Assembly (NCBI RefSeq): GCF_932294415.1
Contig: NC_065535.1
Coordinates: 92,520,862-92,584,861 of the forward strand
Direction of reading: 5' to 3'
DNA from: Quercus robur
Taxonomy: Eukaryota; Streptophyta; Magnoliopsida; Fagales; Fagaceae
Length of the DNA stretch: 64,000 nucleotides
The position numbers and the translations under genes are program-made. This document shows positions 1 to 64,000 of the stretch, in pieces (within the stretch, counting starts at the first letter, position 1; every line of letters begins with the position of its first letter). Under the pieces are notes generated by a model. It was not told where the DNA came from. It ran no database searches and saw only the letters and a program-made list of their open reading frames with translations.

Positions 1-118
1 GTCTTTTAGAAAAGATTGGTTTTATTTTATTTTATTTAGAATCAAAGGGCTAATAATTTATAACACAACAAATTTATATCAATTAAAAAAAATTTTGAAA
101 ATGCATATTAATTGAAAG

Positions 119-310
119 AGTAATGCTATAGACACAAACTAATTTATAACATTTTTACAAACTGTTGATGTGGTTTTAGTAATTTTCAAATAACTATTGG
201 TAAATATAAATGTGATGTTAGTAGTGGACCCATATTAAAACTAATAAAAAAAATTTTACATCAATAGTTTGTAAAAATATTATAAAATAATTTGTGACTA
301 TAATATTACT
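119..310. mobile_element. Short TIR element (MITE)
   Basis: The ends are inverted copies of each other. The left end starts AGTAATGCTATAGACACAAA, and the reverse complement of the right end starts AGTAATATTATAGTCACAAA. The match continues for about 55 bases with a few mismatches, through the TTTTTACAAACT portion. There is no coding capacity. The target duplication could not be fixed. Similar small elements with TTTTACAATATTTTTACAA ends lie at about 14139-14323, 21795-21995 and 22010-22200. Confidence 0.6.
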
Positions 311-595
311 TGCTAATAATATTTTTTTTTTGGGGGGGGGGGGGGGGAGAAACAAAGGTTTATTAAATAAATAAATAAATAAATAAGAATTGGTTGGGTG
401 AGTTTGGGTTCATAATTGTTCCTTTTGGGCTTAACCAAACCTCAAAAGAGTAAAAAATAAAAATAAAATAAAAACAAAAATAAAAACTGTCTCTGTTTTT
501 TTGTAAAAAGGTTATTGAAGAGGAGAGTAGCATCATCAAAGAGGGTCGGGTCGGAGAAGCAGCAAATCTGAAAGAAAACCCATAATAATAGTATC
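311..595 (+). promoter_or_regulatory. Upstream region and 5' leader of PYM
   Basis: This interval lies between the MITE and the PYM start codon. It holds a T8 run followed by a G15 run near 323-347, AAAT repeats at 364-386, and A-rich sequence at 450-490. The leader before the ATG at 596 is purine-rich. No convincing TATA box was picked out. Promoter function is inferred only from position. Confidence 0.4.
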
Positions 596-3500
596 ATGGC
601 GAACAGCAATGGAGGTGTTGGAGAAGAAGAGTTGAATCGATTAGCGGAGCTGAGCAAAACCCTAAAAGAAGGGGAGAGAATTCTAGCACCGACCAGAAGA
701 CCCGACGGTACACTCCGAAAGCCCATTCGGATTAGGGCTGGGTATGTTCCTCAAGAGGAAGTCGCCATTTATCAATCCAAAGGAGCTCTCTTGAAAAAGG
801 AGATGGCCTCTCAGCCCCAACTGGGCCCACCTGGCTATGATCCTGATTTCGACTCCAGTTCTTCTTTAAAGCCCAAGACTAAGTCCGTTAAGAGAAACGA
901 GAGAAAGAAGGAAAAGCGGCTACAGGTTTCTTTTTTCTTACTATAACTTCTATCTTTACTTACTTAGTAGTTAAGGATAGTTTTAGTTAGTTGAACTGGT
1001 AAAGTATCTTGTTTTTGTGTTCAAATTTCACTTATGTTCAAAACTGATCGGTGTCTTGGTCTGATTAGACGTTATATTCAAATCTCGTTTATACTAAAAA
1101 CTGTTTGGTATCTTGGTCTGACTAGACACCATAGGTTCAAATTTCATGTTCGGAAGGTGAAGAGTGGTTAGTGAAAGCACACCCTAGGATATCTGGTGTT
1201 ATTAAATAGAAAAAAAAAATATTGTTATTTAGTGCTCCGTTCAACTGGTAAAGTCTCCTTTTCGTTGTTGTGTTATATAAGAGACCTGGGTTTGAATTCT
1301 GCTTATGCCAAAAACTAATTAGTGTCTTGGTCTGAGTGGGATGCCGTAGGTTCAAATTCTATTATGTAAGGTAAAGAATGCTTAGTGGAAAGTCATTTAC
1401 ATGGAATGGATACCTGGTATTATTAAGTTCATCTAGGCTTGGTTTCAAGCCTGAAGCCCAACTAGGTCACACCTAGCGTATTTGGATCTTCTGTAAAACA
1501 CATTTGATGGGGCAGAAGGACTGAAAAAGTGTAGTGTTTTTGCATTAATTGACGTTAAGAATGCTGAAGTCAATTGGTAAAGTCTCTTATTGTCGTGTTG
1601 TATAAGACACTTGGGTTTGAATCCTGCTTATACGAAAATTAATTAGTGTCTTGGCCCGAATGGATGCTTTAGCTTCAAATTTTATTGTATCTATAAATAA
1701 AGAGCTATAAGAATAGATATACCTTTGTAAGGTAAAAAATGTTTAGTGAAAACTCATGTACATGGAATTGACATGCCCTAGGATACTTGGTGTTATTAAA
1801 TGAATCTAGGCTCTATGCCCGAAGCCCAGCTAGGTAACATGTAGTGCGTTATGTTCCTTTTGTAAAACACATTTGATGGGGCAAAAGGACTGTTAAAGTG
1901 TAGTTGTTTTGCATTGAGTGATGATTTCATAAATGCAGTATCTACTAATCTCATGCAGGTTTCTTTTTGGTTGATTTATCATCCAGGCTGCTCTTGAAAA
2001 GGGTAAGAACATGGAACAAACAGTAGGTGGGGAGATAAAATTGGAAGAAGCACCACCTGATGAAGATTTAGGTAATGGATCGGAGTCTATCGAGCAGTTA
2101 ACATCTCAGATAAATGAGCTAGCTGTTTCTGCAAATGCTAGTGTAATCACCCCTCCCTCAAACTCAACGGAGGGTTCAAATTCAGGAAATCCTGTTCAAG
2201 ATATTGATAAAAGAATTCGCGCACTTAAAAAGAAGGTAGAATTCATGCATTTAGCCTTCCATTCAAATAGAAATGACCATATTTCATTTCATGTTCTGTT
2301 CGTGGTTGTTAGTATCATATGATACACATTGCATTTTGCATGATATTTATACACATTGCATATTGTATGATATTGATACACAATAAAATTCTGCATGGAG
2401 AAAATTATTTTTATCTTAATTTTTTTTTTTTTTAATCAATACGCATCAAATTAGAGTGTATTGGGGATACTCATGTATTGTATGATCATATGAATTGTAT
2501 TGAATCATTTCATCCGTGTCTGTCATTCAATTCATAAACATGTGAATTTGCCTGTGCAAATTTATTCGATTAGGCCAGATTTTGTTGCGTCCAACAATTA
2601 AAAAATATAGCTTTTTAATTGTTTTCTTTGGAGAGTAGGCTTACAATGTGAAGGTTCAAGTGATAGCCTAATGGTAATGACATCCTTTGTGATGCCCATG
2701 TTTGTAGTTTGAACCTCGCCTACCCTTCTCCCACTATCTCCCTATAAAAAAGTAATAGATTTATAACATGTGTATACGTTTTCTAAAATTAGTCTTTTTG
2801 TATTCTTTCTTTTAATCCTTCTTCTTTGATTCTCTTATCTCTCCTTTCTTTTTGTTTTCACGATTTTTGTTCATCGGGGTCATAGGACAACAACAAGACA
2901 ACCGAAATATCACTTTTGAGTGTGACAAATTTGAATGTAGATGTTCTAATAGAATCCTAATTTGATGCGTTTACAGAAAATATTATAGTGGTGATATATA
3001 TAATGTACGTATTGAATTTCTGACGTAATTTTCAGTTGGTCAGATGATAAATACATGTGTGTGTAGAAGGGTGGGTGCATGCATGCATGCATGCGTTTAC
3101 AAAAAGGTGCAACTTTTCTTACTTCAATTTCTACTTTTTAGACTACCAGATTTAATGAATTTTTTATATTCCATTTAGAAAAATTGAGGGAAAGAAAGGA
3201 AGAAACACCAAAATACATTGGATCTCTTACAGTCTTATTAACCCACCAAGGATAATTGTTGAAAATAGATTTATTTAAGCGTAAGTTGTTTAATTTTAAT
3301 TTCCAAAATTTGCAACTTTTCTTATTTTGATATCTACTTTTTAGACTGTTGGGGTTAATGAAATTTTAATATTCCATTTAGAAAAATTGTGGCATGTGAG
3401 TGTGTGTATGTTTTCAAAAATGTGCAACTTCTTACTTCACTTTCTACTTGTTAGACTATTGGGGTTACTGAATTTTTAGTATTCCATTCAGAAAAATTGA

Positions 3501-6500
3501 GGGGAAGAAAAAGTAAGATAGACTGAGAGATACATTGGATCTCTTTTTTTCTTTTTGATAAGTAATACAATGGATCTCTTATTAACCCAATAAGGATAAT
3601 TTTGGAAACTAGATTTCTTGAAGTGTAATCTGTTGAATTTTATTTTTATTTACCATTTTTTTGTAACATTTCTTACTTCAATGTCTACTTTTTAAACTAT
3701 TTGGGGTTAATTAATTTTAACATTCCATTTAGAAAATTGAGGGAAAGAAAGGAAGACAAATTGAAAGATACATTGGATCTCTTATTAACCCACCAAGGAT
3801 AATTTTGGAAAATAGATTTATTGAAGTGTGGGTGTGTTTTTTACTCTGGAAGTTGTTGAATTCTATATTTATTTACAATCTTTTGCAAACTTTCTTACTA
3901 CAAGTTGGGGTTACTGAATTTTTAGTATTCCATTCAGAAAAATTGAGGGGAAGAAAAAGTAAGATAGACTGAGAGATACATTGGATCTCTCTGTTTTTTT
4001 TTTGGATAAGTAATACATTGGATCTCTTATTAACCCAATAAAGATAATTTTGGAAACTAGATTTCTTAAAGTGTAATCTGTTGAATTTTATTGTTATTTA
4101 CCATTTTTTTTGTAACATTTCTTACTTCAATGTCTACTTTTTAAACTATTTGGGGTTAATGAATTTTTAACATTCCATTTAGAAAATTGAGGGAAAGAAA
4201 GGAAGGCAATTTGAAAGATACATTGGGTCTCTTATTAACCCACCAAGGATAATTTTGGAAAATAGATTTATTGAAGTGTGGGTGTGTTTTTGACTCTGGA
4301 AGTTGTTGAATTCTATATTTATTTACATTATTTTGCAAACTTTCTTACTACAAGTTCTATGTTTTAGACTATTTGAAATTTTAATAGAAGCTATCGAAAT
4401 TATTGAATCTCTTTTGAAACCAATCGGAATAAGGTTCTTGACTCTCTGAAGTATCCATACCCACAACACTTTCCACATCTACAAGTGACTGCTCTGCCAT
4501 GGCCAAAGGTAGAGAAAAAGCAATTGGATCAACAACTAGGGGCTGATCAGCTTCCTCCGAGTAGGTATCTGAAACCCCATCCTCCACCAATACTTCATCC
4601 TCTTCGAAGGGGGCTAGTTGGAAACCATATATGGTTCTCCTGTAAGGGAGCTAGGTGAGGATAAAATGTGTTGGATTCCTAGCAAAGATAAGGGTTTCTT
4701 GGTTAGTGATTATTATAGAATTTTAGTTGGCACCACTTTCTATGGTTTTCCTTGAAAAAGTATTTGGAAGCAGAAAATTCCCTCTAGAGTAGCTTTCTTT
4801 GTTTGGATTGCTGCCTTAGGGAAATGCTTGACGATTGATAATTTACGAAAAAGGAAGGTGTGGATTTTGGATTGGTGCTACATGTGTAAGAGAAATGGTG
4901 AATCGGTTGACCATCTATTCCTTCATTGTCTTTTTGCTATGGATCTATGGTCTATGGTTTTGGGTCTTTTTGGAGTAACTTGGGTTATGCCGCACACTGT
5001 TTTAGGGCTGTTACGGTGTTGGCAAGGCAGCTTTGGTCGTCATCGAAATGGTTATATTTGGTCCATCATTCCTCATTGCTTATTGTGGTGTCTTTGGAGG
5101 GAGAGGAATAGTAGATGTTTTGAAGATATTGAGAGATCTATTCCGGACCTCAAGCTTCTCTTTTTTAGAACTTTAAGGGATTGGTTGTTTGCTTTGCAAA
5201 ATCAATCATTCCCTTCTTTTATTGATTTCCTAGACTCTTGCAATTTTTGTATTTGATTTCTTTTCCCTTGTTCACTCCCTGTGCACTAGGGTGTTCTTTT
5301 TTTTCTTTTCTTTTTTTATCAATATATCTTATTACTTATCCAAAAAAAAAAAGATTTATTGAATTCATTTCTTCAATGTTCCATAAAGTACAATAGATTG
5401 AATTTATTTCTTTTCAGTTTGTTCTGGATAGATCGAGTGTACAATCAGTGAATTACATTATAATTAACATTCACAGGTTACATTTTACATATGGCATGTG
5501 ACGAATGAGCTATAACTCAAATGACATTTCCTCCTAGGTGAGGTCATGGTTCAAAACCCATTGAGTACATTTCTAACTTACCCATTGCCTATTTTATTAG
5601 TGTTGGCAGCACTGTCTCAAATTGTTTAGATATGATGATACGCTCTTTACATCTGAATACAATATGACCTAAGTTTGACAATGGGCAAGGTATTTATTTG
5701 ATGATTTAAGAAAAAATGGTATTTCTTTTACTTTGCCTGGCAATTAGGCTTGTTTAGTTATGCATGTGAAGATGTTTGTGATATACTTAGGTACCAGCAT
5801 TGTGCACTCCGAAATGTTTTTGTTTTTAGGCCAGAAATGGTGTAGCATTTTTCTTTCTCCTTTCCTATTTTCCATTGAGCTGATATTTAGTTAAGCCATT
5901 AGGTCTACACCTGGTTTGCCTTTTGCTGCATTCAAATGTAGTGGCATTCTCACACACAATAATCTCTGTTGCAAGAGATGCAGTTTACTGCTGATTTTCT
6001 TTAGAGTTGTTATGTTTGGCTGCAATCTGCACGCTGACCTTGTGTTTTGTAAGGGAATTAAAGGTTTGTTAATTTGTTTGAGATATTCTACTAAGTAAGA
6101 AAGTTGTTGCTTAATATATGAAATTAAATACAAAATCAGGATCACAAAAGCCTTGACCAGTTATCAGTTCAAAATTTTGTGATATCTGTGCACATGATCA
6201 AACTTTTTTTTTTTTTGGGGCGGCGCTCTTACCTTAGCAATTTATGTTTGTGCAAAATGAGGAATCATGAGGACCAGTTGCTTTTGCCTCTTCATCATGT
6301 AAAGTTTGTTTCTGTGTGATTTATGAGCTGACTGCTGTATTTATCTGCGTCTTTTCTTTTCTACTTCCTCCTGTCCTTCAGTCCTTTGTTTCCCTTCTTT
6401 TTATTTCTTCTTCTCTATGGTCTGATATTACCGAGTGGATTGCCTTTAATGATCTTGATTAAGGTGGTGTATTAGATCAAAAAAAGGCTATCTTGGACAG

Positions 6501-6670
6501 TGCCTAGTGCCTACGCTTCTAAAATGATATTTTCTGGGGAAGAGGCCTTTTAAAAAAAGGGGAAACTATAATTTCTAGCGTAATACTTTAAGAAAAATAA
6601 TCTGAATTAATGTATTTGGCTTGGCCCAAAAACTGTTGTTTATCCTTAGTGTGTACTTAGCATACTAAAA

Positions 6671-6701
<31 letters not shown>

Positions 6702-9700
6702 TGTGGATGCCAGGGATTTTTTTTTTTTAATGAGCCAATCTCAAGTTGTGCTTGGTAACTGTTCCCAAAGATTGGCTTTTTTGTCTACAAGCGGAGAAGT
6801 AGGTCAAATGACTAGCTGCACAATCTCAAGTGAAGCTTCAGTAGCTCAATTTATCTTATGGCCCTGTGTTTAGGAGAGTTCTGGGTTAGAACTAGATAAG
6901 TATGTAGGATATGGAGTTGGTCTTGCTATCTTGAAGAGTGCAATTTGAGTAAAAGCCTCAATTTGTAGATGTTTTTCAAAGTGATCAAGTGAAAGGAATA
7001 AGGGTTGGACTTGCAATATGTTTCCATGTCCAAGAACAGTGGGAAGAAAGGCACAGAATACAATAAAGAAGTGTAAAAGGAAGTAAAAATAGAGGGAAAT
7101 TGCACTTGTGAGCTATGTGCTAGAGGCAAGTCCTTCAGAGATGGTGAGTGATACCAAAGCTAGGTGGTGATGGACGGAAATATATATGCTGAAACAGGAC
7201 CATTCATTTGTTATTGACAGGCAAATAAAATCAGATATTAATATAGGGGCAAGGGTCCTTGATTACAAGCTACTACTTTTGAAGTGATGGGCTTCTAACA
7301 TGAAGAGTTGAAGTCTCTCTCAAACTAATCTACCCCATTAATAGTGTCAAATGGATTGCAGCTAGTTAGGCATAAGGAATATGATTTCCAAAGAAAAACT
7401 TTGAACCAAATATGGAGGCTTAAGGAAGTAAATCAGGTACAGAGTATTGTTGATATTGGCAAGTGTCAATCTCAGAAGTACTATATGTTTCAATGGTCAG
7501 TTATTTTGAATGTCGATCATTATGGTGAGGGAAAGGGAATGTCTTTTGGGGTAGAAAAGAGAGAACAGGGTGTCAGGGACCGTGTCAATAGTTACGTGAA
7601 CAGTAATCAAGAGAAAGAGAAGAAGAAAAGAGAGGGAAAAATAAAAAAGAAAGATCACACTAGGATACATACCTTCTGAAACCACAATGCTCAAATCTAA
7701 AAATCTCTAAGTACATGATCATATATAGAGACCATAACCCATGTAGAAATTTCTAAACTCGATTCAATTAACAAAGTATCCTTAATTTGCAAGGGCTGTA
7801 GAAAATTTCAAATTTTCCCTTCATTACAAACTAACAATAACTCGTGAATTAAAAACTGAAATTATTTTTTTAATCCTGTACTTCTTAGAACATTGTGATA
7901 CCCCATATTGTGTGGATTTGATTGGATTGGATTGTATGAGTGTGTGTTGTGTGGGAATGTGTTGAGTCCCACATCAAGTGTTTATTAGGTAGATCCTTTC
8001 TATATAAGTGTTTACGAGGAGCTCTAATTGTAACTTGATTAGTCTGTTTAGGGTATAAAGTAGATGTGACTAGCACTTTATGGGCGGTGATAAATGGTAT
8101 CAAAGTCAAGACTTGAGGGTATTGCTGCACAATACTGGTTGAGGACGTCTATGGGGAAGATTGTGGTACTCCAGATAGTGTAGATTTAATTTGATTGGCT
8201 GGTATGAGTATGTGTTGTGTGAGTGGTTGTTGAGTCCCACATTGGGTGCTAACTAAATAGATCTTGGTTTTTTTTGGGGGGGATAAATAACGGAATTGTA
8301 TTGATAAAAAATGCAGGTACACTGGGGGTGTACATGGATAACAGTACATCAAACTCATAAATTACAATGATCAAGCATTTCTAAAAATTAGAACAAGGAA
8401 AAAGATTAAAGGACGAATTCCACTCCAGCAAGGTGTGGAAAAGGAGAGATTTAAGTTCCGAAATAGACTGTTCGTTCCCCTCGAAACATCTTGAGTTCCG
8501 TTCTCGCTGAATACACCATAAGACACAATGTGGTACAGCCTTTCGTAAATCAATGCTCCGATGTCCACCGAAGGAACCTGGCCAACTTGAAAGTAAATCA
8601 GTAACACTTTGTGGCATACCCCATAGAAGACCAAACACAGTCCACACCACAGACCATAACTCATAAGCAATAGGACAATGAAGAAGAAGATGATTTACCG
8701 ATTCTCCACTCTTTTTACACACATAGCACCAATCTACAACTGTGACACCCTCATACCATAAGTTCTCAAGAGTCAAAATCTTACCTAATGTGGGAGTCCA
8801 TGAGAAGAAAGCAACCCTAAGAGGGTTCTTTGAACGCTACACAGGTTTCCAAGGAAAAACAGTGTTAAGATTAGAGGAAAGGGAAAACTAGTACTCACTC
8901 ACTTTAAAACTCTTATTCCTTGCTGGTTTCCAACAAAGTTTGTCATGACCTTCACCATTAAGAGGCATAGAATTGATAAGATCCAAAAAAGTGTAAAAAT
9001 GTTCCAATTCCCAATCTTGGGCATCCCTAGAAAATTGAAGATCCTAGTGAAGCCTTTGGTTAGGAAAGTGCATAACATCCTCAATAGAAGACCCCTTATT
9101 ACAACTAATGCTATAAAGTTCCAGAAATGCCTCCTAGAGAGTACAACCCCCACACCACACATGATGCCAAAATTTAATTCTATTACCAACACCAACCTCG
9201 AACTGAATGGATTTTGAAAAGGCTGGCCAGCCTTGTTTTATGGTCTAAATAGATCTTGGTTATATAAGCAATTACGAGGAACTCTAATAGTAATTTTATA
9301 TAAGCGATTACAGGGAACTCTAATAGTAATTTGACTGGTCGTTTTAAGTATAGCGCCAAGTGCTTTTTTTGGGTCATGACAGACACGATCTTCAAAACCA
9401 TATAAGACTCACTGTTGCATGTGAGCCCCTCCCACACACACGCACATTCTAGGGCCTGATTGGAGTAGTTCTCAAAAAACTATGTTCTAATTTTATAAAC
9501 AAAAAGGCAGAAAAGTAGCAGAATTTGTGTTTGATTGGTTGTTTTATGTTTTTAATTTTCAAAAATTTCTGACTCAAAAATCATTGTATTGAACAATATT
9601 TAGGAATCCAAAATGGTGTTTTTGGCTATTTTAAGTACTTCTGTTCTAGGAACGAATCTGAAAACTTACACAACAATTGGACAATATGGAGACTCACTAT

Positions 9701-10415
9701 TGGCAAACTCTCCAAAATGAAGTATTACGTAAAAACATATATATACTAAAGCTGTTTGCTCACTTGCTTTGAACACAAGATAATCTTGCAAGTCTTGTGG
9801 TCAAATTTTTTTGTGCAAACCACTATCAACTATAAAAGCTCATTTTTCTGGAGGGAAACAAACTAAAATTTTGCCAATTCAGTAAACTTCACAGGTTTGA
9901 CTTTTCTAATTTGTGGATTGTCACTCTAAACCCACCAACCACCAAGGTGAGGGGAAATGACCCCTACTTGTCAGATCTGTATTTTAGATTGGCACAAAAG
10001 GGGGGATTAGAATCATAAGAAGAAAAGATTGTTATCAGTTGTTCATAATAGTTGTCTCATTTGACCCATTTTTGTTGGTTCAACTGGAGGCAGCATGAGG
10101 ATGATTGGAGGGCAGTACTCCCCTTAATCCCAGCTAGTTTTCTAATCCATGTCTGGTGGAAACAAGAAAAAAAAATGCAACAATCCCAATATTGCTGGAA
10201 GGCTCATGCTTTATGTGGTCACTTCATTTTGGTCCAACTTGTTTAACCAATACGTTTGTTCAATTCTGCAGATTCGACTTACAGAAGCTCAACTGCAGAA
10301 AACCACACAAGAAGATATGAAGCCTGAGCAGTTGGAAAAATGGACAAAGCTTGAAGGCTGGCATAAGGAGCTACAACTATTGGAAGATAAAAAGGCTGAA
10401 ATGGCAGCATCATGA
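596..10415 (+). CDS. PYM: PYM, partner of Y14 and Mago (EJC disassembly factor)
   Basis: Three exons join in phase 0: 596-925, 1987-2235 and 10272-10415, giving 110+83+47 = 240 residues, with GT-AG borders. The N-terminal block around residues 34-55 (RRPDGTLRKPIRIRAGYVPQ) is the PYM/WIBG Mago-Y14 binding signature. In this family that domain strips the exon-junction core dimer Mago-Y14 from translated mRNA in the cytoplasm. Residues 92-108 are Lys/Arg-rich. Exon 2 is acidic and Ser-rich. Residues 185-240 form a charged helical tail (KRIRALKKK, then LEKWTKLEGWHKELQLLEDKK) typical of the ribosome-associated PYM C terminus. The ATG at 596 sits in good context (ATGGCG), and the length is normal for plant PYM. 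Intron 2 is unusually long, about 8.0 kb, and full of retroelement debris. The exon structure looks intact and functional. Confidence 0.92.
1230..1930 (+). repeat. Tandem duplication with tRNA-derived SINE heads (PYM intron 1)
   Basis: Two units of about 340-360 bp follow each other, at roughly 1230-1565 and 1566-1930. Each begins with TCAACTGGTAAAGTCTC or a close variant, then GGGTTTGAATCCTGCTTATRC, which looks like polymerase III A- and B-box sequence. Each ends with the shared stretch AAAACACATTTGATGGGGCA. A more degraded relative begins near 988 (TTGAACTGGTAAAGTATCTT). This is best read as a SINE whose locus duplicated within the first intron. Confidence 0.6.
2655..2755 (+). repeat. SINE-like insertion (PYM intron 2)
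   Basis: The sequence reads GATAGCCTAATGGTAATGAC, a gap, then GTTTGAACCTCGCCTACC and an A-rich end. These are an A-box and B-box in SINE spacing. It is short and lacks a clear target duplication. Confidence 0.45.
3461..4356 (+). repeat. Direct tandem duplication, ~448-bp unit (PYM intron 2)
   Basis: Unit 1 (3461-3906) and unit 2 (3907-4356) both start with GGGGTTACTGAATTTTTAGT and both run up to CTTTCTTACTACAAGTT. The copies are nearly identical. Shorter, older relatives of the half-unit (TTCCATTTAGAAAAATTGAG followed by ACATTGGATCTCTTATTAACCC) occur from about 3108 onward, so the array grew in more than one step. No open frame is involved. Confidence 0.85.
4381..5352 (+). mobile_element. 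5'-truncated L1-type LINE with probable 5' inversion (PYM intron 2)
   Basis: Plus-strand frames from about 4650 to 5256 encode the C-terminal zinc-binding reverse-transcriptase region of plant L1 elements: WCYMCKRNGESVDHLFLHC, then LWCLWRERNSRCFE. They run to a stop at 5254-5256. A poly(A)-like tail follows at about 5341-5352. One in-frame stop occurs near 4755. The 4381-4590 stretch is open only on the minus strand (69 residues, acidic, with DWFQKRFNNF). It probably represents an inverted upstream LINE segment. The full element would be several kilobases, so this is a dead fragment. Target duplications were not resolved. Confidence 0.7.
5353..7893. other. PYM intron 2, middle part, no gene seen
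   Basis: This is AT-rich intron sequence. It holds a SINE-like remnant at about 5505-5570 (GAGCTATAACTCAAATGACA, then GGTTCAAAACCC) and a (TG)n(AG)n microsatellite at about 6672-6702. Only short random open frames are present. Nothing codes convincingly. Confidence 0.5.
7894..9381 (+). mobile_element. TRIM retrotransposon, interrupted by a LINE
   Basis: LTR1 is 7894-8092, starting TGTGATACCCC. At 8095 comes TGGTATCAAAGTCAAGACTT, one mismatch from the classic initiator tRNA-Met primer site TGGTATCAGAGC. About 65 bases of internal sequence end in the purine-rich TATGGGGAAGA. LTR2 then starts at 8162 (TGTGGTACTCC) and ends near 9381 (TCATGACA), with the LINE at 8270-9244 inside it. Both LTRs share TTGAGTCCCACAT and a TATATAAG-NN-TTACGAGGA block. 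The LTRs are about 200 bp with almost no interior, which fits a terminal-repeat retrotransposon in miniature. A 5-bp target duplication is not preserved. Confidence 0.75.
8270..9244 (-). mobile_element. 5'-truncated LINE nested in the TRIM LTR, 17-bp target duplication
   Basis: Identical 17-bp direct repeats CTAAATAGATCTTGGTT flank the insert at 8253-8269 and 9245-9261. The element lies on the minus strand, so its A-tail appears as the T run at 8270-8275. It encodes the 3' end of an L1-type reverse transcriptase (8776-8381: DWCYVCKKSGESVNHLLLHC, then LWCIQRERNSRCFEG), closely related to the LINE at 4.4-5.35 kb. Degraded reverse-transcriptase frames lie upstream (9195-8899). At 975 bp it is a severely truncated copy. 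The perfect target duplication suggests it is younger than the TRIM it split. Confidence 0.88.
9382..10271. other. PYM intron 2, 3' part, no gene seen
   Basis: AT-rich intron sequence leading to a normal acceptor (TTCAATTCTGCAG) at 10271. No coding frame or clear mobile element was recognised. Confidence 0.5.
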
Positions 10416-12487
10416 ACTAGAGTTGGGTTGGAGAAACTTTGTAGTTTCTGTCCTTGGTGCTTTCTTGATAAAGATAAAAACCCTTTATGGTGGGAACAGG
10501 AGTTCATCTATCTAGATTTTGTTCGTGTCAGCTGTGTCACACATGCATCCCGATTGACCATATGGTTCTATTCTCGCAGTTGTTCCTCCACAGTAATAGG
10601 GTTAATCTGCACAGTAACTATCCATCTCTAGTGTTTTCTTAATTATCTTTTGTTCAGTTTCTAATTTTCTAACTGTTCATCTCATCTCTAGTATTTTCAT
10701 TAGCATACTCTATTCAGTCGACAACATTAATTCAATTTCATGACAATCCCCCCCCCCCCCCCCCCCCTTCCTCTTCCCCAAAAAAAAAGATTCTGTTAAT
10801 ATGATCCATTCGAAATCTTTCTTAAAATTCGTACTAACTAATGTTAATAGGGAGATGTTACTTGGTAATCCAAATGGTCCGATCATTCCAACTTCATGTC
10901 ATACATGCATGTAATTAGTACCAGCTTTCTTTCTTCCTTGGCCTATAGGCTAATGTAATAGAATGTAGCTCATTCTTTAAATCCATTCCTATTAGTCTCT
11001 CTTTTCGCATTAAGAAACGTTCCTACAAGCTATAAGGGGACACTCGGAACATGGAAAATTATGTATAGTTCTGTAATATCTCAAGATTATTTATCATGTT
11101 TAACGCTGATACTGCATTCAATTTGCCTCTCTCTCTCTCTCTCTCTCAATTGGAAACGATGGGCCAATTGTAGGGTAACATCCACTCTAAGAACATTACT
11201 AATTCCAAAAAATAAATTAAAAAGAAAATAAAGATGTAGGGTAACTTCCTTAAAACACTCTTACAATAATACTGTTACCAAACCATAAATTAAAAAGAAA
11301 ATAAAGAAGAAAAGGATTCTTTATCCCATACAGCAGCTTTTTCTATAGGTACTGTTTATTATAACTAGAGAGGGCAAAAATTTCCAGCTTTGCCTTGCAC
11401 TGTCAAAATAAATCTTTCAATTTTGAAGGTCTGTTTTGGCCCTTTCTCTAACCAACATGGGGTATTGTTGTCCCTTAGGAAATACCAAAGTGTAGATACT
11501 AGTTCAACTACAAGGACATTGACTCCCTCTTCTGTGTGTATGGATAAAGGATTCTATGTGACATTAGGATTGGGTAGATTTCTCAATTGTAATATCCATA
11601 GGTAAAAGCTTGGGCCAACATGCCTCAGGCTGGCATAGGCGAAGCTAGGGGGTGCCAAGGGGGCCCTTAGTTTTCAAAATTTTCCTCTAATTTCTTTTAC
11701 ATTTCGTAATAATCTAAAAAATACACAAAAATGTATTTCAACGGCCACCCTTGAGAAAATTTCTTGGCTTCGCCACTACCTCAAGGCATGAGTTTGACTT
11801 TCCCTATTAGTAGCGTGTTGTAGCTCCTTACAATACCCAACTTGCAAGTTGTTCATCTAACTCATCAACAACTGTGGTGTGAGGTTTTAGCCTGAGAGTA
11901 ATTAGGGTGTTGTTACGGTCACGAAAGCCAAAAGGTCAACCCCTTTTAACTATTATTTATTTACAAAAAAAAAAAAAAAAAGTCTATTAGATTTTGGACC
12001 CAATATTTTAATGCCCAACAAATTGTCCTAGGAGTGTCATGGACCACCCAATAGATGGTATTCACAAACTTTCTTGTCTCTTTCCATAGGGGTAAGGAGG
12101 GATGCTTGAAGAGTGACTACTAGTGGAAATAGTTTGCCGTGTTGTGGATGGTGTATGGAAACGATTTATGAGGATGGTTACTGAATAACTTCACCTTGCT
12201 TTCCTTAGCTTTTATAGCCGTATTACATTTCATAGCTTGTTGCTCAACTATATATTCAGAGGATGCTAGTGTCTCACACTCTTTATTACACACTCACCGT
12301 ACATACACTGCCACATGACTAAAATTGTGTTAATAAAACAAGACTTTATAGTTTTAATTAAAACTTGTCACAAACCCACACAATGCATGGGCATAAATAA
12401 TTATTTTGTATTGTAATATAATGTATACTTTTTTCTCTAAAATTTTTTTAAGATAATTTTTTCTCCCTAAAAATTAAACAATTTCTA
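10416..12487. other. PYM 3' flank and intergenic sequence
   Basis: The 3' untranslated region of PYM should lie at the left of this stretch. It also holds a C20 run at about 10747-10767 and a CT microsatellite at about 11127-11148. An inverted element lies near 11636-11780, with GGCGAAGC at the left and GCTTCGCC at the right. An A16 run lies at about 11966. No gene was recognised. Confidence 0.5.
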
Positions 12488-13520
12488 TTTGGTCCAATTC
12501 AATCCAATTAGGTCTTCTTTGGTCCAATTTGTTCCAATCAATCCACTCGATCAATTTCGGTCCCCCTTCAGTCCATTTTAGACTAATTGAGCCTTAAATT
12601 GATTCTTTTTGTAGGTTCTTTTCAAGTTTAGTTCAAAACTTCATTTTTTTCATAATTTTTGGGTTGAAAAGTATGAAAATGTATTATATTTGGGCTAAAC
12701 TCTTTAGTTTTGAGTTAAAAAATACAAAGAAAAATACTGAAATAGATACAAAGAAAAATACTAAAATAGACATTAGAAATTAGAAATATGAGTCCTAAAA
12801 ATGCAATAAAAATGATAAATATTTAAAAGTATTATTTGGTCCATTTTGTTCTCTTCAGTCCAATTTGTCCTTTTTGGTCCTATTTAGTCCATCCTATCCA
12901 CTAAAGTTCTATTCAATCCAATTCGGTCCATTCAGTCCACATTGGTCCTATTTTGTCCACTTTGGTCCTATTCGGTCCACACTATCTACTTTGGTTCTAT
13001 TTGATCCTATCTCAGTCCACATTGGTCCTATTCAGTCCATTCTATCCACTTTGATCCACTTCAGTCCTATTCAGGCCATTCGGTCCATTCTGTCCACTTC
13101 TGTTCTATTCAGTCTACATTGCTCATATCGGTCTGCTTCGGTCCAGTCTATCCACTTCAGTCCAGTCTGTCTACTTCAGTCCAATTCGGTCTAATTTGGT
13201 CCAATCCGGTCTGCTTCAGTTCTATTCGGTCCAATCGTTCTTATTCGGTCCACCTTGTTTCTATTCGGTCCATTTGGTCATATTTTGTCCACATCGCTCT
13301 TATTCTGTCCAATCTGTCCATGTCGGGCCGCTTTGGTCTAGTCTGTCTACTTTAGTCTTATTCAGTCCAATTTGTTCCCATTCAATTTATTCTATCCATT
13401 TTGGTACTATTCGTTCTTATTTGGTCAATTCAGTCCACCTTGTTCCTATTCAATTCTATTTTGTCCATTTGGTCCAATTCGGTCCATTCAGATTCTTTCG
13501 ATTCATTTTGGTTCACTTCA
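12488..13520 (+). repeat. Degenerate GGTCC/AGTCC minisatellite
   Basis: Short units of the form TTCGGTCCA, TTCAGTCCA, TTTGGTCCT and TTTTGTCCA repeat at 9-11 bp spacing, most densely at 12836-13515. A shorter patch lies at 12488-12570, separated by AT-rich sequence. Because the unit lacks stop codons in several frames, it produces open frames of 78-145 codons in all three plus frames. Their Ser/Phe/Pro-rich translations are an artefact of the repeat. Confidence 0.85.
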
Positions 13521-13821
13521 ATCTATTTATGTGCACTTACATAATGGGAAAAGACATGTTTGGACTGAAAGAACTTAATCTAAATCCATATATATATATA
13601 TATATATATATCTCTCAAACTCGTAATATCTAAAATCTTAAACATAGCATTTATTGTTACTACGTTTTTATTGAGCCACATTAATGTAGCATTTCAGTCT
13701 ACTTTAGTACGGCCAAATTTAAGTGAAAGTTTTTCTAAACATAAAGACCATGAATATACAAATGATATTTAGGGCAGTTACTCATTTGTTTTAACTTTTA
13801 ATGTCGTTACTTTTAAACAAA

Positions 13822-13852
<31 letters not shown>

Positions 13853-13990
13853 TAAATGTATGTATGTATGTATAATTTTTATTTAAATAAATTATTCAAA
13901 TTATTTATTCTCTTAAAAGAAATTATCATGATAATCAAAACTCATATCATACTTATACTGAATATGTATAATTTATTCTCTATATTTTAT

Positions 13991-13991
<1 letters not shown>

Positions 13992-14067
<76 letters not shown>
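13992..14067 (+). repeat. (GA)n microsatellite
   Basis: An uninterrupted GA run of about 76 bases. It sits just after TA microsatellites at about 13591-13611 and 13831-13853. It encodes an artefactual Arg-Glu repeat frame. Confidence 0.95.
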
Positions 14068-14070
<3 letters not shown>

Positions 14071-14138
14071 TTGTGATGGGGATCTAAAAAATACAACACC
14101 AAAATGTATGAACCAAAAATAGAGTTTTGAAAATCACA

Positions 14139-14323
14139 ATGCTCATCCACAACATTTTCACAATACTTTCACAACAAATCTTAGATAGTAGGTTGTTACT
14201 AGTTCTAATTTGAATTCACAATTAAAATTACTTTTTTACCTATCAATAACAAGTAGTATCAACCTGCCACATAATATTTGTTATAAAATTGTTGTAAAAA
14301 TATTGTAGATATAACAGTTCTAT
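14139..14323. mobile_element. Short TIR element (MITE)
   Basis: The left side reads CCACAACATTTTCACAATAC and then TAGGTTGTTACTAG. The right side is an inverted counterpart: TATTTGTTATAAAATTGTTG then AAAAATATTGTAGATATAAC. It belongs to the same family as the element at 21795-21995. Boundaries are approximate. Confidence 0.55.
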
Positions 14324-14442
14324 AAATAAAAAGTGGAATGTTATGATGCACAATACAAAATAAAAGGTGTACATTCAAAAATGACTTGACAAATCTACCT
14401 GAAACAAATTACCCATTTTTATAATCATAATTAATATACAAC

Positions 14443-15447
14443 TAGGGGTGTCAATTTGGGTTAGCGTGTCAGGTTCGTGTCATGTCGAGGTAGGGGTATT
14501 CGACTAAATGACTCAACCCTAACCCGACCTATTTAATAATCGTGTTATGATCCTTCAACCCTAACCCGACCTGTTAATAAGGCAGGTTGACCTAACCCAA
14601 CCCATTTGACACACTTAATAAACGAGTCGTGTTGGGCTGACACAAATGTAACACAACCCAATTTCAACCTGCATAATATTAAATATAACATCTATCTAGA
14701 AATAATTTTTTTACATCCTAAAAAGCAATGCATACACTTCAAGTCTTCAACCCACATTGAAAATAATATAGTTCAACAGAAATATAACATTCATCTAGAA
14801 ATAAGTTCTTTACACTCCAAAAGAAGTGCATACACTTCAATCCAAATTCAAAATAACAAAATTTAACAAAAATATAATATTCTTGAAACTCGTCAAATGC
14901 TAAGTATCAATTTTGAAAGAATTTGAGTAAACAGTAGACTAATCCTGACTATGACCACAATTATAATTCATAGATTCTTTGTTGATGTCCAAATTCATAA
15001 CATCTTCCACAAGCTCATCCAATTTTATTTGTGCAAGTTTTATGCCAAAAAAATAGAGTATTAGTAGTTCTAGGGTTTGAAAGTTTCAATTTCCAATTAT
15101 ATCCCGTGTAAATTTTTATAATTACTCACTTTTCTTTCTAAATTTAAAATATATGTTGGATATAAAAGGTATTTGACAAATCTAAAATAAAATAAATATT
15201 TATTTGTTATACGAATTAAACGAGTTGTGTTAAGAGGGTCATTTCGGGTTGACACAAATAAATTGGCGTGTCAAACGTGTTTATTAAGGGTTATGCGGGT
15301 TAACCCGCTTATGACACGTTTTTTATCGTGTCGCTTTCGGGTCGACCCGTTTATGACCCAAACCCATTAAGGCCCAACCCTAACCCGAAAAAACCCATGT
15401 TGGGTTCATGTCGTGTTCGCGGGTTGGGTCGAACATTGACACCCCTA
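14443..15447. mobile_element. Non-autonomous hAT-type element, 8-bp target duplication
   Basis: The termini are TAGGGGTGTCAATTTGGG at the left and, reverse-complemented, TAGGGGTGTCAATGTTCG at the right. Perfect 8-bp direct repeats TATACAAC flank it at 14435-14442 and 15448-15455. The 1005-bp interior is rich in GGGTCGACCCG-like words near both ends and has no transposase frame. The TAGGGGTG ends and 8-bp duplication match hAT elements. Confidence 0.88.
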
Positions 15448-15612
15448 TATACAACTAAAATTAAACTGTTTTTTTTTTTTTTTTTGGACAAGTACAACTT
15501 ACAAGTTAGAATGAAATATTCTAATTTTTATTTTTAATTTAACAAAATCTAATCTAAAAAAGTCTAACAGACAATGAAACTACATTCAACCAAGTACGAA
15601 AAGGATTTGGAA

Positions 15613-16292
15613 TAGGGGTGTGCATGGGTCGAGTTGGGTCGGGTTGAGGGGATTTTTTGACCCAACCCACCATGGTGGGTCAAAAAAAATTCAACCCAAC
15701 CCAACCCATCACATAAGTCCAACCCAACCCAACCCAACCCACATGGGTCGGGTTGAACCCATGGGTTTGACAAATTTTTATTATTAAATTGAGTAAAAAA
15801 ATATATATATATTAATATATTAAAAAAACTTAAAAATTAATATCAATGTAACTCCTTAAAGACAAACAACACTAATGACTAAACAACAATAGTAATTTAT
15901 TAGGATTTGTATGAACTAAATGGTTTTTATATAGGATAGGAAGAACTGGCTATTTAAAAAAATTTATTAATTATATAATATATTATATAATATATATATA
16001 TATATATATATTAAATTAGTATTAGTAGGAGGAATTGAGGAAATGCTGCTCTACAGTTGGTTTTTTAAAAAAAATTATTAAATATATATATATAAGTGCC
16101 CTATAATTGATTTAAAAAAATATCAAATATAAAATATATTTTAAATATATATTAAATATGGGTGGGTCGGGTTGGGTTTGACGGGTTTGTAATTTTATGA
16201 CCCAAACCCAACCCGACCCGCCATAAAAAATTTTTGTAACCCAACTCAACGGGTCGGGTTTGGCGGGTCAATGGGTTTTCTGCACACCCCTA
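15613..16292. mobile_element. Non-autonomous hAT-type element, 8-bp target duplication
   Basis: The left terminus is TAGGGGTGTGCATGGGTCG. The right terminus, reverse-complemented, is TAGGGGTGTGCAGAAAACCC. Perfect 8-bp direct repeats ATTTGGAA lie at 15605-15612 and 16293-16300. The element is 680 bp, with CCCAACCC/GGGTCGGG clusters near both ends and an AT-rich middle. It has no transposase. It is related to, but distinct from, the neighbouring element at 14443-15447. Confidence 0.9.
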
Positions 16293-16300
16293 ATTTGGAA

Positions 16301-16703
16301 TATTACTTTCATACACAATTGCTTACATGAGTATTGGTGATGAGTTCTCTGTCATTAATCGCTCTAATGAAAGAACACCACATCACTTACCAATAGTAGA
16401 GTGCCAAACAACACTTGGGATGCCCAAATCAGCACTCTACCATGTGTTATAGAGTACTGGCTAATGAACTCATTAATTGACCACAGTTCTTCAAAATTTT
16501 CTTTTATATCATTTTTCTTCAATTTTATTCCATATTTTTTTGTATCTTATAAGAGATAATTTTACTAAATTTTTAGGAGCACCAAGAAATTGAAAACTCT
16601 TATTCAATAATGGAAATAAACCAAAAATTTAATTCTATAATGAAACAATCACAGGCCTCTGTTCAATTGAGACCATCACAACAATCTGTCTCTTTCCTAA
16701 GCC
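16301..16703 (-). other. 3' flank of the BBE-like gene
   Basis: About 400 bases downstream of the minus-strand stop codon. A minus-strand AATAAA lies at 16529-16524, about 175 bases past the stop, and may be the polyadenylation signal. No other gene was seen. Confidence 0.4.
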
Positions 16704-18102
16704 TTACTTAGGAAGAGTTGGAATGCTCTGTTCATACCTGAAGAAATTTTCTGGATCAACTGCAGTCTTTACCTTCACCAACCTATCAAAATTTCCATTG
16801 AAGTACTTGACCCCATAAACCTTCCCTTCTTCATAGGTACCATTGTGACTGATACCAATGTCAATGTCCCTATAATTCAAATAAGCACTCCTAGGATTCT
16901 TTGATACTAATGGGGTCATGTAACTAAATAGGCTCCTTATCTGAGTTAAATATTTCTTTTGTGCCTCAATTCCCTCTTCTTCCCAGGTTATTGAGTGCTG
17001 CACCTTAAACAAATTCCCAGCACGGTGTGGAAAAGGCGTGTCTGTTGCCGGGATTCTGCTCATTTTTCCGCCATACGGGTTGAAAACCAATCCAGGTTTT
17101 CCAATCTCAATAACTTTCTTCCACAGCAATTCCAACCCATCTTTCGGAATTGGGGCCTGCACATAGTCTGACTTCCTCTTCAAGAAATCCGCGGAATCAA
17201 GATTTCGATCAAGCAAGACATCAGGGGAGGTTCCATTGTCATAATGATTCCACCACAGAACAGAATCAATCCAACTCATTTCCTCAACATTTTCCTTCTT
17301 TAGGCCTAATTCAGGAAACTCTTTTCCTAACAATGTGACAACATCATCACCCTTACCTAAAAACAATGCCATAATTGTGGCTCTGATAGTCTTTTGACCC
17401 TTCATCACTTTGGAAGTCACGGGTTGTATAAGCATCCTCATGAAAAGGTTCTCATCAGTGTTTGGTGCAACATTCTGCCACTGATAAACAACATCAGTTG
17501 CATTCTCTTCCAAGGTCCTTTGAACTTGAAAAACTGTAACAATTTCTGGAACCGGAACCAAATTTATTTTGTATGCCAATATTACTCCAAAACTTGCCCC
17601 TCCTCCCCCTCTGATAGCCCAAAAAAGATCTTCTCCCATCGAAATCTTGTCAAGAATTCTACCATTTACGTCTACTATTTTTGCATCAACAACATTATCG
17701 ACTGATAGTCCATATTTTCGCAACATGTTACCATATCCTCCACCACTGAAGTGCCCTCCAACTCCCAAAGTGAGACAAATCCCAGCAGGGAAGCCATGTA
17801 CTTTGCTCTGCTCCCATATTCTATAATAAACTTCTCCGACAGTTGCACCGGCTTGTACCTGTTAAAATGAATGGTCGGGGGGGAAAATTGTAAATCTATA
17901 ATCTATATAAGATGGCTTTTGAGACCTTATAATATTATAGATTATTATTCTATTACATTTTTAAATTGAAGTAAAATTATGTTCTACATTTAAACACCTC
18001 ATTAAACCAACTAGTACTAATTAAGAAGGATGAACACTCCAAAACCCTCAATGTGGGGGGTTTTCCGAGTATCCTAGTATGTGGGGAAGGGGGAATCTAT
18101 AA

Positions 18103-18145
<43 letters not shown>

Positions 18146-20707
18146 AAATATGTTTGACTTTTAGTTAACCTCATAATATTGTGCATAAACTTTTAAGATC
18201 TCACAATTTTACACGTCATTATTATAACTAGCATGTAATCCTATGTATATGCACGGATACATTTAAAAACAATCACAATTACTTCAAAATAAATTTGGTG
18301 TAAGAATTATAGCTTACACATGTTTTAAGTCATGAATTTCTAAAATATGTAATAATTTCTCATTTTATATATTTATATATATATGATTTAAAATTTAATT
18401 GGATCTAAACTGTTCGAGTTTTGTACCCAATAATTCACTTGCCACAAAAATTAAAAAATTAGGTGGGACACATGGCGTAAAATTGAACTCGAATTAAAAT
18501 TCAATTTAGAATCTATTTGAATTTAGACTCTTTGATTTTTGCACCTAATATTTCACTTGACACACAAATTTAAAAATTAGATGAGATACGTGAGGCAAAG
18601 TTAAACTCCAATATAGAATTTAATTGGATTTTCTCTTATTAATATATATATATTCATATTTTCTAATTGATTTTAAATTCCATACTCTTTTTAAAGCCTC
18701 TATTAAAAATTTTCCCGTCATATTTTCTTTAAAATATTAAAATTTATAAGGATTTGGTGTAAACCTTTGGTTTACACCCTCTAATAAGAACATGCTATAT
18801 TATTATATTACTAAAATATAAATACATCTGATCACACACGATAATATCTCCATAAATACAATATTTCAAGTATTAAGTAAAAGACTGATGCAATGTTATT
18901 AGGTGTGATATGATATATTGAGTTTTAAGTAAAAAGATGATGTGACAATCTCTTATTGGATTGTGTAAAATATGGGTTTTACACCCCATCCTTACCAAAT
19001 TCAAACCCTTTCTTTAAATAAAAAATATATATAATTTCATATTTAGACTAATAAATTTTTCTATTAATAATTACCATAATTATCAAAATTCATATTTAGA
19101 TAAAAAAATTATACAAACTATGTATCAAAATCCTTGCCTCATAGTTGTTGTACTTATACAAACTATGTATATATATATTCAATGAATTCACCTATCCTCA
19201 GTGGTAGAGCCAGAAATTTTTCTCAGGGGGGTCTATGCTAAATGTATCATTGTATTATGGTATCCTTAATTTTCTCAATATAAATGTGTATGACTTTATT
19301 CTTTTATATGTATATATATATATATATATATATGAGTGTGCGTGTGTGTCTTAAAGAGAGTTACTTTTATATTTTTATAAACCTATGCTTTAAACATTCC
19401 TAAAATTAATGATTTATAAATGACAAAAAGTCGATATTAAGAGGAAAATTAATGAGACAGCAATAAATGAAATAGTATTTATATATATTTTTTTAAATGA
19501 AGAGGACCATTGCCTAAAATTTTTTCGAATCTTTGAATTTTTGACATTAAAATAGAGGTGGAGGGGCATTTTTTGGAAAAATGAGGGGAGCCTCCCCTCC
19601 CTCCTCCCCCAACACCCCCCACCCCCCCCCCCCCCCCCCTCCCTCCGCCCTTGCTTGTGATGAATGGTATACTATGTGTACTACACCCTCCTCTCATGTA
19701 AGAGTTTTACATCATCTAATAAAAAATTGTCACACCAGCATTATATTTAAAATTCACTACATCCTACCATACTTAATAACATCTCAATAAACTCTCAATT
19801 CGATTAGATTTATATATGAATTGGTATTACCCCCATTCGGATGTGATTATGCTTATTCTTAAATTTGTGATAAGATGATATGGTATGTTAAGATCAGAGG
19901 GGTAAAACATGAGTTTTACACCACATCCTTATAGAATTTAATCTCCTCATATAAAATATCAATCTCATGAAACTCACATATTGGGTCTACATTTATGTGA
20001 GAAAAGAAAAGGATTTAATTATAAACCTGGTGCACTAAATAATTTCACTTCGAGCTAAACTAAAATCAGTGACTACCCTTCCCTCCCCTCTACTCGGCTA
20101 CTCCCCTCTCTCTCTCTCTCTCCATCCAAAAATACTGTTCGTGTTCCTAGATTTTAATCACAGTCAATCTTGAATTAGACTAAAATCAATGACCATGTTC
20201 TTGATATACAACATATGCTACAAATGTGAGATATGCTAACATTACCCAAGCAGTTTTTTCCGCAATATCAACTGTGATGGACCGAAGATTGAACAGGTCA
20301 AGGATGATAAATGGGACATCAGATACATAAGAGAGACCCTCGTAGTCATGGCCACCACTGCGGATTCTAAGCTGAATGCCATTTTGCTTGGCGCAAATAA
20401 CTGTGGCTTGGACATGGGATTCGTTTGTTGGAGTCACGATCATGACTGGTTTTGGTGTGTAAGAGGCATTGAACCTGGCATTTCGAATGTAGGCTCGTAG
20501 AACAGGTGTGTAGGCAGTGTTGTTTAGAGCATAGACTATTTTGGAGACTGTGTCTGGTTGCTTTGTTTGGTTTGTTAAGCATTGGACAAAGGTGTCAAAA
20601 TCTGAATCTGAGGTTGCCCATGAGGCAGAGACATGAAGAAGAACGAGGCAAAGAAGAGGAAGCATTGGAGGCACAGAAAGATGTGGCAATGGGCTTGACT
20701 TTCCCAT
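16704..20707 (-). CDS. Berberine bridge enzyme-like FAD-linked oxidoreductase
   Basis: Two exons, 20707-20246 and 17858-16704, join in phase 0 to give 154+384 = 538 residues, the usual family length. Residues 1-31 are a hydrophobic secretion signal. N-glycosylation sequons (NQT, NNT, NAS, NES) suggest passage through the ER to the wall or vacuole. The FAD domain is intact. His120 in [10 protein letters not shown] and Cys182 in [18 protein letters not shown] are the expected bicovalent flavin anchors. Later family blocks are [28 protein letters not shown] and the C-terminal [13 protein letters not shown]. Such enzymes oxidise alcohols, carbohydrates, monolignols or alkaloid precursors; the substrate cannot be read from sequence. 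Leu185, three residues after the Cys, is the oxygen-gatekeeper position, and Leu there suggests dehydrogenase-like behaviour. The 2.39-kb intron is notable because many family members lack introns. Confidence 0.92.
18228..18670 (-). mobile_element. Probable short Helitron in the BBE-like intron
   Basis: On the minus strand the element ends CTAG at 18228, next to T on that strand. An imperfect hairpin (CCGTGCATATACATAGG) lies about 10 bases before the end. The whole resembles the better-defined Helitron at 36022-37179, including the interior CACATGGCGYAAAATTGGACTC-like words. The 5' end, taken as TC at 18670, is uncertain. Confidence 0.5.
18671..20245. other. Rest of the BBE-like intron: MITE-like and low-complexity sequence
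   Basis: Contains a TTTACACC-ended inverted pair at about 18758-18995 (GGATTTGGTGTAAACC and TTTTACACCCCATCCTTACC). It also has TA microsatellites (18107-18140 just upstream, and 19311-19332) and a C-rich stretch at about 19600-19645. A similar TTTACACC pair lies at about 19665-19940. No coding exon was recognised between the two BBE-like exons. Confidence 0.45.
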
Positions 20708-20756
20708 TTGTGATTGTTTATCTGTTTTTGGTTTGAAAATTGAGTATTTATGCTGC

Positions 20757-20763
20757 TATATAT
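20757..20763 (-). promoter_or_regulatory. TATA box candidate of the BBE-like gene
   Basis: ATATATA on the minus strand, about 50-56 bases upstream of the ATG at 20707. This is plausible spacing for a short leader. Confidence 0.5.
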
Positions 20764-21794
20764 GTAGGAATTATGTCTCAAAAAATAAAAAATAAAAAAG
20801 AGTTGGTATGGGTTTTTAAAAAAATGCTTGAAAAACTAGGTTACTTTTGGTACATTCTGTTTGTTTTGATATTAACATTTTTTAGAAAATTATTTCATTT
20901 TTTTATATTTGGTAACAACCTTAAAATGAGTTGTAAATTTATTTTTTTACTTCCCTTATTTAGCTTAACATGGGATAAAATTGTTTTCCAGAAAATTATA
21001 ATGAAAAACAACTTTGTAATGGATTAAATAAGGAAAGTTAATAGATAGTTTTCATTTGAACAATTTATTTTTCCAATACTACTAAACACTTGAAAATGTG
21101 AAAAATTATCTTCATATAATCCTTATCATTGGAAATAAAAGGTAATGTAATGGAGTAACTATTTCTATTAATATATTTTGTTGTGAAATGGGAATAAAAC
21201 CACATCTGTATTTTCAAAAACATACTAATTTTATAATATAATTATTATGCATGTAGAGATTGTTTGTATTTTTGCAAATATAATAATTTCTAAATTTATT
21301 ACATGTATAAAGGAAGAGTTGGATTAGTTACATCTGATATAACTCTAAGCAATATTACACTACTTTATAAATTTTTATTGGATTAATATTTCAAAAATAT
21401 TATAGTTGGATTACATATTCTCTATGTTTGTAACACACATATCAAGTTTAATGCCAATTGGATGCAATTTATTCTTCAATCTAGAAACTCATCTTTTATG
21501 CTCAATTTTAAATACAAAAACTTGAAATTTAAACATTTGATCGATAACATAATTATTTATGTTAGATCATCTTGAAGTTTTGCAAACATGTAGAGTATGA
21601 AAAGGAAATTCCTCAACATATGTAATAACTTTAGAAATTATTATATTTCCAAAAATATAAACTATCTCTATATGTATAATAATTACAAAATTAATATGTT
21701 TCAAAAATATATATGGATATGTAGTTTTAGAGGTGCATTTCTCTTTAAAGAGTAGTTATTCATAATAAATAACTATTCCATACAACAAAAAGAG

Positions 21795-21995
21795 TAAGAA
21801 AAATGATATGTCTACAACTTTTTTACAATATTTTTACAACAAATCCTAATTGGCAGGTTGTTACTGGTTATTATTGTTAGGGTAAAAAAGTAATCTTAAT
21901 GTTAGTTTCAAATTTGAACCAATAACAACTAACCACCTATGATTTGTTATAAAAATAATGTAAAAATATTGTAGACATAGCATCTCTCAAAGAGT
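21795..21995. mobile_element. Short TIR element (MITE)
   Basis: The ends are about 70-base inverted repeats. The left includes TGTCTACAACTTTTTTACAA and GGCAGGTTGTTACTGG. The right, reverse-complemented, includes TGTCTACAATATTTTTACA and GGTGGTTAGTTGTTATTGG. Internal sequence is under 60 bases. It is non-coding. Confidence 0.7.
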
Positions 21996-22009
21996 AATAG
22001 TAAGAACAC

Positions 22010-22200
22010 AACAAAATGTTACAACAATTTTACAATATTTCCTTTTTTTTTAAGAAAAAATTTACAATATTTCTAAATTAGCATGCCATCTCACACATGG
22101 CCCCACCATAATCTTCAATTTAAAATTTTGATATATTAATTTGAGAATGTTGTGAATTTTTGTTATGTCCATAGCATAGCATTGCAGTATTACTCTCATA
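22010..22200. mobile_element. Short TIR element (MITE), related family
   Basis: Reads GTAATAGTAAGAACACAACA at the left and TTGTTATGTCCATAGCATAGCA, then TATTACTC, at the right, in inverted relation. It is more degraded than its neighbour at 21795-21995, which it almost abuts. Confidence 0.45.
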
Positions 22201-23190
22201 AAAAATCAACCAAACCACCAAATAGCTATTCCACATTAAAAATAAAATAAAATAAAAAGCTATTCCACATAAATAAGTATTTAATAACAGGATTTATTAC
22301 AAATGTACCAAACATACCTTAGATTTTCTTCCCTTTTGAAACCTACCTAACTCGGCACCGGAAAGTTCAATGGAAAATATTGGGAGGAAAAAAAAAAATT
22401 TTAAAAAAATAAAGAATGAAAGAAAGAAAAGGGATAGAAAAACGAGTTAGGTAGGACAGGTTGGAGTCTGAAGAACCAACTGATTGTAAATTTGTAATGT
22501 TAAGGATCCGATTAAAATGGCAGAATTAGGAGAATTAGGGTCAACCGTGACCTTCAAATGTCAACATGCCACGTGAGTGATTTTGGGGAGCAGTACAATA
22601 TACTAACCGTGGGCCAAAGAATTCACAACTAATTAGGGAGCTAAGTTTTTGAGTCAAATGTGCAGAGATGTAACTTAACAATATTTAATTAAGGAGCTAA
22701 TTTTTTTAGGAGAATTAAAGAGCTTATTAAGGTGGATCTCTTTCTTAATCAACCAAACTTTATATTAAATAAAATAAATGAACACACAAGACAATATTTT
22801 ATTTTCAAAGATTATATTGTACAAAAAAAAAAAATTGAAGAAATTCAAATTTGAAAACAAATCAAATTAAATTAAAAATTAAACCAAATCAAGCCAAATT
22901 AAGAAAGTCACAAATTCAATTAAATTCCTTATTTATGAAAGATTATTTATTTATGAGAATCAAATCAAATCATATAGGGAGAGTCACCAATTTCCCTGTT
23001 TATGAAAGATTATCTAATTAAAAGAATCTAATCAAGCTTTAATGAGATAACCTCTATTAGGCACAGATATAGACAGAATGACCCTTTCGAAAACATATAT
23101 AAACTTGGACTAAAATAAAAAATCTAAGACTTAAGGGGCTAAAATATAAACAATCCAAAACTTTATGGATCAAAAATTATAATTCAAACT

Positions 23191-23221
<31 letters not shown>

Positions 23222-23479
23222 CACCACTCAACTTTTTTACACAAATTTTAACAAATCTCCTATTGAATTAAAATTACAAAATAATTAAAGATTAATAACC
23301 TTCTCAAATAAAAAATGTTTAAATTTCAAAAAAAAAAATTGTATAATAATTTTAAGTTCATATATTAAATAATAAATAATATCCAATTAACAAAAATTCG
23401 GTATTTGTGTTAAAAGCTCGTGAAATCCAAGAATTGAATTTTTAAAATATTAATTCACTAAAAAGTATGTTACACATGG

Positions 23480-23640
23480 GTTCCATTTAGCTCAACTAGT
23501 AAAATCTCTAATGATCAAATAAAATATTTGGGATTCAATCCCCGCCTACGCCAAATACTAATTTGTATCCTGCTCTAATAATAAAAAGCATCATCAAGAG
23601 TAGACGCAATAAGTTAAAACTCTCTCAAAAAAAATTATTT
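23480..23640 (+). repeat. tRNA-derived SINE
   Basis: Begins TTCCATTTAGCTCAACTAGT (A-box-like) and continues to GGGATTCAATCCCCGCCTAC (B-box-like) after about 45 bases. It then runs through CATCAAGAGTAGACGC and AACTCTCTCAAAAAAA. The order of head, body and A-rich end is that of a plant SINE. The same family appears in PYM intron 1. Confidence 0.65.
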
Positions 23641-23680
23641 TACGCCATGCGCGACGTTACTTCATTCTAACCCATATACC

Positions 23681-24253
23681 TAGGGCTGTCCACGGGTCGG
23701 TCCGGGTCGGGTTTGTGCCCAACTCGGAACCGACCCGACGTAATCGGGTTTTGGAAAAACTCACCCGTCGCCGACCGCCGGAGTAAACGGGTCGGGCGGA
23801 TCAGACTTCAACGGGTGCGCGGATGGGTCGGTCGGAGTCAAAGATCTGAGAAAACAGCAAAAAAACGACGAGGAAACTGTGAGGAAAGTTCAGAAAAACC
23901 CAGATTCAGCGAAAATCTCATCGGAATCTATGAGATTTCGCCAAATCCGGCGGTAATCTCACCGGATTCGATGAGATTTCGCTAGATTCGCTCAAAATTT
24001 CGTCAGATCTACGTGAAATAGCGCCTGAATCCGGGTTTTTTGGCCGAGATCTGGGTTTTTTATCGCCGGAATCTAGGTTTTTCGCCGGATTATGGGTTTT
24101 TGCCGGTCGGTTCGGGTTTTTGGGGAGAGAAACCGAAACCGACACGCTAGAGTCAGTTTTTGGTGGAGAAAATCTGCCACCGACCGCCAGAGTAGCTCGG
24201 GTCGGTCGGTTCTCCAGGTGGGTCGGGTCACCGGATATGTTTGGACAGCCCTA
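23681..24253. mobile_element. Non-autonomous hAT-type element, 8-bp target duplication
   Basis: The left end is TAGGGCTGTCCACGGGTCGG. The right end, reverse-complemented, is TAGGGCTGTCCAAACATATC. Perfect 8-bp direct repeats CATATACC lie at 23673-23680 and 24254-24261. The 573-bp interior is GC-rich and contains repeated CGGAATCT/GAGATTTCG words but no transposase. The open frames here are by-products of the GC-rich repeat. Confidence 0.88.
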
Positions 24254-24459
24254 CATATACCTATACTGTAAAATACTTAACTTTAGTGACACTTTAAATA
24301 AAGAGCTCCTTTATCTTTTTTCTCAAAACAAAAATAAATAAAAACAAAAACTAAAGAGCTCATTTACACTGAAAATATTCATTATTATTATATTGTCATT
24401 TCTTACATCTAAGAGCTCTTTATCAATTTAGTTACCCAACTATTCTCAAGAAAGAAATA

Positions 24460-25589
24460 GGCGAAACTACACTATTGGTCCTTGAAGTTTACCCTGTGTG
24501 CGCAATTGGTCCCTTAAGTTTGAAGCGAGCACAATTAATCCCTTAAGTTTTAAAACTGAGTTGTATTGGTCCCTTTACTAATTGTTGTTAACGGTGTTAC
24601 TTATGTGGCTAACAGAACAATGACTTGGCATTTTTTTTAATGACGTGGCATGTTTTTAATTAAAAAATTAAAAAAAATAGTTCTTAGATGAAATTGAAAA
24701 ATCATATTGGCTGGATTAAAAAAAAATCTGATATTTGTTTAACAAAAACAGAGTCTCAAAGACTCTTTGATATCCAAATCAACAATGGAATCTATCAGCT
24801 ATCGTTACCGGCGGTCACTGTCGAGCAACCGATTTCTCACTGTGTTCTCTTTCTCTCCATCGTTGTCCGTCGACGTAGGCAGTGGAGATGAGCTCAACGA
24901 AGCTAAAGTGTTTTGGACCAATGACTTCACGGACGACGATCACTACGATCACGATCAGCTAACAAGTTACAGAAATCAACGAGCTTGGGAATCCTCGTGG
25001 CGTTGCAGGAAATCGATAACCGGTCTCGGAATTTCCGAGACGAACCAGTTCTGTGTCGAAAGCCATCAATCTCCGCGATTCTGGCGATCCCAAGGCCGCT
25101 GGAGAGAGAGCTCTCTTAGGCTCTAAACTGCAACAGGAAGTTCCAGAACGAGCAGAACGAGAACCTGTAGCTTCACCGGCAATCGACTCCGATGAAGGTT
25201 CTGGTGCTGTTGAAGGTGATGGCAGCGAAGAATCCGAACGGGATGATTGCCGATGACGTGGCGGCGGACGATTTGGACGAGGATGAGATGTTGCCGCCGC
25301 ATGAGATTGTGACGCGAGGACGATTTGGACAAGGACGAGATGTTGCCGCCACACGAGAAGTTACAAATTAAACAAAATCTGATATTAAAAACAAATCATG
25401 TTTTTAATTAATTTAATGTAGTGGCATGTTTTTAATTAAAAAAAAAAAAGTTAAGTCTTTGTTCTGTTAGCCATGTAAGTAACACTGTTAACAGTAGTTA
25501 GTAAAATGACCAATACAATTCAGTTTTAAACTTGGGGGACCAAATGCACATACAGGATAAACTTCAAGGACCAATAGTGTAGTTTCGTC
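24460..25589 (+). mobile_element. Pack-MULE carrying a captured S40-like gene
   Basis: The terminal inverted repeats are about 190-210 bp (24460-24670 and 25400-25589). They start GGCGAAACTACACTATTGG at the left and GACGAAACTACACTATTGG at the right when reverse-complemented. Perfect 9-bp direct repeats AAAGAAATA lie at 24451-24459 and 25590-25598. Long TIRs with a 9-bp duplication are the Mutator signature. The interior carries host-gene sequence instead of a transposase (next entry), which makes it a Pack-MULE. Confidence 0.9.
24785..25372 (+). pseudogene. Captured senescence-regulator S40/DUF584-like gene
   Basis: This gene copy lies between the MULE inverted repeats. An early frame from the ATG at 24785 reads through DVGSGDELNEAKVFW. 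A later frame (about 25210-25320) reads KNPNGMIADDVAADDLDEDE followed by MLPPHEI. Those are the N- and C-terminal hallmarks of S40-type proteins, small intronless genes tied to senescence and stress. The two blocks are in different frames, and stops or shifts lie between them. A short tail duplication repeats GACGATTTGGAC plus the LPPHE codons (25267 and 25319). It is therefore a broken copy. It could still be transcribed, including as antisense or small RNA against the parental gene. Confidence 0.75.
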
Positions 25590-25598
25590 AAAGAAATA

Positions 25599-26011
25599 TA
25601 AAAAAAGTAGTTAACCAACACTAGTAAAAGCTCTAAAGCACTTTAATACTGTAGTTTGTCAATCACTAAAACTTTTCAGTTAAAACTCTTTATCACAAAA
25701 TATCTCCAAGTAAAACTCTACTTGCTAAAACTAACCATACAGACCACATAATTAAGGAAAAAGATAAAAATTTCTTTGTACTGGTGCAAAAATATATTGA
25801 CCAGATGCTGAAAGCACCGCAAAATCACAAACCGTTTCATCTAGCAATACAAATAAACACTATAATTCTACCTCAATTAGAAGACTAACAGACCATCTTC
25901 TCAACAAACAAAAAAAAAAACTAACAGACCAGAATTGTGTGCGCATTCAACATACAAATCATTTCTCCATTATATAATCTGCAAAATCTATAATGAAGTT
26001 TAAATTAGAGT
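25599..26011. other. Spacer and 3' flank of MRTO4
   Basis: About 400 bases between the Pack-MULE target duplication and the MRTO4 stop codon. It should hold the minus-strand MRTO4 3' untranslated region. No gene or element was recognised. Confidence 0.45.
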
Positions 26012-29000
26012 TTATGCAGATTCAACATCAGAATCCTCTGGCCTCTCAACATATAGCTCAAATTCCTCAGGACTCCATCTGCAAATCAAGTGAAGCCGGA
26101 AGGTAGCCATCTGGGTTCCCAACAAACGCTGCAAACAAGAGAAAGGATATCACATTATCAGTTTCATCAACAACCAAAAAACAAAAAACAATTTAAATAT
26201 GAATAAATAGAATCAATCCATATTAATATTTATTATTGGTAACTCACACATGCACCAATAGGTCTTGAACCCAAGACCTTTTCCTCCACCCTGTTCCTTG
26301 TGGAGAAAATGATATTGAGCCAGAGATCATTTACTTTCTAATCAAGCAAAAAAAAAAAACTAACCAGTATACGAGCTGACTCAGGGGACAAAGGCTTTCC
26401 CTCTTCACAAACAACAAAGTCAGAAAGAAGCTCCACAACACCTGCACACCATAAATAAAATAAATGATGTAAGCCTAAATAAATGACACATGCATATAAG
26501 GGACAGAAAGCAGCAGAGAGCAATTATGAACCTTTGTTCAACCGAACAGGCATCCCTTGCTTCCGTAGAAAGGGCTCCATCTCATGTGTAAATTGCTCCA
26601 AAGGACCTTCCTTGAGCTCCACCTGAAAAATCCAAAGTAAATTTCAATTTATGATGAACAATATATGAGATATATCAATATCATAAGTCGTAAATGATAG
26701 GTAACATATGGCTTTTGCCAGCATTTAGGCTTAAAACAAACCAAAATGCATAACTTCCAAACATAAGATTGAAACATTTTTTTTGTTGGTAAGTTACAAA
26801 CGATCCCAGTGGGTCTCAAACCCACGACCTCACCCCCCATCCTATTATTACGGGAGGAGGAAGCACCAGTGGTAGCTCATTGTAGCATTTTTGTGAACAT
26901 AGAACTATAGCATTAGGCCTGCAGAGAACAACTGAATGCAAAAATTACATGCTGACGAGAACAAATTCTAGATCTTTACGTCACAACAAAACATGGCAAA
27001 TGGATAATAGAAAAAGTTACTACAAACCTTTTCTGTTGCAGTACTTCCTGTCCTTGCAAAGTCATATTCCTCATATTCATTAAATAACCTACAAAAAGAT
27101 ATTGAAAGAAGCATAAAGATAGAATTAGGAAGAGAAAATGGAACACTTGGGCAGGCTAATACTCATTTGGCTGAGAAATATTGTGCAATACAAGGCATGG
27201 CTACATTTAAGATAGTATCAGTACAAAGGAAAATACGAGAAGTTTAATCATTTGGACGCAACTTCAAAATGCAAGTACAATAAATAATTTGACATGTACA
27301 TTTTCTTAAGAGGAGGGGGGGGGGGGGGATGATAGGACTAAAGATCTACATCAGCAACTCTAAGCATTCACCCTTACAATTCTCCAAAGGCAATAAACCC
27401 TTGATATGAAACAGGCTTATGGTCTTTTATATATATATATATATATATAAATATATATATACATTCACCATTTCTTTTTCAAAAAACTATCAGGTACTAG
27501 TATAACCTGCCTCTTTTCCAACAAACTATGGATCAACATGAAGGACTCTCAAAATCTAATTTTCCCTTCTTTCTCCTTGCATGTGCATGTGTTGTGTGTG
27601 AGTGAAAAAGAGGGAGGTTACATTTTATAGATTCCATATGTCTAATTCAAACACTCCTTTCTAAAAAGATCCATTTCATCATATCCACTTTTTAATAACT
27701 CCAAATGTTTGACCATATTTCTTTATATTTTTCATCAAACTTAAAACAGTCCATCTAAAGCTCTTTTCAGTTCTGGTGAAGGGACGAGAGAAAAGAATAG
27801 AAACAGAAATTTTGAGTTTTACGGTGAAAATTCTAACACACGGCTCCAAACCCCAATTCTCTGTCCTTTTATCATCTTTCCTTAGCAAACAATGGGAGCT
27901 TATGGTTCAGAACATTAAATCCTCTGAAGCTTACCTTTCAACATCTTCTTTTGGCATATTGGTAAAACATAGCCCAGTATTTCCATGCAGAAGCTAAGAC
28001 AAAAATTAAACAAAGGAAGCATAAGACAAAATATAAATATAAGATTTTTTTGATAAATAAAACAATGTTACACAATATATCAATATAAGATAAAAAGAGC
28101 ATTATGAGTTATTGACCTCATAAATGAGAGAACACTTACCTTCGAAACTTTATATATGTTAGGTCTAATCTCATCAGCAGCAGATCGACCTAGAGCAACC
28201 TGCATGACTTTGTTCGAACCCAAGAAAAATCTGACAAAATAACACCAAAGCACTCGTCATGGTATGTTCTTATTTTCTGTAGCAACCATAGGTCAAAAAC
28301 CAAATAGAACACAATCATGTACTCCTAACTTAAGAACATCTCCTAACCAGGTTGTACTAAAGTTCCTTAAAACTGAATCACATCATGTTTACTATTTCAA
28401 TTTAGCACCCAGGTTGATACTCAATAAACATAGAAACCAAAACACATTTTGGAATTTGCCAATGAACCTGGTTCAAATGACAATTCTTCCTATCGTGCCA
28501 GTTTAGAATGACCACATGCATCTGGGGTGAGTGTGTAACTTACACAATCAAGTGCATTCAACCAATATCAAAAGCTCAATCAAGTACTTCCACACAATTG
28601 AACTGGAAAAAGTGTCACTCAGCATTCCGAACGCACAAATATTGAACCACACCATACACCCTTTTATCAAAATTTCTATTGAATTAAGAGTTTTGACAAA
28701 TCAACTGTTGGATTATATTATCTACTTATTATACCCTTCCATACTTTCAAAATATCGACCAATTGCTATCTCGTCATAAAACATTTAAATTTCAAGTTTA
28801 AAAAAAAAAAAAATTAATTATGCACAAAACATCAGTTTGTGCATTAGATAGTAAATAACATCCGATTAACATAGAATTTAGCGGAAATGTAAATTGATCC
28901 TAACCCATATATGTAAACCAAATTCAGGAAAATAATTTATCCTTTTTTCCTTCAAATCTAAACAAATGGCACCTCTTGTAAGACCAAAATGGATGGATTA

Positions 29001-29434
29001 GGTAATGGGTTCAAAACAAACTTACCAATCAAAATAAAAACAAAAACAGAAAAGTAAATGCAAGCAGAGCCTTTGTACAAACAATCCAAAGTTAAACATC
29101 CCCCCCCCCAACACAATGAATTATTACCTGCTTGAAGACTTAAGGCGCTCTCTAAACTCCTTGAACTTGAGGTTCCTCATGTTTTCGAACGAAAACACGT
29201 AAGCCCAGCTGTAAGTCTCTGCAGCATCTCTTATTGCATTCACTATCGCTTCTTTGTGTCCCCTACCCTTCTTCCTCGTCTTCGAAAGAGTCACTAAGTT
29301 TTTTGTATTGAAAAGAGTTAATTTTGTTGAAAACAGAGAGAAAAACAAAGAGCAGTATGAATGAAAAGACAGAGCAGAAAGAGAGAGATAGAGAGAGAGA
29401 ACCAACCTGGTCTATCACGCTTCGACTTCGGCAT
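26012..29434 (-). CDS. MRTO4: MRTO4/MRT4 ribosome assembly factor
   Basis: Eight minus-strand exons join cleanly: 29434-29407, 29293-29128, 28230-28140, 27993-27935, 27088-27028, 26622-26532, 26441-26365 and 26128-26012. They give 229 residues, all with GT-AG borders. The N terminus is MPKSKRDRP, followed by VTLSKTRKKGRGHKEAIVNA and SFENMRNLKFKEFRERLKSS. Later come FFLGSNKVMQVALGRS, GLCFTNMPKEDVE, QFTHEMEPFLRKQGMPVRLN, DFVVCEEGKPLSPESARIL and RLHLICRWSPEEFELY. This is the uL10/P0-like fold of MRT4, the nucleolar factor that holds the P-stalk site on pre-60S particles until P0 replaces it. Length and block order match the family, with no broken frame. SINE-like and poly-purine debris sits in the introns without touching exons. 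Confidence 0.95.
26228..26330 (-). repeat. SINE-like insertion in MRTO4 intron 7
   Basis: Read on the minus strand it includes GGGTTCAAGACCTATTGGTG after a short head, then GTGTGAGTTACCAATAATAA. A related stretch lies at about 26775-26880 in intron 6 (TGGGTTTGAGACCCACTGGG). Both look like B-box-containing SINE fragments. Boundaries are approximate. Confidence 0.4.
27312..27450. repeat. G-run and TA microsatellite in MRTO4 intron 4
   Basis: A G-rich run at about 27312-27329 and an AT alternating tract at about 27429-27461. Simple-sequence tracts only. Confidence 0.8.
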
Positions 29435-29561
29435 TTCTGTGTGGCGGTGGCGGCGGCTACTTGTCTCTCGAGCTTTTCTCTGGTTTTCAACTGCTAAAAC
29501 CCTTTGTTTTTTGTTTGTTCGAGGCTTTCTGTTTCTCACTTTTTTCTACTGCTTATGTCGC

Positions 29562-29569
29562 TAGGGTTT
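29562..29569 (-). promoter_or_regulatory. telo-box (AAACCCTA) in the MRTO4 promoter
   Basis: AAACCCTA on the minus strand, about 130 bases upstream of the MRTO4 start codon. In plants this motif is enriched in promoters of ribosomal-protein and ribosome-biogenesis genes and supports growth-linked expression. That fits the gene identified here. Confidence 0.7.
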
Positions 29570-29733
29570 GTTTTGTTGGTTATAATTGTAAGAATCGGAG
29601 CGGGGCATCCGGGTTATAAATGACCCGGTTTAAATTTGGGGAGACAATTCTCTTCACTTTTTTTTTTTTATTTAATTAACGAATAAAAATTTCTTTCTTT
29701 CTTTAATTCTATATTTGAGGAAGTAGATTTGAA

Positions 29734-31712
29734 TAATGAATATCTCCTTTTTAAATTCGATAGTTGGGAGAAAGAGATTTGAACCATGGAGAAGCATTCA
29801 GGTTATAAATAACCCTCATTAGATTTGGGGAGACAATTCTCTTCAGGTTTTTTTTTTTTTTTTTTTGGACATAAATGCACTTTTAGTCCTTACATTTTGA
29901 ATTTTTTCCATTTTAGTCCCTATATTTTCATTTCACCACTTTTAGTCCCTAAATCAATTAACGCATTCCATTTTGGTCTTTACCGTTACTCACTTAACAA
30001 AAATTGCTGATGTGGCAAACGGAGTACACTGCTAGCACATTAAATGCTGACGTGACCAATAAAATAACATTAAAAAATGCCACGTCAGCATCAGATAATA
30101 ATTAAAAAAGACACATAAGCCTCCACATCAACTTTTGATTTTGAAAATTAATTTATCTATTTTAACAAAATAAAAAATGAAAAAAAAACAAAATTAAAAT
30201 CTAAAATACATGAATTTAGATCTGCCATCCTCTTCATCAAAAAGACAGAAGAGCAAAAATCCAAAAAAAAAAAAATCATACAAACCCAGAAAATCAAACA
30301 TAAGAACACAAGAAAATCAAACCCAAAAAAATCATAAATGAATATTATACAAACAAAATCAATCCATTTATGTATATATACATAAACCAAATTATCCAAA
30401 ACAAAATCAATCCACATATACCAACACAAACCCAACTCAACCATACCAACACAAAGCGAAATTAAAATTAAAATAAGAACACAAACTCAGATTTTCTAGG
30501 ATTTTCTTACCCTTTCTTGTCAACCAAACACAAACACAAACTTATCTCCAACAAGAACACCAAAACATCTCAAACCTAGCAATCAACAATCAACAAACCC
30601 ACCCCATGACCAACTCTTACAACAAACCCACCCTTTGACCCACCACTGGACCCAACCGACCACTGCTTCACAACCATCGACCACCGCCATCGATTTTTGT
30701 TTCACAACTACCACCACACCAATCTTAGCCTCTCTCTAAACCCAGATCAAAACTATGGAAGGTTGTGGAAAAGGGAGGGAACAAGGAGGGGCGAGCAGAA
30801 AGGGGAATCGAGGAGGGGGAGACACCGGTCTGAGACAGAGAGGCCCACCGAGAGAGAAAGACATTGATCTGAGCCAAAAAGAGAGAGCAAAGCATCGATC
30901 TGAGCGAGGAGCTTGAGGCATTTCGGTTTGGGTTGGAGCAAAGTCAAGAGATAAAGAGAATGGGTCAGTCAGAGAAAGGAAAAAAAGCACCACAACCAGT
31001 TGTGGTGGTGGTAGTGACGATGAGCAAGGAGGTAGAGCTCGAAACTTTTGGCCATGAACGTGCGTAAATTGTAAGGGTCATATTTGCAAATTGGCATATC
31101 TTGAGACGAAACGCATTTCATATGTAATTGAGTTTTAATCTCTAGTATGTTCAAGAAGACCGTGAAGATTGTTATCAAATGGTATGATTGAAGATACAAG
31201 AATGCTCAAGAAAAACTGTATATGCTAGTCTCCCTCGATAGCTATCGATCTATCAAGATTTAATAAACCTCAATACCTAGCTCGACACCTCTCAATCTAC
31301 TAAGCTTGGGAAAAACTTAATGTTAAGTTATGTTTTTGGCCCATGGTGACTTGGTTTTTTTGGAATCTGTGCACTAGGGTTCTATAGCACATAAAAGATT
31401 TATAGCCGTCATCATAGATATAAAGAGACACGTATAACATGAGTTGCTACTTGTGTGCTTAGGATGTTGTGTCAAGCTACTCCCAGTTCATCCAAGCGTG
31501 GATTGAAGAACTCTACAAAGCTACAGCAATAAAAAAAATGTTGCTGTGGAGTTAATCACAGACAAGGAGATTCGTGCAAAGGAGAAGCTTTCTACAAAAT
31601 CAAGTCCAATTGGGGAATAGAGTTGAACTGGTATAGCTCAGTAAGGCATACTGTAGGTAGATACTTTATGATAAACATGTAAGGCAAGATTCTTTATACT
31701 TGTAGCCGTTTT
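29734..31712 (+). repeat. Tandem duplication, unit 1 (internally deleted)
   Basis: Starts AATAATGAATATCTCC and is nearly identical to unit 2 (31715-34490). The shared order is: left TIR of a Mutator-like element, its interior, then a flank beginning GTAAATTGTAAGGGTCATAT. Unit 1 jumps from GCCATGAACGTGC (31063) straight to GTAAATTG. It lacks the roughly 812 bases present at 33030-33841 of unit 2, including the right TIR. The element in this unit (from 29868) therefore cannot move by itself. Confidence 0.88.
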
Positions 31713-31714
31713 GA

Positions 31715-34490
31715 ATAATGAATATCTCTTTTTTTAATTCGATAGTTGGGAGAAAGAGATTTGAACCATGGAGAAGCATTCAGGTTATAAATAACCCTCA
31801 TTAGATTTGGGGAGATAATTCTTTTCATTTTTTTTTTTTGACATAAATGCACTTTTAGTCCTTACATTTTGCATCTTTTCTATTTTAGTCCCTATATTTT
31901 CATTTCACCACTTTTAGTCCATAAATCAATTAACGCGTTTCATTTTAGTCTTTACCGTTACTCACTTAACAGAAATTGCTAATGTGGCAAACGGAGTACA
32001 CTGCTAGCACATTAAATGCTGACGTGACCAATAAAATAACATTAAAAAATGCCACATAAGCCTCCACATCAACTTTTGATTTTGAAAATTAATTTATCTA
32101 TTTTAACAAAATAAAAAAAAATGAAAAAAAAAATAGAACCTAAAATACATGAATTTAGATTTGCCATCCTCTTCATCAAAAAGACAGAAGAGCACAAATC
32201 CAAAAAAAAAAAAAAATCATACAAACCCAGAAAATCAAACATAAGAACACAAGAAAATCAAACCCAGAAAAATCATAAATAAATATTGTACAAACAAAAT
32301 CAATCCATTTATGTATATATACATAAACCAAATTATCCAAAACAAAATCAATCCACATATACCAACACAAACCCAACTCAACCATACCAACGCAAAGCGA
32401 AATTAAAATTAAAATAAGAACACAAACCCAGATTAAACATAAGAACACAAACTCAGATTTTCTAGGATTTTCTTACCCATTATTGTCAACCAAACACAAA
32501 CACAAACTTATCTCCAACAAGAACACCAAAACATCTCAAACCTAGCAATCAACAATCAACAAACCCACCCCACGACCCACTCCAACAACAAACCCACCCT
32601 TTGACCCACCACCGGACCCAACCGACCACTGCTTCATAACCATCGACCACCGCCACCGATTTTTGTTTCACAACTACCACCACACCAATCTTAGCCTCTC
32701 TCTAAACCCAGATCAAAACTATGGAAGGTTGTGGAAAAGGGAGGAAACAAGGAGGGGCGAGCAGAAAGGGGAATCGAGGAGGGGGAGACACCGGTCTGAG
32801 ACAGAGAGACCCACCGAGAGAGAAAGACATCGATCTGAGCCACAGAGAGAAAGCAAAGCATTGATCTAAGCGAGGAGCTTGAGGCATTTCGGTTTGGGTT
32901 TGAGCAAAGTCAAGAGATAAAGAGAATGGGTCAGTCAGAGAAAGGAAAAAAAGCACCACAACCAGTTGTGGTGGTGGCAGTGGCGATGAGCAAGGAGGTA
33001 GAGCTCAAAACTTTTGGCCATGAACGTGCCTTGGAAAAGAGAGATCTCCGTTTTTTGGAAGAGAGAGGGGAAGTTTTGAGTTTTGGAAAGGAGAGGAAGC
33101 TTGGAGAATGTTTTAGAAGGGTTGGGGGAACCGGTTTTTGATAAAGAAGTTTTGGGCTGAAGTTTTTTCTGGGTTTGTGTTCATGTGATTGAATATTTTG
33201 GTTTTGGGTTCTTTCTTGTTCATGTTTAAGATGAGACCAGATCCATGTGTATTTTAGGTTCTAATTTTGTTTTTTTTTTCATTTTGTTAAAATAGATAAA
33301 TTAATTTTCAAAATCAAAAGTTGATGTGGATACTTATGTGTCTTTTTAAATTATTATTTTATGCTGACGTGGCATTTTTTAATATTATTTTATTGGCCAC
33401 GTCAGCATTTAATGTGCTAACAATACATTCCGTTTGCCACATCAGCAATTTATGTTAAGTGAGTAACGGTAAGGACAAAAATGGAACACGTTAATTGATT
33501 TAGGGACTAAAAGTGGTGAAATGAAAATGTAGGGACCAAAATGGAAAATATGCAAAATGTAGGGACTAAAAGTGCATTTACGCCTTTTTTTTTTAATTCG
33601 ATACTTGGGCGAGGAAAATATGAACCATGGATGTCACATTTAAAAACAGAGAAAAAAAAAAAAAAAGAAGAAGAAGAAAGTTACCGACCAGTTAAGAATT
33701 AGATATACAAGGCACTTAGCAAAAAAGACAATCATCTTCTAAACATTAATTTAGAGTATTTTAATTTTAACTAATACTAAAGTTTATTCACAACTTGTTG
33801 AGGTATTCGATCGCCAGCGGTACAATATAATTTTTAAATGAGTAAATTGTAAGGGTCATATTTGCAAATTGGCATATCTTGAGACGAAACGCATTTCATA
33901 TGTAATTGAGTTTTAATCTCTAGTATGTTCAAGAAGACCGTGAAGATTGTTATCAAGTGGTATGATTGAAGATACAAGAATGCTCAAGAAAAACTGTATA
34001 TGCTAGTCTCCCTCAATAGCTATCGATCTATCAAGATTTAATAAACCTCAATACCTAGCTCGACACCTCTCAATCTATTAAGCTTGGGAAAAACTGAATG
34101 TTAAGTTATGTTTTTGGCCCATGATGACTTGGTTTTTTTGGAATTCGTGCACTAGGGTTCTATAGCACATAAAAGATTTATAGCCGTTATCATAGATATA
34201 AAGAGACACGTATAACATGAGTTGCTACTTGTGTGCTTAGGATGTTGTGTCAAGCTACTCCCAGTTCATCCAAGCGTGGATTGCAGAACTCTACAAAGCT
34301 ACAGCAATAAAAAAAATGTAGTTGTGGAGTTAATCACAGACAAGGAGATTCGTGCAAAGGAGAAGCTTTCTACAAGATCAAGTCCAATTGGGGAATAGAG
34401 TTGAAACTGGTATAGCTCAGTAAGGCATACTGTAGGTAGATACTTTATGATAAACATGTAAAGCAAGATTCTTTATACTTGTAGCCGTTT
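31715..34490 (+). repeat. Tandem duplication, unit 2 (complete)
   Basis: Direct repeat of unit 1, starting again at AATAATGAATATCTC. It contains the full Mutator-like element 31840-33584 and the flank 33842-34490 (TATGTTCAAGAAGACCGTGA, then GGATTGCAGAACTCTACAAA), which matches 31065-31710. Divergence between units is only occasional substitutions and small indels, so the event is fairly recent. Confidence 0.88.
31840..33584. mobile_element. Mutator-like element with ~320-345 bp TIRs
   Basis: The left TIR starts GACATAAATGCACTTTTAGTC (31840). The right TIR, reverse-complemented from 33584, starts GGCGTAAATGCACTTTTAGT. The inverted match runs about 320 bases inwards, to CATGAATTTAGAT on the left and its counterpart near 33239 on the right. 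Runs of at least nine T flank both ends, compatible with a 9-bp duplication but uninformative. The interior carries no transposase. It has G/A-rich sequence with a short open frame (32926-33141) that I do not recognise and may be captured host DNA. Confidence 0.78.
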
Positions 34491-35200
34491 TTTATTGTTA
34501 GTGAATTCTTTGGGAGTGGTGACTTGAAATTCACCTGGTGGTGTTTTGCCTGCAAGAGTTTTCCACATTGTAATCAAATCGTCATGTCAAACTTATTTTT
34601 TGCTACACTCTATTTAGTTTGGTATTTTGATTGTGCCTTAATTTGATTTGCATGTAACATCGACTAATTAATCAACTTGGGTAATTAGATTATTTATATT
34701 GGTTTTATTTTATATTAATCACAATTGCACAACTCAATAATAATAAAACTTATTGTGCAATTCTCTACAAAAGTAATTTATTGGGTAATAATACTTATTC
34801 AAAGTTGTATTCTGTTTTGTTTTAGCAATGATTTATTATAGAAAATGAGCCATTTTCTAAAAAACATTTTCAATAAAAACAATCTCATTTTCCTATACTT
34901 GATAGCAACCTTAAATGAGTTAAAAAAACAATCTTTTAACTTCCCTTATTTAGCTTGATGTGATATGGAGTTGTTTTCTGCTTGATAGCAAACTTATTTT
35001 CTACTGTACTCTATTTAGTTTGGTGTTTTGATTGTGCCTTAATCTGATTTGCATGTAATATCAACTAATTAATCAACTTGGGTAATTAGATTATTTTTAT
35101 TATTTTTATTTTATATTAATCACAATTGCACAACTCAATAATAATAATACTTATTGTGCAATTCTCTAAAAAAAAAGGTAATTTATTGGGTAATTATACT

Positions 35201-35966
35201 TGTAGGGACACAGTTCACTGCCCAAGCCCAAATAGTATGGAGTCTTGGCCCAGTACAATAAATTTGTAGAGAGTGGGTCAAAGAACTAGGTCCTAATAAA
35301 TTGGACAACGGCTAATATGGATTTAAAAGATGATAAAATAAGAACAAGAATTGCTAGCCTGAATGGATTTATTGTCCAAGGAGGTCAATGTTTATATAAA
35401 TCAGTTAAACAGATTACAAATACAATTTGGACTGCTACAATGTTCTTTCTTGATTTTTCCGATCCCCCTTCTTTGGGATCTCCTTCCTAATTTATACTAA
35501 GTATCCTTCCTAACATGTGCCCTACACATGTACAACAAGTTGCTTGTGCTAATACTTGTCTCATCAACCTCATGCAGAAGTCTTTGGGGGTGGTTGTAAG
35601 GCTGAAAAAGTACTGTTCAGAGATCACTTCCTCACTAATGCGGCCAGAGAGTTAGATGTGGAGCATTCAATGCAGTGGTACCAACTTTTCCTTGGATAGT
35701 TTTTAGTTCCCTTCCCTCTCATATGTTCATGACGCACATCCCTGTCACTGGAGCTTCCTGGAAGGTCACCTTGATCATTGGGACACCCATTTGAGCTGTA
35801 ATTATCATATCTAAGGAGAAATTCCTCTTCGGACCATTTTCCATTCACCCCTTATTCATGAGACTCTACACTGAAAACCCCCATAACTATCTATTCCTCC
35901 TTGGACAATCCATGTTCTCGGTCAAGGCCCAAGGCCCAGTAGATGATTTGGGCCCTTAACCCTACA
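35201..35966 (-). mobile_element. Solo LTR, Tat-type Ty3/gypsy, 5-bp target duplication
   Basis: Starts TGTAGGGACACAG and ends CCCTTAACCCTACA, with ATACT direct repeats at 35196-35200 and 35967-35971. Read on the minus strand it aligns along its length with the LTRs of the element at 40780-50691, including the words GCATTAATGCGGCCAGAG-like and GGAGAAATTCCTC. It is therefore the same family, diverged. No internal region remains, so it arose by recombination between two LTRs. Confidence 0.92.
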
Positions 35967-36021
35967 ATACTTATTCAAAGTTGAACTCTGTTTTGTTTTA
36001 GCAATGATGTATTATAGAAAA

Positions 36022-37179
36022 CTAGTTTGTAACCCCATGCATATGCATGAATATATTCAAAAGATACACATTAAGTTGCACAGTAGAATAATCTTACATA
36101 TATGATTTAAATATTATTGATAGTCATTCTTATATTTTTTTTTTTAACTTTTTAAAAAGTTTGGTAAGAATGTTATTAGGTAGAAAATGTAAATTGTAAA
36201 TTTTTAAATATTTTCATGTTCATTAATTCTAGACTCTTTAGTTTTTGTAAACAATAACTCACTTGAATGGATATTTATGATATGGTCCCACATTTGATTC
36301 CAAAATTAAGAAATAAAAATCTCTCTAAAAATAAATAATTTAGGACACATGGCGCAAAATTGGACTTTAATTGTAGAATCTAATTGAATTTTTTTCTAAA
36401 CTTTACCTATTAATATATATATATATATATATATTTGTGCCAAATGAATTGTTTTGAGTTATAAAAAAAAGGCTCATAAATATAAATCATTCAAACTCTC
36501 TTTCTCTAATTTTATATATAGTGTTAGATATATAATTATGTTTTTTATCATTTATCTATATTGGACTTGTCGTTTTCTACTCTAAATTAACTCATTTGGC
36601 ACAAAAATTAAGAAATTTTGATTAGATGGAACACATGCCGTAAAATTAAACTCTAATTGAAATCCAATTTTTACACTAAACTAACTAACTAACTTGTTTC
36701 AAAATTTTAAAAATTTTGATTAGATGGGACTCGTGGCGCAAAATTAGACTCTAATTGAATTTCAATTTAAAATCTAATTGGATTTTCTCTCATCTTTACT
36801 TATTAATATATATATATATATATATAGATGACTTATAAACTTGAATTGTTTTTACTTCTACAAAGAAAAAGGCTCATAAATATAAAATCATTCAAAAATT
36901 ATGTTTTTTATGGTTTACTTATATTGAACTCCTCATTTTTTACACTAAATTAACTCATTTGGTACAAAAATTAAAAAACTTAAATTAGATGGGACACATG
37001 TCGCAAAATTGAACTCTAATTGAAATCAAATTTTTACATTGAATTAACTCACTTTGCACAAAAATTTAAAAACTTAGATTAGATGGGACACATGGTGCAA
37101 AATTAGACTCTAATTGAATTTCAATTTGAAATCTAATTGGATTTTCTTTCAGTTTTACCTATTATTATATATATATAGA
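36022..37179 (-). mobile_element. Non-autonomous Helitron
   Basis: On the minus strand the insert begins TCTATATATATA (37179) and ends in CTAG (36022). It sits precisely between A and T, with no target duplication, as judged against the empty copy (GAAAATGAGCC at about 34847). A palindromic hairpin CATGCATATGCATG lies 11 bases before the CTAG end. All four are Helitron hallmarks. It has no Rep/helicase. The interior holds repeated CACATGGCGCAAAATTGGAC-like segments, suggesting internal duplication. Confidence 0.85.
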
Positions 37180-37288
37180 TGAGTCATTTTCTAAAAAGTA
37201 TTTTTTATAAAACAATCTTATTTTCCTATGTTTGATAGCAATCTTAAATGAGTTAAAAAACAATCTCTTAACTTTCCTTATTTAGCTT

Positions 37289-38094
37289 TGTGGGGGCAAT
37301 TTAGTTAGGAGGTACTGTTAAGGCTGTACTAATTGGGCCTATGGCCCAATCCGAGGACATTGGACCATCCGAGGATGTTCGGATGAAATTATAAGGGGAA
37401 CGAAGTAAAGAGAAGAGTAGAGATAATAAGAGATAAGTCCAACGAATGTCCGAGGATAAAAGCCATCTTGGTAACAAATGTTCGAGGTCAGTAAGACTGC
37501 CATATCATCATGGACCTTCTTCGAAGTTACATCACAACTAAGGGTTGGACATTGGACCAAAGGTAAGAAAAGAAAGGTAAACAAATATCTTCAAAAGCTG
37601 CTACCTCCGCATTAAATGCCTCTCAACCAACTCTCTGGCCGCATTAATGTGGAAGTGACGCCTGAACAGTGATCAAGTAACCTTACAGCTACTGGTTGAT
37701 GGTTCTGGGAGATGCTGGATGGGATAGGAAGGAGTCCCCCGAATCTAACTTACATGTGTGCGGTAAGGATGACACCAAGATTATAGTATATAACATGGAA
37801 AGATGTACTAAAAAAAGGGGATCGGGGAAAAAATCAAGGAATTTTAGAACAAAACTGCGAACTCTTGTATAATTTTATTGATCAACAAGACAATATAGTA
37901 TAAACTCCTCAAGTTACTCCGAGGACAGATTTTCTCATCCTACTGGTGTCTAGCAGCTTTAAATTACCAATTTTGCTCGTTTTTCTTCTGAAATAGATCT
38001 AGTTCTTTTATTCACGCTCTACAAATTTATTGTTTGGGCCGCTTGGGCTAGAACCCAATCCTATTTTGGGTCCAATCCCATTTCAGTCCTTACA
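37289..38094 (+). mobile_element. Solo LTR, related gypsy family, 5-bp target duplication
   Basis: Begins TGTGGGGGCAATTTAG and ends CAGTCCTTACA. It is flanked by AGCTT at 37284-37288 and 38095-38099, and the undisturbed site is visible in unit 1 of the local duplication. At 806 bp with no internal region, it resembles but does not match the LTRs at 40.8 and 49.9 kb (shared words include CCGCATTAATG and TTGGGCC). Confidence 0.9.
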
Positions 38095-38124
38095 AGCTTA
38101 ATGTGATATGGAGTTGTTTTCCAA

Positions 38125-38160
<36 letters not shown>

Positions 38161-38469
38161 TTTAAATCATATAAGCTAAATTGTTATGTATACCATGTGG
38201 CTTTGGCTTATTATAGTTTTAATTCATACTTTAATTACTAGTATATTGAATCCTTAAGTGTTGAACCAAATGAGAGGTTAAGTAAAAAGATTCAAAATAA
38301 TTAGGTTTTTATTTAATAAAAAAATATGTAATACACACACATACCCAACATGTGACCTTCATTTTATTTCCAAATGGAAAATGCTGAGGATGGAAATATA
38401 ATAGTAATTTGAAATGTCAATTAAATCATGAGGTTAGTTAGGTAAAATGCTAGTTAGCCCACAAGGAAA

Positions 38470-38645
38470 GTAAGTGTGTGTTTGGTAAAAATAATTTTTA
38501 CCAACTTATTTTACCATTCAGCTTACTTTTGCTATTATTTATGAGTTTTACTGTATTATTTCATTTAACTTTTAACTTTATCTATAGTACTTTCAGTAAA
38601 AAGTTTTTAGTTTCAGCAAAATAAGTAGATCCCAAACAAACTCTA
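38470..38645. mobile_element. MITE with GTGTGTTTGG ends
   Basis: The left end is GTGTGTGTTTGGTAAAAATA. The right end is AGATCCCAAACAAACTC, in inverted relation. It contains the TTTTAGTTTCAGCAAAATAAG segment typical of these small elements. A partial second copy of its right half arises from the tandem duplication that follows. Confidence 0.55.
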
Positions 38646-39606
38646 AATAAGCGTTTTTTTTTTCTTTCTTTTTTTTTTTTTTTAAAAAAGGAAAGTAATA
38701 AGCTAATTTAGAATGAAATGTGGCATTTTTGTTTTAATCCTGATAAGGTAAGGATAATTTTTTTTTTTTTTTAAAAGAAGATAAAAATTATACTCTAGTT
38801 TAATTTAAATATATTTAAGTGTAAAGCTCCTTTCTGGAGACTTGAACTTCGACCATTACCCCCCACACTCCAGAAACACTTATATTTGTAAAATTACCAT
38901 TACATCAAGGGTGTGCGATAGTGGCAGAGATAGTTCTTACATATTAATTAAAGAAATTGTTTGCTAACTTAAGCATAAGAGAGTCACCAGTGTGCATAAC
39001 CCCAAGTGCCATCTAGTTTTTTATTTATTTCCTGTAGGTGTTTGTGAACGAGGTGGTATCAATCCTCTTTTTTTTTTTTTTTTTTCTTGGCTGAATAGGT
39101 GGTATCAGCAAAAAGTTTTTAGTTTTAGCAAAATAAGTAAATCCCAAACAAACTCTAAATGAGCGTTTTTTTTTTCTTTTTTTTTTTTAAAGGAAAGTAA
39201 TAAGCTAATTTAGAATGAAATGTGGCATTTTTGTTTTAATCCTGATAAGGTAAGGATAATTTTTTTTTTTTTTTAAAGAAGATAGAAATTCTACTCTAGT
39301 TTAATTGAAGTATATTTAAGTGTAAAGCTCCTTTCTGGAGACTTGAACTTCAACCATTACCCCCCACACTCCACAAACACTTATATTTGTAAAATTACCA
39401 TTACATCAAGGGTGTGCGATAATGGCAGAGATAGTTCTTACATATTAATTAAAGAAATTGTTTGCTAACTTAAGCATAAGAGAGTCACCAGTGTGCATAA
39501 CCCCAAGTGCCATCTAGTTTTTTATTTATTTCCTGTAGGTGTTTGTGAACGAGGTGGTATCAATCCTCTTTTTCTTTTTTTTTTCTTGGCTGAATAGGTG
39601 GTATCA
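38593..39606 (+). repeat. Direct tandem duplication, ~505-bp unit
   Basis: Unit 1 is about 38593-39104 and unit 2 about 39105-39606. Both run from TCAGYAAAAAGTTTTTAG to GGCTGAATAGGTGGTATCA, with the intact shared block ATCAAGGGTGTGCGATARTGGCAGAG. They are nearly identical. Confidence 0.88.
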
Positions 39607-39753
39607 ATCCTCATTTCTTAGATAACTTGGACAACATGTTCTACTATTTCTGCTACATCTCCTTTTAATTTGATTAAAATATAAATATATAATTTTCCTA
39701 ATTTAATACGTAGAGAAATTTTAACAATAGTTTTCATAATAAATGCTATAGCG

Positions 39754-39780
<27 letters not shown>

Positions 39781-39795
<15 letters not shown>

Positions 39796-39925
39796 AGCTT
39801 CCAAACTCAATAGTTTGAAAACCCCCACGAGCGAGTATTTGTGCCCTTTAAAAACACAAGCTAACCCATGGTTTCATTCTCATTTCCATACCCCTCTCTT
39901 TTCCTTCTGTTACAACAATGTCCTA
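39781..39925 (+). pseudogene. Degenerate copy of the separase 5' leader/promoter
   Basis: Matches the separase upstream sequence through CTCTAGCTTCCA, AGTTTGAAAACCCC, CCCTTTAAAAACACAA and TTTCATTCTCATTTCC, and ends CAACAATGTCCT. The similarity stops just after the ATG-like triplet. The real promoter's ATTCGCGCC reads TATTTGTGCC here. Another such copy lies at 57461-57612. Confidence 0.75.
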
Positions 39926-40056
39926 ATCTTTTTTCCTGCTCATTTTCTTGGTAGATAATTTTAAAAGGACAAAACTTAGGTACAATACCTAAGTACTATA
40001 CTTAAGTCTTACTCGTTTTAAAATATGATATTTAAAGAAAAACTAATAAAATTAAT

Positions 40057-40129
40057 GGAGATGCAAGGTAACGATCCTCGTTCCTTGTGTAAGCAGCATC
40101 ACATGCTCTACCATTTGAGCTACATCCCC
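40057..40129 (-). repeat. tRNA-Ala-like repeat head
   Basis: Read on the minus strand it starts GGGGATGTAGCTCAAATGGT and ends with GGATCGTTACC and CATCTCC. The first and last seven bases pair as in a tRNA-Ala acceptor stem, and A- and B-boxes are recognisable. The anticodon arm is degenerate, so it is not a working tRNA. Relatives, all minus-oriented, lie at 50769-50841, 55014-55085, 55255-55324, 55531-55600, 55791-55861, 57715-57788, 59102-59174, 61850-61920 and 62103-62165. More degraded ones lie near 39605 and 57285. Confidence 0.7.
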
Positions 40130-40779
40130 TTTTAATATAAAAATATAATCTTTGTCCATTTTAATTAGAACTTGTTTACTATTTAAATTTTGTAAAGGTT
40201 AATCTCTTTTCTATATTTCAAAAAGTTAATTATTGCCTTTTTTTTACTTTCAAAATTACCCTAATTTAATTAACTTATCCTTATTTTTAAAACACAAGGA
40301 ATAAGGTTAAAAGCATACATTGACAAAAATTAAAAACAAGAAACCTACCAGGTAAAAATTCCCCACTAGATAGTAGATAGATACAAGCTCCTATTGCAAG
40401 AAGGAAAAAAAAAAAAAAACACTCTTAGACTTAATTTGAAATTTGACTGGACTAATATTTCCTTTTAGCAAAATTTCCGTGAATAAAACACCCTCACTTT
40501 ATTTTTTTGTTTTTGTTTAAAATTTTTTTTCTTTATGGCAAAATTTTTGGGCACAAAACACCATCACGTTAGTTTTGTTTTTTTTTTTCAAAAATTTTTA
40601 GCAAAATTTTCGGGAGTCATTCTCAGTAAAACAATCGCTTATTCTTATCAAAATCAACTTTGGAACATTCTATCAAACTTATACTTATCTACTAAAGCAA
40701 CAATTATAGCAAAATATAAATAAAAAGAATTACACTAACTTATCTTTCTACTCATTTTCTTTAGTATTATTCTTTTTTC

Positions 40780-41560
40780 TGTTAAGGGCCCAAATCATAT
40801 ATTGGGCCTTGGGCTTGGCCGAGAGCATGAGTGATCCAAGGACGAATGAATAGTAGAGGATGGTTCAGGTTTAGAATCTCATGAGTAAAGAACGAGTGGG
40901 AAGGTGATCCGAGGAGGAATTTCTCCTTGGATATGATAAGTGCAGCTCAAATGTATATTCCAATAATCAGGATGACCTTCCAAGAAGCTCCAATGATAGG
41001 GACGTGCATCATGAACATATGAGAAGGATGGGAACTCAAAAATATCTAAGAGAAAGCTACTACCACTGCATTAAATGCTCTACAACTAATCCTCTGGCCG
41101 CATTAATGACGAAGTGATCTCTGAACAATATTTTTTTAGTCTTACAACCACCCCCAAAGACTTCTGGAGGAGGCTAATGGGACAAGGATCAACATGAGTA
41201 ATCAGCTATACACGTGTAGGGCAAAGATGAAATAATAGACGTAGTATAAATTAAGGTGGAAACCCCAAAGGTGAGAGATTGGGAAATTGAGAGAAAAAAC
41301 ACTGTAGCAATCAAAATTACATTTGTAACCTATTCAATTGATTTATATTAGAACTTACCTCCTCAGACCATGTCAAGAGTGAATTTATTCAGATCAATCC
41401 TTCTTGTTTGTGCTTGATCATCTTTTAAACCCATGCTAGCCGTTGTCCAACTCATCTGGGCTTAGTTTTTTGACCCACACTCTACAAATTTATTGTACTG
41501 TGCTCACTGGGCTAACATCCCTTTACAACTTGGGCTTGGGCTCAAAACTGTGTCCCTACA
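40780..41560 (+). repeat. 5' LTR of the gypsy element
   Basis: Starts TGTTAAGGGCCCAAATCATA and ends GTGTCCCTACA, 781 bp. It is nearly identical in layout to the 3' LTR, with scattered C-to-T style differences. Confidence 0.92.
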
Positions 41561-41598
41561 ATTGACGTCGTCTGTGGGAAGAACTTGTGTGTAAATGA

Positions 41599-43800
41599 GT
41601 GCAACGGTCAACTATGGTAGGATCTGGTTCGCACCAAGTAGAGTCCACAGGTTTTCAACGACAAGATGATTTTCTTAATCTTGAGCGTGAGAGAGATCGA
41701 GAAGGGAGCATGCATACTATGCATACAAGCAGAAGCCACTCTCAAGTTGGAAGTCACGTCTCTCAAAGGCAAAACAACAATAAAGCCATGCAGCTGGAGA
41801 TTGACAATTTAAAGAAGAAGTTACGCCATGCACAACGAAAGCGAACTCCTTCCAGCTCTAATATTTCATCTAATGATGAAAAGGACGATAGTTATAGGTG
41901 AAAGTCAAGGACTCCACCAAGCGAGTCTTTCTCCTACGATGAAAAACACCATTATAAATGCAGGTTCAAGAGCCTACCTCGTAAAGACTTGGGAAATGAT
42001 GCTATAAGCAAGGCGTTGAATCAAATCTCTAAATCATCTTTCACGCACAAGATAGAGGGGGCGAAACTTCCTCGGCGATTCCATCAACCCACGTTCACCA
42101 TTTACAATGGTCAAACGGACCCTGTAGAACATGTGAGCCACTTCAATCAGAGGATGGTTGTCCATTCCAAGGACGAGGCTTTGATGTGTAAGGTGTTTCC
42201 CTCCAATTTAGGACCTGTGGCGATGAAATGGTTCGATGGCTTGAGGGCAAATTCCATAGATTCCTTTAAGGAGCTCACCCGGGCATTTGGCTCTCACTTT
42301 ATCACGTGTAGCAAGGTTCCTTGGCCCTTGGACTCACTATTGTTCTTATCCATACAAGAGGGGGAGACCCTGAAAATGTACTCGGATAAATACTAGGAGA
42401 TGTTCAATGAGATAGATGGTGACTTTGATAACGTGGTCATCAATACTTTTAAGACTGGCCTCCTAGCCGAGAACGGTTTAAGGAAATCTCTGACTGGTAA
42501 ACCTATTACCAGTATGCGCCAACTCATGGACTGGATTGATAAGTACAAAAGGGTTGAGAAAGACCAACAGCAGGGGAAAAGAAAGGTTAAGGTTATCCCT
42601 CAAGAGATAAGGAATTTCAGGTCGGATTGATACAATAACAACCGACCTCGGAGGGACTTTGCTGGGCAGTCAGGGTCTGCCAACACTCAGGCGGTTAATG
42701 CTGTGTTTCGAGAACCAATGCACCAGGTTTTGGAGAAGATTAAGAATGAGCTGTTCTTCAAATGGCCAAATAAGATGGCAGGAAACCCCATGAGGTGCAA
42801 TTAAAGCCTTTATTTCCATTACCACCAAGACCAAGGACACACCACTAAGGACTATAGGAATTTGTGAGATCATTTAGACCAGCTGGTCCAAAAGGGAAAA
42901 CTCAAGCAGCTCTTGCACCATTCCAGTGGCCAGGGGGGCCAGACAAATTCAGAACCCCGAAGAGATGATTCTTCAAGACCTCTCTTGGGAATGATAAATG
43001 TCATCTTTGCTGCTCCAGGGAGGACTGGCTACTGTCCCTCTAGAGTGATGTCTGTGACTCAGCTACCCGCCAAGGACACTAGTTCAGAGCCAAAGAAGGC
43101 TAGAGTGGATATCCAGCCGGTACTGGGTTTCTTAGACGAGGATAAGATCGGAACCATATAGCCCCATGATGATGCTTTGGTGGTCACACTCAGAATTGGG
43201 GGGTATGACGTGAAAAGGGTGATGGTGGACTAGGGCAGTGGTGCTGAGATTATGTACCCCAACCTATATAAGGGGGTGAATTTGAGACCCAAGGACTTAA
43301 CAACCTACGATTATCCTTTGGTGAATTTCGATGGGAAAATTGTTATTCCGAAGGGTCAAATCAGACTGCCTATACAAACTGGTTCGGAAGTGGTAGAGGT
43401 GGATTTCATCATGGTGGATGCTTATTCCCCCTATACGGCCATTGTGGCTAGACTCTGACTTCATGCCCTAGGAGTCGTTTCTTCTACTCTGCACCAGAAG
43501 GTGAAATATCCATCAGAGGGCCAGGTTAAAGAGATCCTTGAGAGTCAGTCCACGGCAAGGCAGTGCTTGGTGGCTGCCGTCTTACATCAACCCGAGGTTG
43601 AGTCCTTGGCCTCTGTTAAAAGGGGCTTATAGTAATCAAAAACCCCGGTGTTGCCTATCAATGGACCAGCCGAGGAGGCGAAATGTGAAGATTTAGAAAA
43701 AGTTGTTATTGGCGATGATCCGGAGAAGTTCTTTCAGATCGGGGCTCAATTACCTCCTTAAGAAAAGGAAGAGCTGATAGAATTTCTTAAGGAAAATGTT
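41599..43800 (+). pseudogene. gag and aspartic protease region of the gypsy element (broken)
   Basis: One frame runs almost throughout but is cut by stops, at 41902, 42397 and 42628, then several more. Gag similarity is clearest at 41989-42630 (PTFTIYNGQTDPVEHVSHF, then MKWFDGLRANSIDSF). A degraded zinc-knuckle-like stretch, FHYHQDQGHTTKDY, lies near 42815-42860. The protease block at about 43200-43458 reads GGYDVKRVMVD, a stop codon, then GSGAEIMYP. The stop falls right at the catalytic D-x-G. Several stops look like single C-to-T changes. Capsid and protease cannot be made from this copy. Confidence 0.85.
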
Positions 43801-43811
43801 AATGTGTTCGC

Positions 43812-45050
43812 ATGGAACGCTTACGAAGCCCAGGGGTGGATCCGAGCTTCATTTGCCATCATTTAAATGTTAATCCGTTTGTCACCCCCAAAAAGCAACC
43901 ACCTCAACACTCATCTAAGATTCATTCTGATGTTGTTAGAGACGAAGTGATGAGGCTTAAGCAGGCAAGGGCTATTAAGGAGGTTTTCTACCCCGAGTGG
44001 CTGGCCAATACCGTGGTAGTGAAAAAGAAGAATGGAAAGTGGCGTGTGTGTATGGATTTCACAGATCTGAATAAAGCTTGCTTAAAAGATCCATTCCGTA
44101 TGTCTCAGATAGACCAATTGGTGGATGCAACTACAGGCCACCCTCGGATGAGCTTTCTAGACGCCTTCCAGGGATACCATTAAATACCATTGGCCTCAGA
44201 CAACCAAGAGAATACAACTTTTGTCACTTCCACTGGAAACTACCATTACAAAGTTATGCCTTTTGGGTTGAAAAATACAGGGTCTATCTATCAGAGGATG
44301 ATGACTAGGATGTTTAAGTCCCAGTTGGGTAAGAATATTGAAATCTACATAGATGACATAGTAGTAAAGAGCAAGGTAGTATCTGAGCATGTGAAAGACC
44401 TTGGAAACATTTTTGAAATTCTGAGAAAACACAAGTTGCGCCTTAATGCCTCCAAGTGCTCTTTTGGTGTGGGGTTAGGTAAGTTTCTGGGCTACATAGT
44501 CACCCATTGTGGAATTGAAGTCAATCCTAACCAAATTAAAGCAATTAACAATCTTCAGCCACCTCGGAATCCCAAGGAGGTCCAGAAGCTAACAGGGATA
44601 ACTGCCACCTTAAACCGGTTCATCTCTAGATCAGTGGATAAATGCAAACCCTTCTTCCTGTTGATGAACAAATGGAAAGGATTTGAGTGGACAAAGGAGT
44701 GTGCCTTGGCTTTTCAGCAACTCATAAAATACCTCTCTCGGCCACCTATCATGTCCAGTCCCAAAGTAGATAAGGTCCTGTTTGCTTACATTGCTGTGGC
44801 CCTACATGCGGTGAGCTTAATACTGGTGCGAGTTGATAGTGGTGTGCAAATGCCAATTTATTATGTAAGCAAGTCACTACATGAGGCCGAGATTCGTTAT
44901 CTGCCATTGGAAAAGGCCATTTTGGCAGTGGTACATACTACACGTAAGCTCCCCCACTATTTCCAATCACACATAGTGGTAGTCTTGACCCAACTACCAC
45001 TAAGATCTCTACTTAGGAGTGCTGATTTCACGAGGAGGATTGCCAAATAA
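43812..45050 (+). pseudogene. Reverse transcriptase region of the gypsy element (broken)
   Basis: The frame differs from gag, so a frameshift lies near 43810. Reverse transcriptase blocks are well preserved: EWLANTVVVKKKNGKWRVCM, MSFLDAFQGYH, YHYKVMPFGLKNTGS and the catalytic YIDDIVVKS. The connection domain follows (KFLGYIVTHCGIEVNP, EVQKLTGITATLNRFISRS). Stops at 44181 and 45048 interrupt it. The aspartates of the active site are present, but the polyprotein is not continuous. Confidence 0.9.
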
Positions 45051-45611
45051 GGTACGATCCTAGGGGCTTTTGATATCAGGTACATGCCTCGTACCTCTGT
45101 CAAGGGCCAGGTCCTCGCAAATTTGGTGGCCGAGTTTGTTGAGCCCTCGTTGGAGGAAGTAATAAAGACACAAAGTATGGATGAAAAATCAGTTGGCACA
45201 ATCTTTTTGCAAGAGCCCTTAGTCTAGAAGATATATGTTGATGGTGTAATGAATCAAAGGGGCTCTGAAGTGGGGTTAGTTCTGATTTCTCCTGAATGAA
45301 TCACCATTGAAAAGTCATTAAGATTGGGATTATCGGTCACAAATAATAAGGCTGAATATGAAACTTTGCTGGAAGGAATGTCCATGGTCCAAAGAATGGG
45401 TAGAAAAGCAGTAAAGATGTTCTTGGACTCAAGATTGGTCATTGGCCAAGTGAAAGGAGAGCTAGCAGCAAGAGATACAAGAATGCAAGGGTATTTAAGT
45501 CAAGTTAGGCATATGCAATCAGGATTTGAATCTTTCAACCTACTACACATCCCTAGAAGTGGAAACATACATGCTGATTCCCTAGCCATGCTTGCAACCT
45601 CCTTGGCATAG
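45051..45611 (+). pseudogene. RNase H region of the gypsy element (broken)
   Basis: Continues in the reverse-transcriptase frame after the stop at 45048. KIYVDGVMNQRGSEVGLVLI carries the first catalytic Asp. After a stop near 45297 come TNNKAEYETLLEGMSM and FLDSRLVIGQVKGE with the Glu and second Asp, and the block ends NIHADSLAMLATSLA. The order is that of a Ty3/gypsy RNase H. It is not translatable as one piece. Confidence 0.85.
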
Positions 45612-46318
45612 AGCTTACCTCTGGTCATCCTTGTCGAAGACTTGTGCAAACCCACAGAGGTAAAGGGAGAGATGGTCCATGTTCACCAAGTTAGAGTAGA
45701 GCCTAGCTGGATGGACCCCATAGTACTATTCTTGAAGGAAGACATTTGCCCAAAGATAAATTAGAAGCTGATAAGATAGGGAGAAAGGCACCTCGGTTCT
45801 GGTTATCCGAGGACTAGAAAGTATACAAGCACTCTTTTTCTAGACCATATTTACTTTGCATACACTTTGAGGCATTAGAACTACTCCTCGAAGAGTTACA
45901 TAAGGGAATTTGTGGAAGCCACACAGAAGGTAGATCTTTGTCCCATAGAGCCATCACACAAGGTTATTGGTGGCCAAACATGCCAAAAGAGGCATATGAG
46001 TATGTGAAGAAGTGTGATTAATGTCAAAGATTTGCACCAAACATACACCAACCAAGAGGAGTCCTTAACCCCCTATCGAGCCCTTAGCCATTTGCTTAAT
46101 GGGGCCTACATATTGTTGGCCTTTTCCCCAAGATAACAGGGAACAAAAGATATTTACTGGTTGGCACGGACTACTTCACTAAGTGGGTTGAAGCTGAACC
46201 ATTGGTGAATATCAGAGACGTAGACGCCAAGAAATTTGTCTGGAAAAACATTGTCACACGGTTTGGGGTCCCTCGTACCCTCATCTAGGACAATGGCCTT
46301 CAGTTTGATAGATTTGGC
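45612..46318 (+). pseudogene. Integrase region, truncated
   Basis: The zinc-binding part (HKGICGSHTEGRSLSHRAI, then KKCD, stop, CQRF) has a stop between its two cysteines. The core follows: YLLVGTDYFTKWVEAEP with the first catalytic Asp, and TRFGVPRTLI, stop, DNGLQFD with the second. The sequence then leaves the integrase altogether, so the catalytic Glu and the C-terminal domain are missing. The 3' deletion joins non-coding DNA at about 46319. Confidence 0.85.
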
Positions 46319-46832
46319 CTTTCAGACCATATACTTTAGGAAAATTAACACTTTGTGACATCTATACATTTTTCCCAATTGTCAAAGCATATCCCAAATT
46401 ACACTTAACTCCTCAAATCACTAGCCTTAGGTAATTTAATGTTTTTGAATATTTATCCAAGTGTTGGATAGAATGAGGATTGCCTGCCCATTTATTCCTT
46501 ACCAGATATAATATTTATTTCTATGAGATCCAGCCTTTCCTACAGAAGGTTCAATTCTCAATACAAGTATAAGACAATCCTCTTTATTGCTGGCATGTGT
46601 TTAATTTACTTAGATTGTCAACAATGTGTTAACTTTTATTGAAGAAAGAGCTGCAAATATTCAATGGTGTATGTAGCATTGTTAAGCTTAAAAGCATATA
46701 AGATAAAGACACAGGGTGTAAAAAGAAAAGTCTTTTCATTGATTAAAAGAAAGATACATTACAAATGATGGCATAGGCCACAACAAAAGAAAATGACAGA
46801 AAGATTAAAAAAAAAAAAAAAAAATCCTACAA
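46319..46832. other. Non-coding stretch inside the gypsy element
   Basis: About 500 bases of AT-rich sequence between the broken integrase and the antisense ORF block, including an A21 run near 46807-46823. Nothing recognisable is encoded. Confidence 0.5.
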
Positions 46833-49349
46833 CTAGGCCTTGGCTAGGTGAGAGTCCTCCTTGGTGTTAGTTGCCTTGATTTTGGCACCTTCAGCATCCT
46901 TAGCCTTGGAGACCATGTCCTTGATTGTGAGAGTGTCCTCGGATTGGCTGACTTTGGCTGGTGGTTGAACCTTCTCATCCTTCCCTGCCCTAACCGAAAC
47001 CACAGCATCAAGAGAAGAGTCTTGAATGATGAGAGGCTGCTCAGGAGGAGGCAAGGGAAGGGTAACAGAAGGAGGGGGCTCTACTAGGTCCTCTCAAATA
47101 GCCTCAGGGAAGAAAATGCTCCCAGCACCCCTTAACTTGGAGTCAACAGGAATTCCCGCCCGAGTGAGTGCTTTTGCCCATACCTCGATGCAGTAGTCCC
47201 TGCACACTCCTGCTACTTCCTCTACCAACCGTGCTTTTGTGTCCACCACCCTACGCTTATAGGCTGCGTTCTCCACGGCTTCAGAGGCTTCCCTGGCCAC
47301 CTAAGCTGCATCTTTGACTTTCTGCAACTCAGCCTTGAGATCTAGAACCAGTTGCTTCTGGGTGGCCAGGTCTATTTCAGTCAAGTGGAGCAGCTGGCGT
47401 TGGTCCTCGGCCTGGGTCTGGGCATTCTTTAAGCCAGCCTCAACACTCAAATGTGCCCTATCCACCTCCTTCAGCTTATTGGTCAGCTCCATTTGATCTT
47501 GCTTAAGGGCTCTGAGGGCCTTCTCAACCTCAACACGGGAGTAGGCCTCGGCCTTAACTTCATTATGGGCATTTTGGACCCATTCCTCGGTTACAAAAAC
47601 TTGCTGGGTAACCTACACAAAAGTAGCAAAAGGGTCATAAAAAGAAAAAAAAATGATAATAACTAATAATATAAACGAAGGTACATCAAAACACTTAACT
47701 CAAAAGGGTGTTGGTTAACTTACCATAGCAAGGTCTCTCTTTAATAACATGAAGAGATCAGGCTGCCTTGTGTGCCTAAGAGCCTCCATGTCCCTAGGGA
47801 GGAGAAGAGGCTGCTCTAAGGCCTCGGCAAGAAAGGTGGCATGCCCTTTTCGCGACTCCCAAATTGTAGTGTCCTAGGGAATGAGGGCACCCTCCAGTTC
47901 TAGCCGAGGGCCCAAGTGCGTGGCCCTCGGCGCACCTCAGCCCCACCAAGTTCCTCCCTACTCTCCACGAAGGGAGTCCGTTTATCTTTAGCGTTTTTGA
48001 GCTGCTTGGCCCCCTTTGTAGGAATCACCTCGCCCTCCTCCACCTCCATCACTTTTCTTTTCTTTTTCAAGTCGGGACAAGGGAGCGGTACGACTGTGGT
48101 TACAGGGAAAAGAGGAGGAGGGGGGAGATTGGTAGAAGTTTGGGACTTGGGGGCCTCCTTAGAGGATGACCCTTTGTTTCTCCCAGCAACAAGGTCTTTG
48201 AGGCTTCTCCTTTAATTTAAAGCCATTTATTCTTATTCTTCAGAGCTGGAATCCACCCGAGCAACTATTAATCTCGGAGAATGGGTTGCAGAAAATCTAT
48301 CAAAATCAGCCTTAGAGTCCGAGAGCTCCACTGGCCTTTCTAGCACTTCTCCTTCTTCTTCGAGACGGAATTGGTCAATCTTGGCCTCAAGGGATAGGCG
48401 CGAAGAGGCTGTTTCCTCCCTCGGAGCGACTAATTCTCTGGGAGAACATTGGAGAGGCAACTCAATAAGTGGAAGGTCTCTCTGAGCCAAGAATCCAAGC
48501 ACCGAGACGTCTATGTGAGCTAGTCTAGGGTCGTCGGCTCTTATGGCTTGGCCTATGTCCTAAAATACGCGTGACAGAGGCTCGTAATCCAATATCAGAT
48601 GAACGGCCCGCAGTTGTCTATCTTCGCTTATGAATATTTCAGATCTCAGTAGTTTGTTGAGTCTTGGAACGTTGACAAAGCTGAGTCTCGGAGCGACGTG
48701 AGTTTTATCTGAAAAACATCCAAGAAGGAAATTGTGGTCAGATCAGTGAAAGCTATTATCCAAAGAAGGCAAAGTGCTAAGGGTGAGTAGAAGAAAAACT
48801 AAGAAGGCTAAAGTCCCTACCGAGGGACCTAATCCTAGGGTACTCCACCTGGCTTTCCCGCCCGAACAGGGCAGTGAAGAACATCGTGCCACTCCCCGAA
48901 GGCGATCAGACAATCATCCTTCAAGCCCTTGTTAGACTTAGGAAGGTAGGATATTAATCTAATAGCATCAGACCGGGACTTGAGATAATATCCCGCATTG
49001 GCAAGGGAATGGCACTCGTACATGTGAACGACATCGTGCCATGTGGCCCTAAATTCATCTAATCGTTCAGAGCATCTACGCTCCTTAAGACTCTAAACAG
49101 GTTGGGAGCGCACTGATGGGGGCACAACCTATGGTTGAATAGGTAGTCTCTGGTTATCCTACCCATGGGAAGTGTCATTCCTCCCTCTATGAAGGCAATC
49201 ATTGGAATGACAACTTCACCCTCTTCTCTATTTGTAAGTATCTGGTCTGGAGCACAATATTGTAGGGCTACTCCCTGTGGAATATGGTACTTCGCCCTAA
49301 AACCCTCCATACCAGCCAGAGAATCTACTAGGTGCTTAAACCTACCCAT
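46833..49349 (-). pseudogene. Antisense extra ORF block (aORF) of the Tat-type element
   Basis: Coding-like frames run opposite to pol. The first (49349-49059) begins MGRFKHLVDSLAGMEGFRAK and contains EGGMTLPMGRITRDYLFNHR. It continues in another frame (49023-48835, NAGYYLKSRSDAIRLISYLP) after a frameshift near 49060. This resembles the plant 'putative gypsy-type transposon' family found in Tat antisense ORFs. Downstream come an acidic Ser-rich region (48502-48233), a basic KKKRKV (48067-48050) that looks like a nuclear signal, and a long coiled-coil-like Ala/Glu/Lys stretch (47492-46833). Splice-like borders (for example ATG followed by GTAAG near 47723) suggest the ORF was spliced. Function is unknown. 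Confidence 0.75.
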
Positions 49350-49912
49350 TTAAACAAACTAAGGAAAAGCGAAAGAAGTTTTTTGAAAGAAAGAAGGCCG
49401 AGGAGGTTAGACGAGGAGAAAAAGAAGAGTTTAAAGAAATAGAAACTTACGAGAACGAGTACTTGTGTTAATCTTTGAAACCTTTAAAAAAAAATTCAAA
49501 GATTTCTTAAGGAAAGGGTTTGGGAAGTTTAGTAACTTAGACAGCTTTGTGAGTTTGAATGCTTGATCTCTGAAGAGCTGGAAGACTCGTGAAATGAGGG
49601 GAAAATGATTTCTCTTGAGGCTTTATATAGAAGGCGAAATTAAGTGGGAGTTATCCCGCTCAAAATTCCAAGAAAAAGATCAACCGTTGGATCTGCGCCT
49701 CACCGTTAGATCTAGGGAACAAAGTGCCGCCTAGAGCAATTAATGACGCTTTGCGGGCTCCGAAGTGTCAGTGGCAATTATGGGGTGTGCAAAACGGCAC
49801 TCCCACGTGTGAAAATCAAAGGATCAAGTGGAGTTAACTTTTAAAAAATCAAAACCCCACTTTTCTCCTCGAATGAGAGGGAAAAAACCGGAGTTTTGAG
49901 GGGCTATTATAG

Positions 49913-50691
49913 GGTTAAGGGCTTAAATCATATATTGGGCCTTAGGCTTGGCCGAGAGCATGAGTGATCCGAGGACAAATGAATAGTAGAGGATGGTTTA
50001 GGCTTAGAATCTCATGAGTAAAGAACGAGTGGGAAGGTGGTCTGAGGAGGAATTTCTCCTCGGATATGATAAGTGCAGCTCAAATGTGTATTTCAATAAT
50101 CAGGGTGACCTTTTAGGAAGCTCCAATGATAGGGACGTGCATCATGAACATACGAGAAGGATGTGAACTCAAAAATATCTAAAGAAAAGCTGCTACCACC
50201 GCATTGAATGCTCTGTAGTTAACCCTCTGACCGCATTAATGACGAAGTGATCTCTGAACAGTATTTTTTCAGCCTTACAACCACTCCCAAAGACTTCTGG
50301 AGGAGGCTAATGGGACAAGGATCAATATGAGTAATCAGCTGTACACGTGTAGGGCAAAGATGAAAGAATAGATGTAGTATAAATTAAGGTGGAAACCCCA
50401 AAGGTGAGAGATCGGGAAATTGAGAGAAAACACATTGTAGCAATCAAAATTACATTTGTAACATTCAATTGATTTATATTAGAACTTACCTCCTTGGATC
50501 GTGTCGAGAGTGAATTTATTCAGATCAATCCTTCTTGTTTGTGCTTGATCATCTTTTAAACCCATGCTAGCTGTTATCCAACTTATTTGGACTTAGTTCT
50601 TTAACCTAGTCTCTACAAATTTATTGTACTGGGCTCATTGGGCTAACATCCCTTAACAACTTGGGCTTGGGCTCAAAATCGTGTCCCTACA
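49913..50691 (+). repeat. 3' LTR of the gypsy element
   Basis: Begins GGTTAAGGGCTTAAATCATA, with the terminal TG apparently mutated, and ends CGTGTCCCTACA. It aligns with 40780-41560 end to end. Confidence 0.9.
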
Positions 50692-50768
50692 AACTTAAAT
50701 ATATGACATTTTAAGAAAATAAAATAATTAAAAATGTGATATTTTAAGAAAATAATAATAAAATTAAT

Positions 50769-50841
50769 GGAGATATAAGGTAATGATCCTCATTCTTTGT
50801 GTAAGTTGTACAACATATTCTATCATTTGAGCTACATCCCC
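50769..50841 (-). repeat. tRNA-Ala-like repeat head
   Basis: Minus-strand GGGGATGTAGCTCAAATGAT followed by GGATCATTACC. It is the copy-A partner of 59102-59174 in copy B. Confidence 0.6.
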
Positions 50842-51546
50842 TTTTAATATAAAAATATTAACTTTTGTCCATTGTAATTATAAGTTGTTTAGTATTTCAA
50901 TCTTGTAAAGGTTGATAATAATAATAATCATCATCATCATCATCTTTTTCTTCTTCTTGTGAGAGGATGTAATAATAAATATCATTTGAATGGTCAATGG
51001 AATAAATTTTAGTAATTTTTACTACGATTCATAATTAATCTAACATATGTTTGGTACATCTTATTTTTTCAGCCTTTTTGTAATTGGGTTGTTTAAAAAT
51101 GTTGTATCTAGAAAAAGTGAACTTTATAAAAAGTTATATTTTGAAAAAGTGTGGTTTCAAAATATGATGCCAAACAAGTAATATATATATATATATTTTT
51201 TAAAGCAACATGACTACTACAAAGGATGTTATTACCATTAGGTTACTACTAAAACCCTTAAATAGGCACTATGTATTATAGAAGTTTCTATCTTTGCCCT
51301 TTTTTTTCGACTTGAGTGATTGCCTTTTACAAATGGAGTGTAATAAAAGTTCCAAAAATATATATATATATATATATATATCCAAAGTTCCAAACAATGG
51401 GGCTTTGGTTCTTTAGTTGTTTTTGTTGTCTTAAGGCTACTTGTTATGTCATTATACTGAGTGGCAAGTATTCTTTATATGTGATGAGGATAATTTGTTA
51501 TATCGTTGGCTATTCTATTTTATGGGCAATTTTCTTTTCGTATTTT

Positions 51547-52907
51547 CCCATCAATAATTATCAAAGTTATACATGCATCATCCAGTGGGTATTGGACTCG
51601 TGCTCACGCACCTCATACTTATTTTTCGGGAAACACCAATTGAGCTATGTAACCTTTTAATGGCCAGGTTTGGGTGATAAAGGTTTCCCCACTCCCTTTC
51701 TCTTATCCACCCCACCCTTAAAGATTGGTTTATGGTTTGTGAGTAATTTTCTTTGTCTTTTGCCTTTTATAATTATCAAAGTTTACTAGTCTTTCTGATG
51801 ATGACATTTGTCAGCAGTTTAAAATTTTTTCAGGCTGCTATAGTTACTCTATGTAGATGGTACTTTTATTGGTGGAATAGAAATTCTTGGGACAATGCAA
51901 TCATGCGGGAAACTAGTGTTTATTAGTACCGGCTCAACACATTTTGTGGTCTAAGACAAAATTTAGAGTGAGGCATTTTACGTAGAGTTATTAGTTTTCT
52001 TTCCAATATTCCCATCAATAATTATCAAAGTTATACATGCACCATCCGGTGGGTATTGGACTTGTGGTCACGCACCTCATACTTATTTTTGGAGAAATAC
52101 CATTTGAGCCATATACCCTATTAATGGCCAGGTTTGGGTGATAAAGGTTTCCCCCACTCCCTTTCTCTTATCCACCCCACCCTAAAAGATTGGTTTATGG
52201 TTTGTGGCCCTTGTGGGTAATTTTCTTTGTCTTTTTCCTTTTATAATTATCAAAGTTTACTAGTCTTTCTGATGATGACATTTGTCAGCAGTTTAAAATT
52301 TTTTCAGGCTGCTGTAGTTACTCTATGTAGATGGTACTTTTATTAGTGGCATAGAAATTCTTGGGACAATGCAATTATGTGAGAAAACAGTGTTCATTAG
52401 TACCGGCTCAACACAATTTGAGTATGTTTGGATACAATTTATTTTTGCTGAAATTAAAAACTGAAAACACTGTAGTAAAATAATTTTTAAATATATAAAA
52501 AAGTATTGTTAACTCTTTTTTTTACTGTTCATATGCCTTGGTGCATTATTTATAAAACAGCCACTGATCTTAAAAAAAAAAAAGAAAAAAAAAAGGCAAC
52601 CGTGGGTTTGGAAACGCGGATCCAAACCCACACAAAGGTTTCCCCATTCCCTTTCTCCTATACACCCCACTCTTAAAGATTGGTTTATGGTTTGTGGGAA
52701 ATTTTCTTTGTCTTTTGCCTTTTATAATTATCAAAGTTTACTAGTCTCTCTGATGATGACATTTGTCAGAAGTTTAAAATTTTTTCAGGCTGCTCTAGTT
52801 ACCCTAGGTAGATGGTACTTTTATTGGTGGCATAGAAATTCTTGGGACAATGCAATCATGCAGGAAACTAGTGTTTATTAGTACCGGCTCAACACATTTT
52901 GTGGCCT
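51547..52907 (+). repeat. Local triplication inside copy A
   Basis: A segment running from CATCAATAATTATCAAAGTT through TGGCCAGGTTTGGGTGATAA to ATTAGTACCGGCTCAACACA occurs with a period of about 464 bp (51551 and 52015). A third, 5'-shortened copy starts near 52630. Copy B has it once (60183-60572). Between the second and third copies lies a MITE-like insert (52432-52625) with TGTTTGGATAC and GGATCCAAACCC ends. Confidence 0.8.
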
Positions 52908-53276
52908 AAGACAAAATTTAAAGTGAGGCATTTTACATAGAGTTATTAGTTTTCTTTCCAATATTCCAATGATGGTACTATTGTTGAACACTTCTTTGTA
53001 AAAAGTCATCAATTTGATATATATATATATATATATTAACAAATTTAGTCTCAATTGAATTGGTTTCTTTGTATTAATATTACTATAATCATGCCAAAAT
53101 TTTGCAATATTAACCATGTTATTGGCATGTTATGTCTTTCATGCAAAATATGGCAACATTTTTTATGACGGATTTTCATATGCACAGAGTATTTTAAATT
53201 TAAAATAAAATTTTCAAAAACTTGTAAATTCCAAACGATGTCATTCTTACTAAATTCAGCTTATTCTTTTCTTACC

Positions 53277-53470
53277 TCGCTCGATTAGATGACCAAAAGG
53301 CACAATTGATTTTCATCGCTTCTTAAAGCTTCAATAACCACTTCAGAATCTCCCTCAATAATAATGGAGGGCAAACCAATTTCATGAGCAAGAATGAGTT
53401 TTAACAGCAGCTATTGTTTCCACATTAGCTACCAAAAGGGGGAGAGCAATTTCTTCAAAAATTGAAACTA
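53277..53470 (-). pseudogene. RNase H-like (RVT_3) fragment
   Basis: Read on the minus strand it gives VANVETIAAVK, then, after a one-base shift and stop, HEIGLPSIIIEGDSEVVIEA. This is the core of the plant RNase H-like domain found at the ends of LINE ORFs and in related genes. About 190 bases remain. The same relic lies at 60950-61125, so it predates the segmental duplication. Confidence 0.65.
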
Positions 53471-53798
53471 AGGAAAATCCCATGATTTTTATGTAAAGAC
53501 AAGTTTCTTTTAAAAATAATTTGCTTGTTCAAAAGATTTTTTATTCGAAATTTCCCGTCAACTTTTGTTAAAAATTTTTGAAAAAAATCTAGAAAATATT
53601 TTTCGATCATTAATTAATTTATTTTTTAATTTAAAATTTTGAAGAAAAATTAAAAAAAAATTGAAAAATTAACCATAACATATAACAAAAGTTGATGAAA
53701 AAGCCTTAATTGAATAAACTTGAAAGTTAAAGGATTGAAATGAATGAAAACAAAGTTAAAGGACTTAAATGAATTTTGGAGTTGTCTCCTTAAACACA

Positions 53799-54246
53799 GG
53801 ACAAAATGGGCTTCTGCCCTTTTCCACAAAACTAATTAGCCTTTTGCCCTTCTTCCCAAACTAAATAGGGAAATGCCCCTCTTTTAAAACTCGACTTTTT
53901 CAAAATCGAGTTAAACCCTATAGTGACGTTTTTAAGGACCTATAGTGACGTTTTTAAGGACCTATAGTGGCGTTTCGTAACTTGATATCCATAAAATCGA
54001 GTTATAGGCAATTTTATTGCCTATAACTCGATTTTGTGAATATCAAGTTATAAAACGTCACTATAGGTTCTTAAAACGTCACTATAGGTCCTTAAAAACG
54101 TCACTATAGGGCTTTAGAATTTTTTTTTTTTTAACTCGATTTTGAGAAAGTCGAGTTTCAAAAGAAGGGCATTTCCCTATTTAGTTTGGGAAGAAGGGCA
54201 AAAGGCTAATTAGTTTTGTGGAAAAGGGCAAAAGCCCATTTTGTCC
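53799..54246. mobile_element. Foldback element, near-perfect ~210-bp arms
   Basis: The left arm starts GGACAAAATGGGCTTCTGCC and the right arm ends GGGCAAAAGCCCATTTTGTCC. The arms match almost throughout and meet at GAGTTATAGGCAA-TTTTA-TTGCCTATAACTC near 54013. Direct repeats CTTAAACACA flank it at 53789-53798 and 54247-54256. Copy B has the single uninterrupted site (TCTCCTTAAACACATCACC near 61530). It is 448 bp with no ORF. The arms contain repeated CTATAGTGACGTTTTTAAGG words. Confidence 0.9.
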
Positions 54247-54861
54247 CTTAAACACAACACCATCAAAATTTACCTTAAAATATGAGGATGGTGGTGGAGA
54301 CCATTAGAATCAAGGATAGTTGAGAGAAATGGGCAGAACTGGCTTGATTATGATAGCTTAGTAAAAATCAATTATATTAGAGCTTGAAGTTGTTTGTTAA
54401 TTTTGTTATAGAATTAAAGTATACCCGAACTATCGAGGTTGGTTTCCCCTTGATCGATTCCAAATTTCCAAATAAGATTGCTTGAGGTCAGTCGGTTTGG
54501 GACTGTGCAATAAAAGCAAATCGATTAAGAGCATTGCATTGGGTTGAGTCGTATCTCAAATCCATTGATCAAACCCTCACCACTCATCATATTTAAACAC
54601 CAAAGCCTAAGATCTAAATAACAAAATCCAATATCTAAAACACCAAAACCCTAGATATATTCACAAAACACATAACCAATGAAACCCACATCCACGTCAA
54701 ATATACCTTGTCGGATTTGCTTTAACTTTCTCTCTGACAACCTAGATTAGCGGTATGTGAAAGCAAAAGAGAGAGAAACATTGGTGAAAATTTCAGATGG
54801 GTTAGGGTTTTGCGGATCGACCACAAAGAGAGGGTGAAGAGAAAGTTGAGAGCTCATTTTC

Positions 54862-54885
<24 letters not shown>

Positions 54886-54897
<12 letters not shown>

Positions 54898-55601
54898 CCC
54901 TCATTTTCATTATAAAGGTCATCGTGCTTTAAAAAAAAAGAGATTTTGAATTGCATGGTTTTGTGTATGAATAAACCAGGGTGACTGAGTGTTTGTAGGT
55001 TTTTGTAAAAAAACAAAGATACAAGGTATCAATCCTCGTTCCTTGTGTAAGCCTTCACATGCTCTACCATTTAAGCTATATCCCCTTTTAATTAATTAAT
55101 ATATATATTTATATATATATATATATATTTATATAAACCTCATTTTCATTACAAAGGTCATTGTGCTTAAAAAAACAAGGGAGATTCTGAATGGTGTGGT
55201 TTTGTTTATGAATGAAGCAGGGTGAGTAAGTGTTTACAGGTTTTTGTAAAAAATGGAGATGCAAGATATCAATCCTCGTTCCTTGGGTAAGTCTTCCCAT
55301 GCTCTACCATTTAAGCTACATCCCTTTTTAATTAATTAATTAATTAATTAATTAATATATATATATATATATATATTGACCCTCATATTCATTATAAAGG
55401 TCATTGTGTTTAAAAAAATAATAATAATAAAAGGTCATCGTGCTTAAAAAAGAGGGTGATTTTGAATAGTGTGGTTTTGTGTATGAATGAAGTAGGGTGA
55501 GTGAGTGTTTTTAGGTTTTTGTAAAAAAATGGAGATGCAAGATATCAATCCTCGTTCCTTGGGTAAGCCTTCCCATACGCTACCATTTGAGCTACATCCC
55601 A

Positions 55602-55637
<36 letters not shown>

Positions 55638-55870
55638 ACCCTCATTTTCATTATAAAAAGTCATCGTGCTGAAAAAAAAATAGTAATAAAAAGTCATCAT
55701 GCTAAAAAAAAAAGGGAGATTTTGAATAGTATGGTTTTGTGTATGAATGAAGTAGGATAAGTGAGTGTTTGTAGGTTTTTGTAAAAAATTGGATATTCAA
55801 GGTATCAATCCTCGTCCCTTGGCTAAGCTTCCCCATGCTCTACCATTTGGGCTACATCCCCATTTAATTT
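54886..55870 (-). repeat. Tandem array of tRNA-Ala-headed units, ~240-258 bp
   Basis: Four consecutive units start near 54893, 55137, 55378 and 55634. Each has AACCCTCATTTTCATTATAAA, a GGTCATCGTGCTTAAAA block, TGGTTTTGTGTATGAATGAA, GTAGGTTTTTGTAAAAAA, the tRNA-Ala-like head in minus orientation, and an AT or ATTA microsatellite. Read on the minus strand, the unit is tRNA head, unique body, AT tail, which is SINE architecture. Copy B has only two full units (61690-62165). Confidence 0.72.
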
Positions 55871-55879
55871 AATTAATTA

Positions 55880-56271
55880 ATATATATAATTTAACCCTCA
55901 TTTTTCATTATAAAGGTTGTTGTGCTTAAAAGTTAAAACTCTAACTAAATTATTTAATTATAAACATATTTAGCCATGTTTTTAACGAAGATATGTTACA
56001 AAACTCTAACTAAACTAATCTTATGTGAGTAAAGTGTTAAATTTTAAATCAGATGTAAGCAACTAAAATTTCGACTAGACCACGGTAGTTAAATTGTAAT
56101 TTGCCAAAAATAATAATAATAATAATAATAAAAGGTCATAGTGCTTACAGCAACAACAACAACAACAACAAAAAAACTCTTCCTTCCACGCTCCCATGAG
56201 TGGGCTCTATTTGAGCCCTTTAAAAATAAAACAAACCCCACCATTTCCTTATCATTTTCAATTTTCCCTAA
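55880..56271 (+). pseudogene. Separase promoter duplicate at the copy A/B junction
   Basis: Collinear with 62410-62757: AACCCTCATTTTTCATTATA, AAGTTAAAACTCTAACTAAA, ACTCTTCCTTCCACGCT, GGGCTCTATT and TTTCAATTTTCCC. It stops within the leader, about 45 bases before the separase ATG would appear, and is fused there to the start of copy B. The E2F-like ATTCGCGC of the real promoter reads ATTTGAGC here. Confidence 0.8.
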
Positions 56272-56423
56272 GGGTGAGCAGTGGTGGCAAGGATAGTTCC
56301 TACGTATTAAAGAAATTGTTTGCTAACTTAATCATAAGAGAGTCACAGCATAACCCCAAGTGGCATCTAGTTTATTTATTTATTTATTTCCTATAGGTAT
56401 TTGTGAACCAGGTGGTATCGATT

Positions 56424-57046
56424 AGGAGTGATATTGGGTCAGGTCGGGTTTACCGTGACCTGAAACTTGACCCAACTCGAAAAATCAAGTTTGAAAATTG
56501 GGTCGTTTTTTTGGGTCTCGGGTCGAGTCTCGAGTTGAACTTGTGGGCAAGCGAATTTGTTCGTTGAACCCTTGGTCTGATCCGTTGAGCCTACTCTTCT
56601 CTTATTAACTCTAAGTCTTATTTACAGCCTTTTGTTCTTGTCAAATGGCTACCAACAACGGGTCCCACCCCACTACTATCTCAATCCACTCAATTCCTCT
56701 CTCCTCCATAAAAGACTCCTTAGTGTTCACACTCTTTCTCACCCACTTACTCTCTTCTTCCTTTTTTCTTTTTTATTTTTTTTGAAAAGCTCACCCACTT
56801 ACTCTCACTGACAATACAAACAATCCCAGAAATACAGAAAGCAAAATTAAAACCACTCTCTCTTACTTTCTCACATGCTCTGTTTCTCTCAGAACCAGAG
56901 TCTAGAACCAGAGCATGGAGTGCCTAGCTTTCTCTTGCCTCTTCTTGTTCATTTCTCTCCTCGCATTCGCAGGTAAAATCACAAGCCTGAGGCTTTCTCA
57001 TTTTCCATTTTTTGTTTTGCTAAAAGTATTTGACCAACAAAGAGTG

Positions 57047-57093
<47 letters not shown>

Positions 57094-57238
57094 GGGTTCA
57101 AAAGTAGGATATATATATGACTCGACACCGACCCAAATCCGAAATTAAGAATCGAAACCCGACCCAAATATTCTTAGACCCACCCAAAACCTGTTGGGTC
57201 GGGTTGGTCGGGTGGATCGGGTCCATTGCTTCGTCTTG
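56424..57238 (+). mobile_element. 815-bp insertion with captured promoter and signal-peptide exon
   Basis: Copy A shows the empty sequence (GGTGGTATCAATCCTC). In copy B the insert starts TAGGAGTGATATTGGGTCAG and ends near TTGCTTCGTCTTG, with TCGAT on both sides. Both ends are rich in GGGTCGGG/CCCGACCC words like the hAT-type elements elsewhere in this window, but clear inverted termini were not found. The interior carries gene-like sequence (next entry) and a T40 run at 57050-57089. Confidence 0.6.
56915..56972 (+). pseudogene. Orphan first exon with signal peptide
   Basis: ATG at 56915 opens MECLAFSCLFLFISLLAFA, a textbook secretion signal, then meets a donor CAG/GTAAAA at 56972. Upstream are CCATAAAAG (about 56707) and a pyrimidine-rich leader, so promoter, leader and first exon seem to have been carried together. 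No second exon follows before the insert ends, so this is probably a captured gene fragment. The parent gene is not recognised. Confidence 0.45.
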
Positions 57239-57460
57239 TCGATCCTCCTTTCTTTCTTTTTTTTTTTTGGCTGAATTGGTGGTATCAATCATCTTTCCTT
57301 GTATAACTTGGACTACATGTTCTACTATATGTGCTACATCTCCTTTTAATTTGATTAAAATATAAATATATAGTTTTTATAATTTAACAAGTACTACAGG
57401 CAAAGAAATTTTAACAATAGTTTTCATAATAAACGTTATAGTGCTTAAAAACAAAATAAA

Positions 57461-57612
57461 AAAACTCTAGCTTCCAAGTTATAGTGCTTAAAAACAAAGT
57501 TTGAAAACCCCCACGAGCGAGTATTTGTACCCTTAAAAACACAAGCTAACCCATGGTTTCATTCTCATTTCCATACCCCTTTCCTTTCCTTCCATTACAA
57601 CAATGTCCTAAT
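57461..57612 (+). pseudogene. Degenerate copy of the separase 5' leader/promoter
   Basis: Copy-B partner of 39781-39925, with the same AGTTTGAAAACCCCCACGAG, CTTAAAAACACAAGCTAACC and ATTACAACAATGTCCTAATC. The E2F-like site is lost here too (TATTTGTACC). Confidence 0.75.
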
Positions 57613-57714
57613 CTTTTTTCCTGCTCATTTTCTTGCTAAATAATTTTAAAATATGGAATTTTAAGAAAATAAAATAAAATAATTTAAAATATGATATTTA
57701 AAGAAAAAATTAAT

Positions 57715-57788
57715 GGAGATGCAAGGTATCGATCCTCGTTCCTTGTGTAAGCTGTAGTCACACGCTCTACCATTTGAGCTACATCCCC
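57715..57788 (-). repeat. tRNA-Ala-like repeat head (best preserved)
   Basis: Minus strand starts GGGGATGTAGCTCAAATGGT, continues AGAGCGTGTGA, and closes with GGATCGATACC and TTGCATCTCC. The D-arm (GCTC/GAGC) and acceptor pairing are intact, but the anticodon stem-loop is not that of tRNA-Ala. Confidence 0.7.
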
Positions 57789-58338
57789 TTTTAATATAAA
57801 AATATAATATTTGTCTAATTTAATTAGAACTTGTTTACTATTTAAATTTTGTAAAGGGTAATCTTCAGAAAGTTAATTATTGTCTTTTTGACTTTCAAAA
57901 TTACCCTAATTTAATTAACTTATCTTTATTTATAAAAAAGGTTTAAACCATAAATTGACAAAAAAAAAAAAAAAAAAAACTACAGGGTAAAACCCTTAGA
58001 TAGTAGATAGATACAAGTTCCTATTGTAGAAAAAAAAATATTCCCACTACCCCACATTTCTATAAATAAATAAAAAAACACTTTTAGACTTAATTTGAAA
58101 TTTGACTGGACTAATTTTTCCTTTTGGCAAAATTTTTGTGAATAAAACACCCTCACTTTATTTTTTTGTTTTTGTTTTAAAAAAAAATTCTTTTGGCAAA
58201 ATTTTTGCGCACAAAACACCATCACATTACTTTTGTTTTAGTTTTTGTTCAAAAGTTTTCGGGAGTCATTCTCTGTAAAATAATAGCTTATTTTAATCCA
58301 AATCAACTTTGGAACATTCTATCAAACTCATCTACTAA

Positions 58339-58914
58339 GGCTCCGTTTGGAAGTTCATAAGGGAAGGGAATGGAATGGAATAAAATGATCATAAGGGAAT
58401 GGAAAGGAACGGAATGGAATGGAATGTATTTAAGCAAGAGAAAGGAATGGAAAAGAATGGAATGGAATGAAATTAAGTAACCTTGATTGGATGTTTTAAA
58501 ATGAAGGAATGGAAAGGAATGGAATGTAAGTAATTTTGTTTGGGAGCAACATGGAGGGAATGGAATGGATTCATTTTATAACAATATTACTATTAGACCC
58601 TTATTTTAAAATAAATAATTGAATATACAGGGGTATTTTGGGAGTTTTAGTAAAAAAATCATTAAATCTAATTTCATTCCTTCTCATTCCTCCCAATTTC
58701 GGGGGGAATGAAAATTTGAGGTTTTAAGGGAATAAAGAGGAATGAGTGTTCCCTCCTACTCATTCCATTCCCTTCTACTTAAACTCCCAAATAAGGGAAT
58801 GGACTTTCCATTCCCTCCATTAAAACTCCCAAACAAGGGGAAGGGAAGAATATTCTAAAATTATTCTTTTTATTCCTTTCCATTCCATTCCATTCCCTCC
58901 TCCCAAACGAGGCC
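58339..58914. mobile_element. Tourist-type (PIF/Harbinger) MITE, TAA target duplication
   Basis: The termini are GGCTCCGTTTGG at the left and GGCCTCGTTTGG reverse-complemented at the right. TAA lies on both sides (58336-58338 and 58915-58917), and copy A has the empty site CTACTAAAGCAAC at about 40691. The interior consists of GGAATGGAATGG arms and their inverse CCATTCCATTCC, so the whole can fold back. It has no ORF. Confidence 0.85.
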
Positions 58915-59101
58915 TAAAGCAACAATTACAGCAAAATATAAACAAAAAGAATTACACCAACGCATCTTTCTACTCATTTTCTTTAGTATTATTCTTTTTT
59001 TTCCTACTCATTTTATTGCTAAATAATTTAAAAATATGACATTTTAAGAAAATAAAATAATTAAAAATGTAATATTTTAAGAAAAATAAAATAAAATTAA
59101 T

Positions 59102-59174
59102 GAAGATGTAAGGTAACGATCCTCGTTATTTGTGTAAATTGTACCGCATATTCTACCATTTGAGCTACATCCCC
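59102..59174 (-). repeat. tRNA-Ala-like repeat head
   Basis: Minus strand GGGGATGTAGCTCAAATGGT followed by GGATCGTTACC. It is the partner of 50769-50841. Confidence 0.6.
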
Positions 59175-59223
59175 TTTTAATATAAAAATATTAACTTTTG
59201 TCCATTTTAATTAGAACTTATTT

Positions 59224-59490
59224 AGGGTCTGTTTGGATATAATTTATTTTGCTGAAATTAAAAATTGAAAACTAAAAACACTATAGCAAAATAATTTTTA
59301 AATGTGTGAATAATACCGTGGGACCCATTTTTAATGAAAAAGTTGCTGAAAAGTGTAATTTGTGGGTCCGTGAATAGTGCACATATACACTGTTCACTGT
59401 GGAAAGTCAACATAAAAAAAAAAAAAAAAAAGGAACGAAAACGTAGCTTCGAAACGCAGACACAGCTTCAGTGGAATCCAAACACACCCT
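59224..59490. mobile_element. MITE with AGGGTNTGTTTGGAT ends
   Basis: The left end is AGGGTCTGTTTGGATATAAT. The right end, reverse-complemented, is AGGGTGTGTTTGGATTCCAC. The corresponding place in copy A (about 50886) is uninterrupted, which supports an insertion after the duplication. The interior has GTGGGACCCA and ACACTGTTCACTGT words plus an A-run. The target duplication is unclear. Confidence 0.65.
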
Positions 59491-60949
59491 CAATATTTTA
59501 ATATTGTAAAGTTTAATAATAATAATAATTATTATTATTATTATTGTCATCATCCTCTTTTTCTTCTTCTTATGAGGGGATGGTAAATATCATTTGAATG
59601 GTCATTGGTATAGATTTGAGTTATTTTTACTACAATTCATAATTAATCTAACATGTGTTTGGTACAATTTATTTTTTTTTCAGCCTTTTGTAATTGGATT
59701 GTTTAAAAAAGTTGTATCTAGAAAAAGTGAACTTTATAAAAAGTTATATTTTTTTTTGTAGAAGTGTGGTTTCAAAATATGATGCCAAACAAGTAGTATG
59801 TATTTTTTATTTTTTTAAAGTCAATATGATTACTATAAAGGATGTTATTACCATTAGGTTACTCCTAGAACCCTCAAATAGCTAGGTACTATATATATAT
59901 ATATATATATATTGTAGAAGTTTCATATCATTGCATTTTTTTTTTTCTTTCGACTTGAGTGATTGCCTGTTACAAATGGAGTGTAATAAAGGTTCCACCA
60001 AAAAAAAAAAAAAAAAAATCTAAACAATGGGGCTTTGGTTCTTTAGTTGTTTTTGTTGTCTTAAGGCTATTTGTAATTTCATTATACTGAGTGACAAGTA
60101 CTGTTTATATGTGATAAGGATAATTTGTTACTTATATTGTTGGCTATTCTTTTTTATGGGCAATTTTTTTCCTTATTTTCCCATCAATAATTATCAAAGT
60201 TATACATGCACCATCTAGTGGGTATTGGACTCGTGCTCACGCACTTTATATTTATTTTTGGAGAAATACCATTTGAGCCATGTCCCTTGTTAATGGCCAG
60301 GTTTGGGTGATAAAGGTTTCCCCACTCACTTTCTCTTATCCACACCACCCTTAAAGATTGGTTTATGGTTTGTGGGCAATTTTCTTTGTCTTTACCCGCT
60401 TATAATTATCAAAGTTTACTAGTCTTTTTTATGATGACATTTGTTAGCAGTTTAAAATTTTTTCAGGCTGCTCTAATTACCCTATGTAGATGGTACTTTT
60501 ATTGGTGGCATAGAAATTCTTGGGACAATGCAATCATGCGGGAAACTAGTGTTTATTAGTACCGGCTTAACACATTTTGTGGCATTTTACATAGAGTTAC
60601 TAGTTTTCTTTCCAATATTCCAATGGTAGTCCTACCGTTGAATACTTCTTTGTAAAAAGTCATCAACTTGTAATATATATAAATAAATAAATATATATAT
60701 ATATATTAACAAATTTAGTCTTGACTGAATTGGTTTCTTTGTATTAATATTACTATAATCATGCCAAAAGTATGCAGTATTAACCATGTTATTGGCATGT
60801 TATGTCTTTCATGCAAAATATAGCAACGTTTTTTATGACGAATTTTCATATACACAGAGTATTTTAAATATAAAATAAATTTTTTCAAAAACTTATAAAT
60901 TCTAAATGATGTCATTTTTAATAAATCTAGCTTATTCTTTTCATACCTC

Positions 60950-61125
60950 GCTCAATTAGATGACCAAAAGACACCACTGATTTTCATCGCTTCTTAAAGC
61001 TTCAATAACCACTTAAGAATCTCCCTCAATAATAATGGAGGACAAACCAATTTCATGAGCAAAAATGAGTTTTAACAACAGCTATTGTTTCCACATTAGC
61101 TACCAAAAGGGGGAGAAGGATTTCT
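60950..61125 (-). pseudogene. RNase H-like (RVT_3) fragment, copy B
   Basis: Duplicate of the relic at 53277-53470, with the same broken frame and a few extra substitutions. Confidence 0.6.
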
Positions 61126-61689
61126 TTAGACATTGAAACTAAGGAAAATCCCATGATTTTTATGCAAAGATAAGTTTCTTTTAAAAAGACTTTGCTTGTT
61201 CAAAAGATTTTTATTTGAAAGAAATTCCAACTTGGTAAAAACATTTTTGAAAACATTTTTTATTTAGACACATTTTTTTGGATGTTTGAAAGATCTTTCT
61301 GTCAACTTTTGTTAAAATTTTTTGAAAAAAAAATCTAGAAAACATTTTTTGATCATTAATTGAATTTTTTTTAATTTAAAAAATTTGAAGAAAAAATTAA
61401 AAAAAAAAGGAAAATTAACCATACCATTTAACAAAAGTTGATGAAAAAGCCTTAATTAAATAAACTTGAAAGTTAAAATATTAAAATGAATGAAAACAAA
61501 GATAAAGGGCTTAAATGAATTTTGGTGTTGTCTCCTTAAACACATCACCATCAAAATTTACCTTAAAATATGAGGATGTGGGTGGAGACCATTAGAATCA
61601 AAGATAGCTGAGAGATGTGGGCAGAATTGGCTACCATTTAAGTTATATCTCCTTTTAATTAATTAATTAATTAATTTATATATGTATAT

Positions 61690-62170
61690 ATATAAACCCT
61701 CATTTTCATTATAAAGGTCATCGCGCTTAAAAAAAAAAATAGAACAATTAAAAGTCATCATGCTTAAAAAAAGGGTGATTTTGAATGGTGTGGTTTTGTG
61801 AGTGAATGAAGTAGGGTGAGTGAGTGTTTGTAGGTTTTTGTAAAAAAATGGAGATGCAAGGTATCGATCCTCATTCCTTGGGTAAGCATTCCCACACTCT
61901 ACCATTTGAGCTACATCCCCTTTTAATTAATTAATACACACACATATATATATATATATAATCCTTATTTTCATTATAAAGGTCATCATGCTTAACAAAA
62001 AAAGAATAATAAAAGGTCATCATGCTTAAAAAGAAAGGGAGATTCTCAATGGTGTGGTTTTGTGTATGAATGAAGCTGGGTGCGTAAATGTTTGTAAAAA
62101 AATGGAGATGCAAGGTATCAATCCTTGTTACCCGGGTAAGTCCTCTCATGCTCTACTGTTTATGTCTTCT
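61690..62170 (-). repeat. tRNA-Ala-headed units in copy B (two)
   Basis: Two units, at about 61690-61935 and 61950-62165, have the same block order as the array at 54886-55870. A headless third unit continues into the separase upstream region from about 62412. Confidence 0.7.
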
Positions 62171-62692
62171 CAAATAACAAATTCATTTTGAATTAAAAAA
62201 AAAAAACTCCTAAAATTTAGGATTATTTTCCCTTCACATTAAAAAAAGAAATTACACGTATCTCTAAAATTTATCATTTTTATTTGTTAAAAAAAAATTC
62301 TAAATTATAATAGATGTAAATTATTAACTTTTACTTAAAAAAATAAAAGAGCCTCTAAGCACACGCATGAGTTTGTACTTAAAGACTAGTGTGTGTGTAT
62401 ATATATAAAATTTAACCCTCATTTTTCATTATAAAGGTTGTTGTGCTTAAAAGTTAAAACTCTAACTAAACTATTTAATTATAAACATATTTAGTGATGT
62501 TTTTAACAAAGATATGTTACAAAACTCTAATTAAACTAATTTTAGATTGGTAAAATGTCAAATTTTAAATCAAATATAGGTAACTTAAATTTTGACCAAA
62601 TCATAGTGGGTGAATTGTAATGGCCAAAAAAAAAAAAAAAACTCTTCCTTCCACGCTTCCAACAAGTTTGAAAAATTCCATGAGCGGGCTCT

Positions 62693-62700
62693 ATTCGCGC
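62693..62700 (+). promoter_or_regulatory. E2F-like site upstream of separase
   Basis: ATTCGCGC fits the plant E2F consensus WTTSSCSS. It lies about 105 bases before the ATG and just before TTTAAAAA (62704-62711), a possible TATA-type element. E2F control would suit a cell-division gene. All three duplicated promoter pieces have lost it. Confidence 0.55.
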
Positions 62701-62759
62701 CCTTTAAAAACACAAACAAATCCCACTGTTTCCTTCTCATTTTCAATTTTCCCCAACCC

Positions 62760-62763
<4 letters not shown>

Positions 62764-62793
<30 letters not shown>
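62764..62793 (+). repeat. (CT)n in the separase 5' leader
   Basis: A CT dinucleotide run immediately before the start codon region. Such leader microsatellites are common in plants and length-variable. Confidence 0.9.
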
Positions 62794-62796
<3 letters not shown>

Positions 62797-62802
62797 ACAG
62801 TA

Positions 62803-63431
62803 ATGTCCTCCGCCACCGAATCCTCTCTCCTCTCCAAACTCGAATCCTCTTCCCCCTCCACGGCGGAAACGCTCTTTCCTCTCTTCTCCAACTACCTCCA
62901 CCCTTTCTCAGATCTCACAAACCACCAAATCCGTCCCCTCGCCAAGCAATTCCTCCCCTTCCTCAATCGCGCCCTTTCCCTCCTCCCCAAGTGCCTCTCC
63001 TCTTCCGATCCACGCTCCTCAAATGACCGATTTGCCCTCGACCTCCTCAACATTTACCAACTCTGCCTCACTTGCTTGGACTCCCTCTCTTCCCAGCTCT
63101 CTTGTAAACCCTACTCCGTTCACGTCCAGAGAGTTCGCTTGTTGCATTGTATGGAGGGGTTGGGGCGGTACCGCGACGCTGAGGCCGAGGGGTTTAGGGT
63201 TTTGGAGAGCTTCAGAGGGATGGATTTTGGCGTGAAAGTGAAGAAATCGGCAAATTCGGTGGGGAAGTTTGTGCCGGACGTGGAGAAAAGTTGTGGAGAT
63301 AAGGAGTTTGCGCTGTTGGTTGTGGAGGTGGTTGCAACGATGGTGAAGTGCGCGGCCTTGGGGCAGAGGAAGGACGAGGAGGTGTATAGGAGGGTGATTG
63401 GTTTGGTTGAGGAGGTTCGGCCGTGGTTTAG
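62803..63431 (+). CDS. ESP1: Separase, N-terminal first coding exon (gene continues past the window)
   Basis: The exon gives 209 residues plus two bases, ending GG-TTT-AG before the donor GTATGT at 63432. The protein begins MSSATESSLLSKLESS and continues NYLHPFSDL, QIRPLAKQFLPFLNRALSLL, RVRLLHCMEGLGRYRDAEAE and EEVYRRVIGLVEEVRPWF. I read these as the helical N terminus of plant separase (ESP), the protease that cuts cohesin's kleisin at anaphase. This identification is from memory of the family. The caspase-like domain with its His/Cys dyad would lie beyond the right edge. An in-frame ATG at 62620 would add 61 low-complexity residues. I prefer 62803, because the upstream part is promoter and CT repeat and is not conserved-looking. 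Confidence 0.72.
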
Positions 63432-63435
63432 GTAT

Positions 63436-64000
63436 GTGAGTTTTTGAATTTTTGGAAGATTGTGTTTGGTTGCTAAGAAAATGTGGGGAATGAAAGGAAT
63501 TTGAAATGTTTAGAGGTTTTAATTATTCGGAACTTGTGAAATATGCACTAATTTTGAATAGAATGGGCCTAACATTGCTAACTTTTTAGCTGTGTGAGTT
63601 TTGATTGTTTGAATGGTTGTGTTTGGTTGCCGCGAAAATGTGGGAAATGATAGGAAATTGATATGTTTGGAGGTTTTAATTATCAAACTTGTGAAATATA
63701 CACCAATTTTGACTAGAATGGGGCTAACATTTCTAACCTTTTAGTTGCTTGAGTTTTGGTTGTTTGAAAGTTTGTGCTTAATTGGTGAGAAAGTGCGGGA
63801 AATGAAAGAAAATACGTTTTGAGATTTTGATTATTTGAAACTTGTGAAATATGCACTAATTTTGACTAGGATGGGGCTAACATTACTAAATTTTTAGTTG
63901 AGAAGAGTTTTGATTGTTTGAAAGATTGTGTTTGGTTGGTGAGACAATGTGGGAATGAAAGGAAATTGATACCTTTGTAGATTTTAATTATTTGAAACTT
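63436..64000 (+). repeat. Tandem repeat, ~155-bp unit, at the start of separase intron 1
   Basis: TGTGTTTGGTTG or close variants recur at about 63461, 63619, 63773 and 63927, a period of 154-158. Each unit continues AAAATGTGGGAAATGA, GAGGTTTTAATTAT, ACTTGTGAAATATGCAC and TAGAATGGGGCTAACAT. At least three and a half units are present and the array runs off the window. Confidence 0.88.

What the first reader, a model, noticed from the sequence alone, without database searches (positions are those of the whole stretch)
38907..62757. Tandem segmental duplication that breaks inside the separase 5' leader
Copy A ends at TTCAATTTTCCCTAA (56271) and is fused directly to the start of copy B. Copy B ends with the same sequence inside the true separase leader. 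The duplicated block thus carried the proximal promoter and part of the leader of a core cell-cycle gene. The copies differ by many lineage-specific insertions, so the event can be ordered in time and each copy gives an empty site for the other.
Basis: seen in the sequence. Interest (0 to 1): 0.8.

Follow-up and report, generated by a model that had tools for sequence, protein, structure and literature searches.

The report
Tandem copies of the separase promoter
In what looks like an oak-family tree, a few kilobases of DNA just upstream of the essential cell-division gene separase were copied in tandem at least twice, leaving extra, probably dead copies of its promoter; the duplication is real and its events can be put in order, but it is of an ordinary kind.

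Summary
Copy A (38907 or 39408 to 56271) and copy B (56270-62756) are adjacent, collinear and in direct orientation. A ends in a truncated separase promoter/leader fused to the start of B; B ends in the true leader. The copies differ by K2P 0.100 over 3372 filtered sites and carry private transposon insertions with empty sites in the partner, so this is not a haplotype artefact. Most block sequence queried genome-wide has its only strong matches here (exceptions listed). The gene is separase of a Fagaceae, closest to Quercus among the proteins compared. Only the true one has an E2F-like site; whether the others lost it is not settled. Two more partial separase copies exist: an inverted 3'-half pseudogene about 140 kb away and a 5'-half copy on another contig. 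Best explanation: non-homologous tandem duplication, then neutral decay. Low to moderate interest.

The parts
38907..56271 (+). Copy A of the tandem duplication (inner alternative start 39408), swollen by an LTR retrotransposon and internal tandem repeats
   Evidence: self-BLAST chain; boundaries read
56270..62756 (+). Copy B of the tandem duplication, contiguous with the complete separase gene
56270..56271 (+). A|B junction: TTTTCCCT-AA-GGGTG; 2-3 bp of microhomology (AA, or CAA before a C-to-T change) between the leader (CCCCAACCC) and the left flank (CATCAAGGGTG)
62640..62802 (+). True separase proximal promoter and leader: E2F-like ATTCGCGC 62693-62700, TATA-like TTTAAAAA 62703-62710, (CT)16.5 tract 62764-62796
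   Evidence: the transcription start is inferred
56160..56271 (+). Leader copy L1 at the end of A (TATA-like box present, E2F-like site absent)
39776..39924 (+). Older leader copy L0 in A, recognisable up to the start codon (ATGTCCTAA: Met-Ser-stop)
   Evidence: 79% over 120 bp to 62626-62745, E about 1e-20 to 1e-21; start-codon stretch 11 of 13 bases, reached by 15 of 20000 shuffles
57449..57609 (+). Older leader copy L0 in B
   Evidence: 71% over 150 bp, E 1.8e-12; start-codon stretch 11 of 13, reached by 8 of 20000 shuffles
62803..63432 (+). Separase exon 1 (TPR_ESP1); the gene continues beyond the window to about 84975 in window numbering with the C50 peptidase domain
40780..50691 (+). LTR retrotransposon inserted in A only (an RT-RNaseH frame; a weak gag match below Pfam's cut-off); B keeps the uninterrupted sequence; no target-site duplication seen, about 25 bp of target missing in A
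53799..54246 (.). Inverted-repeat element in A only (ends GGACAAAATGGG / CCCATTTTGTCC, 10-bp target duplication CTTAAACACA), Mutator-like by recall; B keeps the empty site near 61539
   Evidence: read by eye
56423..57238 (.). Element inserted in B only, apparent TCGAT target duplication; A has TCAAT as empty site; carries an exon-like signal-peptide stretch
58339..58914 (.). MITE in B only (ends GGCTCCGTTTGG / CCAAACGAGGCC, target duplication TAA); empty site in A near 40693
59225..59489 (.). MITE in B only (ends GGGTCTGTTTGG / CCAAACACACCC; flanks TTA / TCA, so a target duplication only if one base has changed); empty site in A near 50891
54864..55931 (+). 240-260-bp tandem array containing a tRNA-like element, about 4 units in A versus about 2 in B (61631-62161)

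Best explanation
The 5' flank of separase was copied in tandem at least twice by breakage or replication errors with little or no homology at the join. Round 1 left a leader copy (L0), recognisable up to the start codon, upstream of the gene. Round 2 copied a block of about 4.8 kb, from AAGGGTG to 62756, that contained L0, the spacer and the true promoter with the first bases of the leader. The copy next to the gene (B) kept driving separase because its leader runs on unbroken into exon 1. The upstream copy (A) was left with a promoter that ends in foreign DNA and decayed neutrally. Each copy then took its own transposons. The same gene also shed a 5'-half copy to another contig and a 3'-half inverted copy about 140 kb away, both disabled, so one complete separase remains. 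Shown: the structure, the ranking of divergences, the presence of the E2F-like site in the true leader alone, the disabled partial copies. Inferred: the join mechanism, which copy is used, neutrality, that the E2F-like site matters, and that the other leaders once had it.
For: Collinear chain and junction. Most of the sequence queried has its strong matches only here. A/B K2P 0.100 [0.087-0.114], transversion distance Kv 0.041 [0.032-0.050] over 3372 filtered sites in ten block pairs, against Kv 0.009 for the LTR pair in A and 0.005 for the 0.5-kb repeat, 0.034 for the C39 copy and 0.020 for the inverted copy outside exons. L0 against true leader Kv 0.068 and 0.118 over 79 and 76 sites, hence probably older. 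L1 against true K2P 0.098 (66 sites) and L0_A against L0_B 0.119 (73 sites) are about equal, as one duplication of the whole block requires. Only 2-3 bp shared at the join. No inverted repeat between the block's two ends beyond shuffles (401 to 580 of 1000 as good) and no target duplication in the 20 bp outside them (by eye). E2F-like match in 1 of 4 leaders, the true one.
Against: Unfiltered, the block nearest the leader (55880-56271 / 62401-62756) gives K2P 0.197 and the others 0.060-0.125; filtered, its larger part gives 0.149 with a wide interval [0.041-0.313] and its leader part 0.099. L0_B against the true leader gives K2P 0.332, L0_A 0.188, so the round-1 age is poorly fixed. The left end of round 1 could not be found. 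A second direct repeat (57614-57837 / 58997-59224, K2P 0.160) is not explained by two simple rounds. With L0 as outgroup, parsimony puts one change at the first CpG of the E2F-like site on the true branch (T to C) rather than loss in the copies, so the site may be a gain in the true promoter; recurrent CpG decay would give the same picture. The site occurs by chance in 378 of 5000 shuffles of 62400-62802. Only 4 changes on the L1 branch and 2 on the true branch could be placed, too few for a test of constraint.
Confidence: 0.83

Rival explanations
1. False duplication: two haplotypes of one locus were both placed in the assembly.
For: A tandem repeat of this size is a common product of unpurged haplotypes. 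Only one assembly was available.
Against: Ten per cent divergence, five transposon insertions private to one copy and older leader fossils nested in both copies are far beyond usual allelic differences. Copy A ends with a truncated leader and lacks exon 1, which an allele would have.
Confidence: 0.02
2. The matches are dispersed repeats that happened to land in the same order.
For: 61296-61525 belongs to a family with 38 further places listed (40 of 1043 candidates scored); 60578-60955 has a relative at C2:9.74 Mb; the tRNA-like stretch and its flanks recur here and in a cluster at C2:56.80 Mb. 57246-57604, 57901-59549 and 62171-62639 were not queried genome-wide.
Against: The rest of the queried block sequence has its strong matches only at this locus, and the order is kept over ten block pairs, one of them with the leader, whose other long matches lie here. 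The genome search skips very common words, so rarity itself is not proved.
Confidence: 0.03
3. The upstream promoter copies are in use, as alternative or decoy promoters of separase or as starts of noncoding transcripts.
For: L0_A and L1 keep the TATA-like TTTAAAAA. They lie upstream in the same orientation.
Against: None of the three has the E2F-like site. L0 reads Met-Ser-stop. L1 is cut inside the leader and joined to noncoding DNA. L0_B lacks a base of the TATA-like box. No RNA data were available, so use was not tested.
Confidence: 0.08
4. The separase leader is a recurrent breakage site: the (CT)16 tract at 62764-62796 promotes breaks, so independent duplications end next to it.
For: Three partial duplications end within about 90 bp of each other on the gene: round 2 at 62756, round 1 near 62809, and the C39 5'-half copy near 62846.
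Against: The ends of round 1 and of the C39 copy are places where similarity fades. For C39, shuffles scored as well against three stretches of the leader and exon start in 49, 67 and 33 of 300 cases, and a forced alignment can be drawn back to the ATG. The inverted copy breaks elsewhere (near 76954). No count of break sites in other genes was made.
Confidence: 0.18

Closest known systems
Local tandem duplications in oak genomes (Quercus robur PMC6086335, Q. lobata PMC9018854; passages seen)
   Same: Local duplications of mixed ages. Q. [quoted passage not shown]
   Different: Those passages concern whole genes. Here the copied unit is noncoding upstream DNA with a promoter and a partial leader.
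Partial gene duplication with recruitment of foreign sequence (review PMC3449122, seen only in a search listing)
   Same: Copies that break inside a gene and join unrelated DNA (recalled idea).
   Different: Here the kept part is the promoter side, with no codons in round 2 and about two in round 1.
Segmentally duplicated regulatory elements (PMC13333887, listing only)
   Same: Cis-regulatory DNA carried by segmental duplication.
   Different: No evidence of retained activity here.

Membership tests
Tandem segmental duplication | Two adjacent, same-orientation, collinear copies | tested here: met
Tandem segmental duplication | Homology not due to dispersed repeats | tested here: met
   for the stretches queried; exceptions 60578-60955, 61296-61525 and the tRNA-like stretch; 57246-57604, 57901-59549 and 62171-62639 not queried
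Tandem segmental duplication | Divergence beyond allelic level | tested here: met
   K2P 0.100 over 3372 filtered sites
Tandem segmental duplication | Junction spanned by single molecules | not testable with these tools
   no reads held
Transposon-borne copy | Terminal inverted repeats or target duplication at the ends of the block | tested here: not met
   end-to-end inverted match reached by 401-580 of 1000 shuffles; flanks outside the block share no duplication by eye
Plant separase (peptidase C50) | TPR_ESP1 N-terminus and C50 peptidase domain with GHG and GCSSG motifs | tested here: met
   exon 1 PF25110 E 4e-79; PF03568 pieces at 82053-84651 in window numbering; motifs in the translations; catalytic roles recalled
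Active duplicate promoter | Transcription from the copy | not testable with these tools
   no RNA data
Active duplicate promoter | Presence of the core elements of the true promoter | tested here: not met
   E2F-like site in 0 of 3 duplicates; TATA-like box intact in 2 of 3

The most novel reading that the evidence does not exclude
The (CT)n-bearing leader of separase is a recurrent break site. It has repeatedly ended partial duplications of a gene that is otherwise held to one complete copy, leaving an ordered series of promoter fossils.
Probability: 0.17. Interest if true: 0.45.

Novelty: new member of a known kind. Interest (0 to 1): 0.26.

Why it matters
It is a tidy natural experiment on what happens to a proximal promoter once it is cut off from an essential gene: four copies, two ages, one still attached. 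The private insertions give empty sites and a local ranking of events. The wider pattern (three partial gene copies besides the leader copies, one complete separase found) would fit a dosage-sensitive gene in a genome rich in local duplications, and can be tested across Fagaceae.

Tried and rejected
Tested and set aside: chance similarity; dispersed repeats as the cause; haplotype artefact; capture by a transposon. A promoter on the C39 copy was looked for as an outgroup for the leader: its upstream sequence shows no similarity to the leader above shuffles (49 and 67 of 300), so the leader changes could be polarised only with L0, and that polarisation is ambiguous for the E2F-like site. Absolute dates are not claimed: no calibrated noncoding rate was found, and the LTR pair is dominated by transitions (53 of 60 differences), so transversions were used for ranking. 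By K2P alone the LTR pair (0.085) would look nearly as old as A/B (0.100). A random-region control for local duplications was asked for and not obtained. Paper searches: separase with Arabidopsis, promoter and E2F (9 papers) and separase with duplication, pseudogene and plant (14 papers) listed nothing whose title or shown abstract concerns this locus; separase with Fagaceae found 0 papers; the search of three of separase, oak, Quercus, tandem duplication found 74, of which the 10 listed have no occurrence of separase.

Full report
What was checked. The window lies at C2:92520862-92584861 of a 785.7-Mb genome in 42 contigs. Self-comparison gives direct matches in constant order: 38909-39063 (or 39410-39564) with 56272-56422; 39564-40682 with 57246-58331; 40692-40778 with 58914-59000; 50692-50892 with 59025-59225; 50893-52015 with 59494-60624; 52634-53798 with 60312-61544; 54241-54344 with 61528-61632; a tandem array; and 55880-56271 with 62401-62756. 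The junction reads TTTTCCCTAAGGGTG. The leader reads TTTTCCCCAACCC and the left flank CATCAAGGGTG, so two or three bases are shared.

Is it unique sequence. Six stretches were searched genome-wide. 56100-56400: four places at this locus, the other seven short repeat-like hits of 30-70 bases. 62640-63440: the leader part matches only here (true, L1, L0_A), the exon part also on C39, C38, C1 and C5. 59550-61540: A and B, one 78% relative of 60578-60955 at C2:9.74 Mb, and a dispersed family at 61296-61525 (38 further places listed, 40 of 1043 candidates scored). 61631-62170: long matches only here, short tRNA-like matches elsewhere. 57605-57900: here and a cluster at C2:56.80 Mb, with short tRNA-like matches elsewhere. 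56425-57245: the B-only element, dispersed. 57246-57604, 57901-59549 and 62171-62639 were not searched.

Which gene. The exon starting at ATG 62803 matches separase: PF25110, E 4e-79. A concatenation of open frames finds Castanea mollissima separase over the whole query at 88% and Quercus suber at 78% over 72%. Exons run to about 84975 in window numbering and include the C50 domain. Stops appear in the main-copy matches only where the alignment opens gaps over introns or runs past an exon end (by inspection); splice sites were not modelled one by one.

A second, older round. The true leader matches not only 56160-56271 but also 39776-39888 (79% over 120 bp, E about 1e-20) and 57449-57590 (71% over 150 bp, E 2e-12). 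The two older copies continue to an ACAACAATGTCCT that aligns with the true ACAGTAATGTCCT (11 of 13; 15 and 8 of 20000 shuffles as good), followed by TAA. Round 1 therefore probably carried the leader to its start codon, and round 2 copied that fossil with the rest. The leaders pair as a second round predicts: L0_A/L0_B K2P 0.119 over 73 sites, L1/true 0.098 over 66, L0_A/true 0.188 over 79, L0_A/L1 0.239 over 59, L0_B/true 0.332 over 76. These are short alignments.

Order of events, by transversion distance, which is less affected by decay of methylated C: L0 against true 0.068 and 0.118; A against B 0.041 [0.032-0.050]; C39 copy, non-exon, 0.034 [0.027-0.041]; inverted copy, non-exon, 0.020 [0.016-0.024]; LTR pair in A 0.009 [0.003-0.018]; 0.5-kb repeat at A's left end 0.005 [0-0.011]. 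A/B and C39 overlap, as do the last two. The C39 copy would be older than the Quercus-Lithocarpus split if the Lithocarpus protein P0027 is its orthologue: of 21 columns where this separase and Castanea agree against C39, P0027 has the C39 residue at 6, of which 4 are also absent from Fagus and so look derived; at 12 it has the separase residue and at 3 neither. By overall identity P0027 is no closer to C39 (78 of 117) than to this separase (95 of 132). This is a lead, not a proof; many C39-only residues could be later decay of the C39 copy.

Copy-specific insertions. In A: an LTR retrotransposon (40780-50691), with B continuous across the site, and an inverted-repeat element at 53799-54246 with a 10-bp target duplication. 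In B: elements at 56423-57238, 58339-58914 and 59225-59489. Empty sites were read in the partner for all five. A further 0.5 kb of A (about 54345-54858) has no partner in B and no clear ends. A also holds a 474-bp repeat in three units (51530-52967) and a longer 240-260-bp array.

Function. The true leader has ATTCGCGC starting 10 bp before a TATA-like box; the other three read ATTTGAGC, ATTTGTGC and ATTTGTAC at that place. Two of the three keep the TATA-like box. Two independent losses at a CpG, or a gain in the true promoter, both fit: parsimony with L0 favours the gain at the first CpG, the known ease of CpG decay favours losses. The E2F consensus is recalled; a match arises in 378 of 5000 shuffles of 62400-62802; the nine papers listed do not by title or shown abstract tie plant separase to E2F. 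The likeliest state of the copies is inert.

Surroundings. Separase has shed other pieces. An inverted copy of its 3' half (window numbering -57812 to -73244; main 76954-87549) has a premature stop in two exons and frame shifts in others relative to Castanea separase. A 5'-half copy lies at C39:30591802-30598974 (main about 62846-71168), with introns, stops in two exons and no match for about 67.1-70.0 kb. A shred lies on C38. The C50 search found two places, the main gene and the inverted copy. Local direct duplications are common around the window (29.7-34.5, 36.5-37.2, 38.6-39.6 kb; some may be transposons), and oaks are known for local duplications (35.6% of the gene repertoire in Q. robur, passage seen in PMC6086335; also passages of PMC9018854). 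Against that background the event is ordinary in kind; what is neat is the nested, orderable set of promoter copies.

Noticed in passing
window numbering -73244 to -57812 (C2:92447617-92463049): Inverted 3'-half copy of separase, 92-95% identical to the main gene in BLAST pieces over 500 bp, with stops and frame shifts, itself split by an LTR element whose 368-bp LTRs are 98.9% identical.
   Followed up: partly
L037/L045 (C39:30591802-30598974): Genomic 5'-half copy of separase with introns on another contig and a different 5' flank; an ENA protein (P0026) matches it at 89 of 98 residues including that new 5' stretch, so it exists in other samples.
   Followed up: partly
56423-57238: 0.8-kb element rich in GGGTCGGGT near its ends that carries an exon-like signal-peptide stretch followed by a splice-like GT; five other long copies among 40 of 61 candidates scored. 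Looks like a gene-capturing nonautonomous transposon.
   Followed up: partly
57714-57788 and 61849-61920 (minus strand), with relatives in 54.9-55.9 kb: tRNA-like sequences (Rfam RF00005 at 47.6 and 40.3 bits; ARAGORN calls one with an ACA anticodon), one of them in the tandem array; a second cluster of relatives at C2:56.80 Mb.
   Followed up: no
57614-57837 and 58997-59224: Direct repeat of about 230 bp (K2P 0.160) inside the block, containing the tRNA-like piece; not explained by the two rounds described.
   Followed up: no
63427-64312 (in and beyond the window): 155-bp tandem array just after separase exon 1, also present in the C39 copy.
   Followed up: no
29728-34491: Complex nested direct and inverted duplications, 90-98% identical.
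   Followed up: no
16707-20755 (minus strand): Berberine-bridge-enzyme-like gene whose FAD-binding domain is split between two frames 2.3 kb apart, so interrupted by an intron or an insertion.
   Followed up: no
572-943: Frame with a Mago-binding domain (PF09282), a PYM-like exon by recall.
   Followed up: no
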